A DNA stretch of 64,000 bases from Spirosoma profusum (GTDB lineage Bacteria; Bacteroidota; Bacteroidia; Cytophagales; Spirosomataceae). Every line of letters starts with the position of its first letter. The first letter of the stretch is position 1. Position numbers and translations under genes: made by a program. Positions 1-64,000 of the stretch are shown here, piece after piece. The notes under the pieces are model-generated. The model was given only the letters and a program-made list of their open reading frames with translations. It was not told the origin of the DNA and made no database searches. The stretch is from positions 62,001-126,000 of the forward strand of contig NZ_JACWZY010000020.1 in NCBI RefSeq assembly GCF_014699005.1. Reading direction: 5' to 3'.

Positions 1-599
1 ACCACTGCACCAATCACTAGAAACGGCGTCTGCACCGCTGATGCTTCTTCTTTCAGATATGCTTTAAATTGCGCAGGGGCCATAGCCTGCTGTTCAACTG
101 CCGATACGTTCCGACCGGAAAGAATAAACCGTCCGCCAATCAACGGAGCCAAAAAGGCAGCTAATCCATTGAACGACTGCGCAAAATTGAGCCGTTGTGT
201 AGCCGAGTCGGCATCACCCAGAACAGTAATGTAGGGATTGGCCGCCGTTTCGAGGAGTGTCAGGCCGCTAGCAATGATAAATAGTGCGATCAGGAAAAAG
301 CTGAACTGACGTAATTCTGCTGCCGGGTAAAATAGAAATGTACCACCTGCAAAAAGAATCAACCCTAATGTAATACCTGCTTTATATCCGTACCGCTTCA
401 TAAGCAGACCTGCCGGAAGCGCCATCAGAAAGTACGCGATATACGACGCCGAGTCAATCAAAGCCGACTGAAGATCAGTCAGTTGGCAGGCTTTCTTGAG
501 GTGCGGAATCAGAATTGGATTTAAGTTCAGGGCAAATCCCCACAGGAAAAAGAGTACCGTAATTAAGGCTACGGCAAAGCGGTTTGCAGGTTTAGACAC
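1..599 (-). CDS. FHS-family sugar:H+ symporter (FucP/GluP-like MFS), 3' part cut by window edge
   Basis: Inner-membrane transporter of the fucose/glucose/galactose symporter family, likely importing a hexose or deoxyhexose with protons. The reverse-strand frame stays open to base 1 and encodes about 200 N-terminal residues with hydrophobic helices. Family landmarks are visible: FLWGFALNLNPILIPHLKK near the start, a loop resembling MKRYGYKAGI, then LTLLETAANPYI, close to the LETAANPY motif of FucP. No ATG fits; the frame is closed by a stop at 618-620, so a GTG at 597-599 is the best start. A fucosidase lies beyond the island on the same strand, which makes fucose a plausible substrate. Substrate is inferred; the family is fairly certain. 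Confidence 0.8.
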   Translation of the reverse strand, partial: MSKPANRFAVALITVLFFLWGFALNLNPILIPHLKKACQLTDLQSALIDSASYIAYFLMALPAGLLMKRYGYKAGITLGLILFAGGTFLFYPAAELRQFSFFLIALFIIASGLTLLETAANPYITVLGDADSATQRLNFAQSFNGLAAFLAPLIGGRFILSGRNVSAVEQQAMAPAQFKAYLKEEASAVQTPFLVIGAV

Positions 600-1205
600 G
601 AGTTTAGGCGAGTTGGTTTAGGACTGCATAATTAGGGCAAAGAACGGATAATTACCAGTGCCATTTTGCTAAAAACTTACCTGGATACTATGCTATCTTA
701 CCCTACTTTTGATGTCCAGTATCCTGACGTATCAAAATCGAGCTTTGGTAGAATCAGTACGCGGTATCATGGCTCTTATACTGCCTTTACTGCAAACCAA
801 AGTTCATTCTAGAATGGATTGTACCGGCACTGTGGTTGTTATCTCAGCGTATTATCGGCTGGTTAGAAACCCTAACGAGTTGTTTAACAATAATGTAGGT
901 TATTATACTATCCGCCGATTACCATCCCCAATTCCTTTTAAAGACCAATTTTATCAGACTCTCATAAATAAAGCGGCCGGCCAGGTAGGAATACCCAAAT
1001 TAAGCTTAAAACCTTGTTTTAAGGTAATCCTTGATAGGCTTTCATCTTATTTCTTGCTTATTTTTGTAACAATAAGAATGACCAAGCATTTTTACTTACA
1101 GGAATAATTGGATGAGTGGAGGCTGCTATTGAACGAATATAGATAGTATTTGAAGTTCATTAGATAAGTGACCGCAAATCCATTATTTACATACTACCTG
1201 ATTTT
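600..1205. other. intergenic stretch, no convincing gene
   Basis: About 600 bases with no gene I can support. A 132-codon frame at 709-1107 on the plus strand has an unremarkable mixed composition, no recognisable domain and no promoter element, so I do not call it. Base composition becomes AT-rich towards the right end, where the island starts. A decayed gene is possible but nothing in the sequence identifies one. Confidence 0.5.
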
Positions 1206-1967
1206 ATGGCCTACAGAATATTAAATTCCGAAAATGAAATTACACACATTCTTAACGACAGGATAAAACAAACAAACGGTAATATTATAATTCAAGCAGG
1301 TCACTTCGCTTTAGTTTTTGATAAAGATTTGAATAAATTAATACCTGCAATACCGGATGACATAAGTAGCACGGAGGTCAAAAAAAAAGTATCTGAACAT
1401 CCATATATGGGGGCATTTCCTGTAAATACTTGGGAACTAGCCCTTAAAATAGCACTAGACAACCCTGATAAAAATATTAAGACTTCCATTATCGTGAATG
1501 ATTGGCAATGGGTTCCAAAATCAGGTGATGGGGCGAAAAATATTTTAAGAGAGAATTTTTATAAAAACGATTCAAATCTTCCTAATTCATTTAGAAAATT
1601 ATTGGCTAAATATAGCCTGTCTGATGACATTTTATTACCTTTAACCACTGATAAAGATTCATTAATATTTTTTGGAGAGCAAAAAATGAGGAATCGGGCT
1701 AGAAGCGAATTTTCTAAATTAGTAGAATCAAACACAGCTATCAGTTGTTCAATTGGTTATTTACCCTTTTTAAATTATGTCGACAAAACAGCTGTTGATT
1801 TATTAATAAGTTTTATTCCAAAGTCATGTAAAGAACCTATAAATTTTAGTACTGAATATTATCTGGAAAATTATTCCCAAAATCGAATAAAAATTATTAA
1901 TGTATTCTTTAATGGAATATTTGAAAGCAATTTTTTTGAACAAAGTGAATATATTGACTTTTTTTAA
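1206..1967 (+). CDS. hypothetical protein of AT-rich island
   Basis: I do not recognise this 253-residue protein. It has no signal peptide or membrane segment and is rich in Asn, Lys, Ile and Phe, as expected from its low GC. Noticeable segments are NIIIQAGHFALVFDKDL near residues 25-41, IIVNDWQWVPKSGDGAKN near 95-112, and a C-terminal Phe/Asn-rich tail. The length, the even amino-acid pattern and the ATG after a long AT-rich spacer argue for a real cytosolic protein. It converges on the cysteine desulfurase gene with about 250 bases between their stops. It could be a partner of that enzyme or an independent accessory protein; function unknown. Confidence 0.6.
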   Translation: MAYRILNSENEITHILNDRIKQTNGNIIIQAGHFALVFDKDLNKLIPAIPDDISSTEVKKKVSEHPYMGAFPVNTWELALKIALDNPDKNIKTSIIVNDWQWVPKSGDGAKNILRENFYKNDSNLPNSFRKLLAKYSLSDDILLPLTTDKDSLIFFGEQKMRNRARSEFSKLVESNTAISCSIGYLPFLNYVDKTAVDLLISFIPKSCKEPINFSTEYYLENYSQNRIKIINVFFNGIFESNFFEQSEYIDFF

Positions 1968-2214
1968 TGCTATGTATTTTTATATCATGTAGAATTTTAA
2001 TTTGGCTGTAAACATATATCTCATGAGTGTTTGTCGCTTATAAAATTTGGCTTTACTCAAATTATACTACTTGAAATTAAATCTATATACTAAAATTTAG
2101 AACAATTATTAAATATATTTTGTAAATTATAGAAATAAATAAGAATCTGGAGTTTATTATAAGCTAAATAAAACCAGTATGCGTTTTTAAGAAAATAAAA
2201 ATTCACAAAATACG

Positions 2215-3381
2215 CTACCAACTTTTCAATTTGTTGACTATATCAATAATATAATTAGTGCTATACTCGATTTCATCAGATGTTGTATAACGGCCCATGC
2301 TAAAACGAATTGATGAGTAAAGCGATTCATCAGAAACATTCATTGCTTTAAGGACATGTGATGGTTCTAAAGAGGCAGATGTGCAGGCGGAGCCAGAAGA
2401 AACTGCAATTTTCACTAAATTCGGAATTAAAAATTCACTATTTAATTCTCCAAACGAAATATTACTTACATGATTTAATCTGTGGTGTACATGGCCATTC
2501 AAAGTAGCTCCAACTATTGAAGACAGTATTTTATTTTCAAAGGAATTTCTTAAATTTAATAGCCGCGAATTCTCATCAGATAAATCATTTAATACTAACC
2601 CCAATGCTTTAGCCATACCAACTATACCTGGCACATTCAGAGTGCCAGACCTAAATCCTCGCTCGTGGTTTCCACCATCTAAAAGGGGCGTAAGTTTAAC
2701 TGCTGGTTCTTTTCTATTTACATAAAGACAACCGATTCCTTTAGGGCCGTAAAACTTATGTCCCGAAAAGCTCATTAAATCTATATTTTCATTTGACACA
2801 TCGATTGGAATTTTCCCTACTGCTTGTGTAGCATCAGTATGAAAAAGAATATCCTTTTCTCTACACAGATCACCTATTTTTTTTATTGGTAAGACCACAC
2901 CCGTTTCATTATTAGCATACATGAAAGAGGCCATAATTGTTTCTGGACGTATCGCATCTTCTATTTGATCTAATGTAATTAACCCATCTGATGACGGTTT
3001 AAGATAGGTTACCTTTGCTCCCCAACTCTCTATGTGTTTGAAAGTATCAAGAATGGCTTTATGCTCAGTCTGTAATGTAATAAAATGATTTCCTTTACTT
3101 TTATATGACTCATATACACCTTTTATTGCCAAATTATTAGCTTCTGTTGCTCCAGATGTAAATACGATTTCTTTTTCAGAGCCCCCTATCAAACTGGCTA
3201 TTTCTATTCTGGCTAAATCGACCGCTTCTAAAGCCTTCCACCCGAAAAGATGTGTCCGTGACGAGGCATTACCAAATTGAGAAGTTAAATACGGCATCAT
3301 AGCCTCTAAAACTTCTGCTGCTAGTGGTGTGGTAGCATTATAATCTAAATATATTGGAAAGTTAAGCGACATATTTTGCAA
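2215..3381 (-). CDS. cysteine desulfurase, IscS/NifS-like
   Basis: PLP-dependent class V aminotransferase that removes sulfur from cysteine and passes it on as a persulfide. The fold signature is complete: YLDYNATTPL at 11-20, FTSGATEANN at 74-83, FHTDATQAVGK at 180-190, the PLP lysine in SFSGHKFYGPKG (K209), and the mobile-loop catalytic cysteine in SSGSACTSASLEPS (C333). Length (388) is typical. ATG codons at residues 1 and 4 are both possible; the family usually starts just before the LDYNATTP segment. No iscU, sufBCDE, tRNA-thiolation or dnd genes adjoin it, so it is an orphan copy. Low GC sets it apart from the chromosome. In accessory DNA such enzymes often feed sulfur to nucleic acid modification, but no such partner is visible here. 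Confidence 0.9.
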   Translation of the reverse strand: MQNMSLNFPIYLDYNATTPLAAEVLEAMMPYLTSQFGNASSRTHLFGWKALEAVDLARIEIASLIGGSEKEIVFTSGATEANNLAIKGVYESYKSKGNHFITLQTEHKAILDTFKHIESWGAKVTYLKPSSDGLITLDQIEDAIRPETIMASFMYANNETGVVLPIKKIGDLCREKDILFHTDATQAVGKIPIDVSNENIDLMSFSGHKFYGPKGIGCLYVNRKEPAVKLTPLLDGGNHERGFRSGTLNVPGIVGMAKALGLVLNDLSDENSRLLNLRNSFENKILSSIVGATLNGHVHHRLNHVSNISFGELNSEFLIPNLVKIAVSSGSACTSASLEPSHVLKAMNVSDESLYSSIRFSMGRYTTSDEIEYSTNYIIDIVNKLKSW

Positions 3382-3878
3382 TAGTTATAGCTAATGTACA
3401 AATTTTTTAAATAAATTTAATAAATAATATCTCTATGCAAAGAATATGTATTAGATTTAAGAGCCGACTCAAGTTTAAAAAGTTCTTTTATAGTCCGTAT
3501 TTATAAACGGTGAGTAGTTAAGAAGCACTATGATGCTGTTTAACTTTGTCTATTTAGGTAACTTCTGAGATGACGTAATTTATCTGACTGGACATACGAT
3601 ATTGCTATAAAAATGCTTGGATTAGGGCAATACTTACTTGCAGATGATTAGTTATACCGCCCAAGGAATTCATGTATGATAAGTTTATTAATCAGTGGAA
3701 ATTGGGCAGTATAGAAGCATTTAAAGTCACTTTTTAATAATAACTTCCTCCAATTATTAACTAAGGCAAAGCAAATGACAGACTTAAATCTCTAGTAGAG
3801 AACTAATTTCTCAGTAAGCTTTTAAAGAATATACGTATTGAATCGCAACTTTAATTTTTACGTTCAATTTCAATAAAT
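3382..3878. other. AT-rich gap, possible gene remnant
   Basis: About 500 bases between divergent genes with no full gene. A 21-codon frame at 3672-3737 (start MYDKFINQWKLGSIEAFK) loosely recalls the segment preceding the zinc-binding core of some phage-type HNH proteins and may be a remnant; this is a weak impression. Regulatory sequences for both flanking genes should lie here but no clear TTG/TAnnTTTG pair was found. Confidence 0.35.
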
Positions 3879-5066
3879 ATGACTCCTGATCAAATAAGGT
3901 ATTCAAATGAATATTGGAAACAACGTTTTTTTTTAACTTTTCTCGAAAAGAAAGTTTATGACTTCTTAGAAGCCCTTTGTCAACAAAACAGTGTAAGAGT
4001 TGAGTCGAGAGTAAAGGACGAAAAAAGCTTTCTTGACAAAATAGATAGACCTGGTAAGTCTTATAAAGACCCAATCAATGACATCACTGATTTAGTCGGG
4101 TTTCGGGTAATTACTTATTATAAGCGGGATGTTGATATCGTAGAGGAGATTATAAGGAAGAATTTCTGCGTAGATGATACTCATACACAGGATACTTTCG
4201 AAAGATTACAGCCAAACGAATTTGGATATCTATCAAAGCACTTTATTGTCCAATTAAGCCCTGAGACATTAAAACAATTAAGTCCTGAGCGATATAGAAT
4301 ACCGGATTTTAATCATTTGATGAGAGAGTGCAAAGAACAAAAGTTTGAGATACAAGTACGTACTCTGTTGCAGCATGCCTGGGCAACTTTATCTCACAAA
4401 TTGACTTACAAAGCTGAAAATGAGGCTCCAAGAGAACTGCGCCGTAAAATTGCGATGCTAAGTGCGCTTTTAGAAACAGCAGACGACGCATCAATGAGCC
4501 TTCAAAAGCTTAGACAGGAAATTCAAGAAAAATACAGAAATGAAATAACAGCCGGGAATCTCAATGGAATTTTTATTGATGCAGAATCTGTTTCAGCCTA
4601 TTTAGAATTGTCAGATGATGCTAAAGCATGGTGGACTATTGCGCATGAAATAGGATGGCAAAGTTTAATTCCTATTCAGGTAAACCTAAACGCTATAGAT
4701 GGGATTGGCCCTGAAGATGTTGAAGCTGAAAGAAAAGAGAAAGAGAAAGAGAGGCAAAAAAGGCAAGTTTCTAATTTAATTGCTTTATTAGGTAAAGGAA
4801 AAGTTGAAAAACTATCAGAACTTGATGAAATCCTCACAAATGATAAACCTCTACGGATAAAATACCTTAGAGATTTATTTATGCAGTTACAAGCAAATAA
4901 TGAGCATGTTAGAGCAAGTATACATGATATAATACGTGCAATTGTAATAAATGTAAAATGTCAAGTGATAAGGCCAAGCGATTTGAAAGCGCTAGATTAT
5001 GACGAATCGTTAATAAACATCTTTAGCAAACTGTGTAACCTATGCGAAAAAGATAATGATGTATAG
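3879..5066 (+). CDS. RelA/SpoT-domain nucleotide synthetase (small alarmone synthetase-like)
   Basis: Predicted pyrophosphotransferase making (p)ppGpp or a related modified nucleotide. The N-terminal half is a RelA/SpoT synthetase domain: RVKDEKSFLDKI (44-55) for nucleotide binding, DITDLVGFRVITYY (68-81) with the metal-binding Asp, FGYLSKHFIV (115-124) in place of the usual GYRSLH, and FEIQVRTLLQHAWATLSHK (156-174) with the catalytic Glu157. There is no HD hydrolase, TGS or ACT domain. The C-terminal 200 residues are helical with a charged Glu/Lys stretch near 283-300. At 395 residues it is longer than RelQ/RelP. Related proteins include toxic SAS enzymes, but I see no adjacent antitoxin gene. 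Low GC and isolation suggest an acquired gene. Confidence 0.8.
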   Translation: MTPDQIRYSNEYWKQRFFLTFLEKKVYDFLEALCQQNSVRVESRVKDEKSFLDKIDRPGKSYKDPINDITDLVGFRVITYYKRDVDIVEEIIRKNFCVDDTHTQDTFERLQPNEFGYLSKHFIVQLSPETLKQLSPERYRIPDFNHLMRECKEQKFEIQVRTLLQHAWATLSHKLTYKAENEAPRELRRKIAMLSALLETADDASMSLQKLRQEIQEKYRNEITAGNLNGIFIDAESVSAYLELSDDAKAWWTIAHEIGWQSLIPIQVNLNAIDGIGPEDVEAERKEKEKERQKRQVSNLIALLGKGKVEKLSELDEILTNDKPLRIKYLRDLFMQLQANNEHVRASIHDIIRAIVINVKCQVIRPSDLKALDYDESLINIFSKLCNLCEKDNDV

Positions 5067-5276
5067 ACAACTATAAGCTTGTGTTTTAATAGGCTACATT
5101 GTGCCTGATACATTTCTATCAATAGTTGCCCAGATGCTACATACTTATTGATTTGCTGAGTCAGTGCTTTCTTACGTTCGCGTCGTTTGCTTCTTCATTT
5201 TCGCCCAAATAGTTCTGATTCGTCAGGTAGACTAATCACTACTTGGATTGGATGACGGACGTAGTATCAAGAATAC

Positions 5277-6734
5277 CTATTTCTCTACTTTAAAAACCCA
5301 GGCTGGTTGCGTGGTTAACCACTGCCGGGCCTGTTCGGGTAACGTAACAAGTATTTCCGTCGGCGACGTAGTGATTTTGAGCACTTTGGCGTAACCCAGC
5401 AGTTTTACCGTCGGTTTTCTGGCCGTCGATACGTTGTTCAGGGTGATGGTTGTCGGGGGAATTTCCTGCTCAGCGGGCAGATACGTATGATACGTAGCAC
5501 GTTCGGTACCCATATACGCCCACTTTTCCTGCCGATATGGTGCAACGGGTTTGGTATCGTAAATAGATTCGCCGTTAATACGTAGCCAGGCACCTATTTC
5601 CTGTAATCGCCCATACGCTTCGGAATGCCATTCTCCATCGGGACCAGGGGCGATGTTCAGTAGCAGATTTCCGTTTTTAGCCACGATGTCGACCAAGGTA
5701 TGAATCAGCTTTCGGGCCGATTTAAAATTCTCTTTCGGAATGTACGACCACGAATCACCCATAGTCATGCATGACTCCCACGGAATGGGCATATACGTAT
5801 CGGGGATAGATTGTTCGGGCGTTACGTAATTTTCAAACTCACCCGTTACGGTGCGGTCCACAACCAGTAATCCAGGCTGATTACTACGTCCCATCTGGGC
5901 AATACGGGCCATGTCGATGTCCTGATCGTAGGGAATGGTACGTTGCCAGCTAATGGTGGAGTCGATGGTGCTGGCCGGACGTACCCAGCCGCCATCCAGC
6001 CAGAGAATGTCGATTTTTCCATAGTCGGTCATCAACTCCTGAATCTGGTTGAACGTGAAATCTTTAAACTGCTGCCATTTCTGCGGATATTTCTTTGGCG
6101 CATACGATACGTTCCGATCTTTGGGCGGGAAATACGGGTCCCAGTAAGACGGTACGTGCCAGTCGGGTTTGGAAAAATACGCCCCCACCATAAAATTCTG
6201 ATTTCGGAAGGCTGTGAACACTTCCTTTGCTACGTTGCTACGTGGATTTTTAGAAAAAGGCGTCTTAGCATCGGTGATTTTATAATCGGTTTGTTTGGTA
6301 TCGAACATGCAGAAACCATCGTGGTGCTTGGTCGTAAACACTACGTATTTCATGCCCGCATCTTTGGCGGCTGTTGCCCAGCGTTCGGGGTTGAATTTGG
6401 TTGGATTGAAGGTCGTCTGGAGGTTTTCATACGCTCGTTTGTACTCGTACCAATTGGACGCATACGGTCCCCGACGAACACACCAGCCCTCATCTTCAGG
6501 ACATAACGACCAGGATTCGACGATACCCCACTCGCTATAGGTACCCCAGTGCATCAGCAAGCCAAATTTGATATTCTGCCATTGAGCCAGCTTCTGACGT
6601 ACCAGACTGTCTTTAGGTACTACGTAGTGTGCGTGGTTTTGTTCGGAATGCTGCTGAGCCATCAGCGCACCCGGCAGAAATGACAGAATAAAGGCTAAAC
6701 TGTGGCGGAACTTTCGGAAATAGTTGTTCTTCAT
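5277..6734 (-). CDS. alpha-L-fucosidase, GH29, exported
   Basis: Retaining glycosidase releasing L-fucose from glycans. A signal peptide spans about residues 1-26, ending after ALMA, so it acts in the periplasm or on the surface. GH29 features are clear: MHWGTYSEWG (61-70), WYEYKRAY near 95-102, FTTKHHDGFCMFDT (133-146), and ILWLDGGW with the predicted nucleophile Asp247. A short beta-rich C-terminal domain follows. The length of 485 residues fits a two-domain GH29 enzyme. It lies beside a GH18 chitinase and, across the island, the same-strand FHS transporter, consistent with fucosylated glycan use. The strand is the same for transporter, fucosidase and chitinase. Confidence 0.93.
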   Translation of the reverse strand: MKNNYFRKFRHSLAFILSFLPGALMAQQHSEQNHAHYVVPKDSLVRQKLAQWQNIKFGLLMHWGTYSEWGIVESWSLCPEDEGWCVRRGPYASNWYEYKRAYENLQTTFNPTKFNPERWATAAKDAGMKYVVFTTKHHDGFCMFDTKQTDYKITDAKTPFSKNPRSNVAKEVFTAFRNQNFMVGAYFSKPDWHVPSYWDPYFPPKDRNVSYAPKKYPQKWQQFKDFTFNQIQELMTDYGKIDILWLDGGWVRPASTIDSTISWQRTIPYDQDIDMARIAQMGRSNQPGLLVVDRTVTGEFENYVTPEQSIPDTYMPIPWESCMTMGDSWSYIPKENFKSARKLIHTLVDIVAKNGNLLLNIAPGPDGEWHSEAYGRLQEIGAWLRINGESIYDTKPVAPYRQEKWAYMGTERATYHTYLPAEQEIPPTTITLNNVSTARKPTVKLLGYAKVLKITTSPTEILVTLPEQARQWLTTQPAWVFKVEK

Positions 6735-6767
6735 GGTGCTACGTCCTTGTTAATTAACGTATTGCTG

Positions 6768-6860
6768 ACGCATAGGGGTTCGACAGGCTCAGCCTGACAG
6801 ACTACTTAACGTTGTGAATTAATCTGCTTGTCAGGCTGAGCCTGTCGAAGCCCTATGCGT
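6768..6860. repeat. large inverted repeat, 32-nt arms (dispersed intergenic type)
   Basis: Arms at 6768-6799 and 6829-6860 are reverse complements with one mismatch, around a 29-nt spacer. Each arm contains the core TTCGACAGGCTCAGCC, itself partly palindromic (AGGCTGAGCCT). Similar sequences are known as dispersed intergenic repeats in many bacteria. It sits between the chitinase and fucosidase genes and could fold in RNA to end or stabilise the transcript. Confidence 0.85.
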
Positions 6861-6922
6861 TTTCATTATACTGTAAATCAGTTAGTTAATTTATATTTAT
6901 CCTTAACTTATATTAAGTATTA

Positions 6923-8083
6923 TTACTGCTCTAATCCATTGACCAGTTTATCAAGAAGCACTGGTTGATGAAGGTCATAAATATATTCCCAGAACATCAC
7001 CCCGGCTAAACCTTTCTGTTTTACGTAGGCCAGTTTTGGTTCAAATGATTCAGGATCAGCATAGGAAATAAACGTGCGCGAATCTGGATTCCAGAGATAC
7101 GGTGCTTTGGCATCGGCGTCCCAATAGCGAACGAAGCCATTTTTGTTGATGTATTTCGCCACTAATTCGTCGTAACTGATGAAAAGATGCTTCCCAGTTG
7201 CTGGCTGATAGAGGCCATTGTCAACGGGACGCACGTTGGTCCAGCCACGCCCATAAAACGGAAGACCTAGTACAATTTTTTCGGCGGGAACGCCCACCCG
7301 AATATGCCCGTCCACCGCCGACATCGAGCTGTTACGTGACTGGTTCCCTTTTTTCGACTGCGCCAGCGGACTATGATGGCCAGTCACTTTATCGTTGCCG
7401 TGGTAAAGATCGTAGGTCATAATATTGACGTAATCGAGGTAGCGTTGCGCTTCGCCCAGATTGGTATGGTTCACAAAAGCGGTATCGCCACCGGTAGCGG
7501 CCGTAAGCAGGTAATGATTGATGCCCGTACGCTTGTCCTGTTGGCCTTGTTTGTCTAATTGGTCGCGAATGGCTTTCAGAAACAAGGTAAAATTCTCTTT
7601 GTCTTCAGGGCGGAAGATATTGCCAGCCCCAATCTGACCTGGGTATTCCCAGTCGATATCGACGCCGTCGAGATGATGTTTTTTCAAAAATGCAACCGCA
7701 CTATTTGCAAATTTCAGACGGGAATCGTTTGTCAAAGCCGCATCGGAAAAATATTTGCAGCCACCCCAGCCTCCTACCGAAATAAGCACTTTCAGGTCTT
7801 TATTGATCGCTCTGAGCGATGTTAACGCCACCAGATTAGCGGAGTCTTTGGTGGTAATGCGGGCCAGCACACCGTTCTGAGCAGGAACTGCAAAAGCGTA
7901 GTTAATGTGCGTAAGTTTATTCGGATCGATTTGAGATTTTTTCCAGCCGTTCCCACTCACATACCCAATTAGTACGCTACGTTTGGGTGGTACTGGCGTT
8001 AAATTCGTTAGCCCGATGAAAGCGAGTAAGCCAATCAGCAACGTAACGGTTGCGGTGAACAAGGGAATCCGTTTATATTTCAC
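6923..8083 (-). CDS. chitinase, glycoside hydrolase family 18, membrane-anchored or exported
   Basis: Endo-acting hydrolase of chitin or related N-acetylglucosamine polymers. The N-terminus has a hydrophobic helix (about 8-26) acting as signal peptide or anchor. The GH18 barrel shows LISVGGWGG (100-108) and the catalytic DGVDIDWEYP (139-148), with the proton donor Glu146; IMTYDLYHG and a late MFWEY strand are also typical. Length 386 covers the catalytic domain only, with no separate chitin-binding module. It follows the inverted repeat upstream of the fucosidase and is read in the same direction, but the repeat in the 188-nt gap makes a shared transcript uncertain. Confidence 0.93.
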   Translation of the reverse strand: MKYKRIPLFTATVTLLIGLLAFIGLTNLTPVPPKRSVLIGYVSGNGWKKSQIDPNKLTHINYAFAVPAQNGVLARITTKDSANLVALTSLRAINKDLKVLISVGGWGGCKYFSDAALTNDSRLKFANSAVAFLKKHHLDGVDIDWEYPGQIGAGNIFRPEDKENFTLFLKAIRDQLDKQGQQDKRTGINHYLLTAATGGDTAFVNHTNLGEAQRYLDYVNIMTYDLYHGNDKVTGHHSPLAQSKKGNQSRNSSMSAVDGHIRVGVPAEKIVLGLPFYGRGWTNVRPVDNGLYQPATGKHLFISYDELVAKYINKNGFVRYWDADAKAPYLWNPDSRTFISYADPESFEPKLAYVKQKGLAGVMFWEYIYDLHQPVLLDKLVNGLEQ

Positions 8084-8179
8084 AGTTCTTTCTTTTACGT
8101 TGCAAAGAACAAAAATATCAGTAATTTAAAAATTTTACGAACTAATCATTCTTTCGAAAATTTATTACAGAATTTATTT

Positions 8180-8578
8180 ATGGAAATATCGGCAACTGTA
8201 AGAAACACGTATCAGTACCACAGTGTGGTGGTGGCGACCAACGACGATTCAAAAGCGGTTCAGATTGCATCCAAAGCGTCGGGCTATGGTTCGTCGGTTA
8301 ATGGGGGCGAGTTGCTGCTAATGGCCTTGGCTACCTGCTTCTGTAACGATATTTATCGGGAAGCCGCCAAACGTAACATCGCTATTTCGGAAGTCGAGGT
8401 AGTATGTACGGGTGAGTTTGGGGCAGAAGGTGAGCCAGGCCGAAATTTTCGCTATAAAGCCAACGTCATTGCCGACGCTTCTGTTGAAGATATAGAAGCC
8501 TTAATAAATTATACGGATGGCGTTGCCGAAATACACAATACGTTACGACAAGGTCTATCTGTTACGTTGACGAACTAA
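8180..8578 (+). CDS. OsmC/Ohr-family protein
   Basis: Small cytosolic protein of the OsmC fold, whose members reduce organic hydroperoxides through two cysteines. The family core NGGELLLMALATCFCNDI lies at about residues 41-58 with Cys53 and Cys55 in place of the usual single helix cysteine. The second conserved cysteine of Ohr/OsmC is less obvious; VVCTGEFG near 75 is a candidate. Length 132 is normal. It is transcribed divergently from the chitinase with 96 nt between starts. Its last codons form one arm of a perfect palindrome. Peroxidase activity is inferred from family only. Confidence 0.8.
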   Translation: MEISATVRNTYQYHSVVVATNDDSKAVQIASKASGYGSSVNGGELLLMALATCFCNDIYREAAKRNIAISEVEVVCTGEFGAEGEPGRNFRYKANVIADASVEDIEALINYTDGVAEIHNTLRQGLSVTLTN

Positions 8579-8600
8579 CGTAACAGATAGACCTTGTCGT
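8545..8600 (+). terminator. perfect 24-bp palindrome overlapping the osmC-like 3' end
   Basis: Arms 8545-8568 and 8577-8600 are exact reverse complements around an 8-nt loop. The stop codon TAA (8576-8578) lies at the loop/right-arm junction, so the left arm is coding and the right arm is its mirror copy. There is no T-tract after it. A role in transcript ending or 3' protection is plausible; it also lies between convergent genes. Confidence 0.75.
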
Positions 8601-8655
8601 TGAACAGCAATTCTGTCAAACGCTAAAACAATCTCTTTGTATAGAAATGCTACGT

Positions 8656-9696
8656 CTAGCTTAGGATATTCCGGCAATAGTTTACGCATTTTTTCACCTC
8701 GGCAACTGACGTAGAACCTTCTGGCACCTTATATTCAAGTTCGACCGAGGCCGGGAACGTGTATTTCTGTTCACTCATCAGTTTCAACACTTCCTTGAGT
8801 GGCGTATCACCTTGCCCCCAGGGTAGGTTTCCTTTGCCGTTTGCGGGCCCCTGCCGGTCTTTGATGTGCATGCTGGAAATGCGGTCGTGCTTCTGTTTAA
8901 TCAGCCCAATTGGATCGGGTTGGCCAGCGGCTATGTAGTGTCCCAAATCGAAGTTCATGGCGTTTCCTGGTGACTGTGATAAAGCGGTATCCCAGAAGGT
9001 CGGTGTTTGTTGCTCGTGGCCGTGATACCCAACCCGAATCCCGTGTTTTTCGGCCATTTTGCCAAGTTTGAGGGTGTGCGCGTCATTGGCCGGATGTTCG
9101 ACAGTAACCTGGTTGGCACCCAACGTTTTAGCAGCCTGCATACCGTAATTGATATCTGCGTCGGAACTATTTACTCCAAAGGCGTCGGGCTTGAAACCGT
9201 AAATGGTTACGCCGGCCTGATTATACATCTTACGGAGCTGCTCGAACTTGGCCATTGATGCCGATGTGCGCCATTTTGTCATCTCTTGGCGATACGCTTT
9301 CGTCTGGGCTTCCATTTCAGCAAGCTTTTTCTGTTCGTCTTCAGTCAGAGGCTGGTTTTCGCGTCGCTTTCTCATGAGCGGAAACATGGTCTGCATATTG
9401 ACCGAATTTTTAGGAGCACCTGCAAAGGTTTCAGCCGGGCCGCCCATGAGTTCTATGGCGCTGATACCGCTATCCAGAATGTATTGCAGGGTTGCTTCGG
9501 CGCTCTGGTCGGGCATATCCCGAAACGAGTACGTAATGACGCCAATCTGAACGCCTTTCAGCAACGAATTAGGTTTATCACCCAGACTGCGGATGATAGC
9601 GGGAGCGCCAAAAAGTTTGCTGTTATTGGCAACAATTCCCGAAACAAGTAAGGCCGTAGTTCCTAAAAACTGACGACGTGATGGCTGGTTTCCCAT
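8656..9696 (-). CDS. Tat-exported sugar phosphate isomerase/epimerase-like TIM-barrel protein
   Basis: Member of the xylose isomerase-like TIM barrel (AP endonuclease 2) superfamily; in Bacteroidota such exported proteins are tied to oxidised sugar or inositol metabolism. The N-terminus MGNQPSRRQFLGTTALL carries a twin-arginine motif followed by a hydrophobic stretch, so it should leave the cytoplasm folded. Barrel features include GVQIGVITYSFRDMP, VTVEHPAND, GIRVGYHGHEQ, NFDLGHYIAAG and MHIKDRQG, with the His/Glu/Asp ligands of a divalent metal. Length 346. It runs the same way as the DUF1080 gene upstream, 108 nt away, and the pair recurs in this phylum. Exact substrate unknown. Confidence 0.85.
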   Translation of the reverse strand: MGNQPSRRQFLGTTALLVSGIVANNSKLFGAPAIIRSLGDKPNSLLKGVQIGVITYSFRDMPDQSAEATLQYILDSGISAIELMGGPAETFAGAPKNSVNMQTMFPLMRKRRENQPLTEDEQKKLAEMEAQTKAYRQEMTKWRTSASMAKFEQLRKMYNQAGVTIYGFKPDAFGVNSSDADINYGMQAAKTLGANQVTVEHPANDAHTLKLGKMAEKHGIRVGYHGHEQQTPTFWDTALSQSPGNAMNFDLGHYIAAGQPDPIGLIKQKHDRISSMHIKDRQGPANGKGNLPWGQGDTPLKEVLKLMSEQKYTFPASVELEYKVPEGSTSVAEVKKCVNYCRNILS

Positions 9697-9804
9697 GGAT
9701 TAAAGAAGTTAAAAAAGGTTTATGAACAATGTTTAATGAACAATGTTTAATGATCAATGTATAATAAATACTGAGAATTCATTACCTGATTTTCCCAGTT
9801 ATCA

Positions 9805-10545
9805 TTATCCATTCTTCACTTTAATATTTCGGAACCAGACGCTGGTGTTCCAATCCTGTAAGCCAATTCGCCCAACAAATTTACCGTTTGCAAACGATAT
9901 GCCTTTTTGCGATTTAGCAGCCACACGCTTTTTCCAGTCAGCACTAGTTACGTCGTGCTCCTGTACTACGTAGCCATTAATTGTAACTGTCAACTTATTC
10001 TTTTTCAGCGAAACATCTACTTTGTTCCAGCTTCCTAGTGGTTGCGGTTCCTGAATACGAACGTCGGCAATGCCAAACAGGTCACCGGAGCTATGCGGAT
10101 GTTCTACTTCTTTCTGATATAAAGCATCATCCCCGACTTGAACCTCAAGGGCGGTGCTATAAATTTTCTCATTCTTTGGCGATTCTTCTACAAAGAAAAA
10201 GAATCCGCTATTGGTGTACTTTTCGATTTTGAATTCGGCCTTAAACTCAAAATCACCCGAAAAAACGGCATCGGTCGCGATATCACCAGCATCGCGGGGG
10301 GTAGCGCCAGCCGTTTTGGGAACGTCCAGATGAAGCACACCCTGTTCGACTTTCCAGGACGAGGGGGTGCCCTTACCGTTGTATTTGTGCCATCCGGACA
10401 GATCGCGCCCGTTAAACAGAAGTTTCCAACCCTCTTTTTTCTCCTGAGCAGATAACGTATTGAGTTGTTGCGCATGAAGTCCTGCCCCAGTAAGGCAAAC
10501 AAGTAGACCAAGGGTAAATCGGTTGATAGACATGAAGTTTGGCAT
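9805..10545 (-). CDS. DUF1080 (3-keto-disaccharide hydrolase-like) exported protein
   Basis: Concanavalin-like beta-sandwich protein of the DUF1080 family, some members of which cleave 3-keto-glycosides. A signal peptide covers about residues 5-25 (MSINRFTLGLLVCLTG...LHA). The domain begins at KEGWKLLFNGRDLSGWHKYN and includes SWKVEQGVLHL, GDFEFKAEFKI, NSGFFFFVEE and a closing RIGLQDWNTSVWFRNIKVK, all usual for the family. Met5 is as likely a start as Met1. It precedes the TIM-barrel gene in the same direction. Together they suggest periplasmic handling of oxidised sugars. Confidence 0.88.
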   Translation of the reverse strand: MPNFMSINRFTLGLLVCLTGAGLHAQQLNTLSAQEKKEGWKLLFNGRDLSGWHKYNGKGTPSSWKVEQGVLHLDVPKTAGATPRDAGDIATDAVFSGDFEFKAEFKIEKYTNSGFFFFVEESPKNEKIYSTALEVQVGDDALYQKEVEHPHSSGDLFGIADVRIQEPQPLGSWNKVDVSLKKNKLTVTINGYVVQEHDVTSADWKKRVAAKSQKGISFANGKFVGRIGLQDWNTSVWFRNIKVKNG

Positions 10546-10743
10546 TTGAATCTATATAAGGTAAACAGCTCTGTAAACTCCTCATGAAACCGCTAACCTA
10601 TTTTGTTTATGGGGTTTACAACTACTGCGTCGGACTGCTACGTCGAAACGTATCGGTTTTGCCGACAAAATACCAACCTGGACCGATAACGACAAATAAG
10701 TAATTGGGTGTATTCTTGTCAGAAATATCAGTAAATACGTAGT

Positions 10744-11118
10744 ATGAGCCCTTTACTGCAAATTCAGGAAGCGGAAGATCGATTAATGAAAGCTCAGCTC
10801 AGCAGCAATGTCGACGAACTTGATGCTTTATTAGCCGACGATTTACAGGCTGTTGGGCCCGATGGTCGTTTAACAGGCAAAGCCGATGACCTGGCCGCTC
10901 ATCGTACGCATATCTTTCGCATCGACTCGCTGACTCGAGTATCGCTAACGATCAAGATTCTGAAGCCCGATATAGCCGTTACGTTCGTAGGGATGGATAT
11001 AAAAGGAAGCATTCAGGATCAACCGGCGTCTGGGCACTATCAGTACACGCGCGTATGGTGTATGGCAAACGGTCAATGGCAGATCACAGCGGCTCACATC
11101 AGCCAGGTTAGCGCGTAA
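10744..11118 (+). CDS. NTF2-like/DUF4440 small protein
   Basis: Cytosolic 124-residue protein with the cone-shaped NTF2/SnoaL-like fold. The start IQEAEDRLMKAQLSSNVDELDALLADDLQAVGPDG matches the usual family opening, and HYQYTRVWCMANGQWQITAAH is the usual last strands. The family covers both enzymes and ligand binders, so no reaction can be assigned. It converges with a response regulator gene; the stops are 23 nt apart. No signal peptide. Confidence 0.8.
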   Translation: MSPLLQIQEAEDRLMKAQLSSNVDELDALLADDLQAVGPDGRLTGKADDLAAHRTHIFRIDSLTRVSLTIKILKPDIAVTFVGMDIKGSIQDQPASGHYQYTRVWCMANGQWQITAAHISQVSA

Positions 11119-11141
11119 AGCCGCGCTCATGGGTATACGCT

Positions 11142-11570
11142 CTAAAAACTATTCGGGTGGATACAGGCTTTCCAATAAGTTATGATTAAATTCAATTGCT
11201 CTTTATTGGCGCTAAACTCGGTAGCTTTTACATGAAAGCCCTGAATTGTTCCTTCGTAAGCCAAATTTACCAGTTCGGGCCCGGCGGCTGTGGTATAGAA
11301 AACAAATGGAATTGATTTTTTCCGTAGGTACTCATCGGCGTCGATAAGTCGACGAAATTCAAGCCCATTCATCACAGGCATATTGATATCACAAAGAATG
11401 AGAAGTGGCTTTTCCTGGGTAGTTTCCAGATACGATCTTGCCTCCAGGCCATCGGCAAAAGAACGGATTTCATTGGGCAATGCTAAATCTCGGATTGCCC
11501 GTTCAAATAAAAACCGGTCATCTTCATCATCGTCCACGTAAATAATCGGCCCATTAGTTAGTGTTTTCAT
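11142..11570 (-). CDS. stand-alone response regulator receiver protein
   Basis: Single CheY-like receiver domain without output domain. The acidic pocket is YVDDDEDD (11-18), the phosphorylation site is Asp61 in LILCDINMPVMNG, and the switch Thr is in FVFYTTAA. The usual KP near the end is replaced by FHVKATEF, which keeps a Lys but loses the Pro. Length 142. No histidine kinase is encoded nearby; a second receiver follows about 250 nt away on the same strand. Such proteins relay phosphate from hybrid kinases elsewhere. Confidence 0.92.
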   Translation of the reverse strand: MKTLTNGPIIYVDDDEDDRFLFERAIRDLALPNEIRSFADGLEARSYLETTQEKPLLILCDINMPVMNGLEFRRLIDADEYLRKKSIPFVFYTTAAGPELVNLAYEGTIQGFHVKATEFSANKEQLNLIITYWKACIHPNSF

Positions 11571-11822
11571 GGGTTTATCGAAAAGGCCGGGTCAAGTTCA
11601 ATCAGACCAGTGGAAAAAGAGCCGTCAATCGACAACCCATAATAAATGGCAGCTGCTTTACAGTGATTTTGTAACTAGTATTAAGCTAAACTGTTTCATT
11701 TTAATAATCGATCACATTGGCTGGAGAACCTATAACAATACGTACCAATATTAAGTAATATTACTCAAAAAAATAGATACCATCGCTTGCAAAGCTTACC
11801 TGTTTGTCGGACGTATAGCCTA

Positions 11823-12245
11823 CTAATTGGTACGTCGGGTTGGCGTTTTTGCTACACCAAACCAATATAAACGAATCTGTTCAGCTAAATCAACCAGCGC
11901 TCGGTGGTTAATTGGCTTCACAATGTACGTATTGGCCCCTAATTCATACGCCCGATTAATGTCGTTTTCATTGTCGGATGTGGTCAGTACGACGACGGGC
12001 ACATGGCGATAGAGTGGAGATGTTTTAAGGTGTTTCAATACCTCGAAACCACTGATGATGGGCATATTTAAATCCAGTAGTACCAGATCAGGAAGAAATT
12101 GAGGGCTTTCGATACCTTCCAGTACATCCGTTCCATCAGTGGCAAACTGAAGATTATAGTGGTTGGAAGCTCTCTCAAAAGCAGTTCTGATAAGGTACTG
12201 ATCGTCTTCGTCATCATCGACGATCAAAACATTATACGTCTTCAT
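11823..12245 (-). CDS. stand-alone response regulator receiver protein (Rcp1-like)
   Basis: Single receiver domain of 140 residues. Acidic pocket LIVDDDEDD (7-15), phosphoacceptor Asp58 in LVLLDLNMPIISG, switch Thr in VVVLTTSDN, and the conserved Lys in TYIVKPIN are all present. It resembles the Rcp1 type common in Cytophagales. It lies upstream of the other receiver gene on the same strand, but with 250 nt between them they need not be one operon. No cognate kinase in the window. Confidence 0.93.
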   Translation of the reverse strand: MKTYNVLIVDDDEDDQYLIRTAFERASNHYNLQFATDGTDVLEGIESPQFLPDLVLLDLNMPIISGFEVLKHLKTSPLYRHVPVVVLTTSDNENDINRAYELGANTYIVKPINHRALVDLAEQIRLYWFGVAKTPTRRTN

Positions 12246-12448
12246 GTTACGGTAAGAAGCCTATCTGCGTAAGTAGTTGTACCTAAGGATTGAGCGACTA
12301 AAATACAAAATTTTTAATTTCTCAGATTCCGTTAAACGGTTATTTAACTACTTATTATGCTTACCAATTAGTATAAATTGACAACATCCCCCGACTAGTC
12401 CTTATTAAGCCTAACCAGAGGATATTGCCAATTTATATTTGTAACTGA

Positions 12449-14203
12449 TTACTGTCGCGCGACTTCACGCCACACCACTGGGTTCTGACGGTATAAGGTT
12501 ATTGTTTGTCCGGGTGTAAACGTAAAGTTGGTAGCGTTTCTCAAAATACATTTTGCATTGTGCTGAATCACGATAGGATGATCGGCTTGTAGAATGACCT
12601 GCTTTCCAGGCGGTATACCTTCGATGTCCGTAATGGTTCCTGCCGTATTGTTAATGTAAACGTAGTAAGAACCCGCATTAGCCAGATTTAACGTACCATT
12701 ATTGATCGCCACCCTCGCAGAAGGCGAATGAGCCCATGTATCGTACGGTTCGTTTTTGAAGCGAACATTTGCTCCGTAGACCGGTTTTTCTTCATCAAAC
12801 TGGTAAAAATTATTATCATCGACCAGCCAGTTGTTATAGTTATTGGGGCCAGGTGCACAAATGACCCGAGGATTAGCTGAGCTGGGCGGATAGCCACTAT
12901 AACCCATAAACGAATTCCCCTGCATAGAAATCACGTTCACCTTACCATCGTTATGCACCAGATTTAAAGGGGTGAATAGAATATCGACATGCGAAGAACC
13001 TTTTGTGCCCAACCGGTTAAACGTATTACCCTGAAGAACATGGGCACCCGGCGCGGCTGCCACGATTTCTATGGTTGCTCCCCGGTTATTTTCAGCGTAA
13101 CATCCCTGAATAATACCCGAAACTCCTCCATTGAAGCCAATATATTGAAGTTTGATGGCTCTTCCGGTAGGTCCTTCCCCGTTACTCAACAGCCGACAGC
13201 CAATGAAGGAATTATTGCAACCATTTTCGATTAAGCAGCCGTATTCCCGGTTACTATTGAAGGCACAACTCAGAAAAACAATTCCGTTTGGCGCGATTCC
13301 ATAGCCAGCTGGAGCTGCATAAAATCCTTTGTCATTCCAATCGAACACGCACTTTTCAACAATTCCCTCACCTGCATCGATCAGATTGACCCCCTTATCG
13401 AAAAAGCTTACGTTTACCTCTTTAAGTGTAAAATTGGACAGGTTCCGAATATCAAGTCCGGTTGCCTTGCGAACATTAGTATTCGCCGAAATAATACGAA
13501 ACCCTTCAAGATTTAAATTATCGTCGGCTGTGCCTACCACTTTAAGCACCGTTATGTCGGCCGAGCCGGTATACCGAATTGCTACGTTAGACCGACCTGT
13601 CCCTAAAATATTAAGTCGTCGGCCCCCGGCAAACATATGGCCCGTACTGTTGTTTATGGTGACAGACAAAGGCTGAGACGTATTATATACGCCATCGCTC
13701 AAAAACAGGGTTATGCCTTTGTTTTTACAGTAGTTCAGCGCCTTCTGGAGAGCAGCATGATCATCGGCTTCGCCATCACCTTTGGCGCCGAACCATTTCA
13801 CGTTGATAAAGGATTCCACGATACGTTCGTAAACAACGCCCGATTTAGTTCGAAGCACCATAACCCCATCATCGGGTGTTTTTGCATCGTTTACATTTCT
13901 GACGAATATTCCGCCCCGCCCCGGATCTGATACGTTAATAACCGAGGGTGCATTGTCAGCAGCTACTGTCCAGGCCTGAACGTCGGCCATCGTTCGATAA
14001 ACGGGTAACGTATTGGCTCTGGGATCGATTCGAAATGGTGTTTCCTGGCCGTTTTTGTTACGTTCATACCACAATCCATCCGCTTTTCGGCCTAAGTTGA
14101 CAGTTCCATCTGCGTTTGGTGCTTTGGGCGGGCCAATCGGAAAATTCTGCGCCTGTACACAGAAGGCCACTAGAATAAAAGTCAGTGTCAATAGTTGTTT
14201 CAT
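12449..14203 (-). CDS. exported right-handed beta-helix protein, pectate lyase 3-like
   Basis: Large secreted protein, probably acting on or binding polysaccharide. A signal peptide (MKQLLTLTFILVAFCVQAQ) follows an internal Met; I place the start there at 14203 because the upstream 17 residues have no export signal. The hallmark VKWFGAKGDGEADDHAALQKAL starts the beta-helix of the pectate lyase 3 / tailspike family near residue 140, followed by rungs with repeated short strands and Asn turns up to about 500. Length 584. The C-terminus is a small beta domain without a type IX sorting signal. Enzyme activity cannot be told from sequence alone. Confidence 0.75.
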   Translation of the reverse strand: MKQLLTLTFILVAFCVQAQNFPIGPPKAPNADGTVNLGRKADGLWYERNKNGQETPFRIDPRANTLPVYRTMADVQAWTVAADNAPSVINVSDPGRGGIFVRNVNDAKTPDDGVMVLRTKSGVVYERIVESFINVKWFGAKGDGEADDHAALQKALNYCKNKGITLFLSDGVYNTSQPLSVTINNSTGHMFAGGRRLNILGTGRSNVAIRYTGSADITVLKVVGTADDNLNLEGFRIISANTNVRKATGLDIRNLSNFTLKEVNVSFFDKGVNLIDAGEGIVEKCVFDWNDKGFYAAPAGYGIAPNGIVFLSCAFNSNREYGCLIENGCNNSFIGCRLLSNGEGPTGRAIKLQYIGFNGGVSGIIQGCYAENNRGATIEIVAAAPGAHVLQGNTFNRLGTKGSSHVDILFTPLNLVHNDGKVNVISMQGNSFMGYSGYPPSSANPRVICAPGPNNYNNWLVDDNNFYQFDEEKPVYGANVRFKNEPYDTWAHSPSARVAINNGTLNLANAGSYYVYINNTAGTITDIEGIPPGKQVILQADHPIVIQHNAKCILRNATNFTFTPGQTITLYRQNPVVWREVARQ

Positions 14204-14532
14204 AAAAAACCCGCTTATGTTTTCGATTAATTTACGTTCGTTCGCTACGTTCATAGAATTATTGGTTTATGGTTGTATAGAAATAGTGAGTAGTACCTAT
14301 AACGAACGAGTTCCCCTGTTAGTTGATGGCAACGGGCAATTCGCGTTGAAATCCTGGTTCTGAAGCTGTTTTCAGAATCAAAAGAAACGTAGTAGAGAAT
14401 GGTAAAAAAAAGGCGTCGAATTTTATCAAAATAATGTCGCAAATCACCCCTTTATTGCCGCTTTTAGCCCCCCTCCGTCAGCCCGAAAAGCGGTAAATTT
14501 GATACATAATCAAACAAACAACTACTACTGAC
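14204..14532. other. intergenic region between divergent genes
   Basis: About 330 bases containing the control regions of the beta-helix gene (leftward) and the DoxX-like gene (rightward). A TAAATTTG element at 14494-14501 fits the Bacteroidota -7 box for the rightward gene. Nothing else was recognised. Confidence 0.5.
14494..14501 (+). promoter_or_regulatory. -7 promoter element upstream of DoxX-like gene
   Basis: TAAATTTG matches the Bacteroidota TAnnTTTG box, 31 nt before the ATG. No TTG is seen at the usual 19-21 nt spacing upstream, so the call is partial. Confidence 0.45.
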
Positions 14533-14991
14533 ATGGCACACATTCATTCGTTAACCGCAACCCCTAAAGCGTCGAAAAAAGTAAACGTAACGTACTGGAT
14601 TTTAACTGGTTTATTTGCCTTTGTTATGACAGGTTCGGCCATTCCCAACATTATGGTCAACCCTATTTCGGTGCAGGGTTTCAGCGAAATGGGCTATCCT
14701 ACTTACATCATTCCCTTTCTGGGGTGGGCCAAGTTGCTGGGGTCGGTGGCTATTCTGGTACCTGGGTTTCCTCGTCTTAAAGAGTGGGCGTATGCTGGCC
14801 TTATGTTCGACTTATTGGGTGCTACGTATTCCGTCGCAAATAGTGGTAAAGATGTCAGCAATTGGGCGCCAATTTTTATCTTCGTTGCGTTGGGTTTTGC
14901 ATCGTATTTTTTCTACCACAAAAAGCTTAAAGCCACCGCTACGGACAAAGCAGCCCAACCCTTTCGGCGTAGCCTGGTAGTAGCGGCCTAA
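14533..14991 (+). CDS. DoxX-like integral membrane protein
   Basis: Four-helix membrane protein of the DoxX/DoxD-like superfamily. Helices are visible at about 22-38, 60-80, 85-100 and 112-128; motifs such as TGSAIPNIM, FLGWAKLLGSVAILVPGFPRLKEWAYAG are typical of this group, although the name says little about function. Length 152. A TAAATTTG box precedes it and a clear rho-independent terminator follows, so it is probably a single-gene transcript. No partner gene is apparent. Confidence 0.85.
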   Translation: MAHIHSLTATPKASKKVNVTYWILTGLFAFVMTGSAIPNIMVNPISVQGFSEMGYPTYIIPFLGWAKLLGSVAILVPGFPRLKEWAYAGLMFDLLGATYSVANSGKDVSNWAPIFIFVALGFASYFFYHKKLKATATDKAAQPFRRSLVVAA

Positions 14992-15017
14992 CTACGTCCT
15001 AAAACGAATCACTTCTC

Positions 15018-15050
15018 ATCCCGATAGCTTTGGCTTATCGGGATTTTTTT
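15018..15050 (+). terminator. rho-independent terminator of DoxX-like gene
   Basis: A 9-bp stem ATCCCGATA/TATCGGGAT with a 9-nt loop is followed by seven T residues, starting 27 nt after the stop of the DoxX-like gene. Confidence 0.85.
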
Positions 15051-15064
15051 GTGTTCATAGCTGA

Positions 15065-15673
15065 TCATCGAATAGGCAACGTAACGCCCACACCCGACGT
15101 AGTGGCCGAGAGCAGTAGCCGTTCCTGTTTATCGCCCCGGTTCTTGAAAATGAGATAATTAACGACATCGAACACCAGCAGAAACGCCCCCTGTGCCATA
15201 ATAGACGTACCGTAACCGCGCAGTTGATCGGCGTTGTCAGGGCGACTGACGGCCCGCTCCCGCAGATACGCTCCTCCTGCTACGTAGGCAACATCCAGTC
15301 CCGCGTTTATGAGCAATATCTGCTTCATATTCTCGTGTTGACGAACAGCTTCCGCCAAGGTTTCAGCAGCAGGATTTCGTTTTCGCGTACCCAGCAACCC
15401 AGCCCCGGCAATACCCAAATTGACCAGATTCCAGTAGACGTTCATTCGGTGAACGTATTTCGTCTCGCCCGAGGTCTGACTGGCAGCGATACTTCCGACC
15501 GCGATGTTGGCAAGGGCAAAACTGCCCAGCGTCAGACCGATGGTTTTCTGATGCCGGATACGTTGCATGCTGAAATCCTGGAGTTCGGTTGACGTCGTAC
15601 TACGTTGGGCCTGAGCGGCATTCCCAAGAAAAAACGTTCCAGCGGCCAGCAACAGTTTTCTAAATGGAGTCAT
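15065..15673 (-). CDS. hypothetical exported membrane protein
   Basis: Protein of 202 residues with a signal peptide (MTPFRKLLLAAGTFFLGNAAQAQ) and three or four further hydrophobic segments around IGLTLGSFALANIAVGSIAA, MNVYWNLVNLGIAGAGLL, ILLINAGLDVAYVAGGAYL and GAFLLVFDVVNYLIF. I take the internal Met at 15673 as start because the signal peptide begins there. It is conserved-looking but I cannot name a characterised family. It lies alone between the DoxX gene (convergent) and mobA (same strand, 110 nt away). Confidence 0.65.
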   Translation of the reverse strand: MTPFRKLLLAAGTFFLGNAAQAQRSTTSTELQDFSMQRIRHQKTIGLTLGSFALANIAVGSIAASQTSGETKYVHRMNVYWNLVNLGIAGAGLLGTRKRNPAAETLAEAVRQHENMKQILLINAGLDVAYVAGGAYLRERAVSRPDNADQLRGYGTSIMAQGAFLLVFDVVNYLIFKNRGDKQERLLLSATTSGVGVTLPIR

Positions 15674-15784
15674 TTGTGGTCTATTTTGACGTAACACAGC
15701 TGGACTGACGTTCCACCGGACTGGCGCTCCAGCATCTTGTCCGCTTCAGTTCTACTAATCAAAACGCTACGTTCGATCAATGGT

Positions 15785-16357
15785 TTAAAAACCCAGTTGG
15801 GCTCTGGCGATGGGGTCGTTGATGTTGATTAATTCCTGAACATCGGGTACGGTCAATAACTGAATGTCGTTCTGTTGCAGAATCTGACGCGGAGAATGAA
15901 GTCCATCAGCGACGGCCTGTTGCAGAATCGGCCCGATAGCGGGTTCGTATATTCCTAGCAGAGGTTCAGGTAATTGGCCGTCAGAATCGTAAAAAACTGT
16001 TGCTAGTTTCGCCGGATTTCGCCCCTTTACCAGAGCGTCGAGCGATTGAACCGTGAGCAGGGGCATATCGCAGGCAACCACGAACCAGGCCGCTTCAGCA
16101 TCATACTGAAAAGCTGACAGGATGCCATTGAGTGGACTGTTCACTTCGAACGTATCAACAATACGTAGTTGGTTGGAATCAGCTAAATCGATAGCTTGCA
16201 CCGCGTTGATCGACCAAAACACAACGCTACAATAAGGACGTAGCAATTCTGTAAGATGTTCGCGCTGAGGCTTTTCGTGATAACGTAGCAACGATTTATC
16301 CTCACCCATACGAGTGCTACGTCCGCCTGCTAGTACCAGTCCATTGAGTTTAGACAT
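15785..16357 (-). CDS. mobA: molybdenum cofactor guanylyltransferase MobA
   Basis: Attaches GMP to molybdopterin to give the MGD form of the cofactor. The nucleotide-binding opening GLVLAGGRSTRMGEDKSLL is canonical, with the GPLNGI-like NSPLNGILSAFQ and FVVACDMPLL (metal-binding Asp) following. Length 190 is normal. Start chosen at Met in MSKLNGLVLAGG (16357), which overlaps the moaC stop by 8 nt, so translation is likely coupled. No molybdoenzyme structural gene lies in the window. Confidence 0.92.
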   Translation of the reverse strand: MSKLNGLVLAGGRSTRMGEDKSLLRYHEKPQREHLTELLRPYCSVVFWSINAVQAIDLADSNQLRIVDTFEVNSPLNGILSAFQYDAEAAWFVVACDMPLLTVQSLDALVKGRNPAKLATVFYDSDGQLPEPLLGIYEPAIGPILQQAVADGLHSPRQILQQNDIQLLTVPDVQELININDPIARAQLGF

Positions 16358-16826
16358 CGCGTCGAAAATCCCGTTTACCACCCGTTTTTTCCATGAGTTT
16401 CGTCTCTTTAATCACGATGTCGTGCGAAAACGCTTTACACATATCGTAAATCGTCAAAGCCGCCACCGATGCGCCTACCAAAGCTTCCATCTCAACACCG
16501 GTTTTTCCTTCGGTCGAAACAAGGCAGTCTACGATGGCGTCGGCGCCGTCGGTTGTGATGGTAATCTGGCAGTTATCCAGTCCCAGCGAATGACAGAGCG
16601 GAATTAAATCGTCGGTACGTTTGGCAGCCATTGTGCCCGCAATGATAGCTGTCTGAAATACCGGTCCTTTTTTGGTGTTGATATCTGAGCCGCTGAGATG
16701 CTGCATAATGTCAGGCCCCAGAGCGACCACCGTTCGAGCGCGGGCAGTTCGGCGGGTGGCGGCTTTGGCACCCACATCGACCATGGAGGGGTTTCCGTCT
16801 GCGTTGAGATGAGAAAAAGAAGGCAT
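16350..16826 (-). CDS. moaC: cyclic pyranopterin monophosphate synthase MoaC
   Basis: Second step of molybdenum cofactor synthesis, rearranging the GTP-derived intermediate to cyclic pyranopterin monophosphate. The family opening FSHLNADGNPSMVDVGAKAATRRTA-type sequence, the KRTDDLIPLCHSL motif, VSTEGKTGVEMEAL and the C-terminal YDMCKAFSHDIVI with the active Asp/Lys region are present. Start placed at MPSFSHL (16826), giving 158 residues as in other MoaC proteins. It overlaps mobA downstream and is divergent from moeA, 77 nt away. Confidence 0.95.
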   Translation of the reverse strand: MPSFSHLNADGNPSMVDVGAKAATRRTARARTVVALGPDIMQHLSGSDINTKKGPVFQTAIIAGTMAAKRTDDLIPLCHSLGLDNCQITITTDGADAIVDCLVSTEGKTGVEMEALVGASVAALTIYDMCKAFSHDIVIKETKLMEKTGGKRDFRRDV

Positions 16827-16903
16827 AATTGATCGATGATAAATAGATTGCGACTTTAAGTTCAAAATTCATCATTTATCATTCATAATTCATCATTCAT
16901 ATC

Positions 16904-18097
16904 ATGCTTTCTGTTGCCGAAGCCTTCTCCATCACTCAGCAAAATCTGCTTTCGTTACCGGATAAAACCATTTCGCTCATCGATGCGCAGGGTCGGGTGT
17001 TACGTGAACCCGTATCTGCCGATCGCGATTTTCCGCCGTTTGACCGGGTAGCGATGGATGGGATTGCCATTCGCTTTGCTGACTATAAAGCCAGGAAACG
17101 ACAATTTCGGGTGGTTGGTATACAACGGGCCGGTCAGCCTCAGCATACACTTCAGGAGCCCGATACGTGCCTTGAAGTGATGACGGGGGCGATGTTGCCA
17201 ATAGGCGTCGATACGGTAATTCGGTACGAGGATATACGTATCACAGATGGTGTAGCCAGTGTTATGATTGAGGACGTAGAACCTGGGCAACATATTCATA
17301 ATCAAGCCACTGACCGCCGGGCAGGTGATGAATTACTTCCTGTCGGTACGTACCTGGGACCTTCTGAACTGGCGGTAGCGGCTTCGGTTGGACAGGTGAA
17401 CGTAATGGTAACGGCATTACCACGTATCGCACTGATTTCCACCGGCGATGAACTCGTCGACATTGGAGATACGCCCCTTCCCTATCAGATTCGCCGATCC
17501 AATACGTATATGCTTCGAGCGGCTCTGGCGTCGCTGGGCATTCAGGCATCCCTGCACCATATCGTCGACGATGAAGCTATCCTGACCGAGCGATTGGCTA
17601 CGTTGCTGGCCGATCACGATATGCTCATTTTAAGTGGTGGCGTTTCGGCCGGGAAAGCTGATTTTGTTCCCGATGTACTGGCTAGTCTTGGCGTGCAGAA
17701 GCATTTTCACAAGATTGAGCAACGTCCGGGCAAACCGCTCTGGTTCGGAACAACGCCTGAAAAAGCAGTCTTTGCGCTTCCCGGCAATCCGGTTTCGACT
17801 ATTTTGTGCGCCTATCGCTACGTATTGCCATACCTGCGTGCATCGCTTGGCCTGACTCCTGCCCCACTACGTTATGCCCAATTGGCTGAACCAGTTACGT
17901 TCCGGCCGCCTGTTACGTATTTTCTGTCAGTACGTCTTACCTCCGAACCTAACGGTCAGACCACCGCTCACCCACTCCCTGGTTCTGGCTCAGCCGATTT
18001 CGCTAATCTTCTGGCGGCCAACGCATTTATGGAATTGCCCGCTGATCGGTCGGAATTTAGTGCTGGCGAATCCTTTCAGGTGTGGGAAACTTTGTAA
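16904..18097 (+). CDS. moeA: molybdopterin molybdenumtransferase MoeA
   Basis: Inserts molybdate into adenylylated molybdopterin. Typical motifs are VLREPVSADRDFPPFDRVAMDGIA-type N-terminal sequence (about 30-54), EVMTGAMLPIGVDTVIRYE, the MoCF-binding fold PRIALISTGDELVD, MLILSGGVSAGKADFVPD and FALPGNPVSTILC. Length 397 is normal. It is read away from moaC-mobA, and the spacer contains AT-rich ATTCAT-type repeats. A short-chain dehydrogenase gene starts 8 nt after its stop, so the two are probably co-transcribed. Confidence 0.95.
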   Translation: MLSVAEAFSITQQNLLSLPDKTISLIDAQGRVLREPVSADRDFPPFDRVAMDGIAIRFADYKARKRQFRVVGIQRAGQPQHTLQEPDTCLEVMTGAMLPIGVDTVIRYEDIRITDGVASVMIEDVEPGQHIHNQATDRRAGDELLPVGTYLGPSELAVAASVGQVNVMVTALPRIALISTGDELVDIGDTPLPYQIRRSNTYMLRAALASLGIQASLHHIVDDEAILTERLATLLADHDMLILSGGVSAGKADFVPDVLASLGVQKHFHKIEQRPGKPLWFGTTPEKAVFALPGNPVSTILCAYRYVLPYLRASLGLTPAPLRYAQLAEPVTFRPPVTYFLSVRLTSEPNGQTTAHPLPGSGSADFANLLAANAFMELPADRSEFSAGESFQVWETL

Positions 18098-18105
18098 ACT
18101 GGATC

Positions 18106-18849
18106 ATGGAAAAAACAATACTAATAACCGGTGGCAGCCGGGGAATTGGAGCGGCTACGGCATTGCTTGCGGCTAAGCGAGGGTATCAGGTTTGTATAAA
18201 CTACGTACAGAATAGTACAGCGGCTTTTAGCATCGTCGACCAGATCAATCAACAGGGTGGTAAAGCGTTTGCCTATCAGGCTGACGTTTCTTTTGAAACG
18301 GATGTCGTTACGTTGTTTAAGGACATCGATCAGCACGGCCCATTGCAGGCGCTGGTCAATAATGTCGGGGTTTTAGAAACACAGACCCGAGTCGAAGACA
18401 TCACGGCGGAGCGTCTACAGCGGATTTTTACCACGAACATTATTAGTTGTTTCCTGTGCACCCGCGAAGCCATACGCCGAATGTCTACCCGTCATGGTGG
18501 CTTTGGGGGAGCTATCGTCAACGTATCGTCGGTAGCCGCCCGCACGGGTTCACCGGGAGAATACGTCGATTATGCGGCTTCCAAAGGAGCCATTGATACG
18601 TTGACTATAGGCGTTTCCAAAGAAGTTGCGGACGAGGGAATTCGGGTAAACTGCGTTCGTCCGGGATTTATTTACACAGCTATTCACGCCAGCGGTGGCG
18701 AGCCGGGCCGAGTCGACCGTATTAAAGATTCGGTACCGATGAAACGTGGTGGCCAGCCCGAAGAAGTCGCAAACGCCATTCTCTGGCTCCTTTCCGACGA
18801 GGCTTCTTACGCCACCGGTACGTTTATCGACATCACCGGCGGCCGGTAG
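18106..18849 (+). CDS. short-chain dehydrogenase/reductase (SDR)
   Basis: NAD(P)-dependent oxidoreductase of the classical SDR type, 247 residues. Cofactor motif ITGGSRGIGAATALLAAKRGY at the N-terminus, the NNVG strand, active Ser in VNVSSVAAR, YVDYAASKGA for the Tyr-Lys pair, and the PG segment RVNCVRPGFIYT are all present. The basic residue in the first strand suggests NADP. Start placed at MEKTILITGG because the earlier in-frame Met lies inside moeA. Its 3' end overlaps the convergent DJ-1-like gene by 17 nt. Substrate unknown; no link to cofactor synthesis is required by the sequence. Confidence 0.9.
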   Translation: MEKTILITGGSRGIGAATALLAAKRGYQVCINYVQNSTAAFSIVDQINQQGGKAFAYQADVSFETDVVTLFKDIDQHGPLQALVNNVGVLETQTRVEDITAERLQRIFTTNIISCFLCTREAIRRMSTRHGGFGGAIVNVSSVAARTGSPGEYVDYAASKGAIDTLTIGVSKEVADEGIRVNCVRPGFIYTAIHASGGEPGRVDRIKDSVPMKRGGQPEEVANAILWLLSDEASYATGTFIDITGGR

Positions 18850-19693
18850 TATTAGCTGGCTGATCAACAACCAAACCTTCGTTGGGTTTCCATTTATCGT
18901 ACTCCATATAACGGGCCGTTTTCGTAGCTACGTCAAGCCCTTTAAGTTTTGCCACAACATGCAATGCGCCATCGATTCCCGCCGAGACACCGGCCGTCGT
19001 AATGATCTGACCGTTGTCGACAAAGCGCGTATCGCGTAAAATTTTAGCGTTCGGTGTTGCCTTTTGCAAGGGTTCGATGTAGTTATGAAACGTAGTGGCC
19101 TGTTTGCCATCTAACAAACCCGCTTTAGCTAACAGGCCAGCTCCTGTGCAAACAGACAGCATGATTTCAGCTTCCTGAGCACATGATTTTATCCAGTTGA
19201 TGAGCGTTTCGTTTTTTAGGAAAGGGCCAGTTTGCCCACCTGGCAACACGACAATATCCGGTTTTGGACAGTCGGCAAGGCTGTAGTTCGGTATAATTTT
19301 AATAAATCCCTGACTCGTAATAGGTTCTTTGGAAAGCGAAACTGTATAAACATTGAAACCCTGAGTAGACGCAAAGACTTCGCTGGGACCAGAAAAATCC
19401 AGTATTTCAACGCCATCGTGAATGAATATTGCTACGTTCCGTTTTCCAGTTTTTTGTGCTTTTTGCAAAGAGTCCATAAGCGAAATACTACGTTTAATGA
19501 ATTGCATACCACAGTGTTTACAAACACCTGGTTTGTCGTGACGCTCAAAATCACAATCACTACCACAAGGTTCACAGTAATAAGCCATTAGGTCTTCTTT
19601 TTGAGCCACTTTCTGGGCCTCGACGCGAACAAAGGAGACGACCAGCAGGCAAGTTAATAGCCAACAGCGGATATAATCAGTTACAGCATTCAT
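18833..19693 (-). CDS. exported DJ-1/PfpI-like protein with N-terminal cysteine cluster
   Basis: Class I glutamine amidotransferase-like protein fused to a metal-site domain. A signal peptide (about 1-27) is followed by a Cys cluster, Cys40, 43, 47, 58 and 61, in the pattern YYCEPCGSDCDF...PGVCKHCGMQF, resembling the heavy-metal-binding domain of metal-resistance proteins. The DJ-1 domain starts at NVAIFIHDGVEILDFSGPSEV, with the nucleophile elbow LSVCTGAGLLAKAGLLDG at Cys182. Length 286. It lies 11 nt after the GlxA-type regulator gene, which carries the same domain, so one likely regulates the other. Acting outside the cytoplasm is unusual for this fold. Confidence 0.85.
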   Translation of the reverse strand: MNAVTDYIRCWLLTCLLVVSFVRVEAQKVAQKEDLMAYYCEPCGSDCDFERHDKPGVCKHCGMQFIKRSISLMDSLQKAQKTGKRNVAIFIHDGVEILDFSGPSEVFASTQGFNVYTVSLSKEPITSQGFIKIIPNYSLADCPKPDIVVLPGGQTGPFLKNETLINWIKSCAQEAEIMLSVCTGAGLLAKAGLLDGKQATTFHNYIEPLQKATPNAKILRDTRFVDNGQIITTAGVSAGIDGALHVVAKLKGLDVATKTARYMEYDKWKPNEGLVVDQPANTTGRR

Positions 19694-19704
19694 AAGCAGA
19701 TTTG

Positions 19705-20664
19705 TCAGGAGGATAATTGTTTAGCAGTTGTTCGGGCACTTGATTTTTTCCAGATTCGACGAAGTTGCCGAGCATCCTGAAAACCACATTTTGCGGCTAT
19801 GGCTTCCATCGTCATACCCGGATTATGTTGCAGGGTTCGAGCCAGTTCCAGCCGCAGCCGGGTTGTATACTCATGAATGGTCGTTCCTGTCTCTTTTCGA
19901 AACGTACGCGTCAGGTTACGGGTACTCATGTTCGCAATTTCAGCCAAATCGTCCAGGGTTGCATTGGCTTCCAGATTAGCGATCAGCCAGTCCTGCATCT
20001 GATGAATGGCTACATTCATATGATTTCGGTAATCGAGGTAAACGCTTTGCTGTGAATGCTCGCCCCCTCGACGAAAATAAACGACTAGTTCACGAGCAAT
20101 CTTTGTCGCAAACAACGGCCCCTGCTGCTCTTCCAGAATGGATAAACTGAGATCAATACCGGCAGTTATACCGGCACTGGTGTAGATGCTACCTTCTTTA
20201 ACAAACAATCGGTCATGTTGGGCCATCAACCGGGTGTATGTTAACTGAAGCTCCTCGATCCGTTTCCAGTGCGTCGTACATTTCCGGCCATCTAACAGAC
20301 CAGCCTGAGCTAAGGTAAATGCCCCGGTGCAAATCGAACATAGATAGACACCTTGTGCATGTTTTTGCCGAAGCCATTCAAAGAAACCAGTTGCGTTCTT
20401 AAACGCTGCTGACCGAATGTATGCCATGTCCATACCCGGCAAGAATATGTAATCTCCGGGTTGTGTTTTCACCTCATTATAAGGCAATACGTTGCTAAAT
20501 CCCAGACCTGCCGAACTGGTAACTGGCCCCTGAAACGAGCAATACGTTAGCTGATAAGGAGCTCCATATTCAGCGGCTTCGTAAAAAACCTGAATCGGTC
20601 CGGTCAGATCCAGAACGTGTACGTATGGGGGTAAGACAAAAATTGCCTGAATAGTACGTGCCAT
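19705..20664 (-). CDS. GlxA-family AraC-type transcriptional regulator with DJ-1/PfpI domain
   Basis: Transcription factor of 319 residues. Residues about 1-190 form a DJ-1/PfpI ligand-sensing domain (FVLPPYVHVLDLTGPIQVF, DYIFLPGMD, YLCSICTGAFTLAQAGLLDGRKCTTHW, SAGITAGIDLSLS). The C-terminal about 110 residues form an AraC double helix-turn-helix (TLDDLAEIANMSTRNLTRTF, TMEAIAAKCGFQDARQLRRIW). Start placed at MARTIQAIF (20664), as the preceding codons do not look like this family. It is the upstream member of a probable two-gene operon with the exported DJ-1-like protein. Signal unknown. Confidence 0.92.
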   Translation of the reverse strand: MARTIQAIFVLPPYVHVLDLTGPIQVFYEAAEYGAPYQLTYCSFQGPVTSSAGLGFSNVLPYNEVKTQPGDYIFLPGMDMAYIRSAAFKNATGFFEWLRQKHAQGVYLCSICTGAFTLAQAGLLDGRKCTTHWKRIEELQLTYTRLMAQHDRLFVKEGSIYTSAGITAGIDLSLSILEEQQGPLFATKIARELVVYFRRGGEHSQQSVYLDYRNHMNVAIHQMQDWLIANLEANATLDDLAEIANMSTRNLTRTFRKETGTTIHEYTTRLRLELARTLQHNPGMTMEAIAAKCGFQDARQLRRIWKKSSARTTAKQLSS

Positions 20665-20793
20665 TGACCTGTAAAATCTGGTTGTAAAAATACGTAGCAA
20701 TTTAAGTATAGAAGAGCCAGTCACCGGACATTTCGGGCCATAGTCTCTACGCGCACATTGTCAGCCGCTCCCGGTATTCCTGCTGAAAATCCG

Positions 20794-20801
20794 TATCTTT
20801 G
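20794..20801 (+). promoter_or_regulatory. -7 promoter element of DUF4254 gene
   Basis: TATCTTTG matches the Bacteroidota TAnnTTTG box and lies 17 nt before the ATG, a normal leader length. No TTG at ideal spacing upstream. Confidence 0.5.
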
Positions 20802-20818
20802 CAGTCCATTCACAGCTT

Positions 20819-21424
20819 ATGAACGCTACGTTTGCCAACGACATCTTTCGCCAGAGCATTCAGGATTATCACCTGACCGATCATGTCGATACGCCCATAA
20901 AAAATCCTTATTCGCCTAACGGAATCGCGTTTTTACTATATCAGAAAAACTGGATTGATACGGTCCAGTGGCACCTGGAAGACATCATCCGCAGCCCAAC
21001 TATTAGCCCCGATGAACTAGTTGCCGTTAAACGTCGTATTGACCAGTCGAATCAGGACCGGACGGATACGGTGGAGTTGATCGACAGTTGGTTTGCTGAT
21101 TTATTTACTGGTATCACAACCAAGCCGGAAGCCCGTATGAATTCGGAAACACCCGCCTGGCTACTTGACCGAATGTCGATCCTTCAGCTCAAAATTTACC
21201 ACTTTCGTGAGCAGGTAAATCGCCCGGCAGTGTCGGACGAACATCGGCAGAAGGCCAGTCAGAAACTCGACCTACTACTCGAGCAGGAAAGTGATCTGGC
21301 CCGCTGTTTTGATGAACTCCATGAAGACATTCAAAACGGTGACCGGTACGTGAAAGTGTACCGGCAGATGAAAATGTATAACGACCCGACGCTAAATCCG
21401 GTGCTTTATAGTCAGAAACAGTAA
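20819..21424 (+). CDS. DUF4254-family protein
   Basis: Cytosolic helical protein of 201 residues belonging to the DUF4254 family, common in Bacteroidota beside glycosyltransferases. Conserved-looking parts are GIAFLLYQKNWIDTVQWHLEDIIR (with Trp and His), IDQSNQDRTDTVELIDSWF and LLDRMSILQLKIYHFREQ. No catalytic motif is known. A GT9 glycosyltransferase follows on the same strand after an inverted repeat, consistent with a role in surface polysaccharide assembly, which is inference from context. Confidence 0.85.
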   Translation: MNATFANDIFRQSIQDYHLTDHVDTPIKNPYSPNGIAFLLYQKNWIDTVQWHLEDIIRSPTISPDELVAVKRRIDQSNQDRTDTVELIDSWFADLFTGITTKPEARMNSETPAWLLDRMSILQLKIYHFREQVNRPAVSDEHRQKASQKLDLLLEQESDLARCFDELHEDIQNGDRYVKVYRQMKMYNDPTLNPVLYSQKQ

Positions 21425-21434
21425 TTACCTATGG

Positions 21435-21490
21435 TGTATGATGTAGGAAATATGATGTGTAACTAATCAACATATTTCCTACATCATACA
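21435..21490 (+). repeat. 20-bp perfect inverted repeat between DUF4254 and GT9 genes
   Basis: Arms 21435-21454 and 21471-21490 are exact reverse complements around a 16-nt loop. It lies 10 nt after the DUF4254 stop and ends 14 nt before the TTG start of the GT9 gene. It may attenuate or process the shared transcript. Confidence 0.75.
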
Positions 21491-21504
21491 TCCTATTTTA
21501 TACA

Positions 21505-22563
21505 TTGAAAAAAAGTATTCTCCTTCTTCGCTTTTCGGCCATGGGCGACGTAGCGCTACTGGCGCCTGTCGTACAGGCATTTACGCAACGTTATCCAGAG
21601 ACTCCTATTACGTTGGTAACACGGTCGAGATTTGGAGTTTTTTTTGAAGGATTTCCTACTGTCACTGTCGTCGGAGCCGATTTTACGGGACGGCATAAAG
21701 GCTTTGCAGGGTTGGTACGTTTATTTAGGGAATTGCAGCGGAAAAGTGCGTATGCAATAGTTGTTGATGTTCATCAAAACCTACGTACCGTCGTACTGAA
21801 AAGCTTGTTTCGGTTAGTCGGTGTTAGGTCGGTAACGATTGACAAAGGGCGTTCCGAAAAAAAAGCCTTAACTCGAAAGGAGAATAAAATTCGCCGTCAA
21901 CTGCCCCACACGGTAGACCGCTACGTTCAGACTTTCGAAAAAGCTGGATTTTCGCTTCAACCTCCGCGCCCCTTTCAGTTTCCAGCTTTTTATTCAGCAG
22001 AAGAGGAACTTCAACATTTTCTGGATATTCAATCGATTCCAAGCAACGTACCGTGGTTAGGCATAGCGCCGTTTGCGCAGCATCGTCAGAAAATGTGGCC
22101 TTTCGAGCGATTTGAGCCGCTTCTGGAGGAATTAGTACGTCGCCAGCCACTTGCTATTTTTCTGTTCGGTGGTGGAGCTTCCGAAATTGCGCAACTGGAA
22201 ACCCTCCGGCAGCAATTTCCGCAGGCAATTCTGGTGGCGGGTCAACTTTCACTGTCGGCGGAGCTGTTACTGCTACGTCGACTCAAGGGTATGGTTTGCA
22301 TGGATTCTGGAAATATGCACCTAGGCGCGCTAAGTGGCGTACCAGTCCTTTCTATTTGGGGAGCGACGCACCCTGACGCCGGTTTCGGACCGTGGGGACA
22401 GGACGAAGAAGCTATTCTCCAGATATCTGCCGACGTATTGACCTGTCGCCCGTGTTCAGTTTTCGGCAATAAACCCTGTTGGCGGGGCGATTTGGCCTGT
22501 TTATACGATATTTCCGTGGAGAACGTAGCGGAACGTGTAGAACAGATGCTAGCCAGGGATTAA
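21505..22563 (+). CDS. glycosyltransferase family 9 (heptosyltransferase-like)
   Basis: Cytoplasmic-face transferase adding a heptose or similar sugar to LPS core. N-terminal ILLLRFSAMGDVALLAPVVQAF is the GT9 acceptor-side signature; the donor-binding half has WLGIAPFAQHRQKMWP, CMDSGNMHLGALSGVPVLSIWGATHP and the closing ADVLTCRPCSVFGNKPCWRG cysteine region. Length 352. The only suitable start is TTG at 21505-21507, giving the usual MKKSILLLRF opening. It overlaps the convergent coiled-coil gene by 4 nt. A second GT9 gene lies close by on the opposite strand. Confidence 0.92.
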   Translation: MKKSILLLRFSAMGDVALLAPVVQAFTQRYPETPITLVTRSRFGVFFEGFPTVTVVGADFTGRHKGFAGLVRLFRELQRKSAYAIVVDVHQNLRTVVLKSLFRLVGVRSVTIDKGRSEKKALTRKENKIRRQLPHTVDRYVQTFEKAGFSLQPPRPFQFPAFYSAEEELQHFLDIQSIPSNVPWLGIAPFAQHRQKMWPFERFEPLLEELVRRQPLAIFLFGGGASEIAQLETLRQQFPQAILVAGQLSLSAELLLLRRLKGMVCMDSGNMHLGALSGVPVLSIWGATHPDAGFGPWGQDEEAILQISADVLTCRPCSVFGNKPCWRGDLACLYDISVENVAERVEQMLARD

Positions 22564-22937
22564 TTAAGTTTTTCCCGTAGAATCTGCAGAATTAATTCCT
22601 GACCTGTTTTCAGTCCAGCAATATCCTGTTTCATCACGTTCATATCCTCACGCATTTCATGCTGACTTGATTCAAGCTGGTCGAAGCGAGCATCGACTTG
22701 TTCAAAACCAATATCAACTTTTCGGTTAAGCTGGTTCAGGCGTTCGTTGGTGGCATCGGATGCATCAGCCAGTCGGGTAAGTTCCTGGCGCATTGCAGCC
22801 TGCTCCTGTTTGATTTCACGAAAACCCTGTTGTGTATCCACAGTTAGTTCAGCCACTGCTTTCGCAATCGATTCCGATTGTTTGCCCTGGTCAGCAGCCA
22901 GGACATCTAACTGTTGTACGCGTTGTTCCAGGTACAT
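22560..22937 (-). CDS. small coiled-coil protein
   Basis: A 125-residue protein that is almost entirely heptad-patterned: LEQRVQQLDVLAADQ, AVAELTVDTQQGFREIKQEQ, ERLNQLNRKVDIGFEQVDARFDQLESS, MKQDIAGLKTGQELILQIL. No signal peptide, membrane helix or enzymatic motif. Similar repeats occur in many unrelated proteins, so no function can be given. It overlaps the GT9 stop by 4 nt in convergent orientation. The regular coiled-coil pattern over its whole length supports it being real. Confidence 0.6.
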   Translation of the reverse strand: MYLEQRVQQLDVLAADQGKQSESIAKAVAELTVDTQQGFREIKQEQAAMRQELTRLADASDATNERLNQLNRKVDIGFEQVDARFDQLESSQHEMREDMNVMKQDIAGLKTGQELILQILREKLN

Positions 22938-23062
22938 ACGTCAAATTGCTTATTTCCAAAAGTTGAGCGCATCTGCCACTCACCCCTTTTTACGATGCAC
23001 ATCCACATTCGTCACCACTTTTCAGCAAGAATTTTTTCCTTGATGAGCTAATTGACTGAGTA

Positions 23063-24061
23063 TCATTCAAAATTCTTCTTTTTTGTCCGCAATTCTTTCA
23101 CGTCAAAATCGAACGGTAGGTTGTTCATACATTTAAAGTGCTTCATGGGGCAATTTCCGAAACCTGTTGCCGAACAGGGGCGACAAGCCAGACTGGGGGT
23201 TTCGAGCCGAACGTGTGGGGTTTTGTAGGGGTAGAACCCAAGTTGCGGACTAGAGCTACCCCAAATTGAGTACACTTTTTTGCCAAAAGCAGCCGCAATG
23301 TGCATCAAACCAGTATCATGGCTGAACACAACGCGCGCTTGTTGCAGTATTGATGCCGATTGATTCAGATTATAATGTCCACAGGCATTATAAACGTATC
23401 GCTCTCCAATAGCCCGTACAATTTCATCGCCCGCCAGCCGGTCGTTTTTATCGCCTACCAGCACAATCGGATAATTGATTTTCAGGCAAAGTTCGATCAT
23501 CCGCATAACGGGCATTCGTCTCGTAAAACTTTGTCCACCAATGACGTACGCTACAAAATCATGCTGATGAGTTGCGGGGAGCCAGTCTGTTTCTACCTCG
23601 TCTTTGTACGGTATGAAGTAATCCAGACCCATACCGTCGTTTTCAACACCCAGCGGATGCACGGCCGCAAAATACCGATCTACTACGTGTTGATTCGGCA
23701 TGGCATTCACTTTGCAGCGAACGTAGAGCCATTGACGTAGCGTCTGTTTTTCAACACTATAGGAACGACATCCCAGCGCGACTCTGATAAACCCGGTAAT
23801 AAACGTGTTTTGTAAATCGACAACGTAATCGAACTGCTCGACCCGGAGTTGACGGATAAACGTCAATAAACTACCATCGAGGTAATGGCGTCCTGTTAGG
23901 TATGGATTATTATCGATAATTGGCTGAAAAGCACGTGCTGTACAGAAATGAATCTCAGCCGTTGGAATTTGCTCTTTTAAGCAACGAATGACGGGAGTCG
24001 TTAACACTACGTCGCCAATAGACGTGAATTGTAACACTGCTATTTTAACGGGGCGCGTCAT
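23063..24061 (-). CDS. glycosyltransferase family 9 (heptosyltransferase-like)
   Basis: Second LPS-type GT9 enzyme, 332 residues. The acceptor half opens with IAVLQFTSIGDVVLTTPVIRCL and contains YVVDLQNTFITGFIR; the donor half has VFSHDTGLMHIAAAFGKKVYSIWGSSSP and a cysteine cluster SLACRPCSATGFGNCPMKHFKCM. Only moderately similar in motif detail to the neighbouring GT9, so it is not a recent duplicate. It ends just after the small coiled-coil gene and starts 75 nt from the DUF4249 gene on the same strand. Sugar specificity unknown. Confidence 0.92.
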   Translation of the reverse strand: MTRPVKIAVLQFTSIGDVVLTTPVIRCLKEQIPTAEIHFCTARAFQPIIDNNPYLTGRHYLDGSLLTFIRQLRVEQFDYVVDLQNTFITGFIRVALGCRSYSVEKQTLRQWLYVRCKVNAMPNQHVVDRYFAAVHPLGVENDGMGLDYFIPYKDEVETDWLPATHQHDFVAYVIGGQSFTRRMPVMRMIELCLKINYPIVLVGDKNDRLAGDEIVRAIGERYVYNACGHYNLNQSASILQQARVVFSHDTGLMHIAAAFGKKVYSIWGSSSPQLGFYPYKTPHVRLETPSLACRPCSATGFGNCPMKHFKCMNNLPFDFDVKELRTKKKNFE

Positions 24062-24135
24062 GTTGTTGGCATTTACACAAATTTATTTTATTTATTATCA
24101 ATCTCAAAAAGCAATTTTCAGCCTAAAAATCGACC

Positions 24136-25200
24136 TTAAAACTGCCACCAGCGTGGTTGATTCGGCGTCCGATAAATGCTATTTTCACAGACTACACAAG
24201 CGGAAGGTTGTGGTATGTTTACAATCGGATCTAAGTCTGGAACGCCTTCTCCGTCGCTTCGGTCAACATTGATGTATTGTTCGGAAAGGCCCGTTGCGCC
24301 AAAGTAACCATAAACGGCAGTTGCGGGGTCATTTGTACAGCGTAAGTTACCACGTACCGTTGCTGGTGCCGTATCGAAAAGTCCGCCCGTATTATTGACC
24401 AGTCCTTTCACACTTTTCCAGAATTCGTAAGCGCCTTTACTGATCGATTGCTGTTGCACTTCGAGGTAGTAGCGTCCTTTAGATTTATACGGTACGCGCA
24501 TGATAAACTGTCGGCCAATGGCATTTCCGTTGACGTTCACATCGGAAGTGACATTGATGCATGTATAGCAGCGGTTTATATTCCAGCAGTTCGAGCAACA
24601 TCCCAGGCCCGTCAGGGTTCCATTAGGTAGCTCTCGCTGATAGCAGACAGCCGTAAATTCATAACTTACCCAGTCCCAGCGATAATAATTCCCCGTTGTT
24701 TCAGGGTCTTTAGCGTCAATGTATACATTCCAACCCTGGCTTTTTGCCGTATTTATCACACCCGCTTCTTTTGTATACTCATAATATAGTTTCTGAATGG
24801 GCACACTAGGGGGCAATACTTCTGGTTCTGATTCATACTTTTTTCCAGCTTTCGTCTGAATGGTCAACTTGTAGCTTCGGCCCACTACACCCCGGATGCC
24901 TGTAGCGCTGGTCTGATAAATCCCGCCACCAGCCGTCGTTTCCTTTAACGTTTCGCGATTGCCGAGGTTATCTTCGATCGTGACCGTAGCGCCAGTTTCG
25001 AGCAGATTTAGACTGGTGTACGAATAATCTGCTGATCGGGTAAGCTTAACAGAGTAAGGTCCAGGCTGATCGGTAATCTGCCCTTCTACAATCAGCGATG
25101 GGGGAATGCTGACGGCATCGGGCTGAAACTCCGTTACGCAGGCAACCATCAGAAAAATAAACAAAAGAAGTGGAGTATAGGCCAGTGCGCGACGTTTCAT
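24136..25200 (-). CDS. DUF4249 lipoprotein, partner of TonB receptor
   Basis: Outer-membrane-associated lipoprotein of 354 residues. The lipobox LMVAC at about 17-21 follows a hydrophobic signal. The family opening FQPDAVSIPPSLIVEGQITDQPGPYSVKLTRS is clear, as are the beta-rich repeats ending in INVDRSDGEGVP. A cysteine-rich stretch (LGCCSNCWNINRCYTCINV, near 200-218) is notable and may bind metal or form disulfides. The start ATG overlaps the receptor's TGA by one base (TGATG), so the pair is translationally coupled. Known DUF4249 genes accompany TonB receptors; the ligand is unknown. Confidence 0.9.
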   Translation of the reverse strand: MKRRALAYTPLLLFIFLMVACVTEFQPDAVSIPPSLIVEGQITDQPGPYSVKLTRSADYSYTSLNLLETGATVTIEDNLGNRETLKETTAGGGIYQTSATGIRGVVGRSYKLTIQTKAGKKYESEPEVLPPSVPIQKLYYEYTKEAGVINTAKSQGWNVYIDAKDPETTGNYYRWDWVSYEFTAVCYQRELPNGTLTGLGCCSNCWNINRCYTCINVTSDVNVNGNAIGRQFIMRVPYKSKGRYYLEVQQQSISKGAYEFWKSVKGLVNNTGGLFDTAPATVRGNLRCTNDPATAVYGYFGATGLSEQYINVDRSDGEGVPDLDPIVNIPQPSACVVCENSIYRTPNQPRWWQF

Positions 25201-27611
25201 CAGAATTTAAAATTATAGGTCAGCGACGGGAAAGCCGTTCCAAAAATTGAAAGTTTATACGCATCAGCCAGCGACGCCGGACTCAGTTTATAAAAAATTG
25301 AGTAGGCATTTTTGTGAGCGTACACGTTATAAACCGAGAATACCCAACTGCTCTGGTTTCGTTTTTTCTTGAGCGGATTCTGTTCAAACGTCATCGAAAA
25401 ATCGAGTCGATGATAATCCGGAACCCGCTGCTGATTTCGGTCGAGGTAAATCGGAATACGTATCCCTCCTATTCGGGCAATAGCCGACGGCTGCGTGGTT
25501 GGCCGGCCGGTGCTATACGTAAAATTCAGCGACAGGCTAAACCAGGTAGTCGGCCGGTACGTCGCCAGAATGTTCATCGTATGCGGTTTATCATAGTTGG
25601 CCGGGTACGGGTTTCCGTTATTGACACGTTCATCGGCATACGGACTCGTCATGGTTAGGAACGTTCGGGCGAAGGTGTAACTCACAAAACCAGTCCACCG
25701 ACCTTTGTTTTTACGGAACAATCCCTCAAAACCATACGCCTGCCCGCTTCCCTGAACAATCTGGGTTTCAACCGTCTGAGCCAATTGCAATTCAGCTCCA
25801 TCCCGGTAATCAATGGCATTGGTAAGGGTTTTATAATACACTTCACCCGACGCTTCGATATCATTATTGGCCGTATTCCGGAAATAACCCAGCGCCCACT
25901 GGTCGGCAATAACGGGTTTGGTATACGTATCGCTCAGGTGCCAGCGCGAGGTGGGCAAAGCTGCTGTAGTATTCGTAACCTGCTGAATATATTGGCGTAA
26001 TCGACTATAGCCGGCCTTCACCGACTGTCCTTCTCCCAACGACCAACGTATCGCCAGGCGAGGCTCCAGTCCACCCATCGAGTTATAAATCTTACCGGCG
26101 TCGTAGGTTTTTGTCGATACCACCGTTTCGTCCTGCTTGGGCGAATTTTCGGAATAAGAACGTACTGTAGCCGGTCCACGATTCAACAGGGCTGAATAAC
26201 GTAATCCAGCGATAACCGCTACGTTCGCATTCACTTTCCACTCGTCCTGCACGTAAGCCGCCAGTTCGTAAGCACGTTCACGAGCCAGATCAATCGGCAG
26301 TACATTCGAAATAGGGCCGGGAATGCGGGTATTGGGCTGAACGTAGTAATCGATAAAACTCAACCCGGCCTGCCACTGATGTGTTTCGCTGGGCGTAAAC
26401 GTCAGGTCAGTTTTAAGCTGCCGATGCCAGACCGCCGACTTCAGGTTAAACGCATTCGCTGAATCGGGCGACGACAAATCGGCCTGATATTGACTCAAAA
26501 CAGCTGCCGTAGCCAGATTCAACGTCTTGCTCATGAAGTAGTTCCAACGGAACGAAGCAGTTGTGGTCTGGTAATTGAACTGCGTCGATGAAGCATTTAT
26601 TTCCTGCCCTGAAAGTGAATCTGATGCCAGTTTAAAAACATCGGTGCTACGGTAGCCAGTAAACGTAATGGTATGCTTTTCGTTAGGCTGATATTTCAGT
26701 TTAGTCGTTACGTCGTAAAAGTTTGCTTTCGTATCTTTCAGGTTGGGTGGGGCCAGCGTAAACAAAAAATCATTGAACGAAACGCGGGCAGCCGCCAGAA
26801 ACGACAGCTTATTTTTGATAATTGGTCCTTCAACACCCAACCGGCTCGAAATGATGCCAATACCGCCGTTAACACCCCATTTCTGCGCATCGGGTTCTTT
26901 GATTTTCACATCCAGTACCGACGAAGCCCGCCCCCCAAAAGCAGGAGAAACACCCCCACGATTCAGTGTTACGTCGCGTACTACGTCAGGATTGAATACC
27001 GAAAAGAAGCCCATCAGGTGGCTCGAATTGAAGACAGGTGCATCATCGAACAGAATCAGGTTCTGGTCGGCACTACCCCCCCGAACGTTGAATCCCGGCG
27101 CGCCTTCACCAACCGTAGTAACACCGGGCAGTAATAACAGACTACGAACAATGTCGATTTCGCCCATCAGGGGCGGAATGCGTCGAATGCTACGTATCGT
27201 TAGCTGCGACACGCCGATTTCAACTTTCTTTACGTTCCGGTCGGGTGCTTCGCTGGTGACGATAACCTCTTCCAGGTCTTTCGAGTCATCTTCCATCACA
27301 ATTTCCCGAAAAAGCGTTTTCTGGAGAGAAATAGTATCCTGGCGGGGGCGGTAACCAACGTGCGTGAACCGCAGAATATAATCGCCGGGCTGGAGTTGTA
27401 TTACATAAAAACCGTCTTTCGCCGTTACGTATCCTTTCGATACGTTTAGCACGACAATATTAACGCCCTGGATAGGTTTGCCGGTTTTAGCATCCCGAAC
27501 ATAACCCGTTGCCGAGAACGTATTAACAGACGTTTTCGGCTTGGTTACCGGTTGAGTTTTCCCTTCGTTGAGTAAGCAAATCGACAAAAGCAGTACACAC
27601 AATAAACGCAT
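25200..27611 (-). CDS. TonB-dependent receptor with carboxypeptidase-like N-terminal domain
   Basis: Outer membrane active transporter, 803 residues. Signal peptide at 1-19; a CarboxypepD_reg-like beta domain at about 30-110 (ATGYVRDAKTGKPIQGVNIVVLN); then the plug with VRSLLLLPGVTTVGEGAPGFNVRGGSADQNL; then the 22-strand barrel ending in SLTYNFKF, with the usual terminal Phe. It lacks a SusD partner, so it is not a classic glycan SusCD pair; instead it is coupled to a DUF4249 lipoprotein. Ligand unknown, possibly a siderophore, peptide or sugar. TACGT pentamers are dense in this gene (24 by hand count). Confidence 0.93.
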   Translation of the reverse strand: MRLLCVLLLSICLLNEGKTQPVTKPKTSVNTFSATGYVRDAKTGKPIQGVNIVVLNVSKGYVTAKDGFYVIQLQPGDYILRFTHVGYRPRQDTISLQKTLFREIVMEDDSKDLEEVIVTSEAPDRNVKKVEIGVSQLTIRSIRRIPPLMGEIDIVRSLLLLPGVTTVGEGAPGFNVRGGSADQNLILFDDAPVFNSSHLMGFFSVFNPDVVRDVTLNRGGVSPAFGGRASSVLDVKIKEPDAQKWGVNGGIGIISSRLGVEGPIIKNKLSFLAAARVSFNDFLFTLAPPNLKDTKANFYDVTTKLKYQPNEKHTITFTGYRSTDVFKLASDSLSGQEINASSTQFNYQTTTASFRWNYFMSKTLNLATAAVLSQYQADLSSPDSANAFNLKSAVWHRQLKTDLTFTPSETHQWQAGLSFIDYYVQPNTRIPGPISNVLPIDLARERAYELAAYVQDEWKVNANVAVIAGLRYSALLNRGPATVRSYSENSPKQDETVVSTKTYDAGKIYNSMGGLEPRLAIRWSLGEGQSVKAGYSRLRQYIQQVTNTTAALPTSRWHLSDTYTKPVIADQWALGYFRNTANNDIEASGEVYYKTLTNAIDYRDGAELQLAQTVETQIVQGSGQAYGFEGLFRKNKGRWTGFVSYTFARTFLTMTSPYADERVNNGNPYPANYDKPHTMNILATYRPTTWFSLSLNFTYSTGRPTTQPSAIARIGGIRIPIYLDRNQQRVPDYHRLDFSMTFEQNPLKKKRNQSSWVFSVYNVYAHKNAYSIFYKLSPASLADAYKLSIFGTAFPSLTYNFKF

Positions 27612-27802
27612 AGAAACGGGTTTAGGAAGCCGCCGGAAATTGTCAAGTAAAGGAAAATATGTTGGGTAGCTTTAGACCAAAGCCAGACCGCTCATCAACA
27701 TACTGATTCGTTACGGATTCGGACCAAATGCCCTATTATTAAACGTGCTACGTTATTTAATTTACCCTACTCAGCAGACCATTTACCAACAATTACTGCC
27801 TT

Positions 27803-29539
27803 TCAACTTGCTGTACGCAACCGTTCCCGCCGTTGTTGCAGAAACGTTGTCATTTCCTCGAGCGTCAACGTATTGAATGTCATGGCTTTTGTAAGGCCGC
27901 CTTTACGTCCGATGGCAACGCCGTAATGCATATCGAGCAGGCCAGCCAGGTCGTGGGCGTCGGGGTTTATGCTTAGTTTAACGCCCTGCTGCATAGCGTA
28001 ATCAATCCAGCGCCAGTCAATGTCGAGTCGATAGGGGCTGGCGTTGATTTCAATCACTACGTTGTGTTCGGCACAGGCATCGATAATGGCGCGATGATCG
28101 ATGGGGTAACCTTCACGCGCCAGCAACAACCGCCCCGTTGGGTGCCCCAGAATGGTTGTGTATGGATTTTCGATGGCACGTAGTAAACGCGTCGTCGCCT
28201 TTTCGAGCGACATGGTTAGCGTTTGGTGAACCGACGCCACTACGTAGTCGAAAGTAGCCAACGTAGCGTCGTCGTAATCCAGCGAACCATCGCCCAGAAT
28301 GTCAGATTCGATACCTTTGAAAATGCGGAACGTAGTACCGAAACCTTCGTTTAGTTTATCAATTTCAACCTGCTGTTGCTGAACCCGTTCTACGTCAAGG
28401 CCATTGGCATACGTAGCGGTTTTCGAGTGGTCGGCAATACCGAAATACGTAAGCCCCAATTCCTGGCAATAAGCAGCCATATCAGCAACCGATTGTTTAC
28501 CATCCGACCACGTACTGTGGTTATGCAACGTACCGCGCAAATCATTCCAGGTAACCAGCTCATCGGTCTGGTGACGGCTGGCCCAGCGAAACGCGAAATC
28601 GTCTTCACGCATTTCCGGTACGATATATGGCAAACCAGCCCGCGCGTAAATGGCCTGTTCTACGTCCTCAGTTGCTCCTTCAGCCAGTTCAGAAACAACA
28701 CTCGTATAGGCAACCTCCAATAACGACGCTCCGCCGTTGCCTACCTGTTGCAAATGCGGTTCGGCCGCCGTTTGAATAAACAGTTGTCGGTTCATTTGCT
28801 CAGCCGGATAAAGTCGTAACTCCACCTCAACGTCGAAATTCATAAACCGGCCTCGCCAGATAAAGGGCGATGATTCGGCCTCGTTTTGCGTCAACGTTGG
28901 CAAGTTATTCAGATTGAGCATGGCCGATAGCGGGTCACTGGTTTGCACGAGCAGTTGTATCCTATCGACCTCCTGCGCCTTCCGACGCACCTGACCGCTA
29001 ATCTCAACCCGGTCGAAATGCTTGGCGAGTTCTTCCTGTAGCAGGTTGGCAATCATGGCAGCCTTATCCATGCGGACTTTACCCTGCTGTTCCTGCAAAA
29101 ACTCCAGCGCTGCCAGAATTTTCTCCTGTGTACTTCCACCAAATCCCTTGATTTTGGCAATTTCACCATTTTCGCCCGCCCGTTGCAGTTCCCCAAGATT
29201 ATCGATACCCAGCTCGCGCCAGAGCGTTCGTATTTTCTTGACGCCCAGCCCTTTAATCCGAAACATATCCAGTACACCTTCGGGCGTTTGTGCCAGCAAT
29301 TCATCGAGTTCGGTCAGGCGACCGGTGTCGGCAATCTCGCGGATTTTCTGTGCTACGGATTTTCCAACACCCTGTAATTTAATCAGTTCCTCAACCGGCA
29401 GATTGGCTAAATCAGCCGTTGATTTATCCAGATTAAAGGCAGCTGTCTGATAGGAACGGGTTTTAAAAGCGTCTCGGTCGTGGAGTTCCATCAGACGACC
29501 CGTCAGTTCGAGCAGGTCAACAATTTCGGTGTTGGTCAT
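27803..29539 (-). CDS. polX: PolX-like protein: HhH and PHP domains, degraded polymerase site
   Basis: 578 residues arranged as bacterial PolX: helix-hairpin-helix domain (about 1-100, LQGVGKSVAQKIREIA), nucleotidyltransferase-like middle, C-terminal PHP domain (about 330-578). The PHP metal site looks complete: TLHNHSTWSDG (His339, His341), IADHSKTA, GIESDIL, ILGHPTGRLL, INPDAHD, so 3'-5' exonuclease or phosphodiesterase activity is likely. The polymerase metal motif is not: the usual G-S-x-R-R...D-x-D reads SGQVRR...VDRIQ, so the second Asp is missing, and the third Asp is Glu240 (VELR). DNA synthesis is therefore doubtful. A base-excision repair role is inferred from family. Confidence 0.85.
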   Translation of the reverse strand: MTNTEIVDLLELTGRLMELHDRDAFKTRSYQTAAFNLDKSTADLANLPVEELIKLQGVGKSVAQKIREIADTGRLTELDELLAQTPEGVLDMFRIKGLGVKKIRTLWRELGIDNLGELQRAGENGEIAKIKGFGGSTQEKILAALEFLQEQQGKVRMDKAAMIANLLQEELAKHFDRVEISGQVRRKAQEVDRIQLLVQTSDPLSAMLNLNNLPTLTQNEAESSPFIWRGRFMNFDVEVELRLYPAEQMNRQLFIQTAAEPHLQQVGNGGASLLEVAYTSVVSELAEGATEDVEQAIYARAGLPYIVPEMREDDFAFRWASRHQTDELVTWNDLRGTLHNHSTWSDGKQSVADMAAYCQELGLTYFGIADHSKTATYANGLDVERVQQQQVEIDKLNEGFGTTFRIFKGIESDILGDGSLDYDDATLATFDYVVASVHQTLTMSLEKATTRLLRAIENPYTTILGHPTGRLLLAREGYPIDHRAIIDACAEHNVVIEINASPYRLDIDWRWIDYAMQQGVKLSINPDAHDLAGLLDMHYGVAIGRKGGLTKAMTFNTLTLEEMTTFLQQRRERLRTAS

Positions 29540-29641
29540 AAAAAAATGGTCATTTACTCCGCAAGTTAGGGAATTGGTCGGATAGGCCGATGCCTGCGCA
29601 AAGTGCCCCTCTATCTTTACTTCACAAACCCGCTCAAACCG

Positions 29642-30145
29642 ATGTTAGCTGACCTGATTCACTCGCCCGCTGGTGCCATTCATCTCTACGCTGCTGTAGC
29701 AGCTTTAGTGCTTGGAACTTGTATTTTGCTGATACCTAAAGGAACTCAAGTTCACAAGCGGATAGGCTATGGATACGTAGTGGCAATGATTCTGATGAAC
29801 GTAACAGCGTTTATGCTCTATAATCTGTTTGGCAAATTTGGGCCTTTTCACGTAGCGGCACTGTTCAGCGGCCTAACAATTATCGGCGGTATGCTGCCCA
29901 TCGTTTTCCGGCGCTACGTACCGGGCTGGTTCTATTACCACTATTATTTTATGAACTGGTCAGTTGTCGGGTTATATGCTGCATTCTGGGCCGAAACCCT
30001 CGTACGACTTTTCCCGATGAAACAGTTCTGGCCAGTTGTGGTCGTAGCCACCAGTCTGACCGCTTTTCTGGGAAGCTATCTCATCAACCGAAACAAGACC
30101 AAATTCTTCGACAAGTTTATTCCAAAGGCAAAAACGATAATCTAA
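29642..30145 (+). CDS. DUF2306-like integral membrane protein
   Basis: 167-residue protein with four hydrophobic helices (about 14-32, 42-60, 66-84, 104-122) and one more near 130-150. The segment LVLGTCILLIPKGTQVHKRIGYGYVVAMI resembles the DUF2306 family opening. A GTG 39 nt upstream is in frame, but a TATCTTTA -7-like element at 29612-29619 lies over it, so I use the ATG at 29642. A 2TM-domain gene follows after 20 nt on the same strand. Function unknown. Confidence 0.75.
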   Translation: MLADLIHSPAGAIHLYAAVAALVLGTCILLIPKGTQVHKRIGYGYVVAMILMNVTAFMLYNLFGKFGPFHVAALFSGLTIIGGMLPIVFRRYVPGWFYYHYYFMNWSVVGLYAAFWAETLVRLFPMKQFWPVVVVATSLTAFLGSYLINRNKTKFFDKFIPKAKTII

Positions 30146-30165
30146 ACTAAACAACTTTCAACAAG

Positions 30166-30465
30166 ATGGCAACGTCACAAACAACTCCGAACCGCGATCC
30201 TTATCTCTGGAAACAAGCCAAAGCCCGGGTCGGCTTCAAAATGCATTTGCGTACTTACCTGATTGTGAATGCAGGGCTCTGGCTCATCTGGGCGACCACG
30301 ACTTTCGCACTCCGACCCGACGATTCAGACGTCATTTTCCCCTGGCCCGTTTTTGCGCTTTTTGGCTGGGGTATTGGTCTGGCTTCTCACTACTTCCACG
30401 TTTATCAGCGCGGTAGTGAACGTAGCCTGATTGAAGAAGAATATCAAAAGCTTATCGGCCGGTAA
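30166..30465 (+). CDS. 2TM domain protein
   Basis: 99-residue membrane protein with two transmembrane helices (about 29-47 and 61-77) and a cytosolic N-terminus rich in polar residues. The pattern YLWKQAKARVGFKMHLRTYLIVNAGLWLIW followed by WPVFALFGWGIGLASHYFHVY matches the 2TM domain often attached to LytTR regulators or histidine kinases; here it stands alone. It lies 20 nt after the DUF2306-like gene and is likely co-transcribed. Function unknown. Confidence 0.85.
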   Translation: MATSQTTPNRDPYLWKQAKARVGFKMHLRTYLIVNAGLWLIWATTTFALRPDDSDVIFPWPVFALFGWGIGLASHYFHVYQRGSERSLIEEEYQKLIGR

Positions 30466-30519
30466 TTAACTGGAAAACAGCACGTTCAAGTCCACCATTA
30501 TACTACGTCAGTACGTATC

Positions 30520-31716
30520 ATGACCCATCAGAAGGCGCTTATTATTGGTTGTGGCATCTCAGGCCCGGTGCTGGCTCTATTCTTAAAAAAAATAGGTTTT
30601 GAAGCAATTATTTATGAGGCAAAGTCAGCCCACCGCGATGATGCAGGTGCTTTTCTGGGCATTTCACCGAACGGTCTGAATGTACTAAAGGAATTTATGC
30701 CGTTAGACGATATTTTAACGGAGTTTACGCCGGGGAAAATGACTTTTTACAATGCAAAAAACAAGAGCATTGGTGAAATCGATAACGCAAATCAACAGGA
30801 ATTATATGGTGCAGAAACGGTTCAATTAAAACGCGGTTTGCTCAATCAAAAAATTCGTCAGGTTGCGATTGAAAACGGCATTCAGATTGAGTTTGGAAAA
30901 AAGTTGACATACATTACGCAAACGGATAAAGCCGCCACAGTTTTTTTCGATGATGGTACAAGTGTTTCGGCAGATTTTATTATTGGTTGCGATGGTATTC
31001 ATTCGGCCACACGTAACGCTATTTTTCCCAACGCGCCTGCATTAGCTTATACAGGATTATTATCGACCGGTGGTTTCACCAAACTGGAAAATGTAAACGA
31101 TTTATACGGTTCTATTCGGATGACTTTTGGAGAAAGAGCATTCTTCGCCTACGCCGTTTCTAATACGGGCGATGTCTGGTGGTTCAATAATATTTCGCAG
31201 GAAAAAGAACCGGAACGTAATGAATTATCAGGGCTGGAATTAGCTCAACTTAAATCGAAACTTCTAGCACTTCATCAAAACGATCCAGCGCCTATAGCCG
31301 ACATCATAAAGTCGGCACATAAAATCGAGATTTATCCAGTTTACGACATTCCATTCCTAAAAAAATGGCATAAAGGCCGCGTGTGTTTACTTGGTGATGC
31401 AGCTCATGCAACCGCCCCTCACATTGGGCAAGGCGCTTCATTAGCGCTCGAAGATGCCATTGTACTGGCTAAATGTCTTCGGGATTTGCCGGACCTGTCC
31501 ACAGCATTTACTACCTTTCAATCACTACGTCAGGAGCGTGTACAGAAGATTGTACGGGAAGCCCGAAAAGTAGGTGATACGAAAACTGCACCTAATAAAT
31601 TCCAGCAATTTTTCAGGGATTTACTCCTGCCATTTTTTGTAAAATTCGAAGCTAAAAAAATGGATTGGGTTTATTCGTATAAAACGAGTTGGGGAGAGAG
31701 AATTGATGCTATATAA
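30520..31716 (+). CDS. FAD-dependent monooxygenase (TetX/UbiH-type)
   Basis: Class A flavoprotein hydroxylase, 398 residues. The FAD-binding motif is ALIIGCGISGPVLALFLKKIG, followed by FIIGCDGIHSATRNAIFP (the DG motif) and GRVCLLGDAAHATAPHIGQGASLALEDA (the GD motif). Substrate is not evident; relatives hydroxylate aromatics or inactivate tetracyclines. The gene is less GC-rich than its neighbours and holds only three TACGT/ACGTA pentamers, about the chance level, so it may be a recent arrival. A large terminator-like palindrome follows 18 nt after its stop. Confidence 0.88.
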   Translation: MTHQKALIIGCGISGPVLALFLKKIGFEAIIYEAKSAHRDDAGAFLGISPNGLNVLKEFMPLDDILTEFTPGKMTFYNAKNKSIGEIDNANQQELYGAETVQLKRGLLNQKIRQVAIENGIQIEFGKKLTYITQTDKAATVFFDDGTSVSADFIIGCDGIHSATRNAIFPNAPALAYTGLLSTGGFTKLENVNDLYGSIRMTFGERAFFAYAVSNTGDVWWFNNISQEKEPERNELSGLELAQLKSKLLALHQNDPAPIADIIKSAHKIEIYPVYDIPFLKKWHKGRVCLLGDAAHATAPHIGQGASLALEDAIVLAKCLRDLPDLSTAFTTFQSLRQERVQKIVREARKVGDTKTAPNKFQQFFRDLLLPFFVKFEAKKMDWVYSYKTSWGERIDAI

Positions 31717-31734
31717 ATTTCCAAGGCTAGAACT

Positions 31735-31828
31735 ATTTTTGTCATGCTGAGGTACGAAGCATCTTAAAGCATCTGAGCCTGAGAGTAGTGAGACTTAAAG
31801 ATGCTTCGTACCTCAGCATGACAAAAAT
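31735..31828. repeat. 31-bp perfect inverted repeat between convergent genes
   Basis: Arms 31735-31765 and 31798-31828 are exact reverse complements around a 32-nt spacer, with A/T runs at the outer edges on both sides. The core GTCATGCTGAGGTACGAAGC resembles dispersed repeats in Bacteroidota and other bacteria. Placed between the monooxygenase and pentapeptide genes, it may act as a bidirectional terminator. Confidence 0.85.
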
Positions 31829-31839
31829 TACTCGATATA

Positions 31840-32406
31840 TTAATTACGAATAACAAGCCCGTATTTTGTCAATAAACCCGGTAAATTATGTAGCGAGAAG
31901 CGGGCTTTTTTTAGCTTATTATTTTCCGGATCAAGTTCGATATTATAGGAAGTGGAAAAATCAACCTGAGTCAGGTCATTTTCTTCAAATTTTGCTAATT
32001 CAAGGTCGCAATTGGTGAAAACGCTCCCCGTTAATTCACATTTCACAAAATAAGCTTCTTTCAGGGAGCAATCAATAAATTGCGCTTTCTTTAGTTTGCG
32101 ATTCAGGAAAACGGTATAATCAAGCTGGCACGCCTGAAAATCGACGTGAAATCCAAACGCATTACACAAACCAAAATCGACATGCGCTAGTTTGCAATTG
32201 ACAAACGTAACGTCGTACAGTTTTGTGTTTTTCAACGTAGCATATACAAGTGAACAGTCCTCAAAACGGCAGTTGATAAAACTGGAACCAGCAAACGACG
32301 TTCGCGAAAAATCCAGTTTTTTAAATAGGCACTGCTCAAATTCCTGATCTGTCCACGTAGCGGGCAATTCATCAGGTCGCTCGAAAACCCGGTCGTAATA
32401 CTCCAT
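31840..32406 (-). CDS. pentapeptide repeat protein
   Basis: 188 residues built from consecutive A(D/N)LXX-type pentapeptides, for example CLFKKLDFSRTSFAGSSFIN, CRFEDCSLVYATL, CSLKEAYFVKCEL, forming a right-handed quadrilateral beta-helix of about 25 repeats. Cys is common at the turn positions, as in Qnr and McbG relatives that mimic DNA and shield DNA gyrase. That role cannot be deduced from the repeat alone. It is read toward the monooxygenase and starts 11 nt after thyA on the same strand, so it is likely co-transcribed with thyA. Confidence 0.88.
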   Translation of the reverse strand: MEYYDRVFERPDELPATWTDQEFEQCLFKKLDFSRTSFAGSSFINCRFEDCSLVYATLKNTKLYDVTFVNCKLAHVDFGLCNAFGFHVDFQACQLDYTVFLNRKLKKAQFIDCSLKEAYFVKCELTGSVFTNCDLELAKFEENDLTQVDFSTSYNIELDPENNKLKKARFSLHNLPGLLTKYGLVIRN

Positions 32407-32417
32407 ACTGCTACGTC

Positions 32418-33212
32418 CTAAACCGCTACTGGCGCTTTGATGGCTGGATACGGATTATAATTTTCGAGAGTAAAATCGTCGTACGTAAAATCAAAAATGG
32501 ACATTACGTTCGGATTCAGACGCATCGTGGGTAGCGGGCGCGGTTCACGCGACAGCTGGATTTCAACCTGCTCTAAATGGTTCAGGTACAGGTGCGTATC
32601 ACCACCTGTCCAGATGAATTCGTGGGCTGTATAGCCACATTCCTGCGCCACCATCTTGGTCAACAGGGCGTAGCTGGCAATATTGAATGGTACACCCAGA
32701 AACACGTCGGCGCTACGTTGGTAGAGCTGACAGGAGAGCTTGCCATCCGCAACGTAAAATTGAAACAGAGCGTGACAGGGCGGCAGGGCCATATTGGGCA
32801 CATCCGACGGATTCCAGGCGGACACCATCATCCGGCGCGAATCGGGTGTTTTTTTGAGCTGACGTAGTACGTCGCTTAGCTGGTCAATCGTGCGACCATC
32901 AGGGGCCGCCCAGCTTCGCCATTGCTTGCCGTAAACTGGACCCAGATTTCCATTTTCATCCGCCCATTCATCCCAGATACTTACACCATTGTCTTTCAGA
33001 TACTTAATGTTTGAATCGCCTTTTATGAACCACAAAAGTTCATGAATAATAGACCTGGTGTGCACCTTTTTAGTCGTCAGTAGCGGGAATCCATCTTCCA
33101 GATTGAAACGCATCTGATACCCAAATACGCTAATGGTGCCGGTGCCGGTGCGGTCGGTTTTGCGGGTGCCGTTCTGAAGAATGTGGCGAAGGAGGTCGTG
33201 GTACTGTTGCAT
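32418..33212 (-). CDS. thyA: thymidylate synthase ThyA
   Basis: Methylates dUMP to dTMP with methylenetetrahydrofolate. Strong family match over the full 264 residues: [49 protein letters not shown], the catalytic Cys in [12 protein letters not shown], and the dUMP/folate-binding [19 protein letters not shown]. Start chosen at the ATG 33212 ([12 protein letters not shown]), as in other ThyA proteins; a TTG two codons earlier is possible. The downstream pentapeptide gene follows closely. A terminator separates it from the small-protein gene upstream. Confidence 0.97.
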
Positions 33213-33255
33213 GAACAAAAATCGGAAGTGCTACGTCGTAAATCAACACTTAGCT

Positions 33256-33292
33256 AAAAATAAAACCCCTTCGTCAGCCTGGCGAAGGGGTT
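33256..33292 (-). terminator. rho-independent terminator of the small basic protein gene
   Basis: A 10-bp stem (33264-33273 with 33283-33292) around a 9-nt loop is followed, reading leftward, by a T-rich tract. It lies 26 nt past the stop of the small exported protein gene. Confidence 0.85.
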
Positions 33293-33317
33293 GGGACAAT
33301 GGAACGTAACGAGGTTG

Positions 33318-33473
33318 CTAAGCCCGCGCTTTTTTCAAGCCGCAAGCTCCCCTACCTTTTGCACAGGACGACGATTTCGCTTTTTTCGACTTCTTCTCCT
33401 TCCGCACATCCACAGCAAACGAAACAGTAGTCAGGGTGGTTAGCAGCGCCAACCCAAGCAGGATTTTTTTCAT
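33318..33473 (-). CDS. small exported basic protein (Lys/Ser/Cys tail)
   Basis: 51-residue protein with a standard signal peptide (MKKILLGLALLTTLTTVSFA, 1-20) and a short mature part rich in Lys and Arg with Cys and Gly: KKSKKAKSSSCAKGRGACGL. Start taken at 33473 where the signal peptide begins; longer in-frame starts add no signal. It has its own terminator, and its length and composition suggest a conserved short secreted protein. No function recognised. Confidence 0.65.
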   Translation of the reverse strand: MKKILLGLALLTTLTTVSFAVDVRKEKKSKKAKSSSCAKGRGACGLKKARA

Positions 33474-33586
33474 TGGTAGTAAGTTGTTAAGGTTTCGAAA
33501 GCATAACGCGTACTGATACGTTTTATGCAAAAAATAACAGCTTTCCAGAAAATTTAATCTTGGCCCGAGCTACATTATCGAACGTA

Positions 33587-34048
33587 TTAATTATCAATCT
33601 CGTATGAGTACGTAATGTCGGCGGTTGGACGTAGCTGGGCGGTCGCTGAGCAGTATTTATCCATCGACAGGTCGATGGCCCGTTTCACTTTATCGGCATC
33701 TAACTGGCCTTTTAGCAAATACGTTATGTGAATTTTTTTGAAGGGTGCCGGAATGGCTCCTTTTTCCCGCAATCCATCCACTTTTAGCCGGAAATCTTCA
33801 ATAACCTGTTTCTGTTTTTTCAGAATCAGAATCACATCAATGGCCGAACAGCCGGCCAGTCCCATCAACAGCATTTCCATAGGTCGGGCCCCGGCGTTAT
33901 GTCCGCCGTTATCAGGTGATGCGTCGATGTGCTGCGCCACGCCCGCCGTTCCAATGGCTTCAAAATGAAAGGCATCGTCGACACGAGCCAGTTCTATGTG
34001 CATAGTTGTAAACTCCTGGTGGGTATCTACTACTTGTGTATCAGGCAT
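33587..34048 (-). CDS. OsmC-family protein, YhfA-like
   Basis: Second OsmC-fold protein of the window, 153 residues. The family core ARPMEMLLMGLAGCSAIDVILILKKQ carries the peroxidatic-type Cys on the central helix; the second cysteine is in DKYCSATAQLRPTADITY, the typical YhfA placement (MDKYCSV-like). Either Met1 or Met16 (MHIELARVDD) may be the start; family members usually begin near the latter. It is divergent from a small membrane protein gene. Hydroperoxide or thiol chemistry is inferred from family. Confidence 0.85.
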   Translation of the reverse strand: MPDTQVVDTHQEFTTMHIELARVDDAFHFEAIGTAGVAQHIDASPDNGGHNAGARPMEMLLMGLAGCSAIDVILILKKQKQVIEDFRLKVDGLREKGAIPAPFKKIHITYLLKGQLDADKVKRAIDLSMDKYCSATAQLRPTADITYSYEIDN

Positions 34049-34110
34049 TGTTTTTTTTGCGTTTATCAGGTAAAATGTTTAGTTTCACACACTTCAAAGT
34101 GAACAGGATT

Positions 34111-34464
34111 ATGTCTGAAAAATTCACTGACGATATTTTTGACCTCAAAAACGACCGCCGGCTGAGCGTTTATCTGTATCGGGCAGGCTTCGGTTGCTGG
34201 CTACTATACATTGTGTCGGGGGCTCGGTTTATGGAGTCTGTGCGTATGTATCGAACAGATTTTGGGGTGTTCTCGTTCTTTCTGATGGTGCTGGGCCTGT
34301 CGGCATCCATGATTTACGACTATTATCACCATCCGATCGAGTTTGCTCAGAAAAAAAAGTGGCTGGCCATCAGCTATGTAGTTTTGGCGGCCCTGATTTA
34401 CTTTTTTATTCTTCATAATCAGCCCGTTTCTCTGGAAGATTTAATTAGAAAAGGGTTGTTTTAA
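34111..34464 (+). CDS. small integral membrane protein
   Basis: 117 residues with three hydrophobic helices at about 23-40, 51-70 and 83-102. Start placed at the ATG 34111 (MSEKFTDDIFDLKNDRRL), which gives a short charged N-terminus; upstream in-frame codons enter the control region of the divergent OsmC-like gene. The sequence has HHPIEFAQKKKWL between the last two helices. Not recognised further. Confidence 0.7.
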   Translation: MSEKFTDDIFDLKNDRRLSVYLYRAGFGCWLLYIVSGARFMESVRMYRTDFGVFSFFLMVLGLSASMIYDYYHHPIEFAQKKKWLAISYVVLAALIYFFILHNQPVSLEDLIRKGLF

Positions 34465-34724
34465 ATTGCTTTGCAGGTGCTACGTATCTGCTCTAAAAAG
34501 CTCATCTTTGCATGTGTAATCTAAACTCCTCTGCGACTACGTATATAGGTAAAAATCACTAATCAATCTATTGAACCCATATCTATAAAAATTACTCAAC
34601 TTCTATTTTTCGAAAACGATACCTAAATAACCTGCCTTTGCCCTAATTTTTACCGTACTTAATCCAACTACCTATCCCTACTCGTTGGCATTGCATTGCT
34701 TTGTCAGCAGCTTGGCCCACCCAT

Positions 34725-35147
34725 ATGACTGATTCATCTACCGCTTACGTACTCCTCGTCGATGATGACGAAGACGATCGTTTTCTGTTACAGGAGGTAT
34801 TCCGGCAATATTGTCCCGACTGCAAACTCAGCTGTGTTGAAGATAGCGAACAGTTACTCAATACGTTAGCCAACTCGGCTGTATTACCTGCCCTGATTTT
34901 GCTGGATCTGAATATGCCTTTCATGAGTGGTTTCGAGATGCTTCCGGCCATAAAGACGATACCCGGTTACCGCTCCATTCCAGTAGTTATACTGACCACT
35001 TCCGACCAGCCCACTGATCGCCAGAAAGCACTGGAACTCGGTGCCGACGATTTTATGACGAAACCGGCTACCCTTTATCAGTTTAATCAACTTATCCTGA
35101 AAATAAAGCAGCGATGGCTTCAGCCAGCCATAAAATCGGTTAAGTAG
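34725..35147 (+). CDS. stand-alone response regulator receiver protein
   Basis: Single receiver domain of 140 residues: acidic pocket LLVDDDEDD (10-18), phosphoacceptor Asp61 in LILLDLNMPFMSG, switch Thr in VVILTTSDQ, Lys in DFMTKPATL. Start is taken at the ATG 34725; an in-frame TTG at 34701 is less likely. Preceded by a 260-nt AT-richer gap with no other gene, followed by a partly palindromic AGTC-type spacer before the convergent mtgA. Resembles the receiver at 11823-12245. Confidence 0.92.
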   Translation: MTDSSTAYVLLVDDDEDDRFLLQEVFRQYCPDCKLSCVEDSEQLLNTLANSAVLPALILLDLNMPFMSGFEMLPAIKTIPGYRSIPVVILTTSDQPTDRQKALELGADDFMTKPATLYQFNQLILKIKQRWLQPAIKSVK

Positions 35148-35207
35148 ATTGTTGGTCAATAGTCGTCAGTCAATAGAAACACTGGACTGATGACTAACGA
35201 CTAAAAA

Positions 35208-36113
35208 TCACAGATTGCGAATGTACTTCTGCCCACCCAGGTAACGCATCTGCTGGGAAATCTGGCGTGTCCGGCGCTGAATGTAATTGGAAGGATTGCT
35301 AATAGAAAACTGTATCGGATTCGGCAATACGGCTGCAATTCGAGCAGCTTCGTTACGTGAGAGCGTTGAGGAAGGGTGATTATAATAGCGTTGGGATGCG
35401 GCTTCGACGCCAAAGGTCATAGGGCCGGTTTCCGCTACGTTCAGATACACTTCCAGTATCCGCTTTTTTCCCCAGATTAATTCGATTAGTGCGGTAAAAT
35501 ATACTTCCAGCCCTTTTCGGATGTAGCTACGTCCGTTCCAGAGAAAAACGTTTTTTGCCACCTGCTGCGAAATCGTACTGGCCCCCCGCGTACGCTTCCG
35601 TTTTTCTTTGAGTGCATCCCGGATTTCATCGAAATCGAAACCCCAATGAGTTGGAAAAGCCTGATCCTCAGAAGAAACAACGGCAAGTGCCATTTCCTTA
35701 CTAATGTCATCGTAAGAATGCCATTTTTTGTAAACATGGCCCGGCTCATTCGTTCCAACTGTATCCATCCAACGCGATACAATCAGTGGTGTGACCCAAA
35801 CCGGTACGTATTTTAGCGCGATAACGTAGCCCAGCGACACAAAAAATACCCACAGAAATACCCGCACGCACAGCTGGTAAATGATGCCCAGAATTGGCTG
35901 CTCCCGCACATAACGACGCAATTGCTCCCAGCGCGAAGCGTTCCGCACCGAAGTATATCCCGACCGAAACGGTTGCGCTGTTGACACATTAGAAGCCCTC
36001 GGACGTGGTTGTTGGGGGGGAGCGGTGCGGAATCGATTGGCTGGACGTTGTGGCTGTGGGTTCATAGGAGAATCTATTCTGCGAAAATAATAGGAAAGCC
36101 TACTCATCGTCAC
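35208..36113 (-). CDS. mtgA: monofunctional peptidoglycan glycosyltransferase MtgA
   Basis: GT51 enzyme polymerising lipid II into glycan strands at the periplasmic face. A proline/arginine-rich cytosolic tail of about 70 residues precedes one transmembrane helix (about 82-102). The GT51 site is intact: VVSSEDQAFPTHWGFD with the catalytic Glu, KRTRGASTISQQVAKNVFLW, and GKKRILEVYLNVAETG with the second Glu. No transpeptidase domain follows. Length 301; Met17 is an alternative start. The basic tail is longer than in E. coli MtgA. Confidence 0.93.
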   Translation of the reverse strand: MTMSRLSYYFRRIDSPMNPQPQRPANRFRTAPPQQPRPRASNVSTAQPFRSGYTSVRNASRWEQLRRYVREQPILGIIYQLCVRVFLWVFFVSLGYVIALKYVPVWVTPLIVSRWMDTVGTNEPGHVYKKWHSYDDISKEMALAVVSSEDQAFPTHWGFDFDEIRDALKEKRKRTRGASTISQQVAKNVFLWNGRSYIRKGLEVYFTALIELIWGKKRILEVYLNVAETGPMTFGVEAASQRYYNHPSSTLSRNEAARIAAVLPNPIQFSISNPSNYIQRRTRQISQQMRYLGGQKYIRNL

Positions 36114-36175
36114 TCAATAGCTCAATTTAAGCGACTCACGCAAAAAAAACGGTTACTCCGAAAAATAAGGAGAGA

Positions 36176-37297
36176 TTACTCTACAAACAACGTAGCAGCC
36201 ACTCGATCGGCAAAAAGTTTACCCACCGGGGTCAGCAGAAGCTGGTCGCCCTGACGGGTAAGCCAGCCGGTAGCATACATGGCCGCGAGGTCGCGGGCCT
36301 GCGTCTGGGCAAAATCAGCCCCAAGCAGCATCGTCAACTGGGCTAGCGAACACCCCCACTGGGTGCGCAGTCCCGTCAACAAATAATCGTTTACCTGATC
36401 GGCAAGAGAGAGTTTTTCAACAGTAGCGGGTACGTTGCCTTGTTGAATTTCGGAGATATAACGAGAATTATTAGCAATGTTGTATTGCCGCGAATAACCA
36501 TTATACGAATGGGCACTTGGCCCGACTCCCAGATAGGGTCGACGCTGCCAATAAGCTGTGTTATGACGGGCGTATTGGCCCGGTTTGGCAAAATTCGAAA
36601 TTTCGTAATGTTCGTAACCCGCACTTGTGAGTGCCTGGACCAATTCCTCAAATTCGTCGGCTGCTAATACCTCATCGGCCGCCGGAAGCTGCCCTTTCTT
36701 CTGCCATCGTCCAAAGGCGGTATCTGGCTCGATCGTCAACGCGTAGGCCGACAAATGGGGCACGTTCAAGGCCAGCATTTTATATAAATCTTCCTGCCAT
36801 TTGTCTTTTGAACGATTGGGAATGCCGTAAATTAAATCGACACTCAGGTTATCGAAACCGGCTGCCTGTGCCAAAGCGACACAAGCCTGAGCCTCAATTG
36901 CCGTATGCGCCCGGTTCATCCAACGTAGCGCCGACTCGTCGAACGTTTGAATACCAATGCTCAACCGATTTACGTACCGACGTAGCATTTGAAGTTTTTT
37001 CGGGTCCAGATCATCGGGATTGGCCTCCAACGTAATCTCGGCAGTTGGCGAAACCGTAAAGTATTGCTCAATGGTTGTCATGAGCTGAGCTAATTCCCAC
37101 TCGGTCAGCAGCGACGGTGTCCCTCCGCCCAGATAAATGGTAGAGAGTTCACGCTTCGGCAGATGCGATTTTTGCAGACTAATTTCCGCACAAATCGCAT
37201 CTACCAACACGGATTTTCGACTCAAATTAGTGCTAAAGTGGAAATCGCAATAATGGCAAGCCTGCTTGCAAAAAGGGATATGAACGTAGAGATGCAT
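36176..37297 (-). CDS. hemW: radical SAM heme chaperone HemW-like protein
   Basis: Radical SAM protein of the HemN/HemW group, 373 residues. The 4Fe-4S motif CKQACHYCDF (C-x3-C-x2-C) lies at residues 10-19 after LYVHIPF; STIYLGGGTPSLL, TLEANPDDL and RLSIGIQTFDESALRWMNRAH follow as in HemW. The extra cysteine of true HemN (CxxxCxxCxC) is absent (Phe in that place), which fits heme transfer rather than coproporphyrinogen oxidation. Start at 37297 (MHLYVHIPF). A GNAT gene lies 43 nt upstream on the same strand. Confidence 0.93.
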   Translation of the reverse strand: MHLYVHIPFCKQACHYCDFHFSTNLSRKSVLVDAICAEISLQKSHLPKRELSTIYLGGGTPSLLTEWELAQLMTTIEQYFTVSPTAEITLEANPDDLDPKKLQMLRRYVNRLSIGIQTFDESALRWMNRAHTAIEAQACVALAQAAGFDNLSVDLIYGIPNRSKDKWQEDLYKMLALNVPHLSAYALTIEPDTAFGRWQKKGQLPAADEVLAADEFEELVQALTSAGYEHYEISNFAKPGQYARHNTAYWQRRPYLGVGPSAHSYNGYSRQYNIANNSRYISEIQQGNVPATVEKLSLADQVNDYLLTGLRTQWGCSLAQLTMLLGADFAQTQARDLAAMYATGWLTRQGDQLLLTPVGKLFADRVAATLFVE

Positions 37298-37340
37298 GAG
37301 CCGAAAGCAGAGAAAGAACAGTAGGACGTTTTGTTTGCAC

Positions 37341-37793
37341 TTATAATTTCTTCTCCAGAACAATAGTCAACCCGCGTTTTCCCTGAACCGTTCCAACAAT
37401 ATCGAAGCCGTGTTGCAGATTCATGATGAGCATGGAACGCCACTGATTATAAGTCTGCGTCCGGATGGTCTGGTATCCGTGCTGGCGGCACCATTCGTGC
37501 TGGCGTTTCATCAGCTCCGAGGCAATGCGCTGCCCTCGAAAATCAGGATGAACGCCCCCAAGCCAGCTATAAAATTCGCCGGGCTGACGCTCGTAACCGA
37601 GTTTACAACCAACAACCCGCTCGCCCACTACAGCCAGTTCAAATTGTAATCCGGTACGTTTCAGGTGATACTGAAGCTGGTCTGAAAACTCCTCCCGAGA
37701 TTGATTGGCAAATACATCAATGAGCAACGCAAGCAGTGAGGTTGCCAGGGGCTCAGGCGGTAAATTTTCGTAGGATAAAAAACGCAGTTCCAT
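37341..37793 (-). CDS. GNAT-family N-acetyltransferase
   Basis: Acetyl-CoA-dependent transferase of 150 residues. The core is FELAVVGERVVGCKLGYE, then WLGGVHPDFRGQRIASELMKRQHEWC with the pyrophosphate-binding R/QxxGxA-type loop GQRIAS, and a final strand GLTIVLEK. Acceptor not identifiable. It lies directly upstream of hemW in the same direction and may share its transcript, though no functional link is evident. Confidence 0.88.
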   Translation of the reverse strand: MELRFLSYENLPPEPLATSLLALLIDVFANQSREEFSDQLQYHLKRTGLQFELAVVGERVVGCKLGYERQPGEFYSWLGGVHPDFRGQRIASELMKRQHEWCRQHGYQTIRTQTYNQWRSMLIMNLQHGFDIVGTVQGKRGLTIVLEKKL

Positions 37794-37838
37794 TCAGCGA
37801 AAATGCAGAAAAGAACCTGTCGACCCAAATAAGCAAGA

Positions 37839-37997
37839 CTACCGATCAGGGCATTTCTTGCATCGCTTGCCTTTTTTGTACTTCTTGCAGCACTTTTTCA
37901 GTACGCATTCATGCCCCAGAAACGGGTTCGACTGCATTGGCGATTTCGACGTAGCGTCGACAGTAAAACAATCAGCTATAACAGCTTCAGCGTTCAT
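37839..37997 (-). CDS. tiny Cys/Lys-rich protein
   Basis: 52-residue protein MNAEAVIADC... with a strikingly basic, cysteine-rich end: HECVLKKCCKKYKKGKRC followed by KKCPDR. No signal peptide. A full promoter (TTG at 38046-38048, 19-nt gap, TAATTTTG at 38019-38026) lies just upstream; it fits a start at 37997 and rules out the longer frame beginning at 38030. The pattern of six or seven cysteines among lysines suggests a metal- or nucleic-acid-binding peptide; I recall similar short basic tails in Bacteroidota proteins but cannot name a family. Divergent from the DUF4198 gene. Confidence 0.7.
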   Translation of the reverse strand: MNAEAVIADCFTVDATSKSPMQSNPFLGHECVLKKCCKKYKKGKRCKKCPDR

Positions 37998-38018
37998 GCT
38001 CACGAGTTGATTGAACAC

Positions 38019-38048
38019 CAAAATTAACATTCTTTAGATTCATTACAA
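38019..38048 (-). promoter_or_regulatory. Bacteroidota-type promoter for the Cys/Lys-rich gene
   Basis: On the minus strand TTG, 19 nt, TAATTTTG. Expected transcription start is near 38012, giving a leader of about 15 nt. Confidence 0.7.
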
Positions 38049-38057
38049 ATAAAATTC

Positions 38058-38909
38058 ATGAAATATTGTTTATGGATCGTCAATAGGCTAATACCTAACG
38101 TATTAAAATTCAGAAAAATAGCCAGTGCTACGTTTGTTTTCGGGCTTAGTTTGTGTCTTGTTTTTGGTCATGAGTTCTGGCTTCAACCTTCCCGCTTTTT
38201 TGCGGATGTGGATGATAAAATAAGCCTGCAAGTGCTGGTTGGTGAAGGATTTCAGGGCGAGCGGTCGGAAGGGAAAAAGAATCGAATTATTCAGTATCGA
38301 CACTACATTGGCCAGAGCAGTACCGACTTATCCTCTGCCCTAACCGGTGATTCGTATGGCGATGTTACAGTGTCTCTGAAATCGGAGGGCACGCACCTGT
38401 TTAGTTTTACCAATACGCCTAAATTTCTGACCATGAAGCCCGATAGTTTTCTACTTTATCTTGAGGAAGATGGTCTTGATAACACCATTGCAGCTCGTAA
38501 ACAACAAGGTAATACCGACAAACCCAGCCGCGAACTCTATCAGCGATGTGTGAAAACACTGGTGCAGGTGGGCTCGAAACCCGATGATACGTTTGCCAAA
38601 AATACCGGCATGAAACTGGAAATTATCCCGACTAAAAACCCGTATGCGCAACGCCCAGGCGACGAAGCTCTATTTACGATTCTCTTCGACAATAAACCGG
38701 TGGAGGGAGCGCTGGTACGTTACTGGAACCGTAATACAGCGAATAAATTGACGGAAGAAAAGCAGCGTTCAGACAAACAGGGGCACGCTACGTTTAAGCT
38801 TCGGGCCGGCAGCAATATGATTAGTCTGATCAGGATGGTTCCTCACGAGAATAAAGCGGAGGCCGATTGGCATAGCTACTGGGGCAGTCTGACGTTTGGG
38901 TGTCAGTAG
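38058..38909 (+). CDS. DUF4198 (NikM/CbiK-like periplasmic) protein
   Basis: Exported 283-residue protein. A long N-terminus contains a hydrophobic signal at about 22-37, ending before HEFWLQPSRFF, the typical opening of DUF4198 proteins, whose His directly follows the cleavage site and is thought to bind a metal. The rest is two beta-sandwich repeats, the second with EIIPTKNPYAQRPGDEALFTILFDNKPVEGALVRYWN. In other bacteria the family accompanies nickel or cobalt uptake. No transporter is adjacent here; only the divergent Cys/Lys-rich peptide gene, so a metal link is suggestive only. Confidence 0.85.
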   Translation: MKYCLWIVNRLIPNVLKFRKIASATFVFGLSLCLVFGHEFWLQPSRFFADVDDKISLQVLVGEGFQGERSEGKKNRIIQYRHYIGQSSTDLSSALTGDSYGDVTVSLKSEGTHLFSFTNTPKFLTMKPDSFLLYLEEDGLDNTIAARKQQGNTDKPSRELYQRCVKTLVQVGSKPDDTFAKNTGMKLEIIPTKNPYAQRPGDEALFTILFDNKPVEGALVRYWNRNTANKLTEEKQRSDKQGHATFKLRAGSNMISLIRMVPHENKAEADWHSYWGSLTFGCQ

Positions 38910-38960
38910 TCGTAGAAGTAGCGTTTTCAAGTATACAGATTTTTTCTTCTGCCGTTACGT

Positions 38961-39500
38961 ATGAACAATACACCACCCATAGAAACGCGTGAGGTTTGGC
39001 TTCGTGGGCCACTACCCGACGTACCACCGCTACTTCAACCCATTGCGCACGCCCTTATGCAGGCTCGTGAAGAGGTCAAAACGTTACTGGGCGATTTTCC
39101 CGAAACATTACTTTGGGAGCAACCTACCAATCCCCGAAACGGACACCAACTCGCCAGCGCCGGTTTTCATCTGCAGCATCTGACGGGCGTTCTCGACCGA
39201 CTTTTTACCTACGCTCGTAGGGAACCGTTATCCGATCAACAACTTGCTACGTTAGCTGTTGAGGGAAAGCCGACTGAGCCACGACCAACCGGTCAGGAAA
39301 TGATACGTCAGTTCAATGAACAAGTTGAGAAAGCACTTTTTCAACTCCGACAAACCGACGAGCGTACACTCACGGAGGTACGTAGCGTCGGGAGGTCGCA
39401 ATTACCTTCAACTGTAATTGGCCTGCTGACACATTCGGCGGAGCATACCATGCGACACGTCGGTCAATTGCTGGTAACTTCCCAACTGATCGCAACGTAA
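38961..39500 (+). CDS. DinB-like four-helix protein
   Basis: 179-residue protein of the DinB/YfiT metal-binding helical bundle type. Histidines expected at the metal site are in GFHLQHLTGVLDRLF (about 73-87) and HSAEHTMRHVGQLLV (about 158-172). Members act in thiol transfer or are stress proteins. It starts 51 nt after the DUF4198 stop and is followed by a strong bidirectional terminator. Substrate unknown. Confidence 0.85.
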   Translation: MNNTPPIETREVWLRGPLPDVPPLLQPIAHALMQAREEVKTLLGDFPETLLWEQPTNPRNGHQLASAGFHLQHLTGVLDRLFTYARREPLSDQQLATLAVEGKPTEPRPTGQEMIRQFNEQVEKALFQLRQTDERTLTEVRSVGRSQLPSTVIGLLTHSAEHTMRHVGQLLVTSQLIAT

Positions 39501-39535
39501 CGATGTAGTCTAAGAGGCTGTGTGTCTAATTTACA

Positions 39536-39572
39536 TAGAAAAAGCGCAGGTCAATGACCCGCGCTTTTTCTA
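39536..39572. terminator. strong bidirectional terminator
   Basis: Perfect 12-bp arms TAGAAAAAGCGC and GCGCTTTTTCTA (39536-39547, 39561-39572) with a smaller inner stem GGTC/GACC. It ends the DinB-like gene and, from the other side, the OmpA-family gene. Confidence 0.9.
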
Positions 39573-39646
39573 TTATAGCCTATTTCATGCTTTTACTTTT
39601 TTGTCAGTAATCGCCGTTGGCGATTTAGAATCTTAGCCACTACGTC

Positions 39647-41929
39647 TTATTGTACGGCTACAATTTTAAACTCAGTACGCCGGTTCTGCTGGTGTTCGCC
39701 CTCGCTACAGTTTACGCCATCTACGCAACCATTCAGGATTTCGCTTTCTCCGTAACCCTTGGAAATCAGTCGACTGGAAGGCACTCCTCGCGATACCAGG
39801 TAATCAAGTGCTGCGCGAGCCCGGTTTTCCGACAGGCGAATATTATAGGCATCAGTTGCGCGAGCGTCGGTATGCGAACGTAGTTCTATTTGCATCTGCG
39901 GGTATTCCTTCAGAATAGCCAGTACGTGGTCAAGTTCCCGGGCAGCATCCGCACGGATGAAGAATTTATTCAAATCGTAATAGATGTTCTTCAACTGGAA
40001 TACATCGCCAACGCCGTACAAACCAAGCGAATCCGTTACAACACGTGTACTTTTCTTGGTCTTATTATACTTGGCTTTTTTAGTAGCGTAGCGATCTTTC
40101 TGAGCCGTAATGGTGTAAGGCGCGTTCGGCTTCATATCGAACTCATAGCCGCCATCTGGTCCAGTCGTAACGGTCTGCTCTGATTTATCCTTTTCGTTAC
40201 GTAGCGTCACTTTCACACCCGTCGCTGGCTGCTGGTTCACCTCGGTTTTGATTACGCCTTTCACCAGGGTATTTTCCGACCGTTCCAGATAAATCGATAC
40301 GTTCATTACCGGTTTTTGCGACTGCGTCAACGTAGAGAAGCGAACGCTGTTCATCGCAAAGCCCTCTTTAACAGCCTTGAATTCGTATTCGGTGTTCGAA
40401 TCGACGCACAGGTCGGCACGGCCTTCTACGTTCGTTAGGCGTAGGTCCTGATTCACGCCATTACGCATGATACGTACATCGGCGTTTTCGAGTGCTGTTC
40501 CGGTTTTGGCATCGTACACAAAAATATTGAGTTGTTTGCAGTTCCGGCGGAACGCATAAATATCATCGTCGCTGACGCCCTTTTTGCGATTGCTGCTAAA
40601 ATAACCCGTCGTTTGGCCTTTATCCGTGATGATACCAAAGTCATCTTTTTCAGAATTAATCGGCGCTCCTACGTTCTGTACTCCTTTGTAAGCAACACCT
40701 TCACGTAGTTCGGCAATAAATACATCCAGGCCACCCAGACCTTCGTGCCCATCGGACGAAAAGTAAAGATTATCGCCTTCCGCTACGTAGGGGAACATCT
40801 CATTTCCCTCCGTATTGATTTCTTTACCCATGTTTACGGGCGTGCCCCACTGGCCGTTATTGTATTCTACTACGTAGATATCCGTGCCGCCAAATCCGCC
40901 CGGCATATCCGATGCAAAATAGAGTTTGGTGTTGTCGGGTGAGAACGCAGGGTGACCTACGGAGTATTCGCTACTATTGAATGGAAGCTCTTTTACCTCG
41001 ACCCATTTTCCGTTCTTATTCACGGAAGAATACAATTTTAATTTTCTTACACCGTCATTGCTTTTCCCTGCTTTCCCCTTACTTCCATTGTTACGGGTAA
41101 AGACAATTACGTTCTGATCTTTGGTGAAGGTCATGGGGCCTTCGTGGTATTTTGTATTAAGGGTCCGGCTGAAAATTTCGGCTTTTGTCAGTTTTTGCCC
41201 GTCAGCTCCGAATTCTTCGGCAGGAACTTTCCCATCACCACCGCTACCGAGTACAGCTGAGCCCGGTGAACGTTTTACTTCCGTAATAGGAACATGCAAC
41301 TGATTGGTATCGGGGTGGAAATAGAGGTCCAGAAATGGCGTCTGGTTCCAGTTGAAAACACGTTTGATAACGCCCCCTTCATCGCGCGACGATACAAAGA
41401 CTAACCCGCCTTTGTAAAACATCGGGCTGAAATCGGCTTGACGTGAATTGATCGGAAGATTGTATAATCGGTAGGAAGACGAATCCTGGTAAAAGCGACT
41501 CATGTCCATGTACGAAACCGTATAACGGCGTCCACGGAGATCCTGACCCTGTTTTTCACCATACAGGCTATACATTTTCTGGGCTTCGCGGTACTTTCCG
41601 TTCTGAGCCAGTGCCTGCGCAAAATACATATAGATTTCACTGTCCAGGTCAGTGTAATTTTTGGTCAGTTCGCTATACACCCGTTCTGCATTACGCGTAT
41701 CCTGCAACTTGCGATAGCTGTACGCCAGCTTAATCATCGCATCACGCGTCTCGGCGGGGTCTTTCTTTTTGTCAGCGCGCAAAAACTCCTCATACGCCCG
41801 CACCGCGTTGACATAGCTGAAATTATCAAACTGCTTATTGGCCGCTCGTAACTTCGCACTTTGTGCCTGAACACCCAGGCTCCACAAGGCCAGTCCTGCC
41901 AGTAGCAGAACCCGTACAATTCGGTTCAT
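39647..41929 (-). CDS. PorE-like OmpA-family protein (TPR, beta-propeller, CRD, OmpA)
   Basis: Outer-membrane-associated periplasmic protein of 760 residues with the PorE order of domains: signal peptide (MNRIVRVLLLAGLALWSLGVQAQ), TPR-like helices (about 25-130), a PD40/WD40-like propeller (about 150-440, with PAFSPDNTKLYFASDMPGGFGGTDIYVV and similar blades), carboxypeptidase-regulatory-like domains (KQLNIFVYDAKTGTALENADVRI, LVKGVIKTEVNQQPATGVKVTL), and an OmpA peptidoglycan-binding domain ending in NRRTEFKIV. PorE of the type IX secretion system has this order; paralogues with other roles exist. Start at 41929 fits the promoter and signal peptide. Confidence 0.85.
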   Translation of the reverse strand: MNRIVRVLLLAGLALWSLGVQAQSAKLRAANKQFDNFSYVNAVRAYEEFLRADKKKDPAETRDAMIKLAYSYRKLQDTRNAERVYSELTKNYTDLDSEIYMYFAQALAQNGKYREAQKMYSLYGEKQGQDLRGRRYTVSYMDMSRFYQDSSSYRLYNLPINSRQADFSPMFYKGGLVFVSSRDEGGVIKRVFNWNQTPFLDLYFHPDTNQLHVPITEVKRSPGSAVLGSGGDGKVPAEEFGADGQKLTKAEIFSRTLNTKYHEGPMTFTKDQNVIVFTRNNGSKGKAGKSNDGVRKLKLYSSVNKNGKWVEVKELPFNSSEYSVGHPAFSPDNTKLYFASDMPGGFGGTDIYVVEYNNGQWGTPVNMGKEINTEGNEMFPYVAEGDNLYFSSDGHEGLGGLDVFIAELREGVAYKGVQNVGAPINSEKDDFGIITDKGQTTGYFSSNRKKGVSDDDIYAFRRNCKQLNIFVYDAKTGTALENADVRIMRNGVNQDLRLTNVEGRADLCVDSNTEYEFKAVKEGFAMNSVRFSTLTQSQKPVMNVSIYLERSENTLVKGVIKTEVNQQPATGVKVTLRNEKDKSEQTVTTGPDGGYEFDMKPNAPYTITAQKDRYATKKAKYNKTKKSTRVVTDSLGLYGVGDVFQLKNIYYDLNKFFIRADAARELDHVLAILKEYPQMQIELRSHTDARATDAYNIRLSENRARAALDYLVSRGVPSSRLISKGYGESEILNGCVDGVNCSEGEHQQNRRTEFKIVAVQ

Positions 41930-41994
41930 GATTTTTAATGAGTTAGAGAAAAACAGGACTCGCCCAAACACTAACAAATAAAGTGCCAACTTTA

Positions 41995-42026
41995 CAAAAG
42001 TACGTTTTTTCTCAGTTAGTGGGCAA
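41995..42026 (-). promoter_or_regulatory. Bacteroidota-type promoter for the PorE-like gene
   Basis: Reading leftward: TTG (42024-42026), 21 nt, TACTTTTG (41995-42002). Start of transcription near 41988 leaves a leader of about 60 nt. Confidence 0.75.
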
Positions 42027-42098
42027 AATGGTGGCGGGTTCTTATTCAAAAAATACAATTTAGCGATTTTTTTATCAATAATCCGGATACACTAATTC

Positions 42099-42536
42099 TC
42101 AACGTCGTTTTCGAACCCGAATCACCACCGAAGTAGTCGTCAGAGGAAAAGGATACGAAAGCGAACATTCAAAACGAAGGGGTGCATTTTGCAGAGGTGG
42201 GCAGTCATAGATTTCATAATTGAGATAAGGGTCAACAAAAATAGAGTAGCTATCCGTACCGTCATCCCATTTTAAGGTTCGCCTAAACTGCCCTTTGTCG
42301 TCAGTCAGTACGGTATAATCTCCGGTAGGAGAAGCCGAATATAGTCCACCTTTCGAACCAGAGAAAGTTAAAGTCACTTTGGGTAAAGGCGTTCTAGTTG
42401 AATCTTGAACTACTCCTTCTACCAGCGATGATTTGATAGAATGGTCAAAGCACGAACTGGTAAACGCCACTAAAACAACCAGCCAAACTATCTTTTTAAT
42501 AAAACGTTGGCTTACTGTTCCTTCTCCCGGCTTCAT
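42099..42536 (-). CDS. hypothetical lipoprotein with carboxypeptidase-regulatory-like fold
   Basis: 145 residues if started at MKPGEGTVSQ (42536), just 5 nt from the tilS stop. The signal FIKKIVWLVVLVAFTSSC carries a lipobox before Cys. The mature part SLVEGVVQDSTRTPLPKVTLTFSG with TDDKGQFRRTLKWDD resembles a single CRD/SpaA-like beta domain. It is likely translated in tandem with tilS. Function unknown; perhaps an envelope accessory protein. Confidence 0.7.
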   Translation of the reverse strand: MKPGEGTVSQRFIKKIVWLVVLVAFTSSCFDHSIKSSLVEGVVQDSTRTPLPKVTLTFSGSKGGLYSASPTGDYTVLTDDKGQFRRTLKWDDGTDSYSIFVDPYLNYEIYDCPPLQNAPLRFECSLSYPFPLTTTSVVIRVRKRR

Positions 42537-42541
42537 AAATT

Positions 42542-43876
42542 CTACTGATATTGTACTTTTATAATCCTGCAAGTGTCATCCGTCACCCGAAATAAATGAG
42601 AAATACGGCGGCCGATAACCCACACAATAGCTCCTTTAGACAGCAGTACGTTGGTATTGCTACGCTCTGATCGACTTACCTTAAGATCGTTCAGCAAATC
42701 ACTTACCAACTTACTGCCCTTTAGACCAAGTGGATGAAAGCGGTCACCTTGCTGCCACGGACGAATGGTGAGCGGAAACGTAAGCTTATCGGCATCTAGA
42801 TATGCGACTGCCGAGTTGGTAGGTGGATGAAAATCAGCTGGCTTCTCAAACAACTCAAACTGAAGCGTTACGTCTCCAGGCAACGTAACAAGCTGATTAG
42901 GGTAACTATCCAGCACAATGGCAAAATCATTTCGATCAGACAGCGGCTCCAGCAGCAAACCGCTACGTTCGTGTACTATTCGATGCGTTGCTGACTGAAA
43001 CACCTGCCCGGCGGGTTTCTGGAACGTAGCCACCAACTGAGTAACCTGGTCGGCTGTAAAGCCAAACGGTTTCAGCCACTCGCCTAGCCGAAAAGCAACT
43101 TCAGAAACGCCCGTTAACTTGTCCAATGGCAGCCAGACACGCTCATTTTCTACAATGACCAGTTGCTGCCACGAGCGATTAAGTTCTTCCTGAACCAGTT
43201 TTTCAGCCGCCCGCAACTTCTCAACAGTTCGCGGCCAGGTATACCATAAACTCGGATTCAGGCTTGTTAGTACCGGTACAACGTGGTGACGGATTCGGTT
43301 ACGGGCGTATTTATCCGACTGATTAGAACTATCCTCCCGATACGTAACATGCTGTTCTTCGGCGTAAACAGTTAGTTGTTCACGCGTGGCGAAGAGCATG
43401 GGACGTATCAGATCTCCCTGGCGGACAGCAATTCCATGCAAACCAGCCAGTCCAGTACCACGCGTGAGATTGAGCAACACCGTTTCCAATACGTCGTTTT
43501 GATGATGCGCTGTGGCGATGCTAACATAGTGATGATTAATTAGCAGTTCGTTGAACCAGGCGTAACGCAATTGACGTGCAGCCATTTGAATCGATACGTT
43601 ACTTTGAGCAGCAATTGCCGTCGTATCAAAATGCGTCAAATGAAATGGAACTCCATATTCGGCGGCCTTGTTGGCCACAAATAACGCGTCGGCCTCTGAC
43701 TCATCGCCCCGCAAACCAAAGTTTACGTGAGCTATGGCAAATGACTGACCCGCGCGATGAAAAAGACGAGCCATCACCATCGAATCCAGTCCACCGCTCA
43801 CAGCCAGCAACACTCGACCGGTTGGCTCAACCAGTTCCTTACCGTTAATAAATGCTAAAAAATCCTGTTCTAACAT
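42542..43876 (-). CDS. tilS: tRNA(Ile)-lysidine synthetase TilS
   Basis: Modifies the wobble C of tRNA-Ile(CAU) with lysine. The PP-loop VLLAVSGGLDSMVMARLF (about 22-39) and HVNFGLRGDESEADA are typical, and the TilS-specific ATAHHQNDVLETVLLNLTRGTGLAGLHGI, EDSSN...ARNRIRHHVVP segments are complete. The C-terminal TilS domain reaches WVIGRRISHLFRV. Length 444. It is divergent from the OstA-like gene, 33 nt between starts. Confidence 0.95.
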   Translation of the reverse strand: MLEQDFLAFINGKELVEPTGRVLLAVSGGLDSMVMARLFHRAGQSFAIAHVNFGLRGDESEADALFVANKAAEYGVPFHLTHFDTTAIAAQSNVSIQMAARQLRYAWFNELLINHHYVSIATAHHQNDVLETVLLNLTRGTGLAGLHGIAVRQGDLIRPMLFATREQLTVYAEEQHVTYREDSSNQSDKYARNRIRHHVVPVLTSLNPSLWYTWPRTVEKLRAAEKLVQEELNRSWQQLVIVENERVWLPLDKLTGVSEVAFRLGEWLKPFGFTADQVTQLVATFQKPAGQVFQSATHRIVHERSGLLLEPLSDRNDFAIVLDSYPNQLVTLPGDVTLQFELFEKPADFHPPTNSAVAYLDADKLTFPLTIRPWQQGDRFHPLGLKGSKLVSDLLNDLKVSRSERSNTNVLLSKGAIVWVIGRRISHLFRVTDDTCRIIKVQYQ

Positions 43877-43909
43877 CCAGAATCGACCCTAAGCCGTAGT
43901 TTTGTTTAT

Positions 43910-45745
43910 ATGATTCGCTTGATTTCCAGCTTTACTGCCCTCATTCTGCTCAGTTTTCTGTTCGTGCTTACACCTGCATTGGCTCAGGTTCCAACGCCTT
44001 CGCCCGCACGACCGGCTACGAACGACAAAGTAGAACTGTTGCCGGGGGCTGACAGTCTGGTGGGTATCAACGTACCGGGTCAGGTGGTTCGAAAGATCTA
44101 CAATAACGTTCGATTTCGGCAGAAAGGCATGTTGCTCTACTGCGATCTGGCGATTCAGAACGTAACGACCAACGTTATCGAAGCCTATGGCCACGTCCGG
44201 ATGCTTCAGGGCGATACCATCAGCGTACGGGGCGATACGTTATTTTATTACGGCAACACCCGGCAGGCAAACGGTCGTGGACACGTAGTGATGCGTGACC
44301 GCAAAATGACCCTGACCACTTCCCAGCTCGACTATGATATGCTGTCGGGCATTGCGCATTACCCAAAACCCGGACGTATTGTCGATAAAGAGAACATACT
44401 GACCAGCCGCGAAGGCTATTACGACACGCACACGAAGTTATTTACGTTTCGCCAGAATGTCCGCTTAGTCAATCCCAAAGGTACGCTTACGGCCGATTCG
44501 CTGCTCTATAATTCGCTGACTCGCATCGCTACGTTCCAGGGGCCAACCCGAATTACAAACAAAGATGGCATATTGACAGCCGTTGCAGGCGATTATAATA
44601 CCGTAACGGGCATTTCAAATTTCCAGCGACGCGCTACGGTCGAAACGCCAAAATATCAACTCACGGGCGATTCGCTGTACTACGATAACGTATCAGAGCT
44701 CGGTGTTGCGAAAGGCAACGTAGTAATGGTCGCTAAAGACAAAAAAGCGGTCATTACGGGCGAACACGTGCGCTATAATGGAAAGATCGGTATCTCGCGG
44801 GTAACGGGCCGGCCGGTTGCCAAAAGTCTGGCGAACGAAACCACTAACGATACGCTTTACATGCGGGCCGATACGTTGTTTTCATTCGATAATAAAGTAA
44901 CTAATACGCGCCGATTTTTAGGCCAGAAAAACGTATTTGTCTATAAATCCGACCTGCAAAGCAAGTGCGATTCATTGATTTACGACACCGCGGATTCGAC
45001 AATTTATTTCTACAAAAAACCGATTGTCTGGAGTCAGAATAAATATCAGATGGAAGCCGATTCAATTCGGGCGTTGATGAAAAATAACCGAATCAATACG
45101 TTATTCATGAAAACAAAATCCTTCGTGATTTCGCTTGATACGTTGAAAAATTTCAATCAGATAAAAGGACGTACCATCACCGCCTATTTCGAAACCAAAA
45201 TCATCTCAACAACAGCTACTTCCGCGTCGGCAACTCAAGTTAGCAAACAGGTATCGGGCACAGCAATAAATGCAAAAAATGGATCGGTTTTTGCAACGAA
45301 TTCAGTACCCAAAGGCGTATTAGAGAATAAAGTCAGTAGCCCAAAATCCACAACAGCCCTAGCACGCGAGCAAACCTCTCTCGACCGGGTCATTGTAGAT
45401 GGCAACGGCCAAAGTATTTATTACGCAGTTGACGATAAGAATAAAATGATCGGGCTAAATCACGTGGAGTGTAGTCGAATGAACATCGACTTTAACGACA
45501 ATAAGGTGGGTCAGATTCGATTTTATGGAACGCCAGATTCGCAGTTGATTCCGCCGAAAGAAATAACTTCCGAGAATGAACAGCTCGATGGTTTTCGGTG
45601 GCGGGACGCGGAAAAGCCGACAAAAGGACAGGTATTGTGGATCGAAACACCCCCTGCCGAGCAGCCTGGGGTTAAAAAACCAGTAAAAAATAAGTCGAAA
45701 ATTAAACCATTGGCTCAAAAATTCGTTCAAAAGGCAACAAATTAG
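43910..45745 (+). CDS. OstA/LptA-like organic solvent tolerance protein
   Basis: 611-residue exported protein. Signal peptide at 1-25 (ends ALA-Q); the rest is repeated OstA-type beta strands (FRQKGMLLYCDLAIQNV, VEAYGHVRMLQGDTISVRGDTLFYY, LTADSLLYNSLTRIATFQGPTRI, YQLTGDSLYYDNVSELGVAKG) forming a long beta-jellyroll like LptA/LptD-N. In Bacteroidota this protein takes part in carrying LPS across the periplasm. A TAGTTTTG box at 43897-43904 is only 5 nt from the ATG, so the message may be nearly leaderless. lptC is also in the window. Confidence 0.88.
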   Translation: MIRLISSFTALILLSFLFVLTPALAQVPTPSPARPATNDKVELLPGADSLVGINVPGQVVRKIYNNVRFRQKGMLLYCDLAIQNVTTNVIEAYGHVRMLQGDTISVRGDTLFYYGNTRQANGRGHVVMRDRKMTLTTSQLDYDMLSGIAHYPKPGRIVDKENILTSREGYYDTHTKLFTFRQNVRLVNPKGTLTADSLLYNSLTRIATFQGPTRITNKDGILTAVAGDYNTVTGISNFQRRATVETPKYQLTGDSLYYDNVSELGVAKGNVVMVAKDKKAVITGEHVRYNGKIGISRVTGRPVAKSLANETTNDTLYMRADTLFSFDNKVTNTRRFLGQKNVFVYKSDLQSKCDSLIYDTADSTIYFYKKPIVWSQNKYQMEADSIRALMKNNRINTLFMKTKSFVISLDTLKNFNQIKGRTITAYFETKIISTTATSASATQVSKQVSGTAINAKNGSVFATNSVPKGVLENKVSSPKSTTALAREQTSLDRVIVDGNGQSIYYAVDDKNKMIGLNHVECSRMNIDFNDNKVGQIRFYGTPDSQLIPPKEITSENEQLDGFRWRDAEKPTKGQVLWIETPPAEQPGVKKPVKNKSKIKPLAQKFVQKATN

Positions 45746-45776
45746 ACCGTTTAACAATTTTTTAGATAATAGACCG

Positions 45777-45807
45777 TTGACTTTGTCTTTTATCGTGAAT
45801 AGGTTTG
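45777..45807 (+). promoter_or_regulatory. Bacteroidota-type promoter for sorting-domain protein
   Basis: TTG (45777-45779), 20 nt, TAGGTTTG (45800-45807), about 33 nt upstream of the ATG. Confidence 0.75.
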
Positions 45808-45840
45808 TGTTGAGTATTTGTGCATTTGTAGAGGACTTTC

Positions 45841-46491
45841 ATGAAACAATTTATACTTATTGGTGTATTGTCGGGCTTGCTAATGGCAACAATCCCGCTC
45901 CGGGCGCAGGTCGCTCCGAGGGATTCTGATGGCCGAAAGGGAAGCCGACTTGAGCTGGGGCGCACGGCGAAAACCAGTACAACCACCATCGCGAATAAGC
46001 GTTTTTCGGTAGTGCCCAACCCGGCGCTGTCGAACTACGACCATCCCATAACGGTCAATAAAAATAAGGCTATCAACGAGCATTACCGCGCCCTGTTGAT
46101 GCCGAGTGCCAGCGCCCGAACAGGTTCATCTGTCTCAACCGAACTAACGGCAGCTGCCCCTCCCAGCGAGCTACGTTCAGCAACACCCGTACAGGAAGGT
46201 AGCAACCGGATGTACACGAGTGATAAACTCTGGGTGTCGAACGTGTATCCAAACCCCGCTGATGACGTTGCTGAGTTGGATTACCAGTTCAGTGGTTCGG
46301 TTGGTGAAGCAAAACTGGTGCTGCTCAACGTATTGGGCGCTCCTGTACCCGGCTACGAACTCAACCTGGAACCGACCGACCGAAAAGTCAGAATCATGAC
46401 CCGGCCGCTGGATACCGGTTACTATCTGTATCAACTCACGGTTGATGGTAAAAAAGTAGCTACCAAACGGTTACTTGTCCGCCACCAGTAA
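45841..46491 (+). CDS. small secreted protein with type IX sorting domain
   Basis: 216 residues: signal peptide (1-22, ending LRAQ), a low-complexity Ser/Thr/Ala-rich middle of about 110 residues, then a type A C-terminal sorting domain from WVSNVYPNPADDVAELDYQF through GYYLYQLTVDGKKVATKRLLV. No enzymatic domain is present, so the passenger is little more than a linker. It has its own promoter. The sorting domain implies a working type IX secretion system. Function of the passenger is unknown. Confidence 0.88.
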   Translation: MKQFILIGVLSGLLMATIPLRAQVAPRDSDGRKGSRLELGRTAKTSTTTIANKRFSVVPNPALSNYDHPITVNKNKAINEHYRALLMPSASARTGSSVSTELTAAAPPSELRSATPVQEGSNRMYTSDKLWVSNVYPNPADDVAELDYQFSGSVGEAKLVLLNVLGAPVPGYELNLEPTDRKVRIMTRPLDTGYYLYQLTVDGKKVATKRLLVRHQ

Positions 46492-46552
46492 TCAGTTGAT
46501 TTGTTAAAATTGCATAAACGGGCTTTGCCTTCTTTATTTTTCAGCACTATAC

Positions 46553-46595
46553 CGGGCTACATCGTCGTTGAAGCGGTGTAGCCTGTATTTTTTTT
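46553..46595 (+). terminator. rho-independent terminator
   Basis: A 12-nt stem CGGGCTACATCG / CGGTGTAGCCTG, perfect in RNA when two G-U pairs are allowed, is followed by a T-tract. It ends the sorting-domain gene and directly precedes the bamD -7 element. Confidence 0.7.
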
Positions 46596-46596
46596 G

Positions 46597-46604
46597 TATC
46601 TTTG
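46597..46604 (+). promoter_or_regulatory. -7 element upstream of bamD
   Basis: TATCTTTG fits TAnnTTTG, 8 nt before the bamD ATG. No TTG at 19-21 nt spacing, so the upstream part is uncertain; the T-tract of the preceding terminator overlaps this zone. Confidence 0.45.
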
Positions 46605-46611
46605 CAAACGT

Positions 46612-47511
46612 ATGCAACACCGTCATATTGGTAAGATTCTGCTGGGGGCCTGGGTCATATTTTGTTTGGGCTCATGCAGTCCGTTCTCAAAATTGCAGAA
46701 AAGTGGGAGCGACGACGAAAAATATAAGGGTGCCCTTAACTATTATAAAAAAGAAGACTGGTACCGCGCCGGGCTGCTCTTCGAAGAACTGATTCCGGTA
46801 CTAAAAGGTAGCACCGAATCAGAAATGGCCCAGTTTTACTACGCTTATACGCAGTATCGTCAGCAGCAATATTTGCTGAGTGCTACGCTCTTCAAAAAGT
46901 TTTACGAGACGTTCGCCCGGTCGGAATACGTGGAGGAAGCGATGTATATGTACGCCAATTCGTTGTACAAAGACACACCCGCCTTTAACCTCGACCAGTC
47001 AAACACGTTGACTGCTACGTCGGCTCTGCAAGACTTTCTGAACACGTACCCAGATAGCAAATATAAGGGTGATGCTACTAAACAGATTCTGGATTTGCGG
47101 GGTAAATTAGAGCGTAAAGCCTACGAAAAGGCCATGCTGTATTACAAAACCAGTGGCTTTAATATCGCTTCCTATAAATCGGCCGTGATTGCGATCAATA
47201 ACTTCCAAAAGGAGTTTCCTGATTCGGAATATAATGAAGAGCTGGCGTTCAAGAAGGTAGACGCAGAATTCAGTCTGGCACAGAATAGCCTGGAAACCAA
47301 GCAAAAGGAACGTTATCAGGAAGCAATCAGTTATCATCAGGCATTTGTAGATAAGTATCCCAATAGCCGATTCCTGAAACAGGCGGAAAAAATGTACGAA
47401 ATCAGTCAGAAAGAAATCGAACGACTGAACAAGCTGGAACAGGAGCGCGAACAAGAAAAAGAACGTCTGAAAAACCTCAACCGTCCCGCCAAAGTAACGG
47501 CAGCAAATTAA
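46612..47511 (+). CDS. bamD: outer membrane assembly lipoprotein BamD
   Basis: Lipoprotein of the BAM complex that inserts beta-barrel proteins. Start at 46612 gives MQHRHIGKILLGAWVIFCLGSC with a lipobox Cys. TPR units follow: YYKKEDWYRAGLLFEELIPVLKGS, AQFYYAYTQYRQQQYLLSATLFKKFYETF, YVEEAMYMYANSLY, and a later repeat with KEFPDSEYNEELAFKKVDAEF. The C-terminus is a charged coiled coil (EIERLNKLEQEREQEKERL). 299 residues. rpoZ and coaBC follow on the same strand. Confidence 0.93.
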   Translation: MQHRHIGKILLGAWVIFCLGSCSPFSKLQKSGSDDEKYKGALNYYKKEDWYRAGLLFEELIPVLKGSTESEMAQFYYAYTQYRQQQYLLSATLFKKFYETFARSEYVEEAMYMYANSLYKDTPAFNLDQSNTLTATSALQDFLNTYPDSKYKGDATKQILDLRGKLERKAYEKAMLYYKTSGFNIASYKSAVIAINNFQKEFPDSEYNEELAFKKVDAEFSLAQNSLETKQKERYQEAISYHQAFVDKYPNSRFLKQAEKMYEISQKEIERLNKLEQEREQEKERLKNLNRPAKVTAAN

Positions 47512-47569
47512 ATTTAAGTCGATAGTCATCAGCACTGCCGACTATCGCCTATTGACTAGCAACTATATT

Positions 47570-47881
47570 ATGGCAACCAACCAATCCATTATTACCCGCG
47601 ATAACGATAAAATTGCGGCTCACACTGGTAACCTGTACGAATCGGTGGCGATTATCTCAAAACGCGCACGGCAGATTGCAACCAAAAACAAAGAAGAACT
47701 GAGCAACAAATTGTCGGAATTCGTTTCAGCGGTCGATAATCTCGAAGAAGTGTTCGAAAACCGCGAACAAATTGAGATTTCGAAGTTCTACGAGCGGATG
47801 CCGAAGCCTACGTCTATTGCCACAGACGAGTTTCTGGAAGGTAAAATATACTGGCGCAATAACGAAGAGCCACAATCGTAG
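47570..47881 (+). CDS. rpoZ: RNA polymerase omega subunit RpoZ
   Basis: Small polymerase subunit aiding assembly, 103 residues, Bacteroidota type: SIITRDNDKIAAHTGNLYESVAIISKRARQIATKNKEEL then FYERMPKPTSIATDEFLEGKIYWR. Start taken at 47570 (MATNQSIITRD). It follows bamD after 58 nt, a spacer with an imperfect palindrome, and is ended by a hairpin at 47905-47935. The order bamD-rpoZ-coaBC-DUF4835-recN is commonly conserved in this phylum. Confidence 0.93.
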   Translation: MATNQSIITRDNDKIAAHTGNLYESVAIISKRARQIATKNKEELSNKLSEFVSAVDNLEEVFENREQIEISKFYERMPKPTSIATDEFLEGKIYWRNNEEPQS

Positions 47882-47904
47882 TATCATCAGGTATTCTGTT
47901 TCAC

Positions 47905-47935
47905 AAGACCGCATGGTACTTCGCCGTGCGGTCTT
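47905..47935 (+). terminator. hairpin after rpoZ
   Basis: Arms AAGACCGCA and TGCGGTCTT around a 13-nt loop, 24 nt past the rpoZ stop. The following T-run (GGCGTTTTAG) is weak, so partial read-through to coaBC is possible. Confidence 0.65.
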
Positions 47936-48043
47936 GGCGTTTTAGTTACCGTTCCGTTTTTTACGTTTCAGGCAAGCTGGCACATCGTTCGACACCATTA
48001 ACATGGAATTTGAAATCTAGACCCTGAAACATAAATTTCTCCT

Positions 48044-49291
48044 GTGAAAGATAAACGCATTCTTCTTGGGGTTACTGGAAGCATTTCGGCGTATAAATCA
48101 GCTCTGCTCGCTCGTCTGCTAGTGAAAGCTGGGGCTGAGGTGCAGGTAATTATGACCGAATCAGCTAAAGCGTTCATAACACCATTAACGCTAACTACTT
48201 TATCGAAGCGGCCGGTACTGTCTTCGTTTGTGGCTTCTGAAAAGGAGGGGATCTGGAATAATCACGTTGAATTGGGTTTGTGGGCCGACGTAATGCTGAT
48301 TGCTCCGGCATCGGCTCATACGCTCGCTCGCTGCGCAACGGGCTTCTGCGATGACTTGCTTTCGGCCGTTTATTTGTCGGCACGTTGCCCCGTTTTCTTT
48401 GCTCCGGCTATGGACGTCGATATGTATCGACACCCAACGACAGTTCAGAATTTGCGTCAGTTGACTACGTTTGGCAACCATATTATTGAAGCAGAGCATG
48501 GTGAATTGGCCAGTGGACTGATTGGCGAAGGCCGTTTAGCCGAGCCCGAAACCATTGTGCAGGCGATACGTGATTTCTGGGAAAAATCGGACGTAATAAA
48601 GGCAAATCCTGATCATAAGCCTTCTACTACGTTAACAGCTCTTCACGAAAAAAATGTACTGATTACAGCAGGGCCAACTCAGGAAGCCATTGATCCGGTA
48701 CGTTACATCAGCAACCATTCTACTGGAAAAATGGGCTATGCCATCGCACGGGCTTTTGTACAGGCGGGAGCCAACGTAACACTGGTAAGTGGTCCAACCC
48801 ACTTGTCCCTCCCCGACCCGACCGTTCAACGTATCGACGTGCGGTCAGCGCAGGAAATGTTTGAGGCTACGCAGGCTCAATTTGCGCAGGCCGACGTAGT
48901 AGTATTGAGTGCGGCTGTTGCCGATTATACGCCCACCCACCCAGCAGATCGGAAAATTAAAAAAAAGGAATCCATTTTTTCACTGGAGTTAACTAAAACA
49001 ACCGACATTGCCGCTACGTTAGGAAAACAGAAACAACCCGGGCAATTGATGATGGGGTTTGCACTGGAAACCGATAACGAACAGGCCAACGCGCTGAAGA
49101 AATTGCACGCTAAAAATTTAGACTGGATTGTCTTAAATTCACTGCGTGATCCAGGAGCGGGTTTCGGGCACAATACCAATAAAATTACCGTTATTGATAA
49201 AGACGAACAAACCCACGAATTTGCACTGAAATCGAAAGACGAAGTGGCACAGGATTTGGTCGAACTGGTAGCGAAAAAACTTGCCGTATGA
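48044..49291 (+). CDS. coaBC: bifunctional phosphopantothenoylcysteine decarboxylase/phosphopantothenate-cysteine ligase CoaBC
   Basis: Two steps of coenzyme A synthesis. N-terminal flavin decarboxylase half (about 1-180): ILLGVTGSISAYKSALLARLL, active His in WNNHVELGLWADVMLIAPASAHTLA, and PAMDVDMY. C-terminal ligase half: VLITAGPTQEAIDPVRYISNHSTGKMGYAIA and VVLSAAVADYTP, then a KKxxK-like loop RKIKKKES. Length 415. Start is GTG at 48044. DUF4835 overlaps the stop by 4 nt (ATGA). coaX lies elsewhere in the window. Confidence 0.95.
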   Translation: MKDKRILLGVTGSISAYKSALLARLLVKAGAEVQVIMTESAKAFITPLTLTTLSKRPVLSSFVASEKEGIWNNHVELGLWADVMLIAPASAHTLARCATGFCDDLLSAVYLSARCPVFFAPAMDVDMYRHPTTVQNLRQLTTFGNHIIEAEHGELASGLIGEGRLAEPETIVQAIRDFWEKSDVIKANPDHKPSTTLTALHEKNVLITAGPTQEAIDPVRYISNHSTGKMGYAIARAFVQAGANVTLVSGPTHLSLPDPTVQRIDVRSAQEMFEATQAQFAQADVVVLSAAVADYTPTHPADRKIKKKESIFSLELTKTTDIAATLGKQKQPGQLMMGFALETDNEQANALKKLHAKNLDWIVLNSLRDPGAGFGHNTNKITVIDKDEQTHEFALKSKDEVAQDLVELVAKKLAV

Positions 49292-50202
49292 AACAGGTAG
49301 TCTTCTTATTTTTTCTGATGAGTTTTGCCTTTTCGGCTAGGGCTCAGGAGCTTAACTGTCAGGTAACCATTAATTCTGACCAGTTATTTGCCCAGCAGAA
49401 AACCGATTTTTCGTATGTAAACCAGTTGAAGGGCATCATCACGGAATTCATGAACAACCGTCGCTGGACCAACGACCAGTTTGCGGTTTCGGAACGTATC
49501 AATTGCTCGCTCTCCATCAATCTCATCAAGTCGCTGACACAGGGAGCTTTCGAAGCTACCGCCCAGATAACCGTGACCCGGCCTGTTTACGGAACGACCT
49601 ACGAAACAACCATCTTTAGCTACGTAGACCGGTCTTTTAACTTCGTTTATCTGCCCACTACCCCTGTGTATTTCCGTGACAATCAGTTCACTGATGATCT
49701 GACCTCGTTGCTGGCTTTTTACGCCAATGTCATTCTCGCAGTCGATTATGATACGTTCAGCAAGCAGGGCGGGAATCCCTATGTTCAGCGGGCTTTTGCC
49801 ATTACGAATCTGGCGCAGCAAGGGTCGCCTAACGGTGCGTGGCAAACCGGTGGCGATCGGCGAAATCGGTACTGGCTGATTGAAAATATGCAGAACCAGC
49901 AGCTAATTCCATTTCGTGAAGGGCTGTATACGTATCACCGCATGGGACTTGATATTTTTGCGTCCAATCCAGTGCAGATTCGCAAACAAATGTTAACCTT
50001 CCTGGGTACAATACGTACTATTGGTCTGCAATTACCAAACTCGGTGTTAATCAACTCATTTTTCGATGCGAAATCGCAGGAGTTGTATAATATTTTTTAC
50101 GAAGGAACTCCGACGGAGCGCAAACAGGCGTTTGATTTGCTGTCGTATTTAGATCCGGCCAAAACAGAAAATTACAGAAAATTAATCACCTCAGGGCAGT
50201 GA
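49288..50202 (+). CDS. DUF4835 exported protein
   Basis: 304-residue Bacteroidota-specific protein with signal peptide (1-19, ARA-Q). Conserved features: ELNCQVTINSDQL at the mature N-terminus, FMNNRRWTNDQF, INCSLSINLIK, VYGTTYETTIFSYVDRSFNFVY, and the later NRYWLIENMQN and YTYHRMGLDIF. No function is known, but it almost always sits between coaBC and recN, as here. The ATGA overlap with coaBC implies coupled translation. Confidence 0.92.
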   Translation: MKQVVFLFFLMSFAFSARAQELNCQVTINSDQLFAQQKTDFSYVNQLKGIITEFMNNRRWTNDQFAVSERINCSLSINLIKSLTQGAFEATAQITVTRPVYGTTYETTIFSYVDRSFNFVYLPTTPVYFRDNQFTDDLTSLLAFYANVILAVDYDTFSKQGGNPYVQRAFAITNLAQQGSPNGAWQTGGDRRNRYWLIENMQNQQLIPFREGLYTYHRMGLDIFASNPVQIRKQMLTFLGTIRTIGLQLPNSVLINSFFDAKSQELYNIFYEGTPTERKQAFDLLSYLDPAKTENYRKLITSGQ

Positions 50203-50289
50203 ACAGCCAATAAATGAGTAATGAATAACTATCAATAGGTAAGTATTATTTATTACTCATTATTCATTTACTTATGCCTTAGTACTTAT

Positions 50290-51963
50290 ATGCTCTCCCA
50301 TTTATTGATAAAAAATTACGCACTGATTGATGAGCTTTCCCTCAGCCCCAATCGGGGTTTAAACATCATTACGGGCGAAACTGGTGCGGGAAAGTCCATC
50401 ATGTTGGGAGCCATCGGTTTATTACTGGGCAACCGGGCTGATACCCGCGTTCTTTATAATCCCGAAAAAAAGTGTGTTATAGAAGGTACCTTTGGCGTAT
50501 CGGGCTATATTATCGAGCAAATTTTCGAAGAAGAGGAATTAGATTATTCCGATGTCTGCATTGTTCGTCGGGAAATAAGTGTGAGTGGTAAATCGCGGGC
50601 GTTTGTCAACGATACGCCCGTTAATCTGGAAACGCTACGTCGGGTAACGAGCCAGATGATGGACATTCACTCGCAGCACGATTCAGTGTTGCTTGGCTCC
50701 AATGAGTATCAGTTGGAAATCGTTGATACGTATGCCCAGAACGACAATCTGCTACGTAATTACCATGCTGATTACCAATCATATCGCGCAAAAAAAACAA
50801 TCTATGACCAGCTTCAATCCGAAGCGGCAGCGATGCGCAAGGAATTTGATTACAACAATTTCCTATATGAAGAATTAGTCAAAGCACAACTGCAAACCGA
50901 CGAACAGGAATCGCTAGAACAGGAATTGACAATTCTGGAAAATGCTGAAGATATTAAGGATCGGCTGCAGCTAGCCTACGAATATTTAGACAATACTGAA
51001 CAGTCAGTAATTGACTTTTTAAAAGGTGCGGTCAGTAATCTGGCCTATATCAGCAAATTGTCGGATCAGTACGAGCAGTTGCAGCAGCGGGCGCAAAGCA
51101 GTCTGATTGAACTACGCGATCTAGCCGACGAAATTAGTAGCGAACAAGACCGCGTAGAGGTGGACGACACGCGTGCGGAAACCATCCGTGAGCGTCTGAA
51201 CCTGATTTACCAGCTTCAGACCAAGCATCAGATGAAGGACGTTAACGGGCTGATTGCGCTGCGTAACGAACTCGGTCAAAAGGTGAGCAAGGTGCTGAAT
51301 CTGGACGATGCCTTAGCCGAAGCCAAAGCCGCTGCTACGGCTGCATACACACTACTCCAGACCAGTGCTGATACGTTATCGACCTCGCGACAGGCCGTTT
51401 TACGTCCCATCGAAACCGAAATTGGTGGACTGCTTCACGATTTGGGAATGCCAAATGCATCGTTGAAAATTGACTCCGAAACAGGAAAGCCGACAGCTAC
51501 GGGTGTCGATACGATTTCGTTTCTATTCAGTGCCAACAAGGGCGTGAAGCCTCAGCAACTGAAAAACGTGGCTTCCGGCGGTGAATTTTCGCGCTTGATG
51601 ATGGCGATCAAGTACATTCTGGCCAATAAGCGTTCGTTGCCGACCATTATTTTCGACGAAATCGACACGGGTGTTTCGGGTGAGATTGCTATAAAAATGG
51701 GCAATATGATGCGCGATATGGCTCATAGTCACCAGATTATCGCCATTACGCACCTACATCAGATCGCTGGACAGGGTGTCGAACATTACTTTGTCTATAA
51801 GGATAATTCCTCCGACAAGACCGTCAGCCGTATTAAAAAACTGACACTGGAAGAGCGTATTCAGGAAATCGCGCAGATGATTGGCGGCAAGAATCCGTCG
51901 GCTAGTGCACTGAAAAATGCCCGCGAAATGCTGAAACAACGCGCTGTTCCGGCCACTAAATAA
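50290..51963 (+). CDS. recN: DNA repair protein RecN
   Basis: SMC-like ATPase for double-strand break repair, 557 residues. Walker A in IITGETGAGKSIMLGAIGLLLG (about 29-50), two long coiled-coil halves around a short hinge region, ABC signature in VASGGEFSRLMMAIKYILA, Walker B in PTIIFDEIDTGVSGEIA, and the D/H-loop HQIIAITHLHQIAGQG. No LexA box was recognised. An AT-rich ATTCAT-type inverted spacer precedes the start. A 34-nt-armed palindrome begins 5 nt after the stop. Confidence 0.95.
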   Translation: MLSHLLIKNYALIDELSLSPNRGLNIITGETGAGKSIMLGAIGLLLGNRADTRVLYNPEKKCVIEGTFGVSGYIIEQIFEEEELDYSDVCIVRREISVSGKSRAFVNDTPVNLETLRRVTSQMMDIHSQHDSVLLGSNEYQLEIVDTYAQNDNLLRNYHADYQSYRAKKTIYDQLQSEAAAMRKEFDYNNFLYEELVKAQLQTDEQESLEQELTILENAEDIKDRLQLAYEYLDNTEQSVIDFLKGAVSNLAYISKLSDQYEQLQQRAQSSLIELRDLADEISSEQDRVEVDDTRAETIRERLNLIYQLQTKHQMKDVNGLIALRNELGQKVSKVLNLDDALAEAKAAATAAYTLLQTSADTLSTSRQAVLRPIETEIGGLLHDLGMPNASLKIDSETGKPTATGVDTISFLFSANKGVKPQQLKNVASGGEFSRLMMAIKYILANKRSLPTIIFDEIDTGVSGEIAIKMGNMMRDMAHSHQIIAITHLHQIAGQGVEHYFVYKDNSSDKTVSRIKKLTLEERIQEIAQMIGGKNPSASALKNAREMLKQRAVPATK

Positions 51964-51967
51964 AGTT

Positions 51968-52057
51968 TTAAAACCGCAGCGAGCGCTAAGTATTCGCAAA
52001 GGTTCGCGGATCACTTAGCGTATCTTTGCGAATACTTAGTGCTCGCTGCGGTTTTAA
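51968..52057 (+). repeat. 34-nt-armed palindrome after recN
   Basis: Arms 51968-52001 and 52024-52057 match with one mismatch that pairs as G-U in RNA. It forms a long hairpin 5 nt after recN. The right half holds TATCTTTG (52021-52028), a -7-like box that could start the next transcript. Similar CGCAGCGAGC-type sequences occur as dispersed repeats in bacteria. Confidence 0.8.
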
Positions 52058-52091
52058 TTAAATCCCCCACAAATAGTACAACTACACTTCT

Positions 52092-52544
52092 ATGAGAAAA
52101 AGTACCCTGGTTTTGGCAGGTTTTCTTATAATCACCTCTGCCTTCTGGTCCTGTAAGTCTGGTGATGACGTAAAAGAGGCTGAAAATGAAGTGTTTGCTC
52201 TTCATGATGAAGTCATGCCAAAAATGGACGACATCATGCGATTGCGAAAATTGTTGACACAATACGTAGCAGCCGCCGACAGTGCAAAAGACTCGGGTTC
52301 GGCCGCAGGAACCTTACGAACGAGCGAAGAAAGAGAACAGGCCGGTCGTCTGCTTCTGAATTTGAACGTAGCAGATAGCCTGATGATGGGCTGGATGGAT
52401 CACTATAATGGCGATACGTTGGCCAAGTTATCTTCGGATGATGCGTTACGTTATCTGACTGACCAAAAAGAACAAATTACCGATGTTAACACGAAAGTTA
52501 AAACCAGCATTGATCAGGCTATGCAGTTTCTGCAAAAGAAATAG
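52092..52544 (+). CDS. hypothetical lipoprotein
   Basis: 150-residue lipoprotein (lipobox in IITSAFWSC) with an alpha-helical, Asp/Glu/Lys-rich mature part: VKEAENEVFALHDEVMPKMDDIMRLRKLLTQYVAAAD, ending in KEQITDVNTKVKTSIDQAMQFL. The His/Met/Asp arrangement in HDEVMPKMDDIM might bind metal, but this is a guess. It overlaps the SCO-family gene and opens a probable three-gene operon with it and a cytochrome c. The association suggests a role in respiratory copper handling; not tested by sequence. Confidence 0.8.
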   Translation: MRKSTLVLAGFLIITSAFWSCKSGDDVKEAENEVFALHDEVMPKMDDIMRLRKLLTQYVAAADSAKDSGSAAGTLRTSEEREQAGRLLLNLNVADSLMMGWMDHYNGDTLAKLSSDDALRYLTDQKEQITDVNTKVKTSIDQAMQFLQKK

Positions 52545-53178
52545 TAGCGCTACGTTACTGATTACGCTGGCTGTTCTGCTGTTACGCTGCAACTCGTCTG
52601 GCGATAAACTTCCGATTCTGGGGGAGCGGGAAGCGGTCACGAAAACAGTTGATGGAAAGCCCGTTACGGATTCAGTTGATCACACTATTCCTGATTTCAA
52701 ATTTATCAGTCAGTACGGCGATACCGTAACAGCTAAAACAGTATCGGGGAAAATCTACGTAGCAGATTTCTTCTTTACGAGCTGCCCGACCATTTGCCCC
52801 AAAATGAAAGTGCAGTTGAAGCGGGTCTACGAAAAGTTTAAGGGTAATCCGAACGTAATACTCCTGTCGCATACCATCGATCCGGCCCACGACTCGGTGT
52901 CGGTGCTTAACCAATTTGCCAAGGATTTGGGCGTGACCGACCATCAATGGCTGTTTGTGACGGGCGACCGTGAGAAAATTTACGATATTGGTCAGGGTAG
53001 CTATATGGTTACGGCTCAGGAAGATGCTTCTGCTCCCGGCGGTGTTGTGCATAGTGGGGCCTTCATTCTGGTTGATAAAGAACGGCACATCCGGGGCATT
53101 TACGACGGCACTACCGAAGCCGGTGTCGACAAGTTAATTAATGACATGAACCGGCTCCTTGCCGAATACACTTCATGA
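52483..53178 (+). CDS. SCO1/SenC-family copper/redox lipoprotein
   Basis: Thioredoxin-fold copper chaperone for cytochrome oxidase assembly, up to 231 residues. The metal/redox motif is FFFTSCPTICPKMK (CxxxC), with the third ligand His in PGGVVHSGAFILVD. A lipobox-like LAVLLLRC follows a hydrophobic stretch. The only ATG (52483) lies 62 nt inside the preceding gene; a TTG at 52510 would give a more usual signal length. Its stop overlaps the cytochrome gene by 4 nt. Length after the signal matches SCO proteins. Confidence 0.92.
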   Translation: MLTRKLKPALIRLCSFCKRNSSATLLITLAVLLLRCNSSGDKLPILGEREAVTKTVDGKPVTDSVDHTIPDFKFISQYGDTVTAKTVSGKIYVADFFFTSCPTICPKMKVQLKRVYEKFKGNPNVILLSHTIDPAHDSVSVLNQFAKDLGVTDHQWLFVTGDREKIYDIGQGSYMVTAQEDASAPGGVVHSGAFILVDKERHIRGIYDGTTEAGVDKLINDMNRLLAEYTS

Positions 53179-53597
53179 AGTATACATTCCCTGGCGTTTT
53201 CGCATTCCTTCTCTTTCTAACGACGGTGTTTGCCTGTCAGAGTGAAGAGGAAATCAAGCGGCAACGCTATATTACGGAAGGAATTCTGGTATATAAAAAC
53301 AACTGCGCCAACTGCCACCAACCTAAAGGCGAAGGACTGGCAGCACTCTACCCTCCGCTTGCAAAGTCTGATTATCTAGGCGATAAAAACAGTGTAATCT
53401 GTCTCATTCGTTACGGTCAGAAAGGGCCAATTGTGGTTAATGGTAAAACCTATAACCACCCCATGCCAGCTCAACCACAACTCAGCGACCTCGAAGTTGC
53501 CGAGCTGGTCACGTATATCTACAACGAATGGGGGAATGAAAAAAAGGTGACCAGCGTAACTGACGTAACGCCGATTTTGAAAGAGTGTAAAAAGTAA
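53175..53597 (+). CDS. cytochrome c lipoprotein
   Basis: Single-heme class I cytochrome, 140 residues. Lipobox in LFLTTVFAC, heme site NCANCHQPKGEG (CxxCH), and an axial Met in YNHPMPAQPQLSDLEVAELVTYIYNEWG. It is anchored outside the cytoplasm as an electron carrier. The start overlaps the SCO stop by 4 nt. The SCO-cytochrome pair is a common respiratory module. Its electron partners are not in the window. Confidence 0.95.
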   Translation: MKYTFPGVFAFLLFLTTVFACQSEEEIKRQRYITEGILVYKNNCANCHQPKGEGLAALYPPLAKSDYLGDKNSVICLIRYGQKGPIVVNGKTYNHPMPAQPQLSDLEVAELVTYIYNEWGNEKKVTSVTDVTPILKECKK

Positions 53598-53639
53598 TCG
53601 CTGACGTAACTCCGACAGCCGGAGTTGTTGGGGCCTCAA

Positions 53640-54239
53640 TCAAATCCCCCCTTCCATATTGAAGATTCCGGTTGGCTTGCGGATGGAATATTGTGAAAAA
53701 TCCTGGTTGGCGTCGAGCCCGATTCCGTAAAGTTTTTCGCCCGTTTGCTGGCTAAGCACGGTCACTCGCTTATCAGTGTAGACTTTTTTTGAGATAGGGT
53801 TCCAGGTGAGTTCGGGTGTGAGTAGCTTTTCCTGTTTTTGCTTGTTGATAACTACTACGTTACCCATCACAGTGTACAAATCTTTCGCCCGGTCGTAGCG
53901 GCCCGAATCCGAACGTAGCGTGGTGACTTCCTCACCGGCTGTCCCGTAAAACACAATATTGACAGGTTCCGGGTATTTTCGGTTGTCGTTTTCGTAGCGG
54001 TATTGCTTAGGCGTAGTCAGCTTCACTTTCACCAGAGCATTCTCGCTGTATAGCAGCTTTACGTCGTTTATTTCTTCAACCGGCCCCGTATACCGTGCTA
54101 CGTTTTTGGCTTGTTTCGGCTCTTCGCAGGCAATTAATGAAAAATTTATAATGAGTAATGAATAATAAAAAATACTACGTATCCATGCAGGAGCCATTCC
54201 CCATCGACCGGTCTTCATCATCCATTTTTCATTATTCAT
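53640..54239 (-). CDS. lptC: LPS export periplasmic component LptC
   Basis: Lipoprotein of the Lpt bridge, 199 residues. The signal SIFYYSLLIINFSLIAC ends in a lipobox; the mature beta-jellyroll has IVFYGTAGEEVTTLRSDSGRYDRAKDLYTVMGNVVVIN, LLTPELTWNPISKKVYTDKRVTVL and DFSQYSIRKPTGIF, typical of Bacteroidota LptC. The first 14 residues derive from an ATTCAT-type repeat; Met8 or Met15 (54197) may be the true start. It ends a coaX - outer membrane protein - lptC run on this strand. Confidence 0.85.
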   Translation of the reverse strand: MNNEKWMMKTGRWGMAPAWIRSIFYYSLLIINFSLIACEEPKQAKNVARYTGPVEEINDVKLLYSENALVKVKLTTPKQYRYENDNRKYPEPVNIVFYGTAGEEVTTLRSDSGRYDRAKDLYTVMGNVVVINKQKQEKLLTPELTWNPISKKVYTDKRVTVLSQQTGEKLYGIGLDANQDFSQYSIRKPTGIFNMEGGI

Positions 54240-54252
54240 TATGTATTACTGT

Positions 54253-55551
54253 TTAATCCACCACCTGCTTACGGAACCACCAGTCGTTCAGGGAGAAGCC
54301 AAGTGCAAATCGCACATACTGTTCCCGAATCTGTGTTCCGGTTAAGACTCCCCGCTGGCCTCCGACAATAGACAGCGTTACGTGGTTGACTAAATAGGCA
54401 CCCAATGGTAATGATAATCCAACGCTTCCGCTGACATCAGTAATTTGGGAGCCGTTTACGCGATACGGCATTTGATTATACTGGAAACCAGCCCGGTATG
54501 TAATTAAATCCCGGTAACGCATGGAACTGGCTTTAGGCGTGTATTCGATACCAGCGGCTATGTTCATGCCGTCGACAAGGTTCCCCGGCTTATTATCGGG
54601 CGTGCGGTAGAGGCTCCACTGCTGAAACCCAACATCGACCCCAAATACCAACGTATTGTTTCTCTCCAGACTGATGCCAAAGCGAGCCTGCTGCGGCAAC
54701 GTAATATGCCCATTCGAGTTGAGCCGGATTGTATCGGCAGCCGCTAAGGCCTGCCCAGACAAGGTCGTCTGATAAATATCCGTTTGACGGGCGTTGATAC
54801 GTAGTTGAGGGTCATAGGTTGCACCTACATTCAGTGTCCATGCATCGCTTAGTTTCGGACGCCAGGCAGCTCCCAACCGCCACACAATGTCGCTATATGT
54901 TGTCCGGCTCAGACGATTCACCCGTAAATCTTCCGCACTAATCAAAGCGCGTGAATCAGATGAATGTGTAATGTTGCCGAACAGGAACGAAGCATCGACA
55001 CCAACGTAGATATTTTTCGTCACGCGAACGCCATTGGAAACGGTGGCTTTATTTATTCCACCTTCGCCTTTGTAATTGTATTCCGCAGTGAAATTCGTAC
55101 CGGGTACAAGCTCTCTCTGCTGCGTGTTGTAATTGACGAACGTATAAGGTCGTAGGCCAAGCGATATATTCCAGCGGGAATTTGCCGGAAAAGCTAGTGC
55201 CAGATAACCCAGGTTCCCACCCGAATTACGCTGGCTTTGCCGTCCATTATTGATATTCTGACTCAGCCCTTTCGATTGGGCTATCAGTCCTACTTCAAAG
55301 ACAGTAAATCGCGACCGACGCGCCAGTAACGCTGGATTCTGCAAATTCAGGTAAAACGGGCTGGCATTACTTACGCCAATGCCCCCCATGCCCATGTTGG
55401 TTACGTTACCTTCACTATACATATCGCCAATTCCCAAAGCAGAATAGGGCGAATTGCCCAAACTCTGCGCCCAAACTACCGGCGATGTCGCGGCAACAGC
55501 CAGCAAACTACTACTTATTACCTGGCGTACCTGTCTGTAAATTCTCAACAT
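54253..55551 (-). CDS. outer membrane beta-barrel protein (PorV/FadL-like fold)
   Basis: 432-residue exported protein. Signal peptide up to AQS at about 29; the mature part opens with NSPYSALGIGDMYSEGNVTNMGMGGIGVSNASPFYLNLQNPALL, the typical start of Bacteroidota FadL/PorV-related barrels, then alternating strands such as RWNISLGLRPYTFVNY and KNIYVGVDASFLFGNI. Its first 41 nt overlap the 3' end of coaX; no other start would keep the signal peptide. Function unknown; it may be co-transcribed with lptC 13 nt downstream. Confidence 0.82.
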   Translation of the reverse strand: MLRIYRQVRQVISSSLLAVAATSPVVWAQSLGNSPYSALGIGDMYSEGNVTNMGMGGIGVSNASPFYLNLQNPALLARRSRFTVFEVGLIAQSKGLSQNINNGRQSQRNSGGNLGYLALAFPANSRWNISLGLRPYTFVNYNTQQRELVPGTNFTAEYNYKGEGGINKATVSNGVRVTKNIYVGVDASFLFGNITHSSDSRALISAEDLRVNRLSRTTYSDIVWRLGAAWRPKLSDAWTLNVGATYDPQLRINARQTDIYQTTLSGQALAAADTIRLNSNGHITLPQQARFGISLERNNTLVFGVDVGFQQWSLYRTPDNKPGNLVDGMNIAAGIEYTPKASSMRYRDLITYRAGFQYNQMPYRVNGSQITDVSGSVGLSLPLGAYLVNHVTLSIVGGQRGVLTGTQIREQYVRFALGFSLNDWWFRKQVVD

Positions 55552-56314
55552 TATGACGTAAAATTCGATTCAACCCAATCAGCACGAGTTCGGGAACTAC
55601 AAATATCGGGGGTTTCAGACGACTTTCAAAAAACGAAGCATCACCTCCACACACTAATACCACTACATTCGGCCATCTTGACCGATAGTATTCAATGAGT
55701 CCGTTCAATTCAAACAGGAGCCCATTCAACACGCCACTTTCCATTGCCTGCCGCGTATTCTTGGCCAGCACCATTGGCCAATTCGCTGCTACGTCAATAT
55801 TCGTTACCTCAAGCATCGGTAATCGAGCGGTCTGCTCATGCATCGCCCGAAAGCGCATCCGCAACCCCGGCGAAATCAGCCCACCCTGAAACGTAGCGTC
55901 GCCATCGACGAAATCGGCGGTAAGGCAAGTGCCCAGATCAATCACCAGACACGGCTCACCCGGAAACAACGTAACGGCACCTACCGCCGAAGCTACCCGG
56001 TCGGCTCCCAACGTAGCGGGGGTATCGTATGCCTTTCGTATGGGCACAGCCGTTTGCGCGTCCAGTACCCAAACATCGGTCTGCAAACCGATTAGCCTGG
56101 CACGAATTTCGTCGGCAGGCCGATTCGTAGAGGACACAATTACCTGCTTCACAATTCGTTGCTTCAGCTCAGTCAGTAACGTATCAACTGATACGTATCG
56201 TTTTGTTTCCAGCAGAGTTGATTCATCGAACCAGCCTGTCTTCAAACTCGAATTTCCCCAATCGATAACCAGATTCAGGGGTATAGCAACGGGAGATTTG
56301 TGTTCCAATTCCAT
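55511..56314 (-). CDS. coaX: type III pantothenate kinase CoaX
   Basis: First step of coenzyme A synthesis, ATP-dependent pantothenate phosphorylation. ASKHA fold: LVIDWGNSSLKTGWFD (phosphate 1), ATLGADRVASAVGA (GADR motif), CLVIDLGTCLTADFVD, and FQGGLISPGLRMRFRAMHEQTARLP, then VLVCGGDASFF. Start at ATG 56314 (267 residues). Overlaps the barrel protein gene by 41 nt. With coaBC, two enzyme genes of the CoA pathway are in the window. Confidence 0.94.
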   Translation of the reverse strand: MELEHKSPVAIPLNLVIDWGNSSLKTGWFDESTLLETKRYVSVDTLLTELKQRIVKQVIVSSTNRPADEIRARLIGLQTDVWVLDAQTAVPIRKAYDTPATLGADRVASAVGAVTLFPGEPCLVIDLGTCLTADFVDGDATFQGGLISPGLRMRFRAMHEQTARLPMLEVTNIDVAANWPMVLAKNTRQAMESGVLNGLLFELNGLIEYYRSRWPNVVVLVCGGDASFFESRLKPPIFVVPELVLIGLNRILRHNVENLQTGTPGNK

Positions 56315-56946
56315 GAATACTCGAACAGCCAACGCTGATTTCCGCTACAAAATTTGTAAATCTGTGGCGAATTAAGTTTTTTTAACGACAGAAACAGTTT
56401 GGGTCTGGTATTTGTATACGTATCGGTGATGGGTGGGTAGTACGTCGACGCCCGCCAAACTGGTATAGCCCTGAAAAGTGTTTATTAATTTTTGTTGATT
56501 CGGGAAACATTTGCCTAACAATAACGTTATCTTGACAAAACCGGAACAAACCAGTACATTTGTTTCCATCAAGCTAGCGCGGCAGGTAGTGCTTTTTGAA
56601 AAGCCGTAACCCATATTCAGCAGTAATACCTACGGCAGACCAGCGCAACATCGCATCGTCGTTTTCTGATTAGTTTGACAACCGGCCTGTCTGGCCCCAC
56701 CAGAGCATTAGGTTCGGAATCATAAAATCATCCCAGTTTAATATTTTGGTTCTTTTTTCATCACGTAATTACCTGAATCTGTGAAGGTTAATTTGATTAA
56801 CCAATCAGTGCTCCTGCTTAATAAACCGCTGCACGACCTGATTTTCCGCCAGCCATCAAAACTATCTTTTCTTATTTCAACCAGTTCCAATTTCCATCCT
56901 TACCGCTCCAACGGTCCTTTCAAGGTTTATTGCTAACCTGACCTCT
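56315..56946 (+). other. gene-free region carrying the long rho leader
   Basis: About 630 bases. A complete promoter (56532-56562) reads toward rho and leaves a transcribed leader of about 375 nt. An 80-codon leftward frame at 56372-56614 crosses this promoter and has no recognisable domain, so I do not call it. The leader has several short potential stems but no motif I can name; rho leaders in other bacteria serve autoregulation. Confidence 0.6.
56532..56562 (+). promoter_or_regulatory. Bacteroidota-type promoter for rho
   Basis: TTG (56532-56534), 20 nt, TACATTTG (56555-56562). Expected transcription start is near 56569, about 378 nt ahead of the rho ATG. Confidence 0.75.
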
Positions 56947-59163
56947 ATGTATAACAAGGAAGATTTAAGTATGAAACTCCTTTCGGAGCTTCAACCAATT
57001 GCCGCCGAATTCGGCATTCGCGACACAGCTAAGTACACGAAAGAAAAACTTATTCTGAAAATATTGGGCGAACAGGCACTTCGACCCGGACCGGAAGAAA
57101 CGGCCCCCGTGGCCGAAACTCCGCGTAAAGGCCGTCGCACAAAAACGACCGAAACTGTTGCCGATACGCCTGCACCGGTAACTCCACCGGTCGATGCTAC
57201 GTCGCCCCTTTCGGAAACCCCGAAACCGCGTGGTCGTGTCCGCAAGGAAATCACGCCTAAGGTGGCTGAAACCACCAACGTAGCACCTACAGAAATCACG
57301 GAACCCGTAGTGTCAACGCCGGTGCCTGAAGTTACCGCTACGTCTGAGCCGACGACTTCCAATCCTGAAGCGACTACGTTGCCCTCCGAAACTCGGGACC
57401 AACCGCAAACGCGTACCCCACGCACTCGTCTCGACGAACCACGTCAGCAGTCGCTACCGCTACGTAACCGTAATGAAAACGGACGTGACGGTGGTCAACA
57501 AAATTCAGGCGATACTAATACGTCATCAAACGACCGTAATTTCCGTCCCGGCGCGCCACGTAACGATCGGAATGGGCGGCCTGATTATAACCAGTCGCGT
57601 CCGTCACGACCTGACGGAAATGGTCAGCGAGACACCAATCGGCAGCGATTTGAAACCAATCGTGACCGGGATGCCGGACCACGCGATAATGGACCACGAG
57701 ACGGCGGTCAACGAGATAACAATCAGCGTCGGGATCAACGCCCCCGCACTCAGCGCGTGTCTACGGATGAGTTAACGTTGAACTTTGGTACGCAACCCGA
57801 AGACGAGTTTCTGACACCAACGGTTGTTTCGGCCGATACAGCTCCCAGCATGGAGTCGACGGAAAATACTGGCAACGTCGCTGCGCCTGCCGTTGAACCG
57901 CAGGAAACGCCCGAAGGCCAGTCTGAGCAACCCGGCCAACCCGAAACGAATCAGACCGGTCAACCGAGTGTACCAGGCCCTTCGCGCGAAGCGCAGGAAT
58001 ACCAGAATCGCATCCGTCGTCAGTATAACCAGCACATCCGGGAGTTCGACGGCATTATTGATAATGAAGGCGTACTGGAAATTATGCAGGATGGCGGCTA
58101 CGGTTTTCTTCGCTCTGCCGATTATAACTACCTGGCCAGCCCCGACGATATTTACGTATCACCCTCGCAGATCAAACTGTTTGGCCTGAAAACGGGCGAT
58201 ACGGTACGTGGTGCCATCCGCCCACCGAAAGAAGGCGAGAAATATTTTGCCCTGCTACGTGTCTCAACCGTAAACGGCAAAACGACAGAAGAAATCCGCG
58301 ACCGGATTCCGTTTGAATACCTTACTCCGCTTTTCCCCGACGAACATCTTCGGTTGAGTAACCGCCCCGAAAATTATTCGTCGCGCGTACTGGACCTGTT
58401 TGCTCCCATTGGTAAAGGTCAGCGTGGTATGATTGTGGCCCAGCCAAAAACGGGCAAAACGGTGTTACTTAAGGAGATCGCCAACGCTATTACGCAAAAC
58501 CACCCTGAGGTTTATCTGATCGTGCTGCTGATTGACGAACGCCCGGAAGAGGTGACTGACATGGCACGTAGCGTGAATGCCGAAGTGATTTCCTCTACAT
58601 TCGATGAGCAGGCCGACCGGCATGTAAAAGTGTCGAGCATGGTGCTGGAGAAAGCCAAACGGATGGTTGAATGCGGCCACGACGTAGTAATTCTGCTTGA
58701 TTCCATTACGCGTCTGGCCCGTGCTTATAACACTGTGGTTCCATCGTCGGGTAAGATTCTGTCCGGTGGTGTGGATGCCAATGCGCTACACCGCCCGAAG
58801 CGGTTCTTCGGTGCTGCCCGGAACGTAGAGAATGGCGGTTCTCTGACGATCATCGCTACTGCGTTGATCGACACAGGTTCGAAAATGGACGAGGTGATTT
58901 TTGAAGAATTCAAAGGTACTGGCAACATGGAACTTCAACTTGACCGGAAGCTGGCCAACAAGCGAGTTTACCCGGCTGTCGACGTACTGGCTTCCGGCAC
59001 ACGTCGCGAAGACTTGCTGCTGGATAAAGAGACGCTGCAACGTGTCTGGATTCTCCGCAAACACATGGCCGATATGAACCCAATGGAAACGATGGACTTC
59101 CTGCTCGAGCGCATGAGAGGTACACGTACCAACGAAGAGTTCCTGATTTCGATGAACCGGTAG
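56947..59163 (+). CDS. rho: transcription termination factor Rho with long disordered insert
   Basis: Hexameric RNA translocase, 738 residues against about 420 in E. coli. A short Rho_N domain (about 1-45) is followed by about 310 residues of low complexity: Pro/Thr/Glu-rich to about 160, then Arg/Asn/Asp/Gln-rich ([20 protein letters not shown] and similar), then acidic. The core starts near 360: RNA-binding cold-shock-like region [22 protein letters not shown], Walker A in [27 protein letters not shown], and [17 protein letters not shown]. In Bacteroides thetaiotaomicron a comparable insert drives condensate formation, as I recall. Confidence 0.96.
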
Positions 59164-59187
59164 TACATCTAGATTATACCTCTAACT

Positions 59188-59225
59188 AAAAAGCCTGACT
59201 GCTACGTAGTGGTCAGGCTTTTTTT
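59188..59225 (+). terminator. rho-independent terminator of rho
   Basis: A 12-bp stem AAAAAGCCTGAC / GTCAGGCTTTTT (59188-59199, 59212-59223) with a loop containing CTACGTAG, 24 nt after the rho stop, followed by T residues. Confidence 0.9.
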
Positions 59226-59391
59226 AATCGGGAATTAATAGCGCCGGTAACACGAATGCGTTGATTTGCGACTGAACGATGCTTAACTCCGTCAGGATGA
59301 GCCCATTTTGCTATTGGGGTGACTTGATAAAGATCGTTACGTTCAGTTATTCATTCCATTCACTACGTACCAGGCCTATTACGATCTTTTC

Positions 59392-60405
59392 ATGAAAAAT
59401 TTTCTGGCGGGCATTTTCCTGCTTCCTCTCCCCTGTCTGGCACAGGATATCAAAGCGTATCAGAATTACGATTTCGTGGCCGGCGACAAAATTATTTTCG
59501 CCGACGACCTGGCCGATTCTCCGCCAGGCGAATTTGATCCGCACTGGAAGTTAATTGAAGGTCAGGCCGTTGTTAATAAAGTGAGCGATGAGAAAGCCTT
59601 TTTCATTACTAAATACTACACCAAATTGGCTCCCCGTGTGAAAACGCCAGCCTATTTGCCCAAAAACTTTACACTTGAGTTCGACAGTTACCTCGATGCG
59701 GCCTACGACAGCAACGAAGGCATTTACATTCAGTTTTTGAATGACACGGAACCCGTCGTGAACATTAGATCGAACCGCGATTATTCCGTGTTTGATGGCC
59801 CTGATACTAAACTGAATGGCGAATATCCTAAAGCGATTGCCGCCGAAAATTACTTCAATAAGTGGCATCACTACGCCATTGCCGTGAAAGACAATCAGGT
59901 AAAAATTTACTGCGATCAGTACAGAGTGCTGGTCGTACCAGAAGTGATTTTCAAGGCCACTTCGCTGTTAGTAGGTGGTGATGCCAGCGATGGCAAGAAC
60001 ATGATGTTCCGCAATTTCAAACTAGCCGCCGGGGGCGATATGAATCTGATCGGGAAAGCCTTTACTGACGGAAAATACATTTCGCACGGCATTTTGTTCG
60101 ACGTGAATAAAGCTACGCTGAAACCCGAGTCGATGGGCGAAATCAACGCCATTGTGAACGTACTAACCGCCAACCCTAACCTGAAAGTTGATGTGAGCGG
60201 CCATACCGATGCGGATGGGGACGACGCCAGCAATCTAAAGCTTTCTGAAGCGCGAGCTAACACTGTTAAATCGCAGTTGGTGTCGATGGGCATAGAGGCT
60301 ACCCGACTCACTGCCAAGGGTTATGGAGAAACTAAACCCATTGCAGACAATGCTACGTTCGAAGGGAAAGCGCAGAACCGACGGGTTGAATTTGTGAAGC
60401 AATAA
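59392..60405 (+). CDS. OmpA-family protein with N-terminal concanavalin-like domain
   Basis: 337-residue exported protein. Signal peptide 1-18 (LPCLAQ). Residues about 40-220 form a laminin-G/concanavalin-like beta-sandwich (NFTLEFDSYLDAAYDSNEGIYIQFLND, WHHYAIAVKDNQVKIYCDQYRVLV). The C-terminal OmpA domain runs from FDVNKATLKPESMGEINAIV through VSGHTDADGDDASNLKLSEARANTVKSQL to AQNRRVEFVK and anchors to peptidoglycan. Likely a periplasmic or outer membrane protein tying the wall to the envelope. Single gene by spacing. Confidence 0.88.
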   Translation: MKNFLAGIFLLPLPCLAQDIKAYQNYDFVAGDKIIFADDLADSPPGEFDPHWKLIEGQAVVNKVSDEKAFFITKYYTKLAPRVKTPAYLPKNFTLEFDSYLDAAYDSNEGIYIQFLNDTEPVVNIRSNRDYSVFDGPDTKLNGEYPKAIAAENYFNKWHHYAIAVKDNQVKIYCDQYRVLVVPEVIFKATSLLVGGDASDGKNMMFRNFKLAAGGDMNLIGKAFTDGKYISHGILFDVNKATLKPESMGEINAIVNVLTANPNLKVDVSGHTDADGDDASNLKLSEARANTVKSQLVSMGIEATRLTAKGYGETKPIADNATFEGKAQNRRVEFVKQ

Positions 60406-60472
60406 TGTTCGGGTGAACCTAACTTGAATCTGACGTAGTAAGACCGTAACTTGCATAAAAGTCAGAAAAAGT

Positions 60473-61348
60473 ATGCGGGATTTAATTCAGTACGCCATTC
60501 CCGGCTTCATTATTTTGCTGGTTACCGAAGTAATTATTACGGCTAAGCAGCAGAAAGATTATTACGATGCCAAAGACACCGCCAGCAGTCTGGCTATGGG
60601 GATTGGCAACGTAATCATCGGGTTTGTCGGAAAGTTGATTGTTTTTGGGACGTATTCGCTGGTGTATAAATTTCGGCTGTTTACCATCGACATGGCTCAG
60701 TGGTGGGCGTGGGTAGCGTTGTTTTTTGCCGATGATATCAGTTATTATTGGTTTCACCGCATCAGCCACAGCAGTCGATATTTCTGGGCGTCGCACGTAG
60801 TGCATCACTCATCGATAAAGTACAATCTCGGCACGGCGCTACGTCAGACCTGGACGGGCAATATTTCAGGAGCGTTTGTTTTCTGGATTTGGCTACCCTT
60901 GATTGGCTTTTCGCCGGTGGCTGTCATGACCATGCAGTCGATCAGCCTCTTATACCAGTTCTGGATTCATACGGAACATATCAACAAATTTCCGGCTCCT
61001 ATCGAATTCATTTTCAATACGCCTTCACACCACCGAGTGCATCACGGCTCTGATCTGGATTATCTGGATAAAAATCACGCAGGTATACTCATCATCTGGG
61101 ATCGTCTTTTCGGTACGTTCCAGAACGAACATCAGCGGCCAACGTATGGTCTAACAACTAATATTAATACGTTTAATCCGGTACGTATCGCTTTTCACGA
61201 GTGGGCAGCCATCGGGCGCGATGTACGGCGGGCGCGATCGTTTGCTGCGGCCATCGGTTATATTTTCGGCCCGCCCGGCTGGAGTCATGACGGATCGCGC
61301 AAAACAACGAAGCAGCTACGTTCCGAACAGGCCACAGAATCCGTATAA
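60473..61348 (+). CDS. fatty acid hydroxylase/sterol desaturase superfamily protein
   Basis: Membrane di-iron oxygenase, 291 residues. Histidine boxes are complete: HRISH (about 96-100), HVVHHSS (109-115), and HHRVHHG (192-198), with HNxH-type histidines after HINKFP. Four hydrophobic segments surround them. Substrate could be a fatty acid or hopanoid-type lipid. The next small gene starts 1 nt after its stop, so they form a pair. Confidence 0.9.
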   Translation: MRDLIQYAIPGFIILLVTEVIITAKQQKDYYDAKDTASSLAMGIGNVIIGFVGKLIVFGTYSLVYKFRLFTIDMAQWWAWVALFFADDISYYWFHRISHSSRYFWASHVVHHSSIKYNLGTALRQTWTGNISGAFVFWIWLPLIGFSPVAVMTMQSISLLYQFWIHTEHINKFPAPIEFIFNTPSHHRVHHGSDLDYLDKNHAGILIIWDRLFGTFQNEHQRPTYGLTTNINTFNPVRIAFHEWAAIGRDVRRARSFAAAIGYIFGPPGWSHDGSRKTTKQLRSEQATESV

Positions 61349-61349
61349 G

Positions 61350-61553
61350 ATGAACAAGGCAATACGAACGCTGATTGGAATCAGCATGGTAATCGTCTGG
61401 CTAGCAACGTTTATAGTTACTTTCGGTTCCCCAAGTCTTCTCGGAAAAGCGTCTATTTTAGTGAGTGGTTTAATAGTCAACGTAGCGCTGGGCATCTGGC
61501 ACAGTTTCCTTACCACACGGGCAAGCAGTTTCCGCGATTGGATAAATAGGTAA
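61350..61553 (+). CDS. small two-helix membrane protein
   Basis: 67 residues, MNKAIRTLIGISMVIVWL followed by ATFIVTFGSP and a second helix ASILVSGLIVNVALGIWHSFL. The ATG at 61350 is one base past the desaturase stop, which decides the start; the longer open frame upstream overlaps the desaturase gene and has no merit. Likely co-translated with the desaturase-like enzyme and perhaps part of its membrane complex (inference). Confidence 0.65.
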   Translation: MNKAIRTLIGISMVIVWLATFIVTFGSPSLLGKASILVSGLIVNVALGIWHSFLTTRASSFRDWINR

Positions 61554-61603
61554 TCGATCAAAATTTCTAACCCAGCAGCCCCTTTTTCAGTTAGTAAGGC
61601 ATT

Positions 61604-62302
61604 ATGGTTGCTGCCTTCCTTATCGCCTGCAATTTGCTGGTTGCCAGCAATGATACGTTAACACCGGCCGATTCGGTACGTCTAAAACGGCCAAAATTGG
61701 CTCCGGCCTTCAATCTCGATTTTCGTGATTCATTTCTTGAGCGGCAACATGTCAACGTATGGGGCGTAAATGCCGGTATTCAGTTTGGGATTAAACGACA
61801 TCAAATTACGCTTGGGTATTACTGGATTAACTACGCTACGTATCTGCGCCTGATCGACTGGCGACGGGCGGCCTCCCGACGTATCAACCTCGATTATTAC
61901 ACCCGCTCCGATATGTGGTTTATGAGCCTGCTGTACTGGTTCAATATCACCAACAATCAAAAATGGCAAGTTAGTTTACCTGTCGAATTGGGCGGTGGAG
62001 TGGCTAATGCGATTCCGTTAAATCTCCGGGAAGAAACGCCAAGAGACCGCAACCGAAAGGATTTTTTTGTGCCATTACAAGCGGGAGCTTATGCGCAGTG
62101 GCGCGCTACCCGCTGGGTTGGACTTAGCGCGCAGGTAGGTTACCGACTCTCCGTTTTTCAGACGGCCATCGATCAAAACTTTAACGGCACCTATTACAGC
62201 ATAGGTATTACCATCTACCCGACCATAGCTATTGACCTCTGGCGCTGGATACGTAAAGGCGACCGGATTTCGCCCATTCACCCTCCGCAGCCTCGAAAGT
62301 AG
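61604..62302 (+). CDS. hypothetical outer membrane protein
   Basis: 232 residues beginning MVAAFLIACNLLVASND, a short signal peptide, then amphipathic strands rich in aromatic residues: HVNVWGVNAGIQFGIKRHQITLGYYWINY, WQVSLPVELGGGVAN, WVGLSAQVGYRLSV, TYYSIGITIYPTIAIDLWRW. The pattern fits a small beta-barrel of about eight strands. In-frame stops just before the ATG fix the start. Not a recognised characterised family. Convergent with a GNAT gene 8 nt away. Confidence 0.7.
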   Translation: MVAAFLIACNLLVASNDTLTPADSVRLKRPKLAPAFNLDFRDSFLERQHVNVWGVNAGIQFGIKRHQITLGYYWINYATYLRLIDWRRAASRRINLDYYTRSDMWFMSLLYWFNITNNQKWQVSLPVELGGGVANAIPLNLREETPRDRNRKDFFVPLQAGAYAQWRATRWVGLSAQVGYRLSVFQTAIDQNFNGTYYSIGITIYPTIAIDLWRWIRKGDRISPIHPPQPRK

Positions 62303-62310
62303 TCAACTCG

Positions 62311-62616
62311 CTAGAAATCATTGACAGAATGCGTAGTAGAAACCACTCTGTTCCAGTCGGGATGCCGTTTCAGGTAGGCCGCTACGAACGGACAGAGCGG
62401 CACAATTTTAATGTTGTGATCTTCAACGTAATGCAGTACGCCTTCCACCAGTTTCGATCCTACACCGCGACCTTCCAGGCTGGGGTCTACTTCGGTGTGC
62501 GTCAGAGCTAACGTATCGTCATCTACTTTGTGATAGGCAACAATGGATAGTTTGCCATCGGTTTCTAACTCGAAACGGTGTCGTTGTGGGTTGTGCTGAA
62601 TGCTGGAGGATTCCAT
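62311..62616 (-). CDS. GNAT-type small acetyltransferase (GCN5-like, YjdJ type)
   Basis: 101-residue protein of the compact GNAT subfamily: RFELETDGKLSIVAYHKVDDDTLALTHTEVDPSLEGRGVGSKLVEGVLHYVEDHNIKIVPLCPFVAAYLKRHPDW. The GRGVGS loop binds the acetyl-CoA pyrophosphate, and the closing LCPFVAAYLKRHP is the family signature. Acceptor unknown. It is read leftward between the barrel gene and the TolC terminator. Confidence 0.92.
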   Translation of the reverse strand: MESSSIQHNPQRHRFELETDGKLSIVAYHKVDDDTLALTHTEVDPSLEGRGVGSKLVEGVLHYVEDHNIKIVPLCPFVAAYLKRHPDWNRVVSTTHSVNDF

Positions 62617-62721
62617 TACGTTAGGATATTTGTTAATCTCACTACGTAAAAATGGGGCTGCTTGTTCAATTTAGACGTAGTAATTGGAAGAAAACCCTTT
62701 ATCGATTTGATTGGTAAACAC

Positions 62722-62757
62722 GAAAAACGCTTACTGTCATATCAGTAAGCGTTTTTC
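62722..62757 (-). terminator. rho-independent terminator of the TolC-family gene
   Basis: Arms GAAAAACGCTTACTG and CAGTAAGCGTTTTTC (15 bp, 62722-62736 and 62743-62757) around a 6-nt loop. Reading leftward it lies 25 nt past the TolC-family stop and ends in a T-run. Confidence 0.88.
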
Positions 62758-62781
62758 TGATAACAACGTAGCGTTCCGGAA

Positions 62782-64000
62782 TTATCTCCAGCCGCCACCT
62801 AATGCCCGGTACGTATTGACAACGGCGTTCAATTGTTGCATTCGCGTTTCAATAAGTTCCATTCTGGCATCCAATACGTCGCGCTGGGTCAGCAACACCT
62901 CCATGTAATCGGCTCGGGCCGAAGTGAATAGCTTGAGCGATATATTAGTAGACTGGGTGAGCGCCTGGACCTGGTTTGTTTTCATGACGTACTTTTTATC
63001 CAGGTTACCCATATTCGACAACTGATTGACCACTTCGATGTACGCCCGCAAGACAGTACGTTCGTAATCGTAAACGGCTTGTATTTGCTTGGCGCTGGCA
63101 CTTTTGTAGGTGGCCGAGATGGCATTTTTATTGACCAGCGGCCCAACTAAATCGCCTAATAACGACGCAAATAATGATTCGGGCAGGTTTGCCAGATAGA
63201 TTGGGTTGTAGGCCATCACGCCCAACTCGGCTGTAAGACGTAGTGAAGGGTAGAAATTGGCTCTTGCTACAGTCACATCGATCTTGGAAGCTTGCAGCCG
63301 CAATTCAGCTTGTCTGACATCCGGGCGATTCTCCAATAACTGTGTGGGCACACCAGGCTGAACTTTAGCCGGTGTCAACGTACCAAAATTCTGGGAATCA
63401 CGCTGTACGGGTTGTGGAAACCGTCCAACCAGAAAATTAATCCGGTTTTCCGTTTCGACAATCCGCTGCTGAATTTCGTATTGAAGACTTTGTGTTTTAT
63501 ATACTTCGGCCTCAAACCGACGTACCGCCAGTTCAGTTACCTTGGCCGCTTCCTTTTCCTGCTTGGTAATAGAAAGGGCATTGTTCAGGATGACAATGTT
63601 TTGCTGAATTATACTCAACTGATTATCAAGCGACATCAGTTCGTAATACGAATTGGCGATTTCGGAAACCAGGTTAGTAATCTGGAAGTTTCTCCCCTCA
63701 ACAGACGCCAGATAATTGAGAACAGCCGATTTCTTCGCATTACGCAGTTTGTGCCAAATATCAACTTCCCAGCTGGCAAAGGCCCCAAAGTACGTATTGG
63801 GTAAAACAGCGGGTGTTGCTTTGCCAGGTTTGATCTCCGATATTTCATCGCTCGCCCCCTTACTGGTGTAGCGGGACACTTTTTCAGCGCCAGCTCCACC
63901 GCCTAACGTAACAAACGGTTGGTATTCCCCTTGTCGGGCCAGCACTTCGTTACTGGCAAGTTGAATTTCCTGTAATGTAATATTTAGCTCCTGATTGTTA
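62782..64000 (-). CDS. TolC/NodT-type outer membrane efflux protein, N-terminus beyond window
   Basis: Outer membrane factor of a tripartite efflux pump. The frame stays open to base 64000, so the start lies outside; about 406 residues are present. Seen motifs: a helix start LNITLQEIQLASNEVLARQGEYQPFV, then LVSEIANSYYELMSLDNQLSIIQQNIVILNNAL, GVPTQLLENRPDVRQAELRLQASKIDVTVARANFYPSLRLTAELG (the repeat 2 signature) and TQRDVLDARMELIETRMQQLNAVVNTYRALGGGW at the end. Partner RND or ABC genes would be off the right edge. Confidence 0.92.
   Translation of the reverse strand, partial: NNQELNITLQEIQLASNEVLARQGEYQPFVTLGGGAGAEKVSRYTSKGASDEISEIKPGKATPAVLPNTYFGAFASWEVDIWHKLRNAKKSAVLNYLASVEGRNFQITNLVSEIANSYYELMSLDNQLSIIQQNIVILNNALSITKQEKEAAKVTELAVRRFEAEVYKTQSLQYEIQQRIVETENRINFLVGRFPQPVQRDSQNFGTLTPAKVQPGVPTQLLENRPDVRQAELRLQASKIDVTVARANFYPSLRLTAELGVMAYNPIYLANLPESLFASLLGDLVGPLVNKNAISATYKSASAKQIQAVYDYERTVLRAYIEVVNQLSNMGNLDKKYVMKTNQVQALTQSTNISLKLFTSARADYMEVLLTQRDVLDARMELIETRMQQLNAVVNTYRALGGGWR

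Follow-up and report, generated by a model that had tools for sequence, protein, structure and literature searches.

It is unsettled how a short word comes to be present in a genome in thousands of copies. Vsr and Dcm in E. coli exemplify a genome-wide word excess that arises from a DNA-level process. Chi sites are asymmetric words over-represented in core DNA, although known Chi is far less dense than the Spirosoma word described here, and chromosome-structuring proteins are usually conserved. Uptake signal sequences (DUS/USS) are presented in PMC2346458 and PMC1939737 as asymmetric, lineage-specific words occurring on both strands at the order of 1 per kb, all of which also holds for the Spirosoma word; the latter source additionally reports a gradual pattern of mismatch forms. 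HIP1 and the alternate HIPs, as described in PMC4390886, are short words found genome-wide at hundreds to thousands of copies per Mb and patchily among relatives, again like the Spirosoma word, and the function of HIP1 is still called a mystery there. HIP1 and uptake motifs, both named in the original prediction, are fitting parallels.

The window, a stretch of 64,000 nucleotides from the Spirosoma profusum genome, contains the following features, located by motif counts unless stated otherwise:

1..5199, no strand: AT-rich (GC 0.35), motif-poor stretch with 4 YRNTACGTH and 0 YRCTACGT sites
5200..64000, no strand: native stretch with iterated YRNTACGTH (274) and YRCTACGT (118)
6737..6744, + strand: strong intergenic site TGCTACGT (ORF list, motif scan)
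8648..8655, + strand: strong intergenic site TGCTACGT (ORF list, motif scan)
25201..29100, no strand: dense stretch with 41 TACGT/ACGTA, 23 YRNTACGTH and 11 YRCTACGT
48044..49291, + strand: coaBC (DFP and Flavoprotein), which served as marker for the tree and orthologous loci (domain matches)

The original prediction held that the pentamer TACGT/ACGTA is over-represented across native DNA. Its hand counts are reproduced exactly, both in 25201-29100 (20 + 21 = 41, against a base-composition expectation of 7.6) and in 1201-5100 (4 + 4 = 8, expectation 7.9). Over the whole of 5200-64000 the two pentamers occur 222 + 222 times where base composition predicts 120, and against a maximal-order model ACGTA/TACGT ranks first of 512 pentamers and ACGT first of 136 tetramers. 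Within 400 kb of the genome, TACGT exceeds a first-order model 3.8-fold and a third-order model 1.40-fold (z 28), so that the excess does not vanish towards 1 under the stricter model. The pentamer, however, is not the unit: what is repeated is the asymmetric YRN-TACGT-H, strongest as YRC-TACGT, with a one-sided flank constraint (Y at -3, R at -2, H at +5). YRNTACGTH is found at 274 sites in 5200-64000 (143 on the + and 131 on the - strand; 4.66/kb), whereas 200 first-order simulations of that stretch gave a mean of 22.4 and a maximum of 38, and YRCTACGT is present at 118 sites there versus 0 in 1-5199. The palindrome YRNTACGTANYR makes up a minority, with 188 matches on both strands against 1750 for YRNTACGTH. 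Of the two intergenic examples that had been given, 6737-6746 reads TGCTACGTCC as stated, whereas 8648-8656 reads TGCTACGTC followed by T, hence GCTACGTCT rather than GCTACGTCC; both lie between ORFs, the latter ending at the edge of ORF 8656-9696.

Across 8.73 Mb, YRCTACGT occurs 7426 + 7506 times (1710/Mb), the single 8-mer TGCTACGT reaches 708/Mb in the 400-kb sample, and native DNA averages one YRNTACGTH site per 206 bp. The wording "native DNA" holds, as 18 of 20 sampled 20-kb stretches carry 6.5-8.7 TACGT per kb, while the remaining two carry 2.8 and 2.4. The motif is scarce in island-like stretches and present in most native DNA; 1..5199, which holds a class-V aminotransferase and a RelA/SpoT-region ORF, is probably acquired DNA. 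No fixed spacing or paired half-sites were found when looked for, and site spacing is slightly clumped rather than even (variance/mean 1.41).

The distribution with respect to genes indicates that the bias acts on DNA and not on codon use, as had been proposed. Codon-shuffle ratios by phase are 1.6/4.1/4.2 for TACGT and 1.6/3.3/3.6 for ACGTA, so that every phase is enriched and not a single one. With genes taken as the longest ORFs of at least 120 aa, so that "intergenic" includes missed short genes, intergenic DNA has a first-order O/E of 3.1, and YRCTACGT is as dense there (1.91/kb) as in coding DNA (1.87/kb). The motif dictates which codon is used: CTA makes up 9% of Leu codons and 60% of those before CGT, and CGT rises from 28% of Arg codons to 84% after CTA, versus 9 to 10% and 19 to 18% in the same contexts of motif-free species. 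The 27 motif-relevant dipeptides looked at shift just 0.82-1.29-fold; dipeptides outside this set moved more (CT 1.62-fold, 67 vs 33; WW 0.44-fold, 24 vs 30). An artefact of codon or dipeptide usage, for which nothing speaks except coding density, is scarcely credible given these phase, intergenic and dipeptide data, and we rule it out as the cause. Sites are not markedly biased towards either gene strand, any codon phase, or coding as opposed to intergenic DNA. Equal density in intergenic and coding DNA sets it apart from DUS/USS, as does its being known here from sequence and not from uptake. Gene-end bias is a trait of Pasteurellaceae uptake sequences, whereas the Spirosoma word has no consistent intragenic position bias: none in G008 and G029 combined (p 0.62), and a mild rise toward the 3' side in G000 (p 0.006).

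Comparison with related genomes reveals the motif in some congeners, in a patchy rather than genus-wide manner. Among 35 congeners, S. validum, S. terrae and S. endophyticum match S. profusum in clarity and show the same motif logo, three are weaker and most are at background; the four strong species are labelled G000 (S. profusum), G008, G029 and G031. In a set of 392 Bacteroidota genomes G000 alone exceeds 3-fold, one other, G100, reaches 2.05-fold, and no other lies above 2.1-fold. On a CoaBC tree, which rests on a single gene, 8 changes are required for the 10 positives among 44 rows, and 103 of 500 shuffles do as well; G052 and G224, two species of one genus, were taken as Fibrisoma. At identical dipeptides, positive species share sites above control words in 6 of 6 pairs (OR 3.6-8.8 vs 1.5-3.7), but the OR is also high for LacPavin/F. 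limi, a pair with a motif-free species (7.1 vs 1.2, 6 shared sites), and between the window and S. endophyticum 20 of 109 sites are shared, under the control of 0.22. Site sharing can also stem from shared flanking codons and so does not cleanly demonstrate inheritance. TACGT is hardly better conserved (58 of 102) than controls (0.50-0.52) in F. montanum/F. limi, a pair with a weak motif, so that the force keeping the motif looks absent there. Among the papers listed in a literature search on the motif's parallels and on Spirosoma, none describes the motif there, judged by titles and abstract starts; of the literal motif words, TGCTACGT alone appeared among the matches listed, in unrelated work.

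A HIP1-like origin is a possible though rather unlikely explanation: the word would be the target of a methyltransferase, and it would be generated and maintained through mismatch repair linked to methylation or through some other use of the mark. The frequencies of YRCTACGT and TGCTACGT fall within the HIP class (about 500-2500/Mb), that of TGCTACGT being close to the 855/Mb given for HIP1 in the genome called Syn in PMC3497702; the core is read with enzyme-like sharpness, and HIPs are patchy too (PMC4390886). PMC4390886, though, describes HIPs as palindromes, GC-rich for the most part, that go together with methyltransferases, whereas the Spirosoma word is asymmetric and no shared methyltransferase was found. 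C5 enzymes are present in 1, N6_N4 in 2 and D12 in 1 of the 4 strong species, a pattern that rules these out as common cause; N6_Mtase and Eco57I matches are in all 4, yet also in 34 and 33 of 36 genomes, and so do not discriminate, with none shared among those compared. Among 173 ORFs (at least 150 aa) from 21 methyltransferase-gene stretches, no protein was common to all four strong species at E 1e-20 over 150 aa, a comparison that left out three weak matches of ~300 aa (G008, G029, G031), similar ones being listed for many motif-free genomes too. Many methyltransferase genes moreover lie in motif-poor segments, although G029:C17 and C4 do not. HIPs have alternate words in relatives, while 20-120-kb samples of the motif-free G001, G004, G005, G006 and G023 yielded no comparable substitute. 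That mutation or repair bias, through Vsr-like T:G repair or damage protection, piles up the word without selection is improbable. Vsr matches occur widely across the genus (21 of 36), but the G008 and G029 copies are broken, G031 yielded none, and the G000 C5 enzyme with Vsr sits in a motif-poor segment of GC 0.38. Single-channel repair should deplete its donor strongly, and the T-for-C donor expected of Vsr repair shows no strong depletion in G000, G008 or G029: TATGT in context is at 0.94 in G000 and, more in line with repair, 0.70 in G008 and G029 combined, and CTATGT at 1.46, 1.36 and 0.78 in G000, G008 and G029 (15, 7 and 4 sites). Meanwhile the motif word is 7-11-fold up and the best 8-mer ~50-75-fold, the latter relative to motif-free sets with only 4 and 3 sites, of which the pooled one probably counts ~8 kb twice (two nested CoaBC loci). 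YRNTACGTH is 10.9-fold over motif-free species and TACGT in other contexts ~2-fold; core mismatches at A, C, G and the last T range over 0.45-1.75-fold and those at the first T reach 2.8-fold. No core one-mismatch donor in context falls below 0.70 for YRNTACGTH, and the lowest for the YRC form are at 0.45-0.47. Of the selection or mutation bias originally proposed, the DNA-level bias thus stands, while mutation bias in one simple step is unlikely: a tenfold excess would have to draw on some one-base donor, and none is sufficiently depleted for that. For the same reason we reject Vsr or any single-base conversion as sole cause. If the word were instead protected from loss, donors would stay undepleted, matching the data. 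The Vsr/Dcm signature is likewise a genome-wide DNA-level excess, but here no donor is strongly depleted and the size of the excess differs.

The word might instead be the binding site of a nucleoid protein, each site being kept by weak selection, which we regard as not very probable. An even supply in 18 of 20 stretches, the lack of clear strand bias and the likeness of coding and intergenic DNA would fit such a protein; the slight clumping of sites would not, nor would the lack of the motif in most congeners, as such proteins are usually conserved. A Chi-like recombination signal is very improbable. The word shares with Chi its asymmetry and excess in core DNA, its orientation correlates weakly with GC skew (rho 0.31, p 0.052), and stretches are weakly heterogeneous (p 0.038). 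However, the word is much denser than known Chi, and orientation totals over 40 stretches (1388 vs 1481, whole-stretch totals and not per replichore) display no overall preference.

Taken together, the enrichment in every phase, the lack of a methyltransferase shared by the four strong species among those compared from five families, and donors that are at most mildly depleted speak against codon use, a common methylase and Vsr-type repair. They favour a bias in fixation at the level of the motif (selection or drive), exerted via a putative DNA-recognition factor. Newly arisen motif words would reach fixation, or persist, several times more readily than others do, owing to a putative sequence-specific factor that favours DNA bearing them. 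Uptake or recombination drive is the most likely concrete form and the explanation that we tentatively favour, though it is unproven: incoming kin DNA with the word would replace resident DNA without it, a molecular drive of the kind put forward for uptake signal sequences. The ancestor of Spirosoma/Fibrisoma probably had the factor, which may then have been lost many times, with the words eroding after its loss. A ComEC domain is present in 34 of 36 genus members, one match being split over two frames and both misses being incomplete assemblies; it is equally present in motif-free species and hence does not discriminate. Flank changes of the motif show a graded excess; core one-mismatch forms are not enriched, which differs from the gradual mismatch pattern reported in PMC1939737.

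A separate observation concerns CGCCKC, which is nearly absent from native DNA (1 observed vs 408 expected in the S. profusum genome) and present in islands. Its near-absence extends to Fibrisoma, to Rudanella and to the 19 further species of Spirosoma that were sampled; Fibrella is normal. It is conceivable, but doubtful, that self DNA is marked by sequence and not by chemical modification, YRN-TACGT-H being read as "own" by a putative factor and CGCCKC being banned clade-wide. If true, a conserved nuclease that works without a methylase could be what targets CGCCKC, and one enriched plus one banned word would constitute a modification-free self/non-self system.

One word is thus strong in four species, weaker in several and at background in most congeners of one genus group. 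As it is non-palindromic and patchy, with no shared methyltransferase found, its driver should come to light through a simple comparison of gene content and lend itself to tests in cultured strains; the cultured positives S. validum, S. terrae and S. endophyticum can be compared with motif-free neighbours.

The genome of Spirosoma profusum (8.73 Mb in 81 contigs, with 35 congeners for comparison) was sampled as 400 kb, in 20 stretches of 20 kb drawn from 13 contigs. The original prediction, that TACGT and its complement ACGTA are over-represented across native DNA, rested on hand counts of 41 in a dense stretch and 8 in an AT-rich one, both reproduced exactly. Counting both strands, the sample holds 2849 copies of TACGT, and the observed/expected (O/E) ratio falls from 3.77 with a first-order Markov model to 2.32 at second order and 1.40 at third. 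This last value would be an underestimate, because TACG and ACGT are inflated too. The top 8-mer by first-order z is TGCTACGT (reverse complement ACGTAGCA), with 283 copies against 10.3 expected; a motif-free set of 421 kb holds 4.

The bases around TACGT display an asymmetry, with Y at -3 (0.77), R at -2 (0.83) and non-G at +5 (0.90), while flanks past -4 and +7 carry at most 0.01 bit. Relative to motif-free congeners, YRNTACGTH is raised 10.9-fold in S. profusum and 6.9-fold in S. validum and S. terrae together, and RRN, YYN and RYN contexts 1.6-2.2-fold. The top 5' triplet is TGC (708/Mb vs 9/Mb in the motif-free sample), followed by CGC (468 vs 22) and CAC (390 vs 6), the motif-free figures representing just 2-7 sites in 320 kb. 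No second copy at a preferred spacing was found, and the motif is a single unit.

Shuffling codons among synonymous positions and splitting the enrichment by phase bears out the claim that the words occur in all codon phases: in S. profusum every phase is enriched, by 1.6, 4.1 and 4.2 for TACGT and 1.6, 3.3 and 3.6 for ACGTA. Values for S. validum, S. terrae, S. endophyticum and the weaker genome G003 are lower but alike in shape; in S. endophyticum, ACGTA in phase 0 reaches just 1.08 and intergenic O/E just 1.3. Two further compared genomes (G023, G001) give 0.5-1.4. The density of YRCTACGT is 1.91/kb in intergenic and 1.87/kb in genic DNA. The share of CTA among leucine codons rises from 9% overall to 60% when CGT follows, and that of CGT among arginine codons from 28% to 84% following CTA; the same pair in motif-free species moves from 9 to 10% and from 19 to 18%. 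Ahead of CGT, the odds of CTA exceed its genomic odds about 15-fold; if selection is responsible, this would correspond to a scaled strength near 2.7. Ratios for 27 dipeptides relative to motif-free species span 0.82-1.29, indicating that the pressure acts mainly on synonymous and non-coding sites.

Within S. profusum, 18 of 20 sampled stretches hold 6.5-8.7 TACGT/kb, and the two poor ones 2.8 (L007) and 2.4 (L019). The AT-rich window segment 1-5199 has no YRCTACGT and was probably acquired; it encodes a class-V aminotransferase and a RelA/SpoT-region protein. The sole C5 methyltransferase match of the genome adjoins a Vsr gene, in a stretch with GC 0.38 and 1.2 TACGT/kb. The Vsr copy in this AT-rich, motif-poor stretch is intact. 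S. validum and S. terrae carry broken Vsr matches (locus L276 near 10056-10265; locus L277 near 10631-10844), and no C5 methyltransferase match was found in their genomes.

Across 222 family genomes, scored as the forward count of YRCTACGT over a reversed-word control, the ratio exceeds 3.5 in nine: S. profusum (16.6), S. terrae (10.5), S. validum (8.1), S. endophyticum (7.8) and, more weakly, G003 (4.9), G033 (4.8), G224 (4.1), G007 (4.1) and G052 (3.8). It is 2.1-2.3 in G002, G266 and G058, and below 2 elsewhere. The logo was found again in the other three strong species and, fainter, in G003 and G007; its YR part is faint in a pooled Fibrisoma sample that counts G052 and G224 as Fibrisoma. 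Among 392 Bacteroidota, an even draw from a larger group, S. profusum alone exceeds 3. Three genomes of one genus in the same order (G100, G083, G115) show 1.7-3.7 times the reversed control for GCTACGT and 1.4-2.05 times for YRCTACGT, which may reflect unrelated codon effects.

An old motif with repeated loss is our preferred reading, though repeated gain may also account for the pattern. The CoaBC protein encoded in the window most resembles Spirosoma records. On a tree of this marker protein the 10 positive rows are scattered, with 8 changes needed, and no clustering beyond shuffled labels was detected (103 of 500 shuffles were as low). In aligned orthologues, TACGT sites are shared more often than control words at equal dipeptides in all six pairs of positive species. 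A separate comparison placed S. validum and S. terrae above control in both directions, and S. endophyticum above control toward the window but not in reverse (20/109). A motif-free species paired with F. limi also gives a high odds ratio (7.1, with 6 shared sites), and conservation of TACGT in the weak Fibrisoma pair is about equal to controls.

A mutational channel from word to word must deplete its donor. In-context donors at A, C, G and the last T stand at 0.72-1.32x in S. profusum and 0.70-1.41x in S. validum with S. terrae, and the first-T variants AACGT and GACGT are raised 1.5-2.8x. For the YRC form in three species, the corresponding values are 0.45-1.75x, and 1.9-2.6x for CAACGT and CGACGT. 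With an excess of 7 to 11x for the word (about 50 to 75x for its best 8-mer), donors are not depleted enough, and a force on the whole word would be needed: selection, drive or protection from loss. The main rival is a methylation basis like that of HIP1, a parallel the original prediction had drawn. Five methyltransferase families lend it no support, but type I and IIG specificities are unreadable from sequence, and three weak hits lie outside the comparison. Uptake or recombination drive is a candidate that would fit the asymmetry, near strand neutrality, island scarcity and patchiness, although mismatched forms follow a sharper spectrum than PMC1939737 describes for uptake sequences.

Other words are scarce. 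CATATG occurs 26 times in 400 kb of S. profusum and 22 times in 200 kb of S. validum, whereas 421 kb from motif-free Spirosoma contain 118 copies; several palindromes (CTGCAG, CCCGGG and CTCGAG) fall below Markov-model expectation in these samples.

A second word rule concerns CGCCKC. CGCCGC and CGCCTC together occur once in 74 motif-rich 5-kb pieces of S. profusum against 408 expected (first order), and 6 times against 39 in 14 poorer pieces, so that motif-poor DNA accounts for all but one of the 7 copies; the set includes three methyltransferase stretches. Neither word occurs in the window (0 and 0). In 224 de-duplicated Spirosoma loci (2.52 Mb) there are 81 copies against about 2100 expected from a second-order model. 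Three contigs of the fragmented assembly G033, where contamination is likely, account for 44 of the 81. Contigs C562 and C420 of that assembly (loci L312 and L209, also L294) are CGCCKC-rich at GC 0.61-0.63 and look like contaminants. The word is near-absent in all 20 sampled Spirosoma species: the highest O/E is 0.031 (G001, 4/131), S. profusum has 7/420, S. validum 1/218, and the other 17 have none (some samples are just 20 kb). Fibrisoma has 0 against 37 in each of two records and 2 against 175 in G052 with G224, Rudanella 0 against 34, and genome G037 0 against 10 in a 6-kb sample. O/E is 0.78-1.19 in Fibrella, Fibrivirga, Telluribacter, Persicitalea and Dyadobacter. The avoidance is seen in every codon phase, on either strand and between genes; outgroup genes total 125 against 126 expected, with deviations in single phases, and the sister words CGCCAC and CGCCCC lie at roughly 0.6-1.1. 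Since motif-free Spirosoma have it too, the avoidance is separate from the iterated motif. CGCCKC (reverse complement GMGGCG) may be what a conserved nuclease cuts without requiring a methylase, and its avoidance merits a study of its own.
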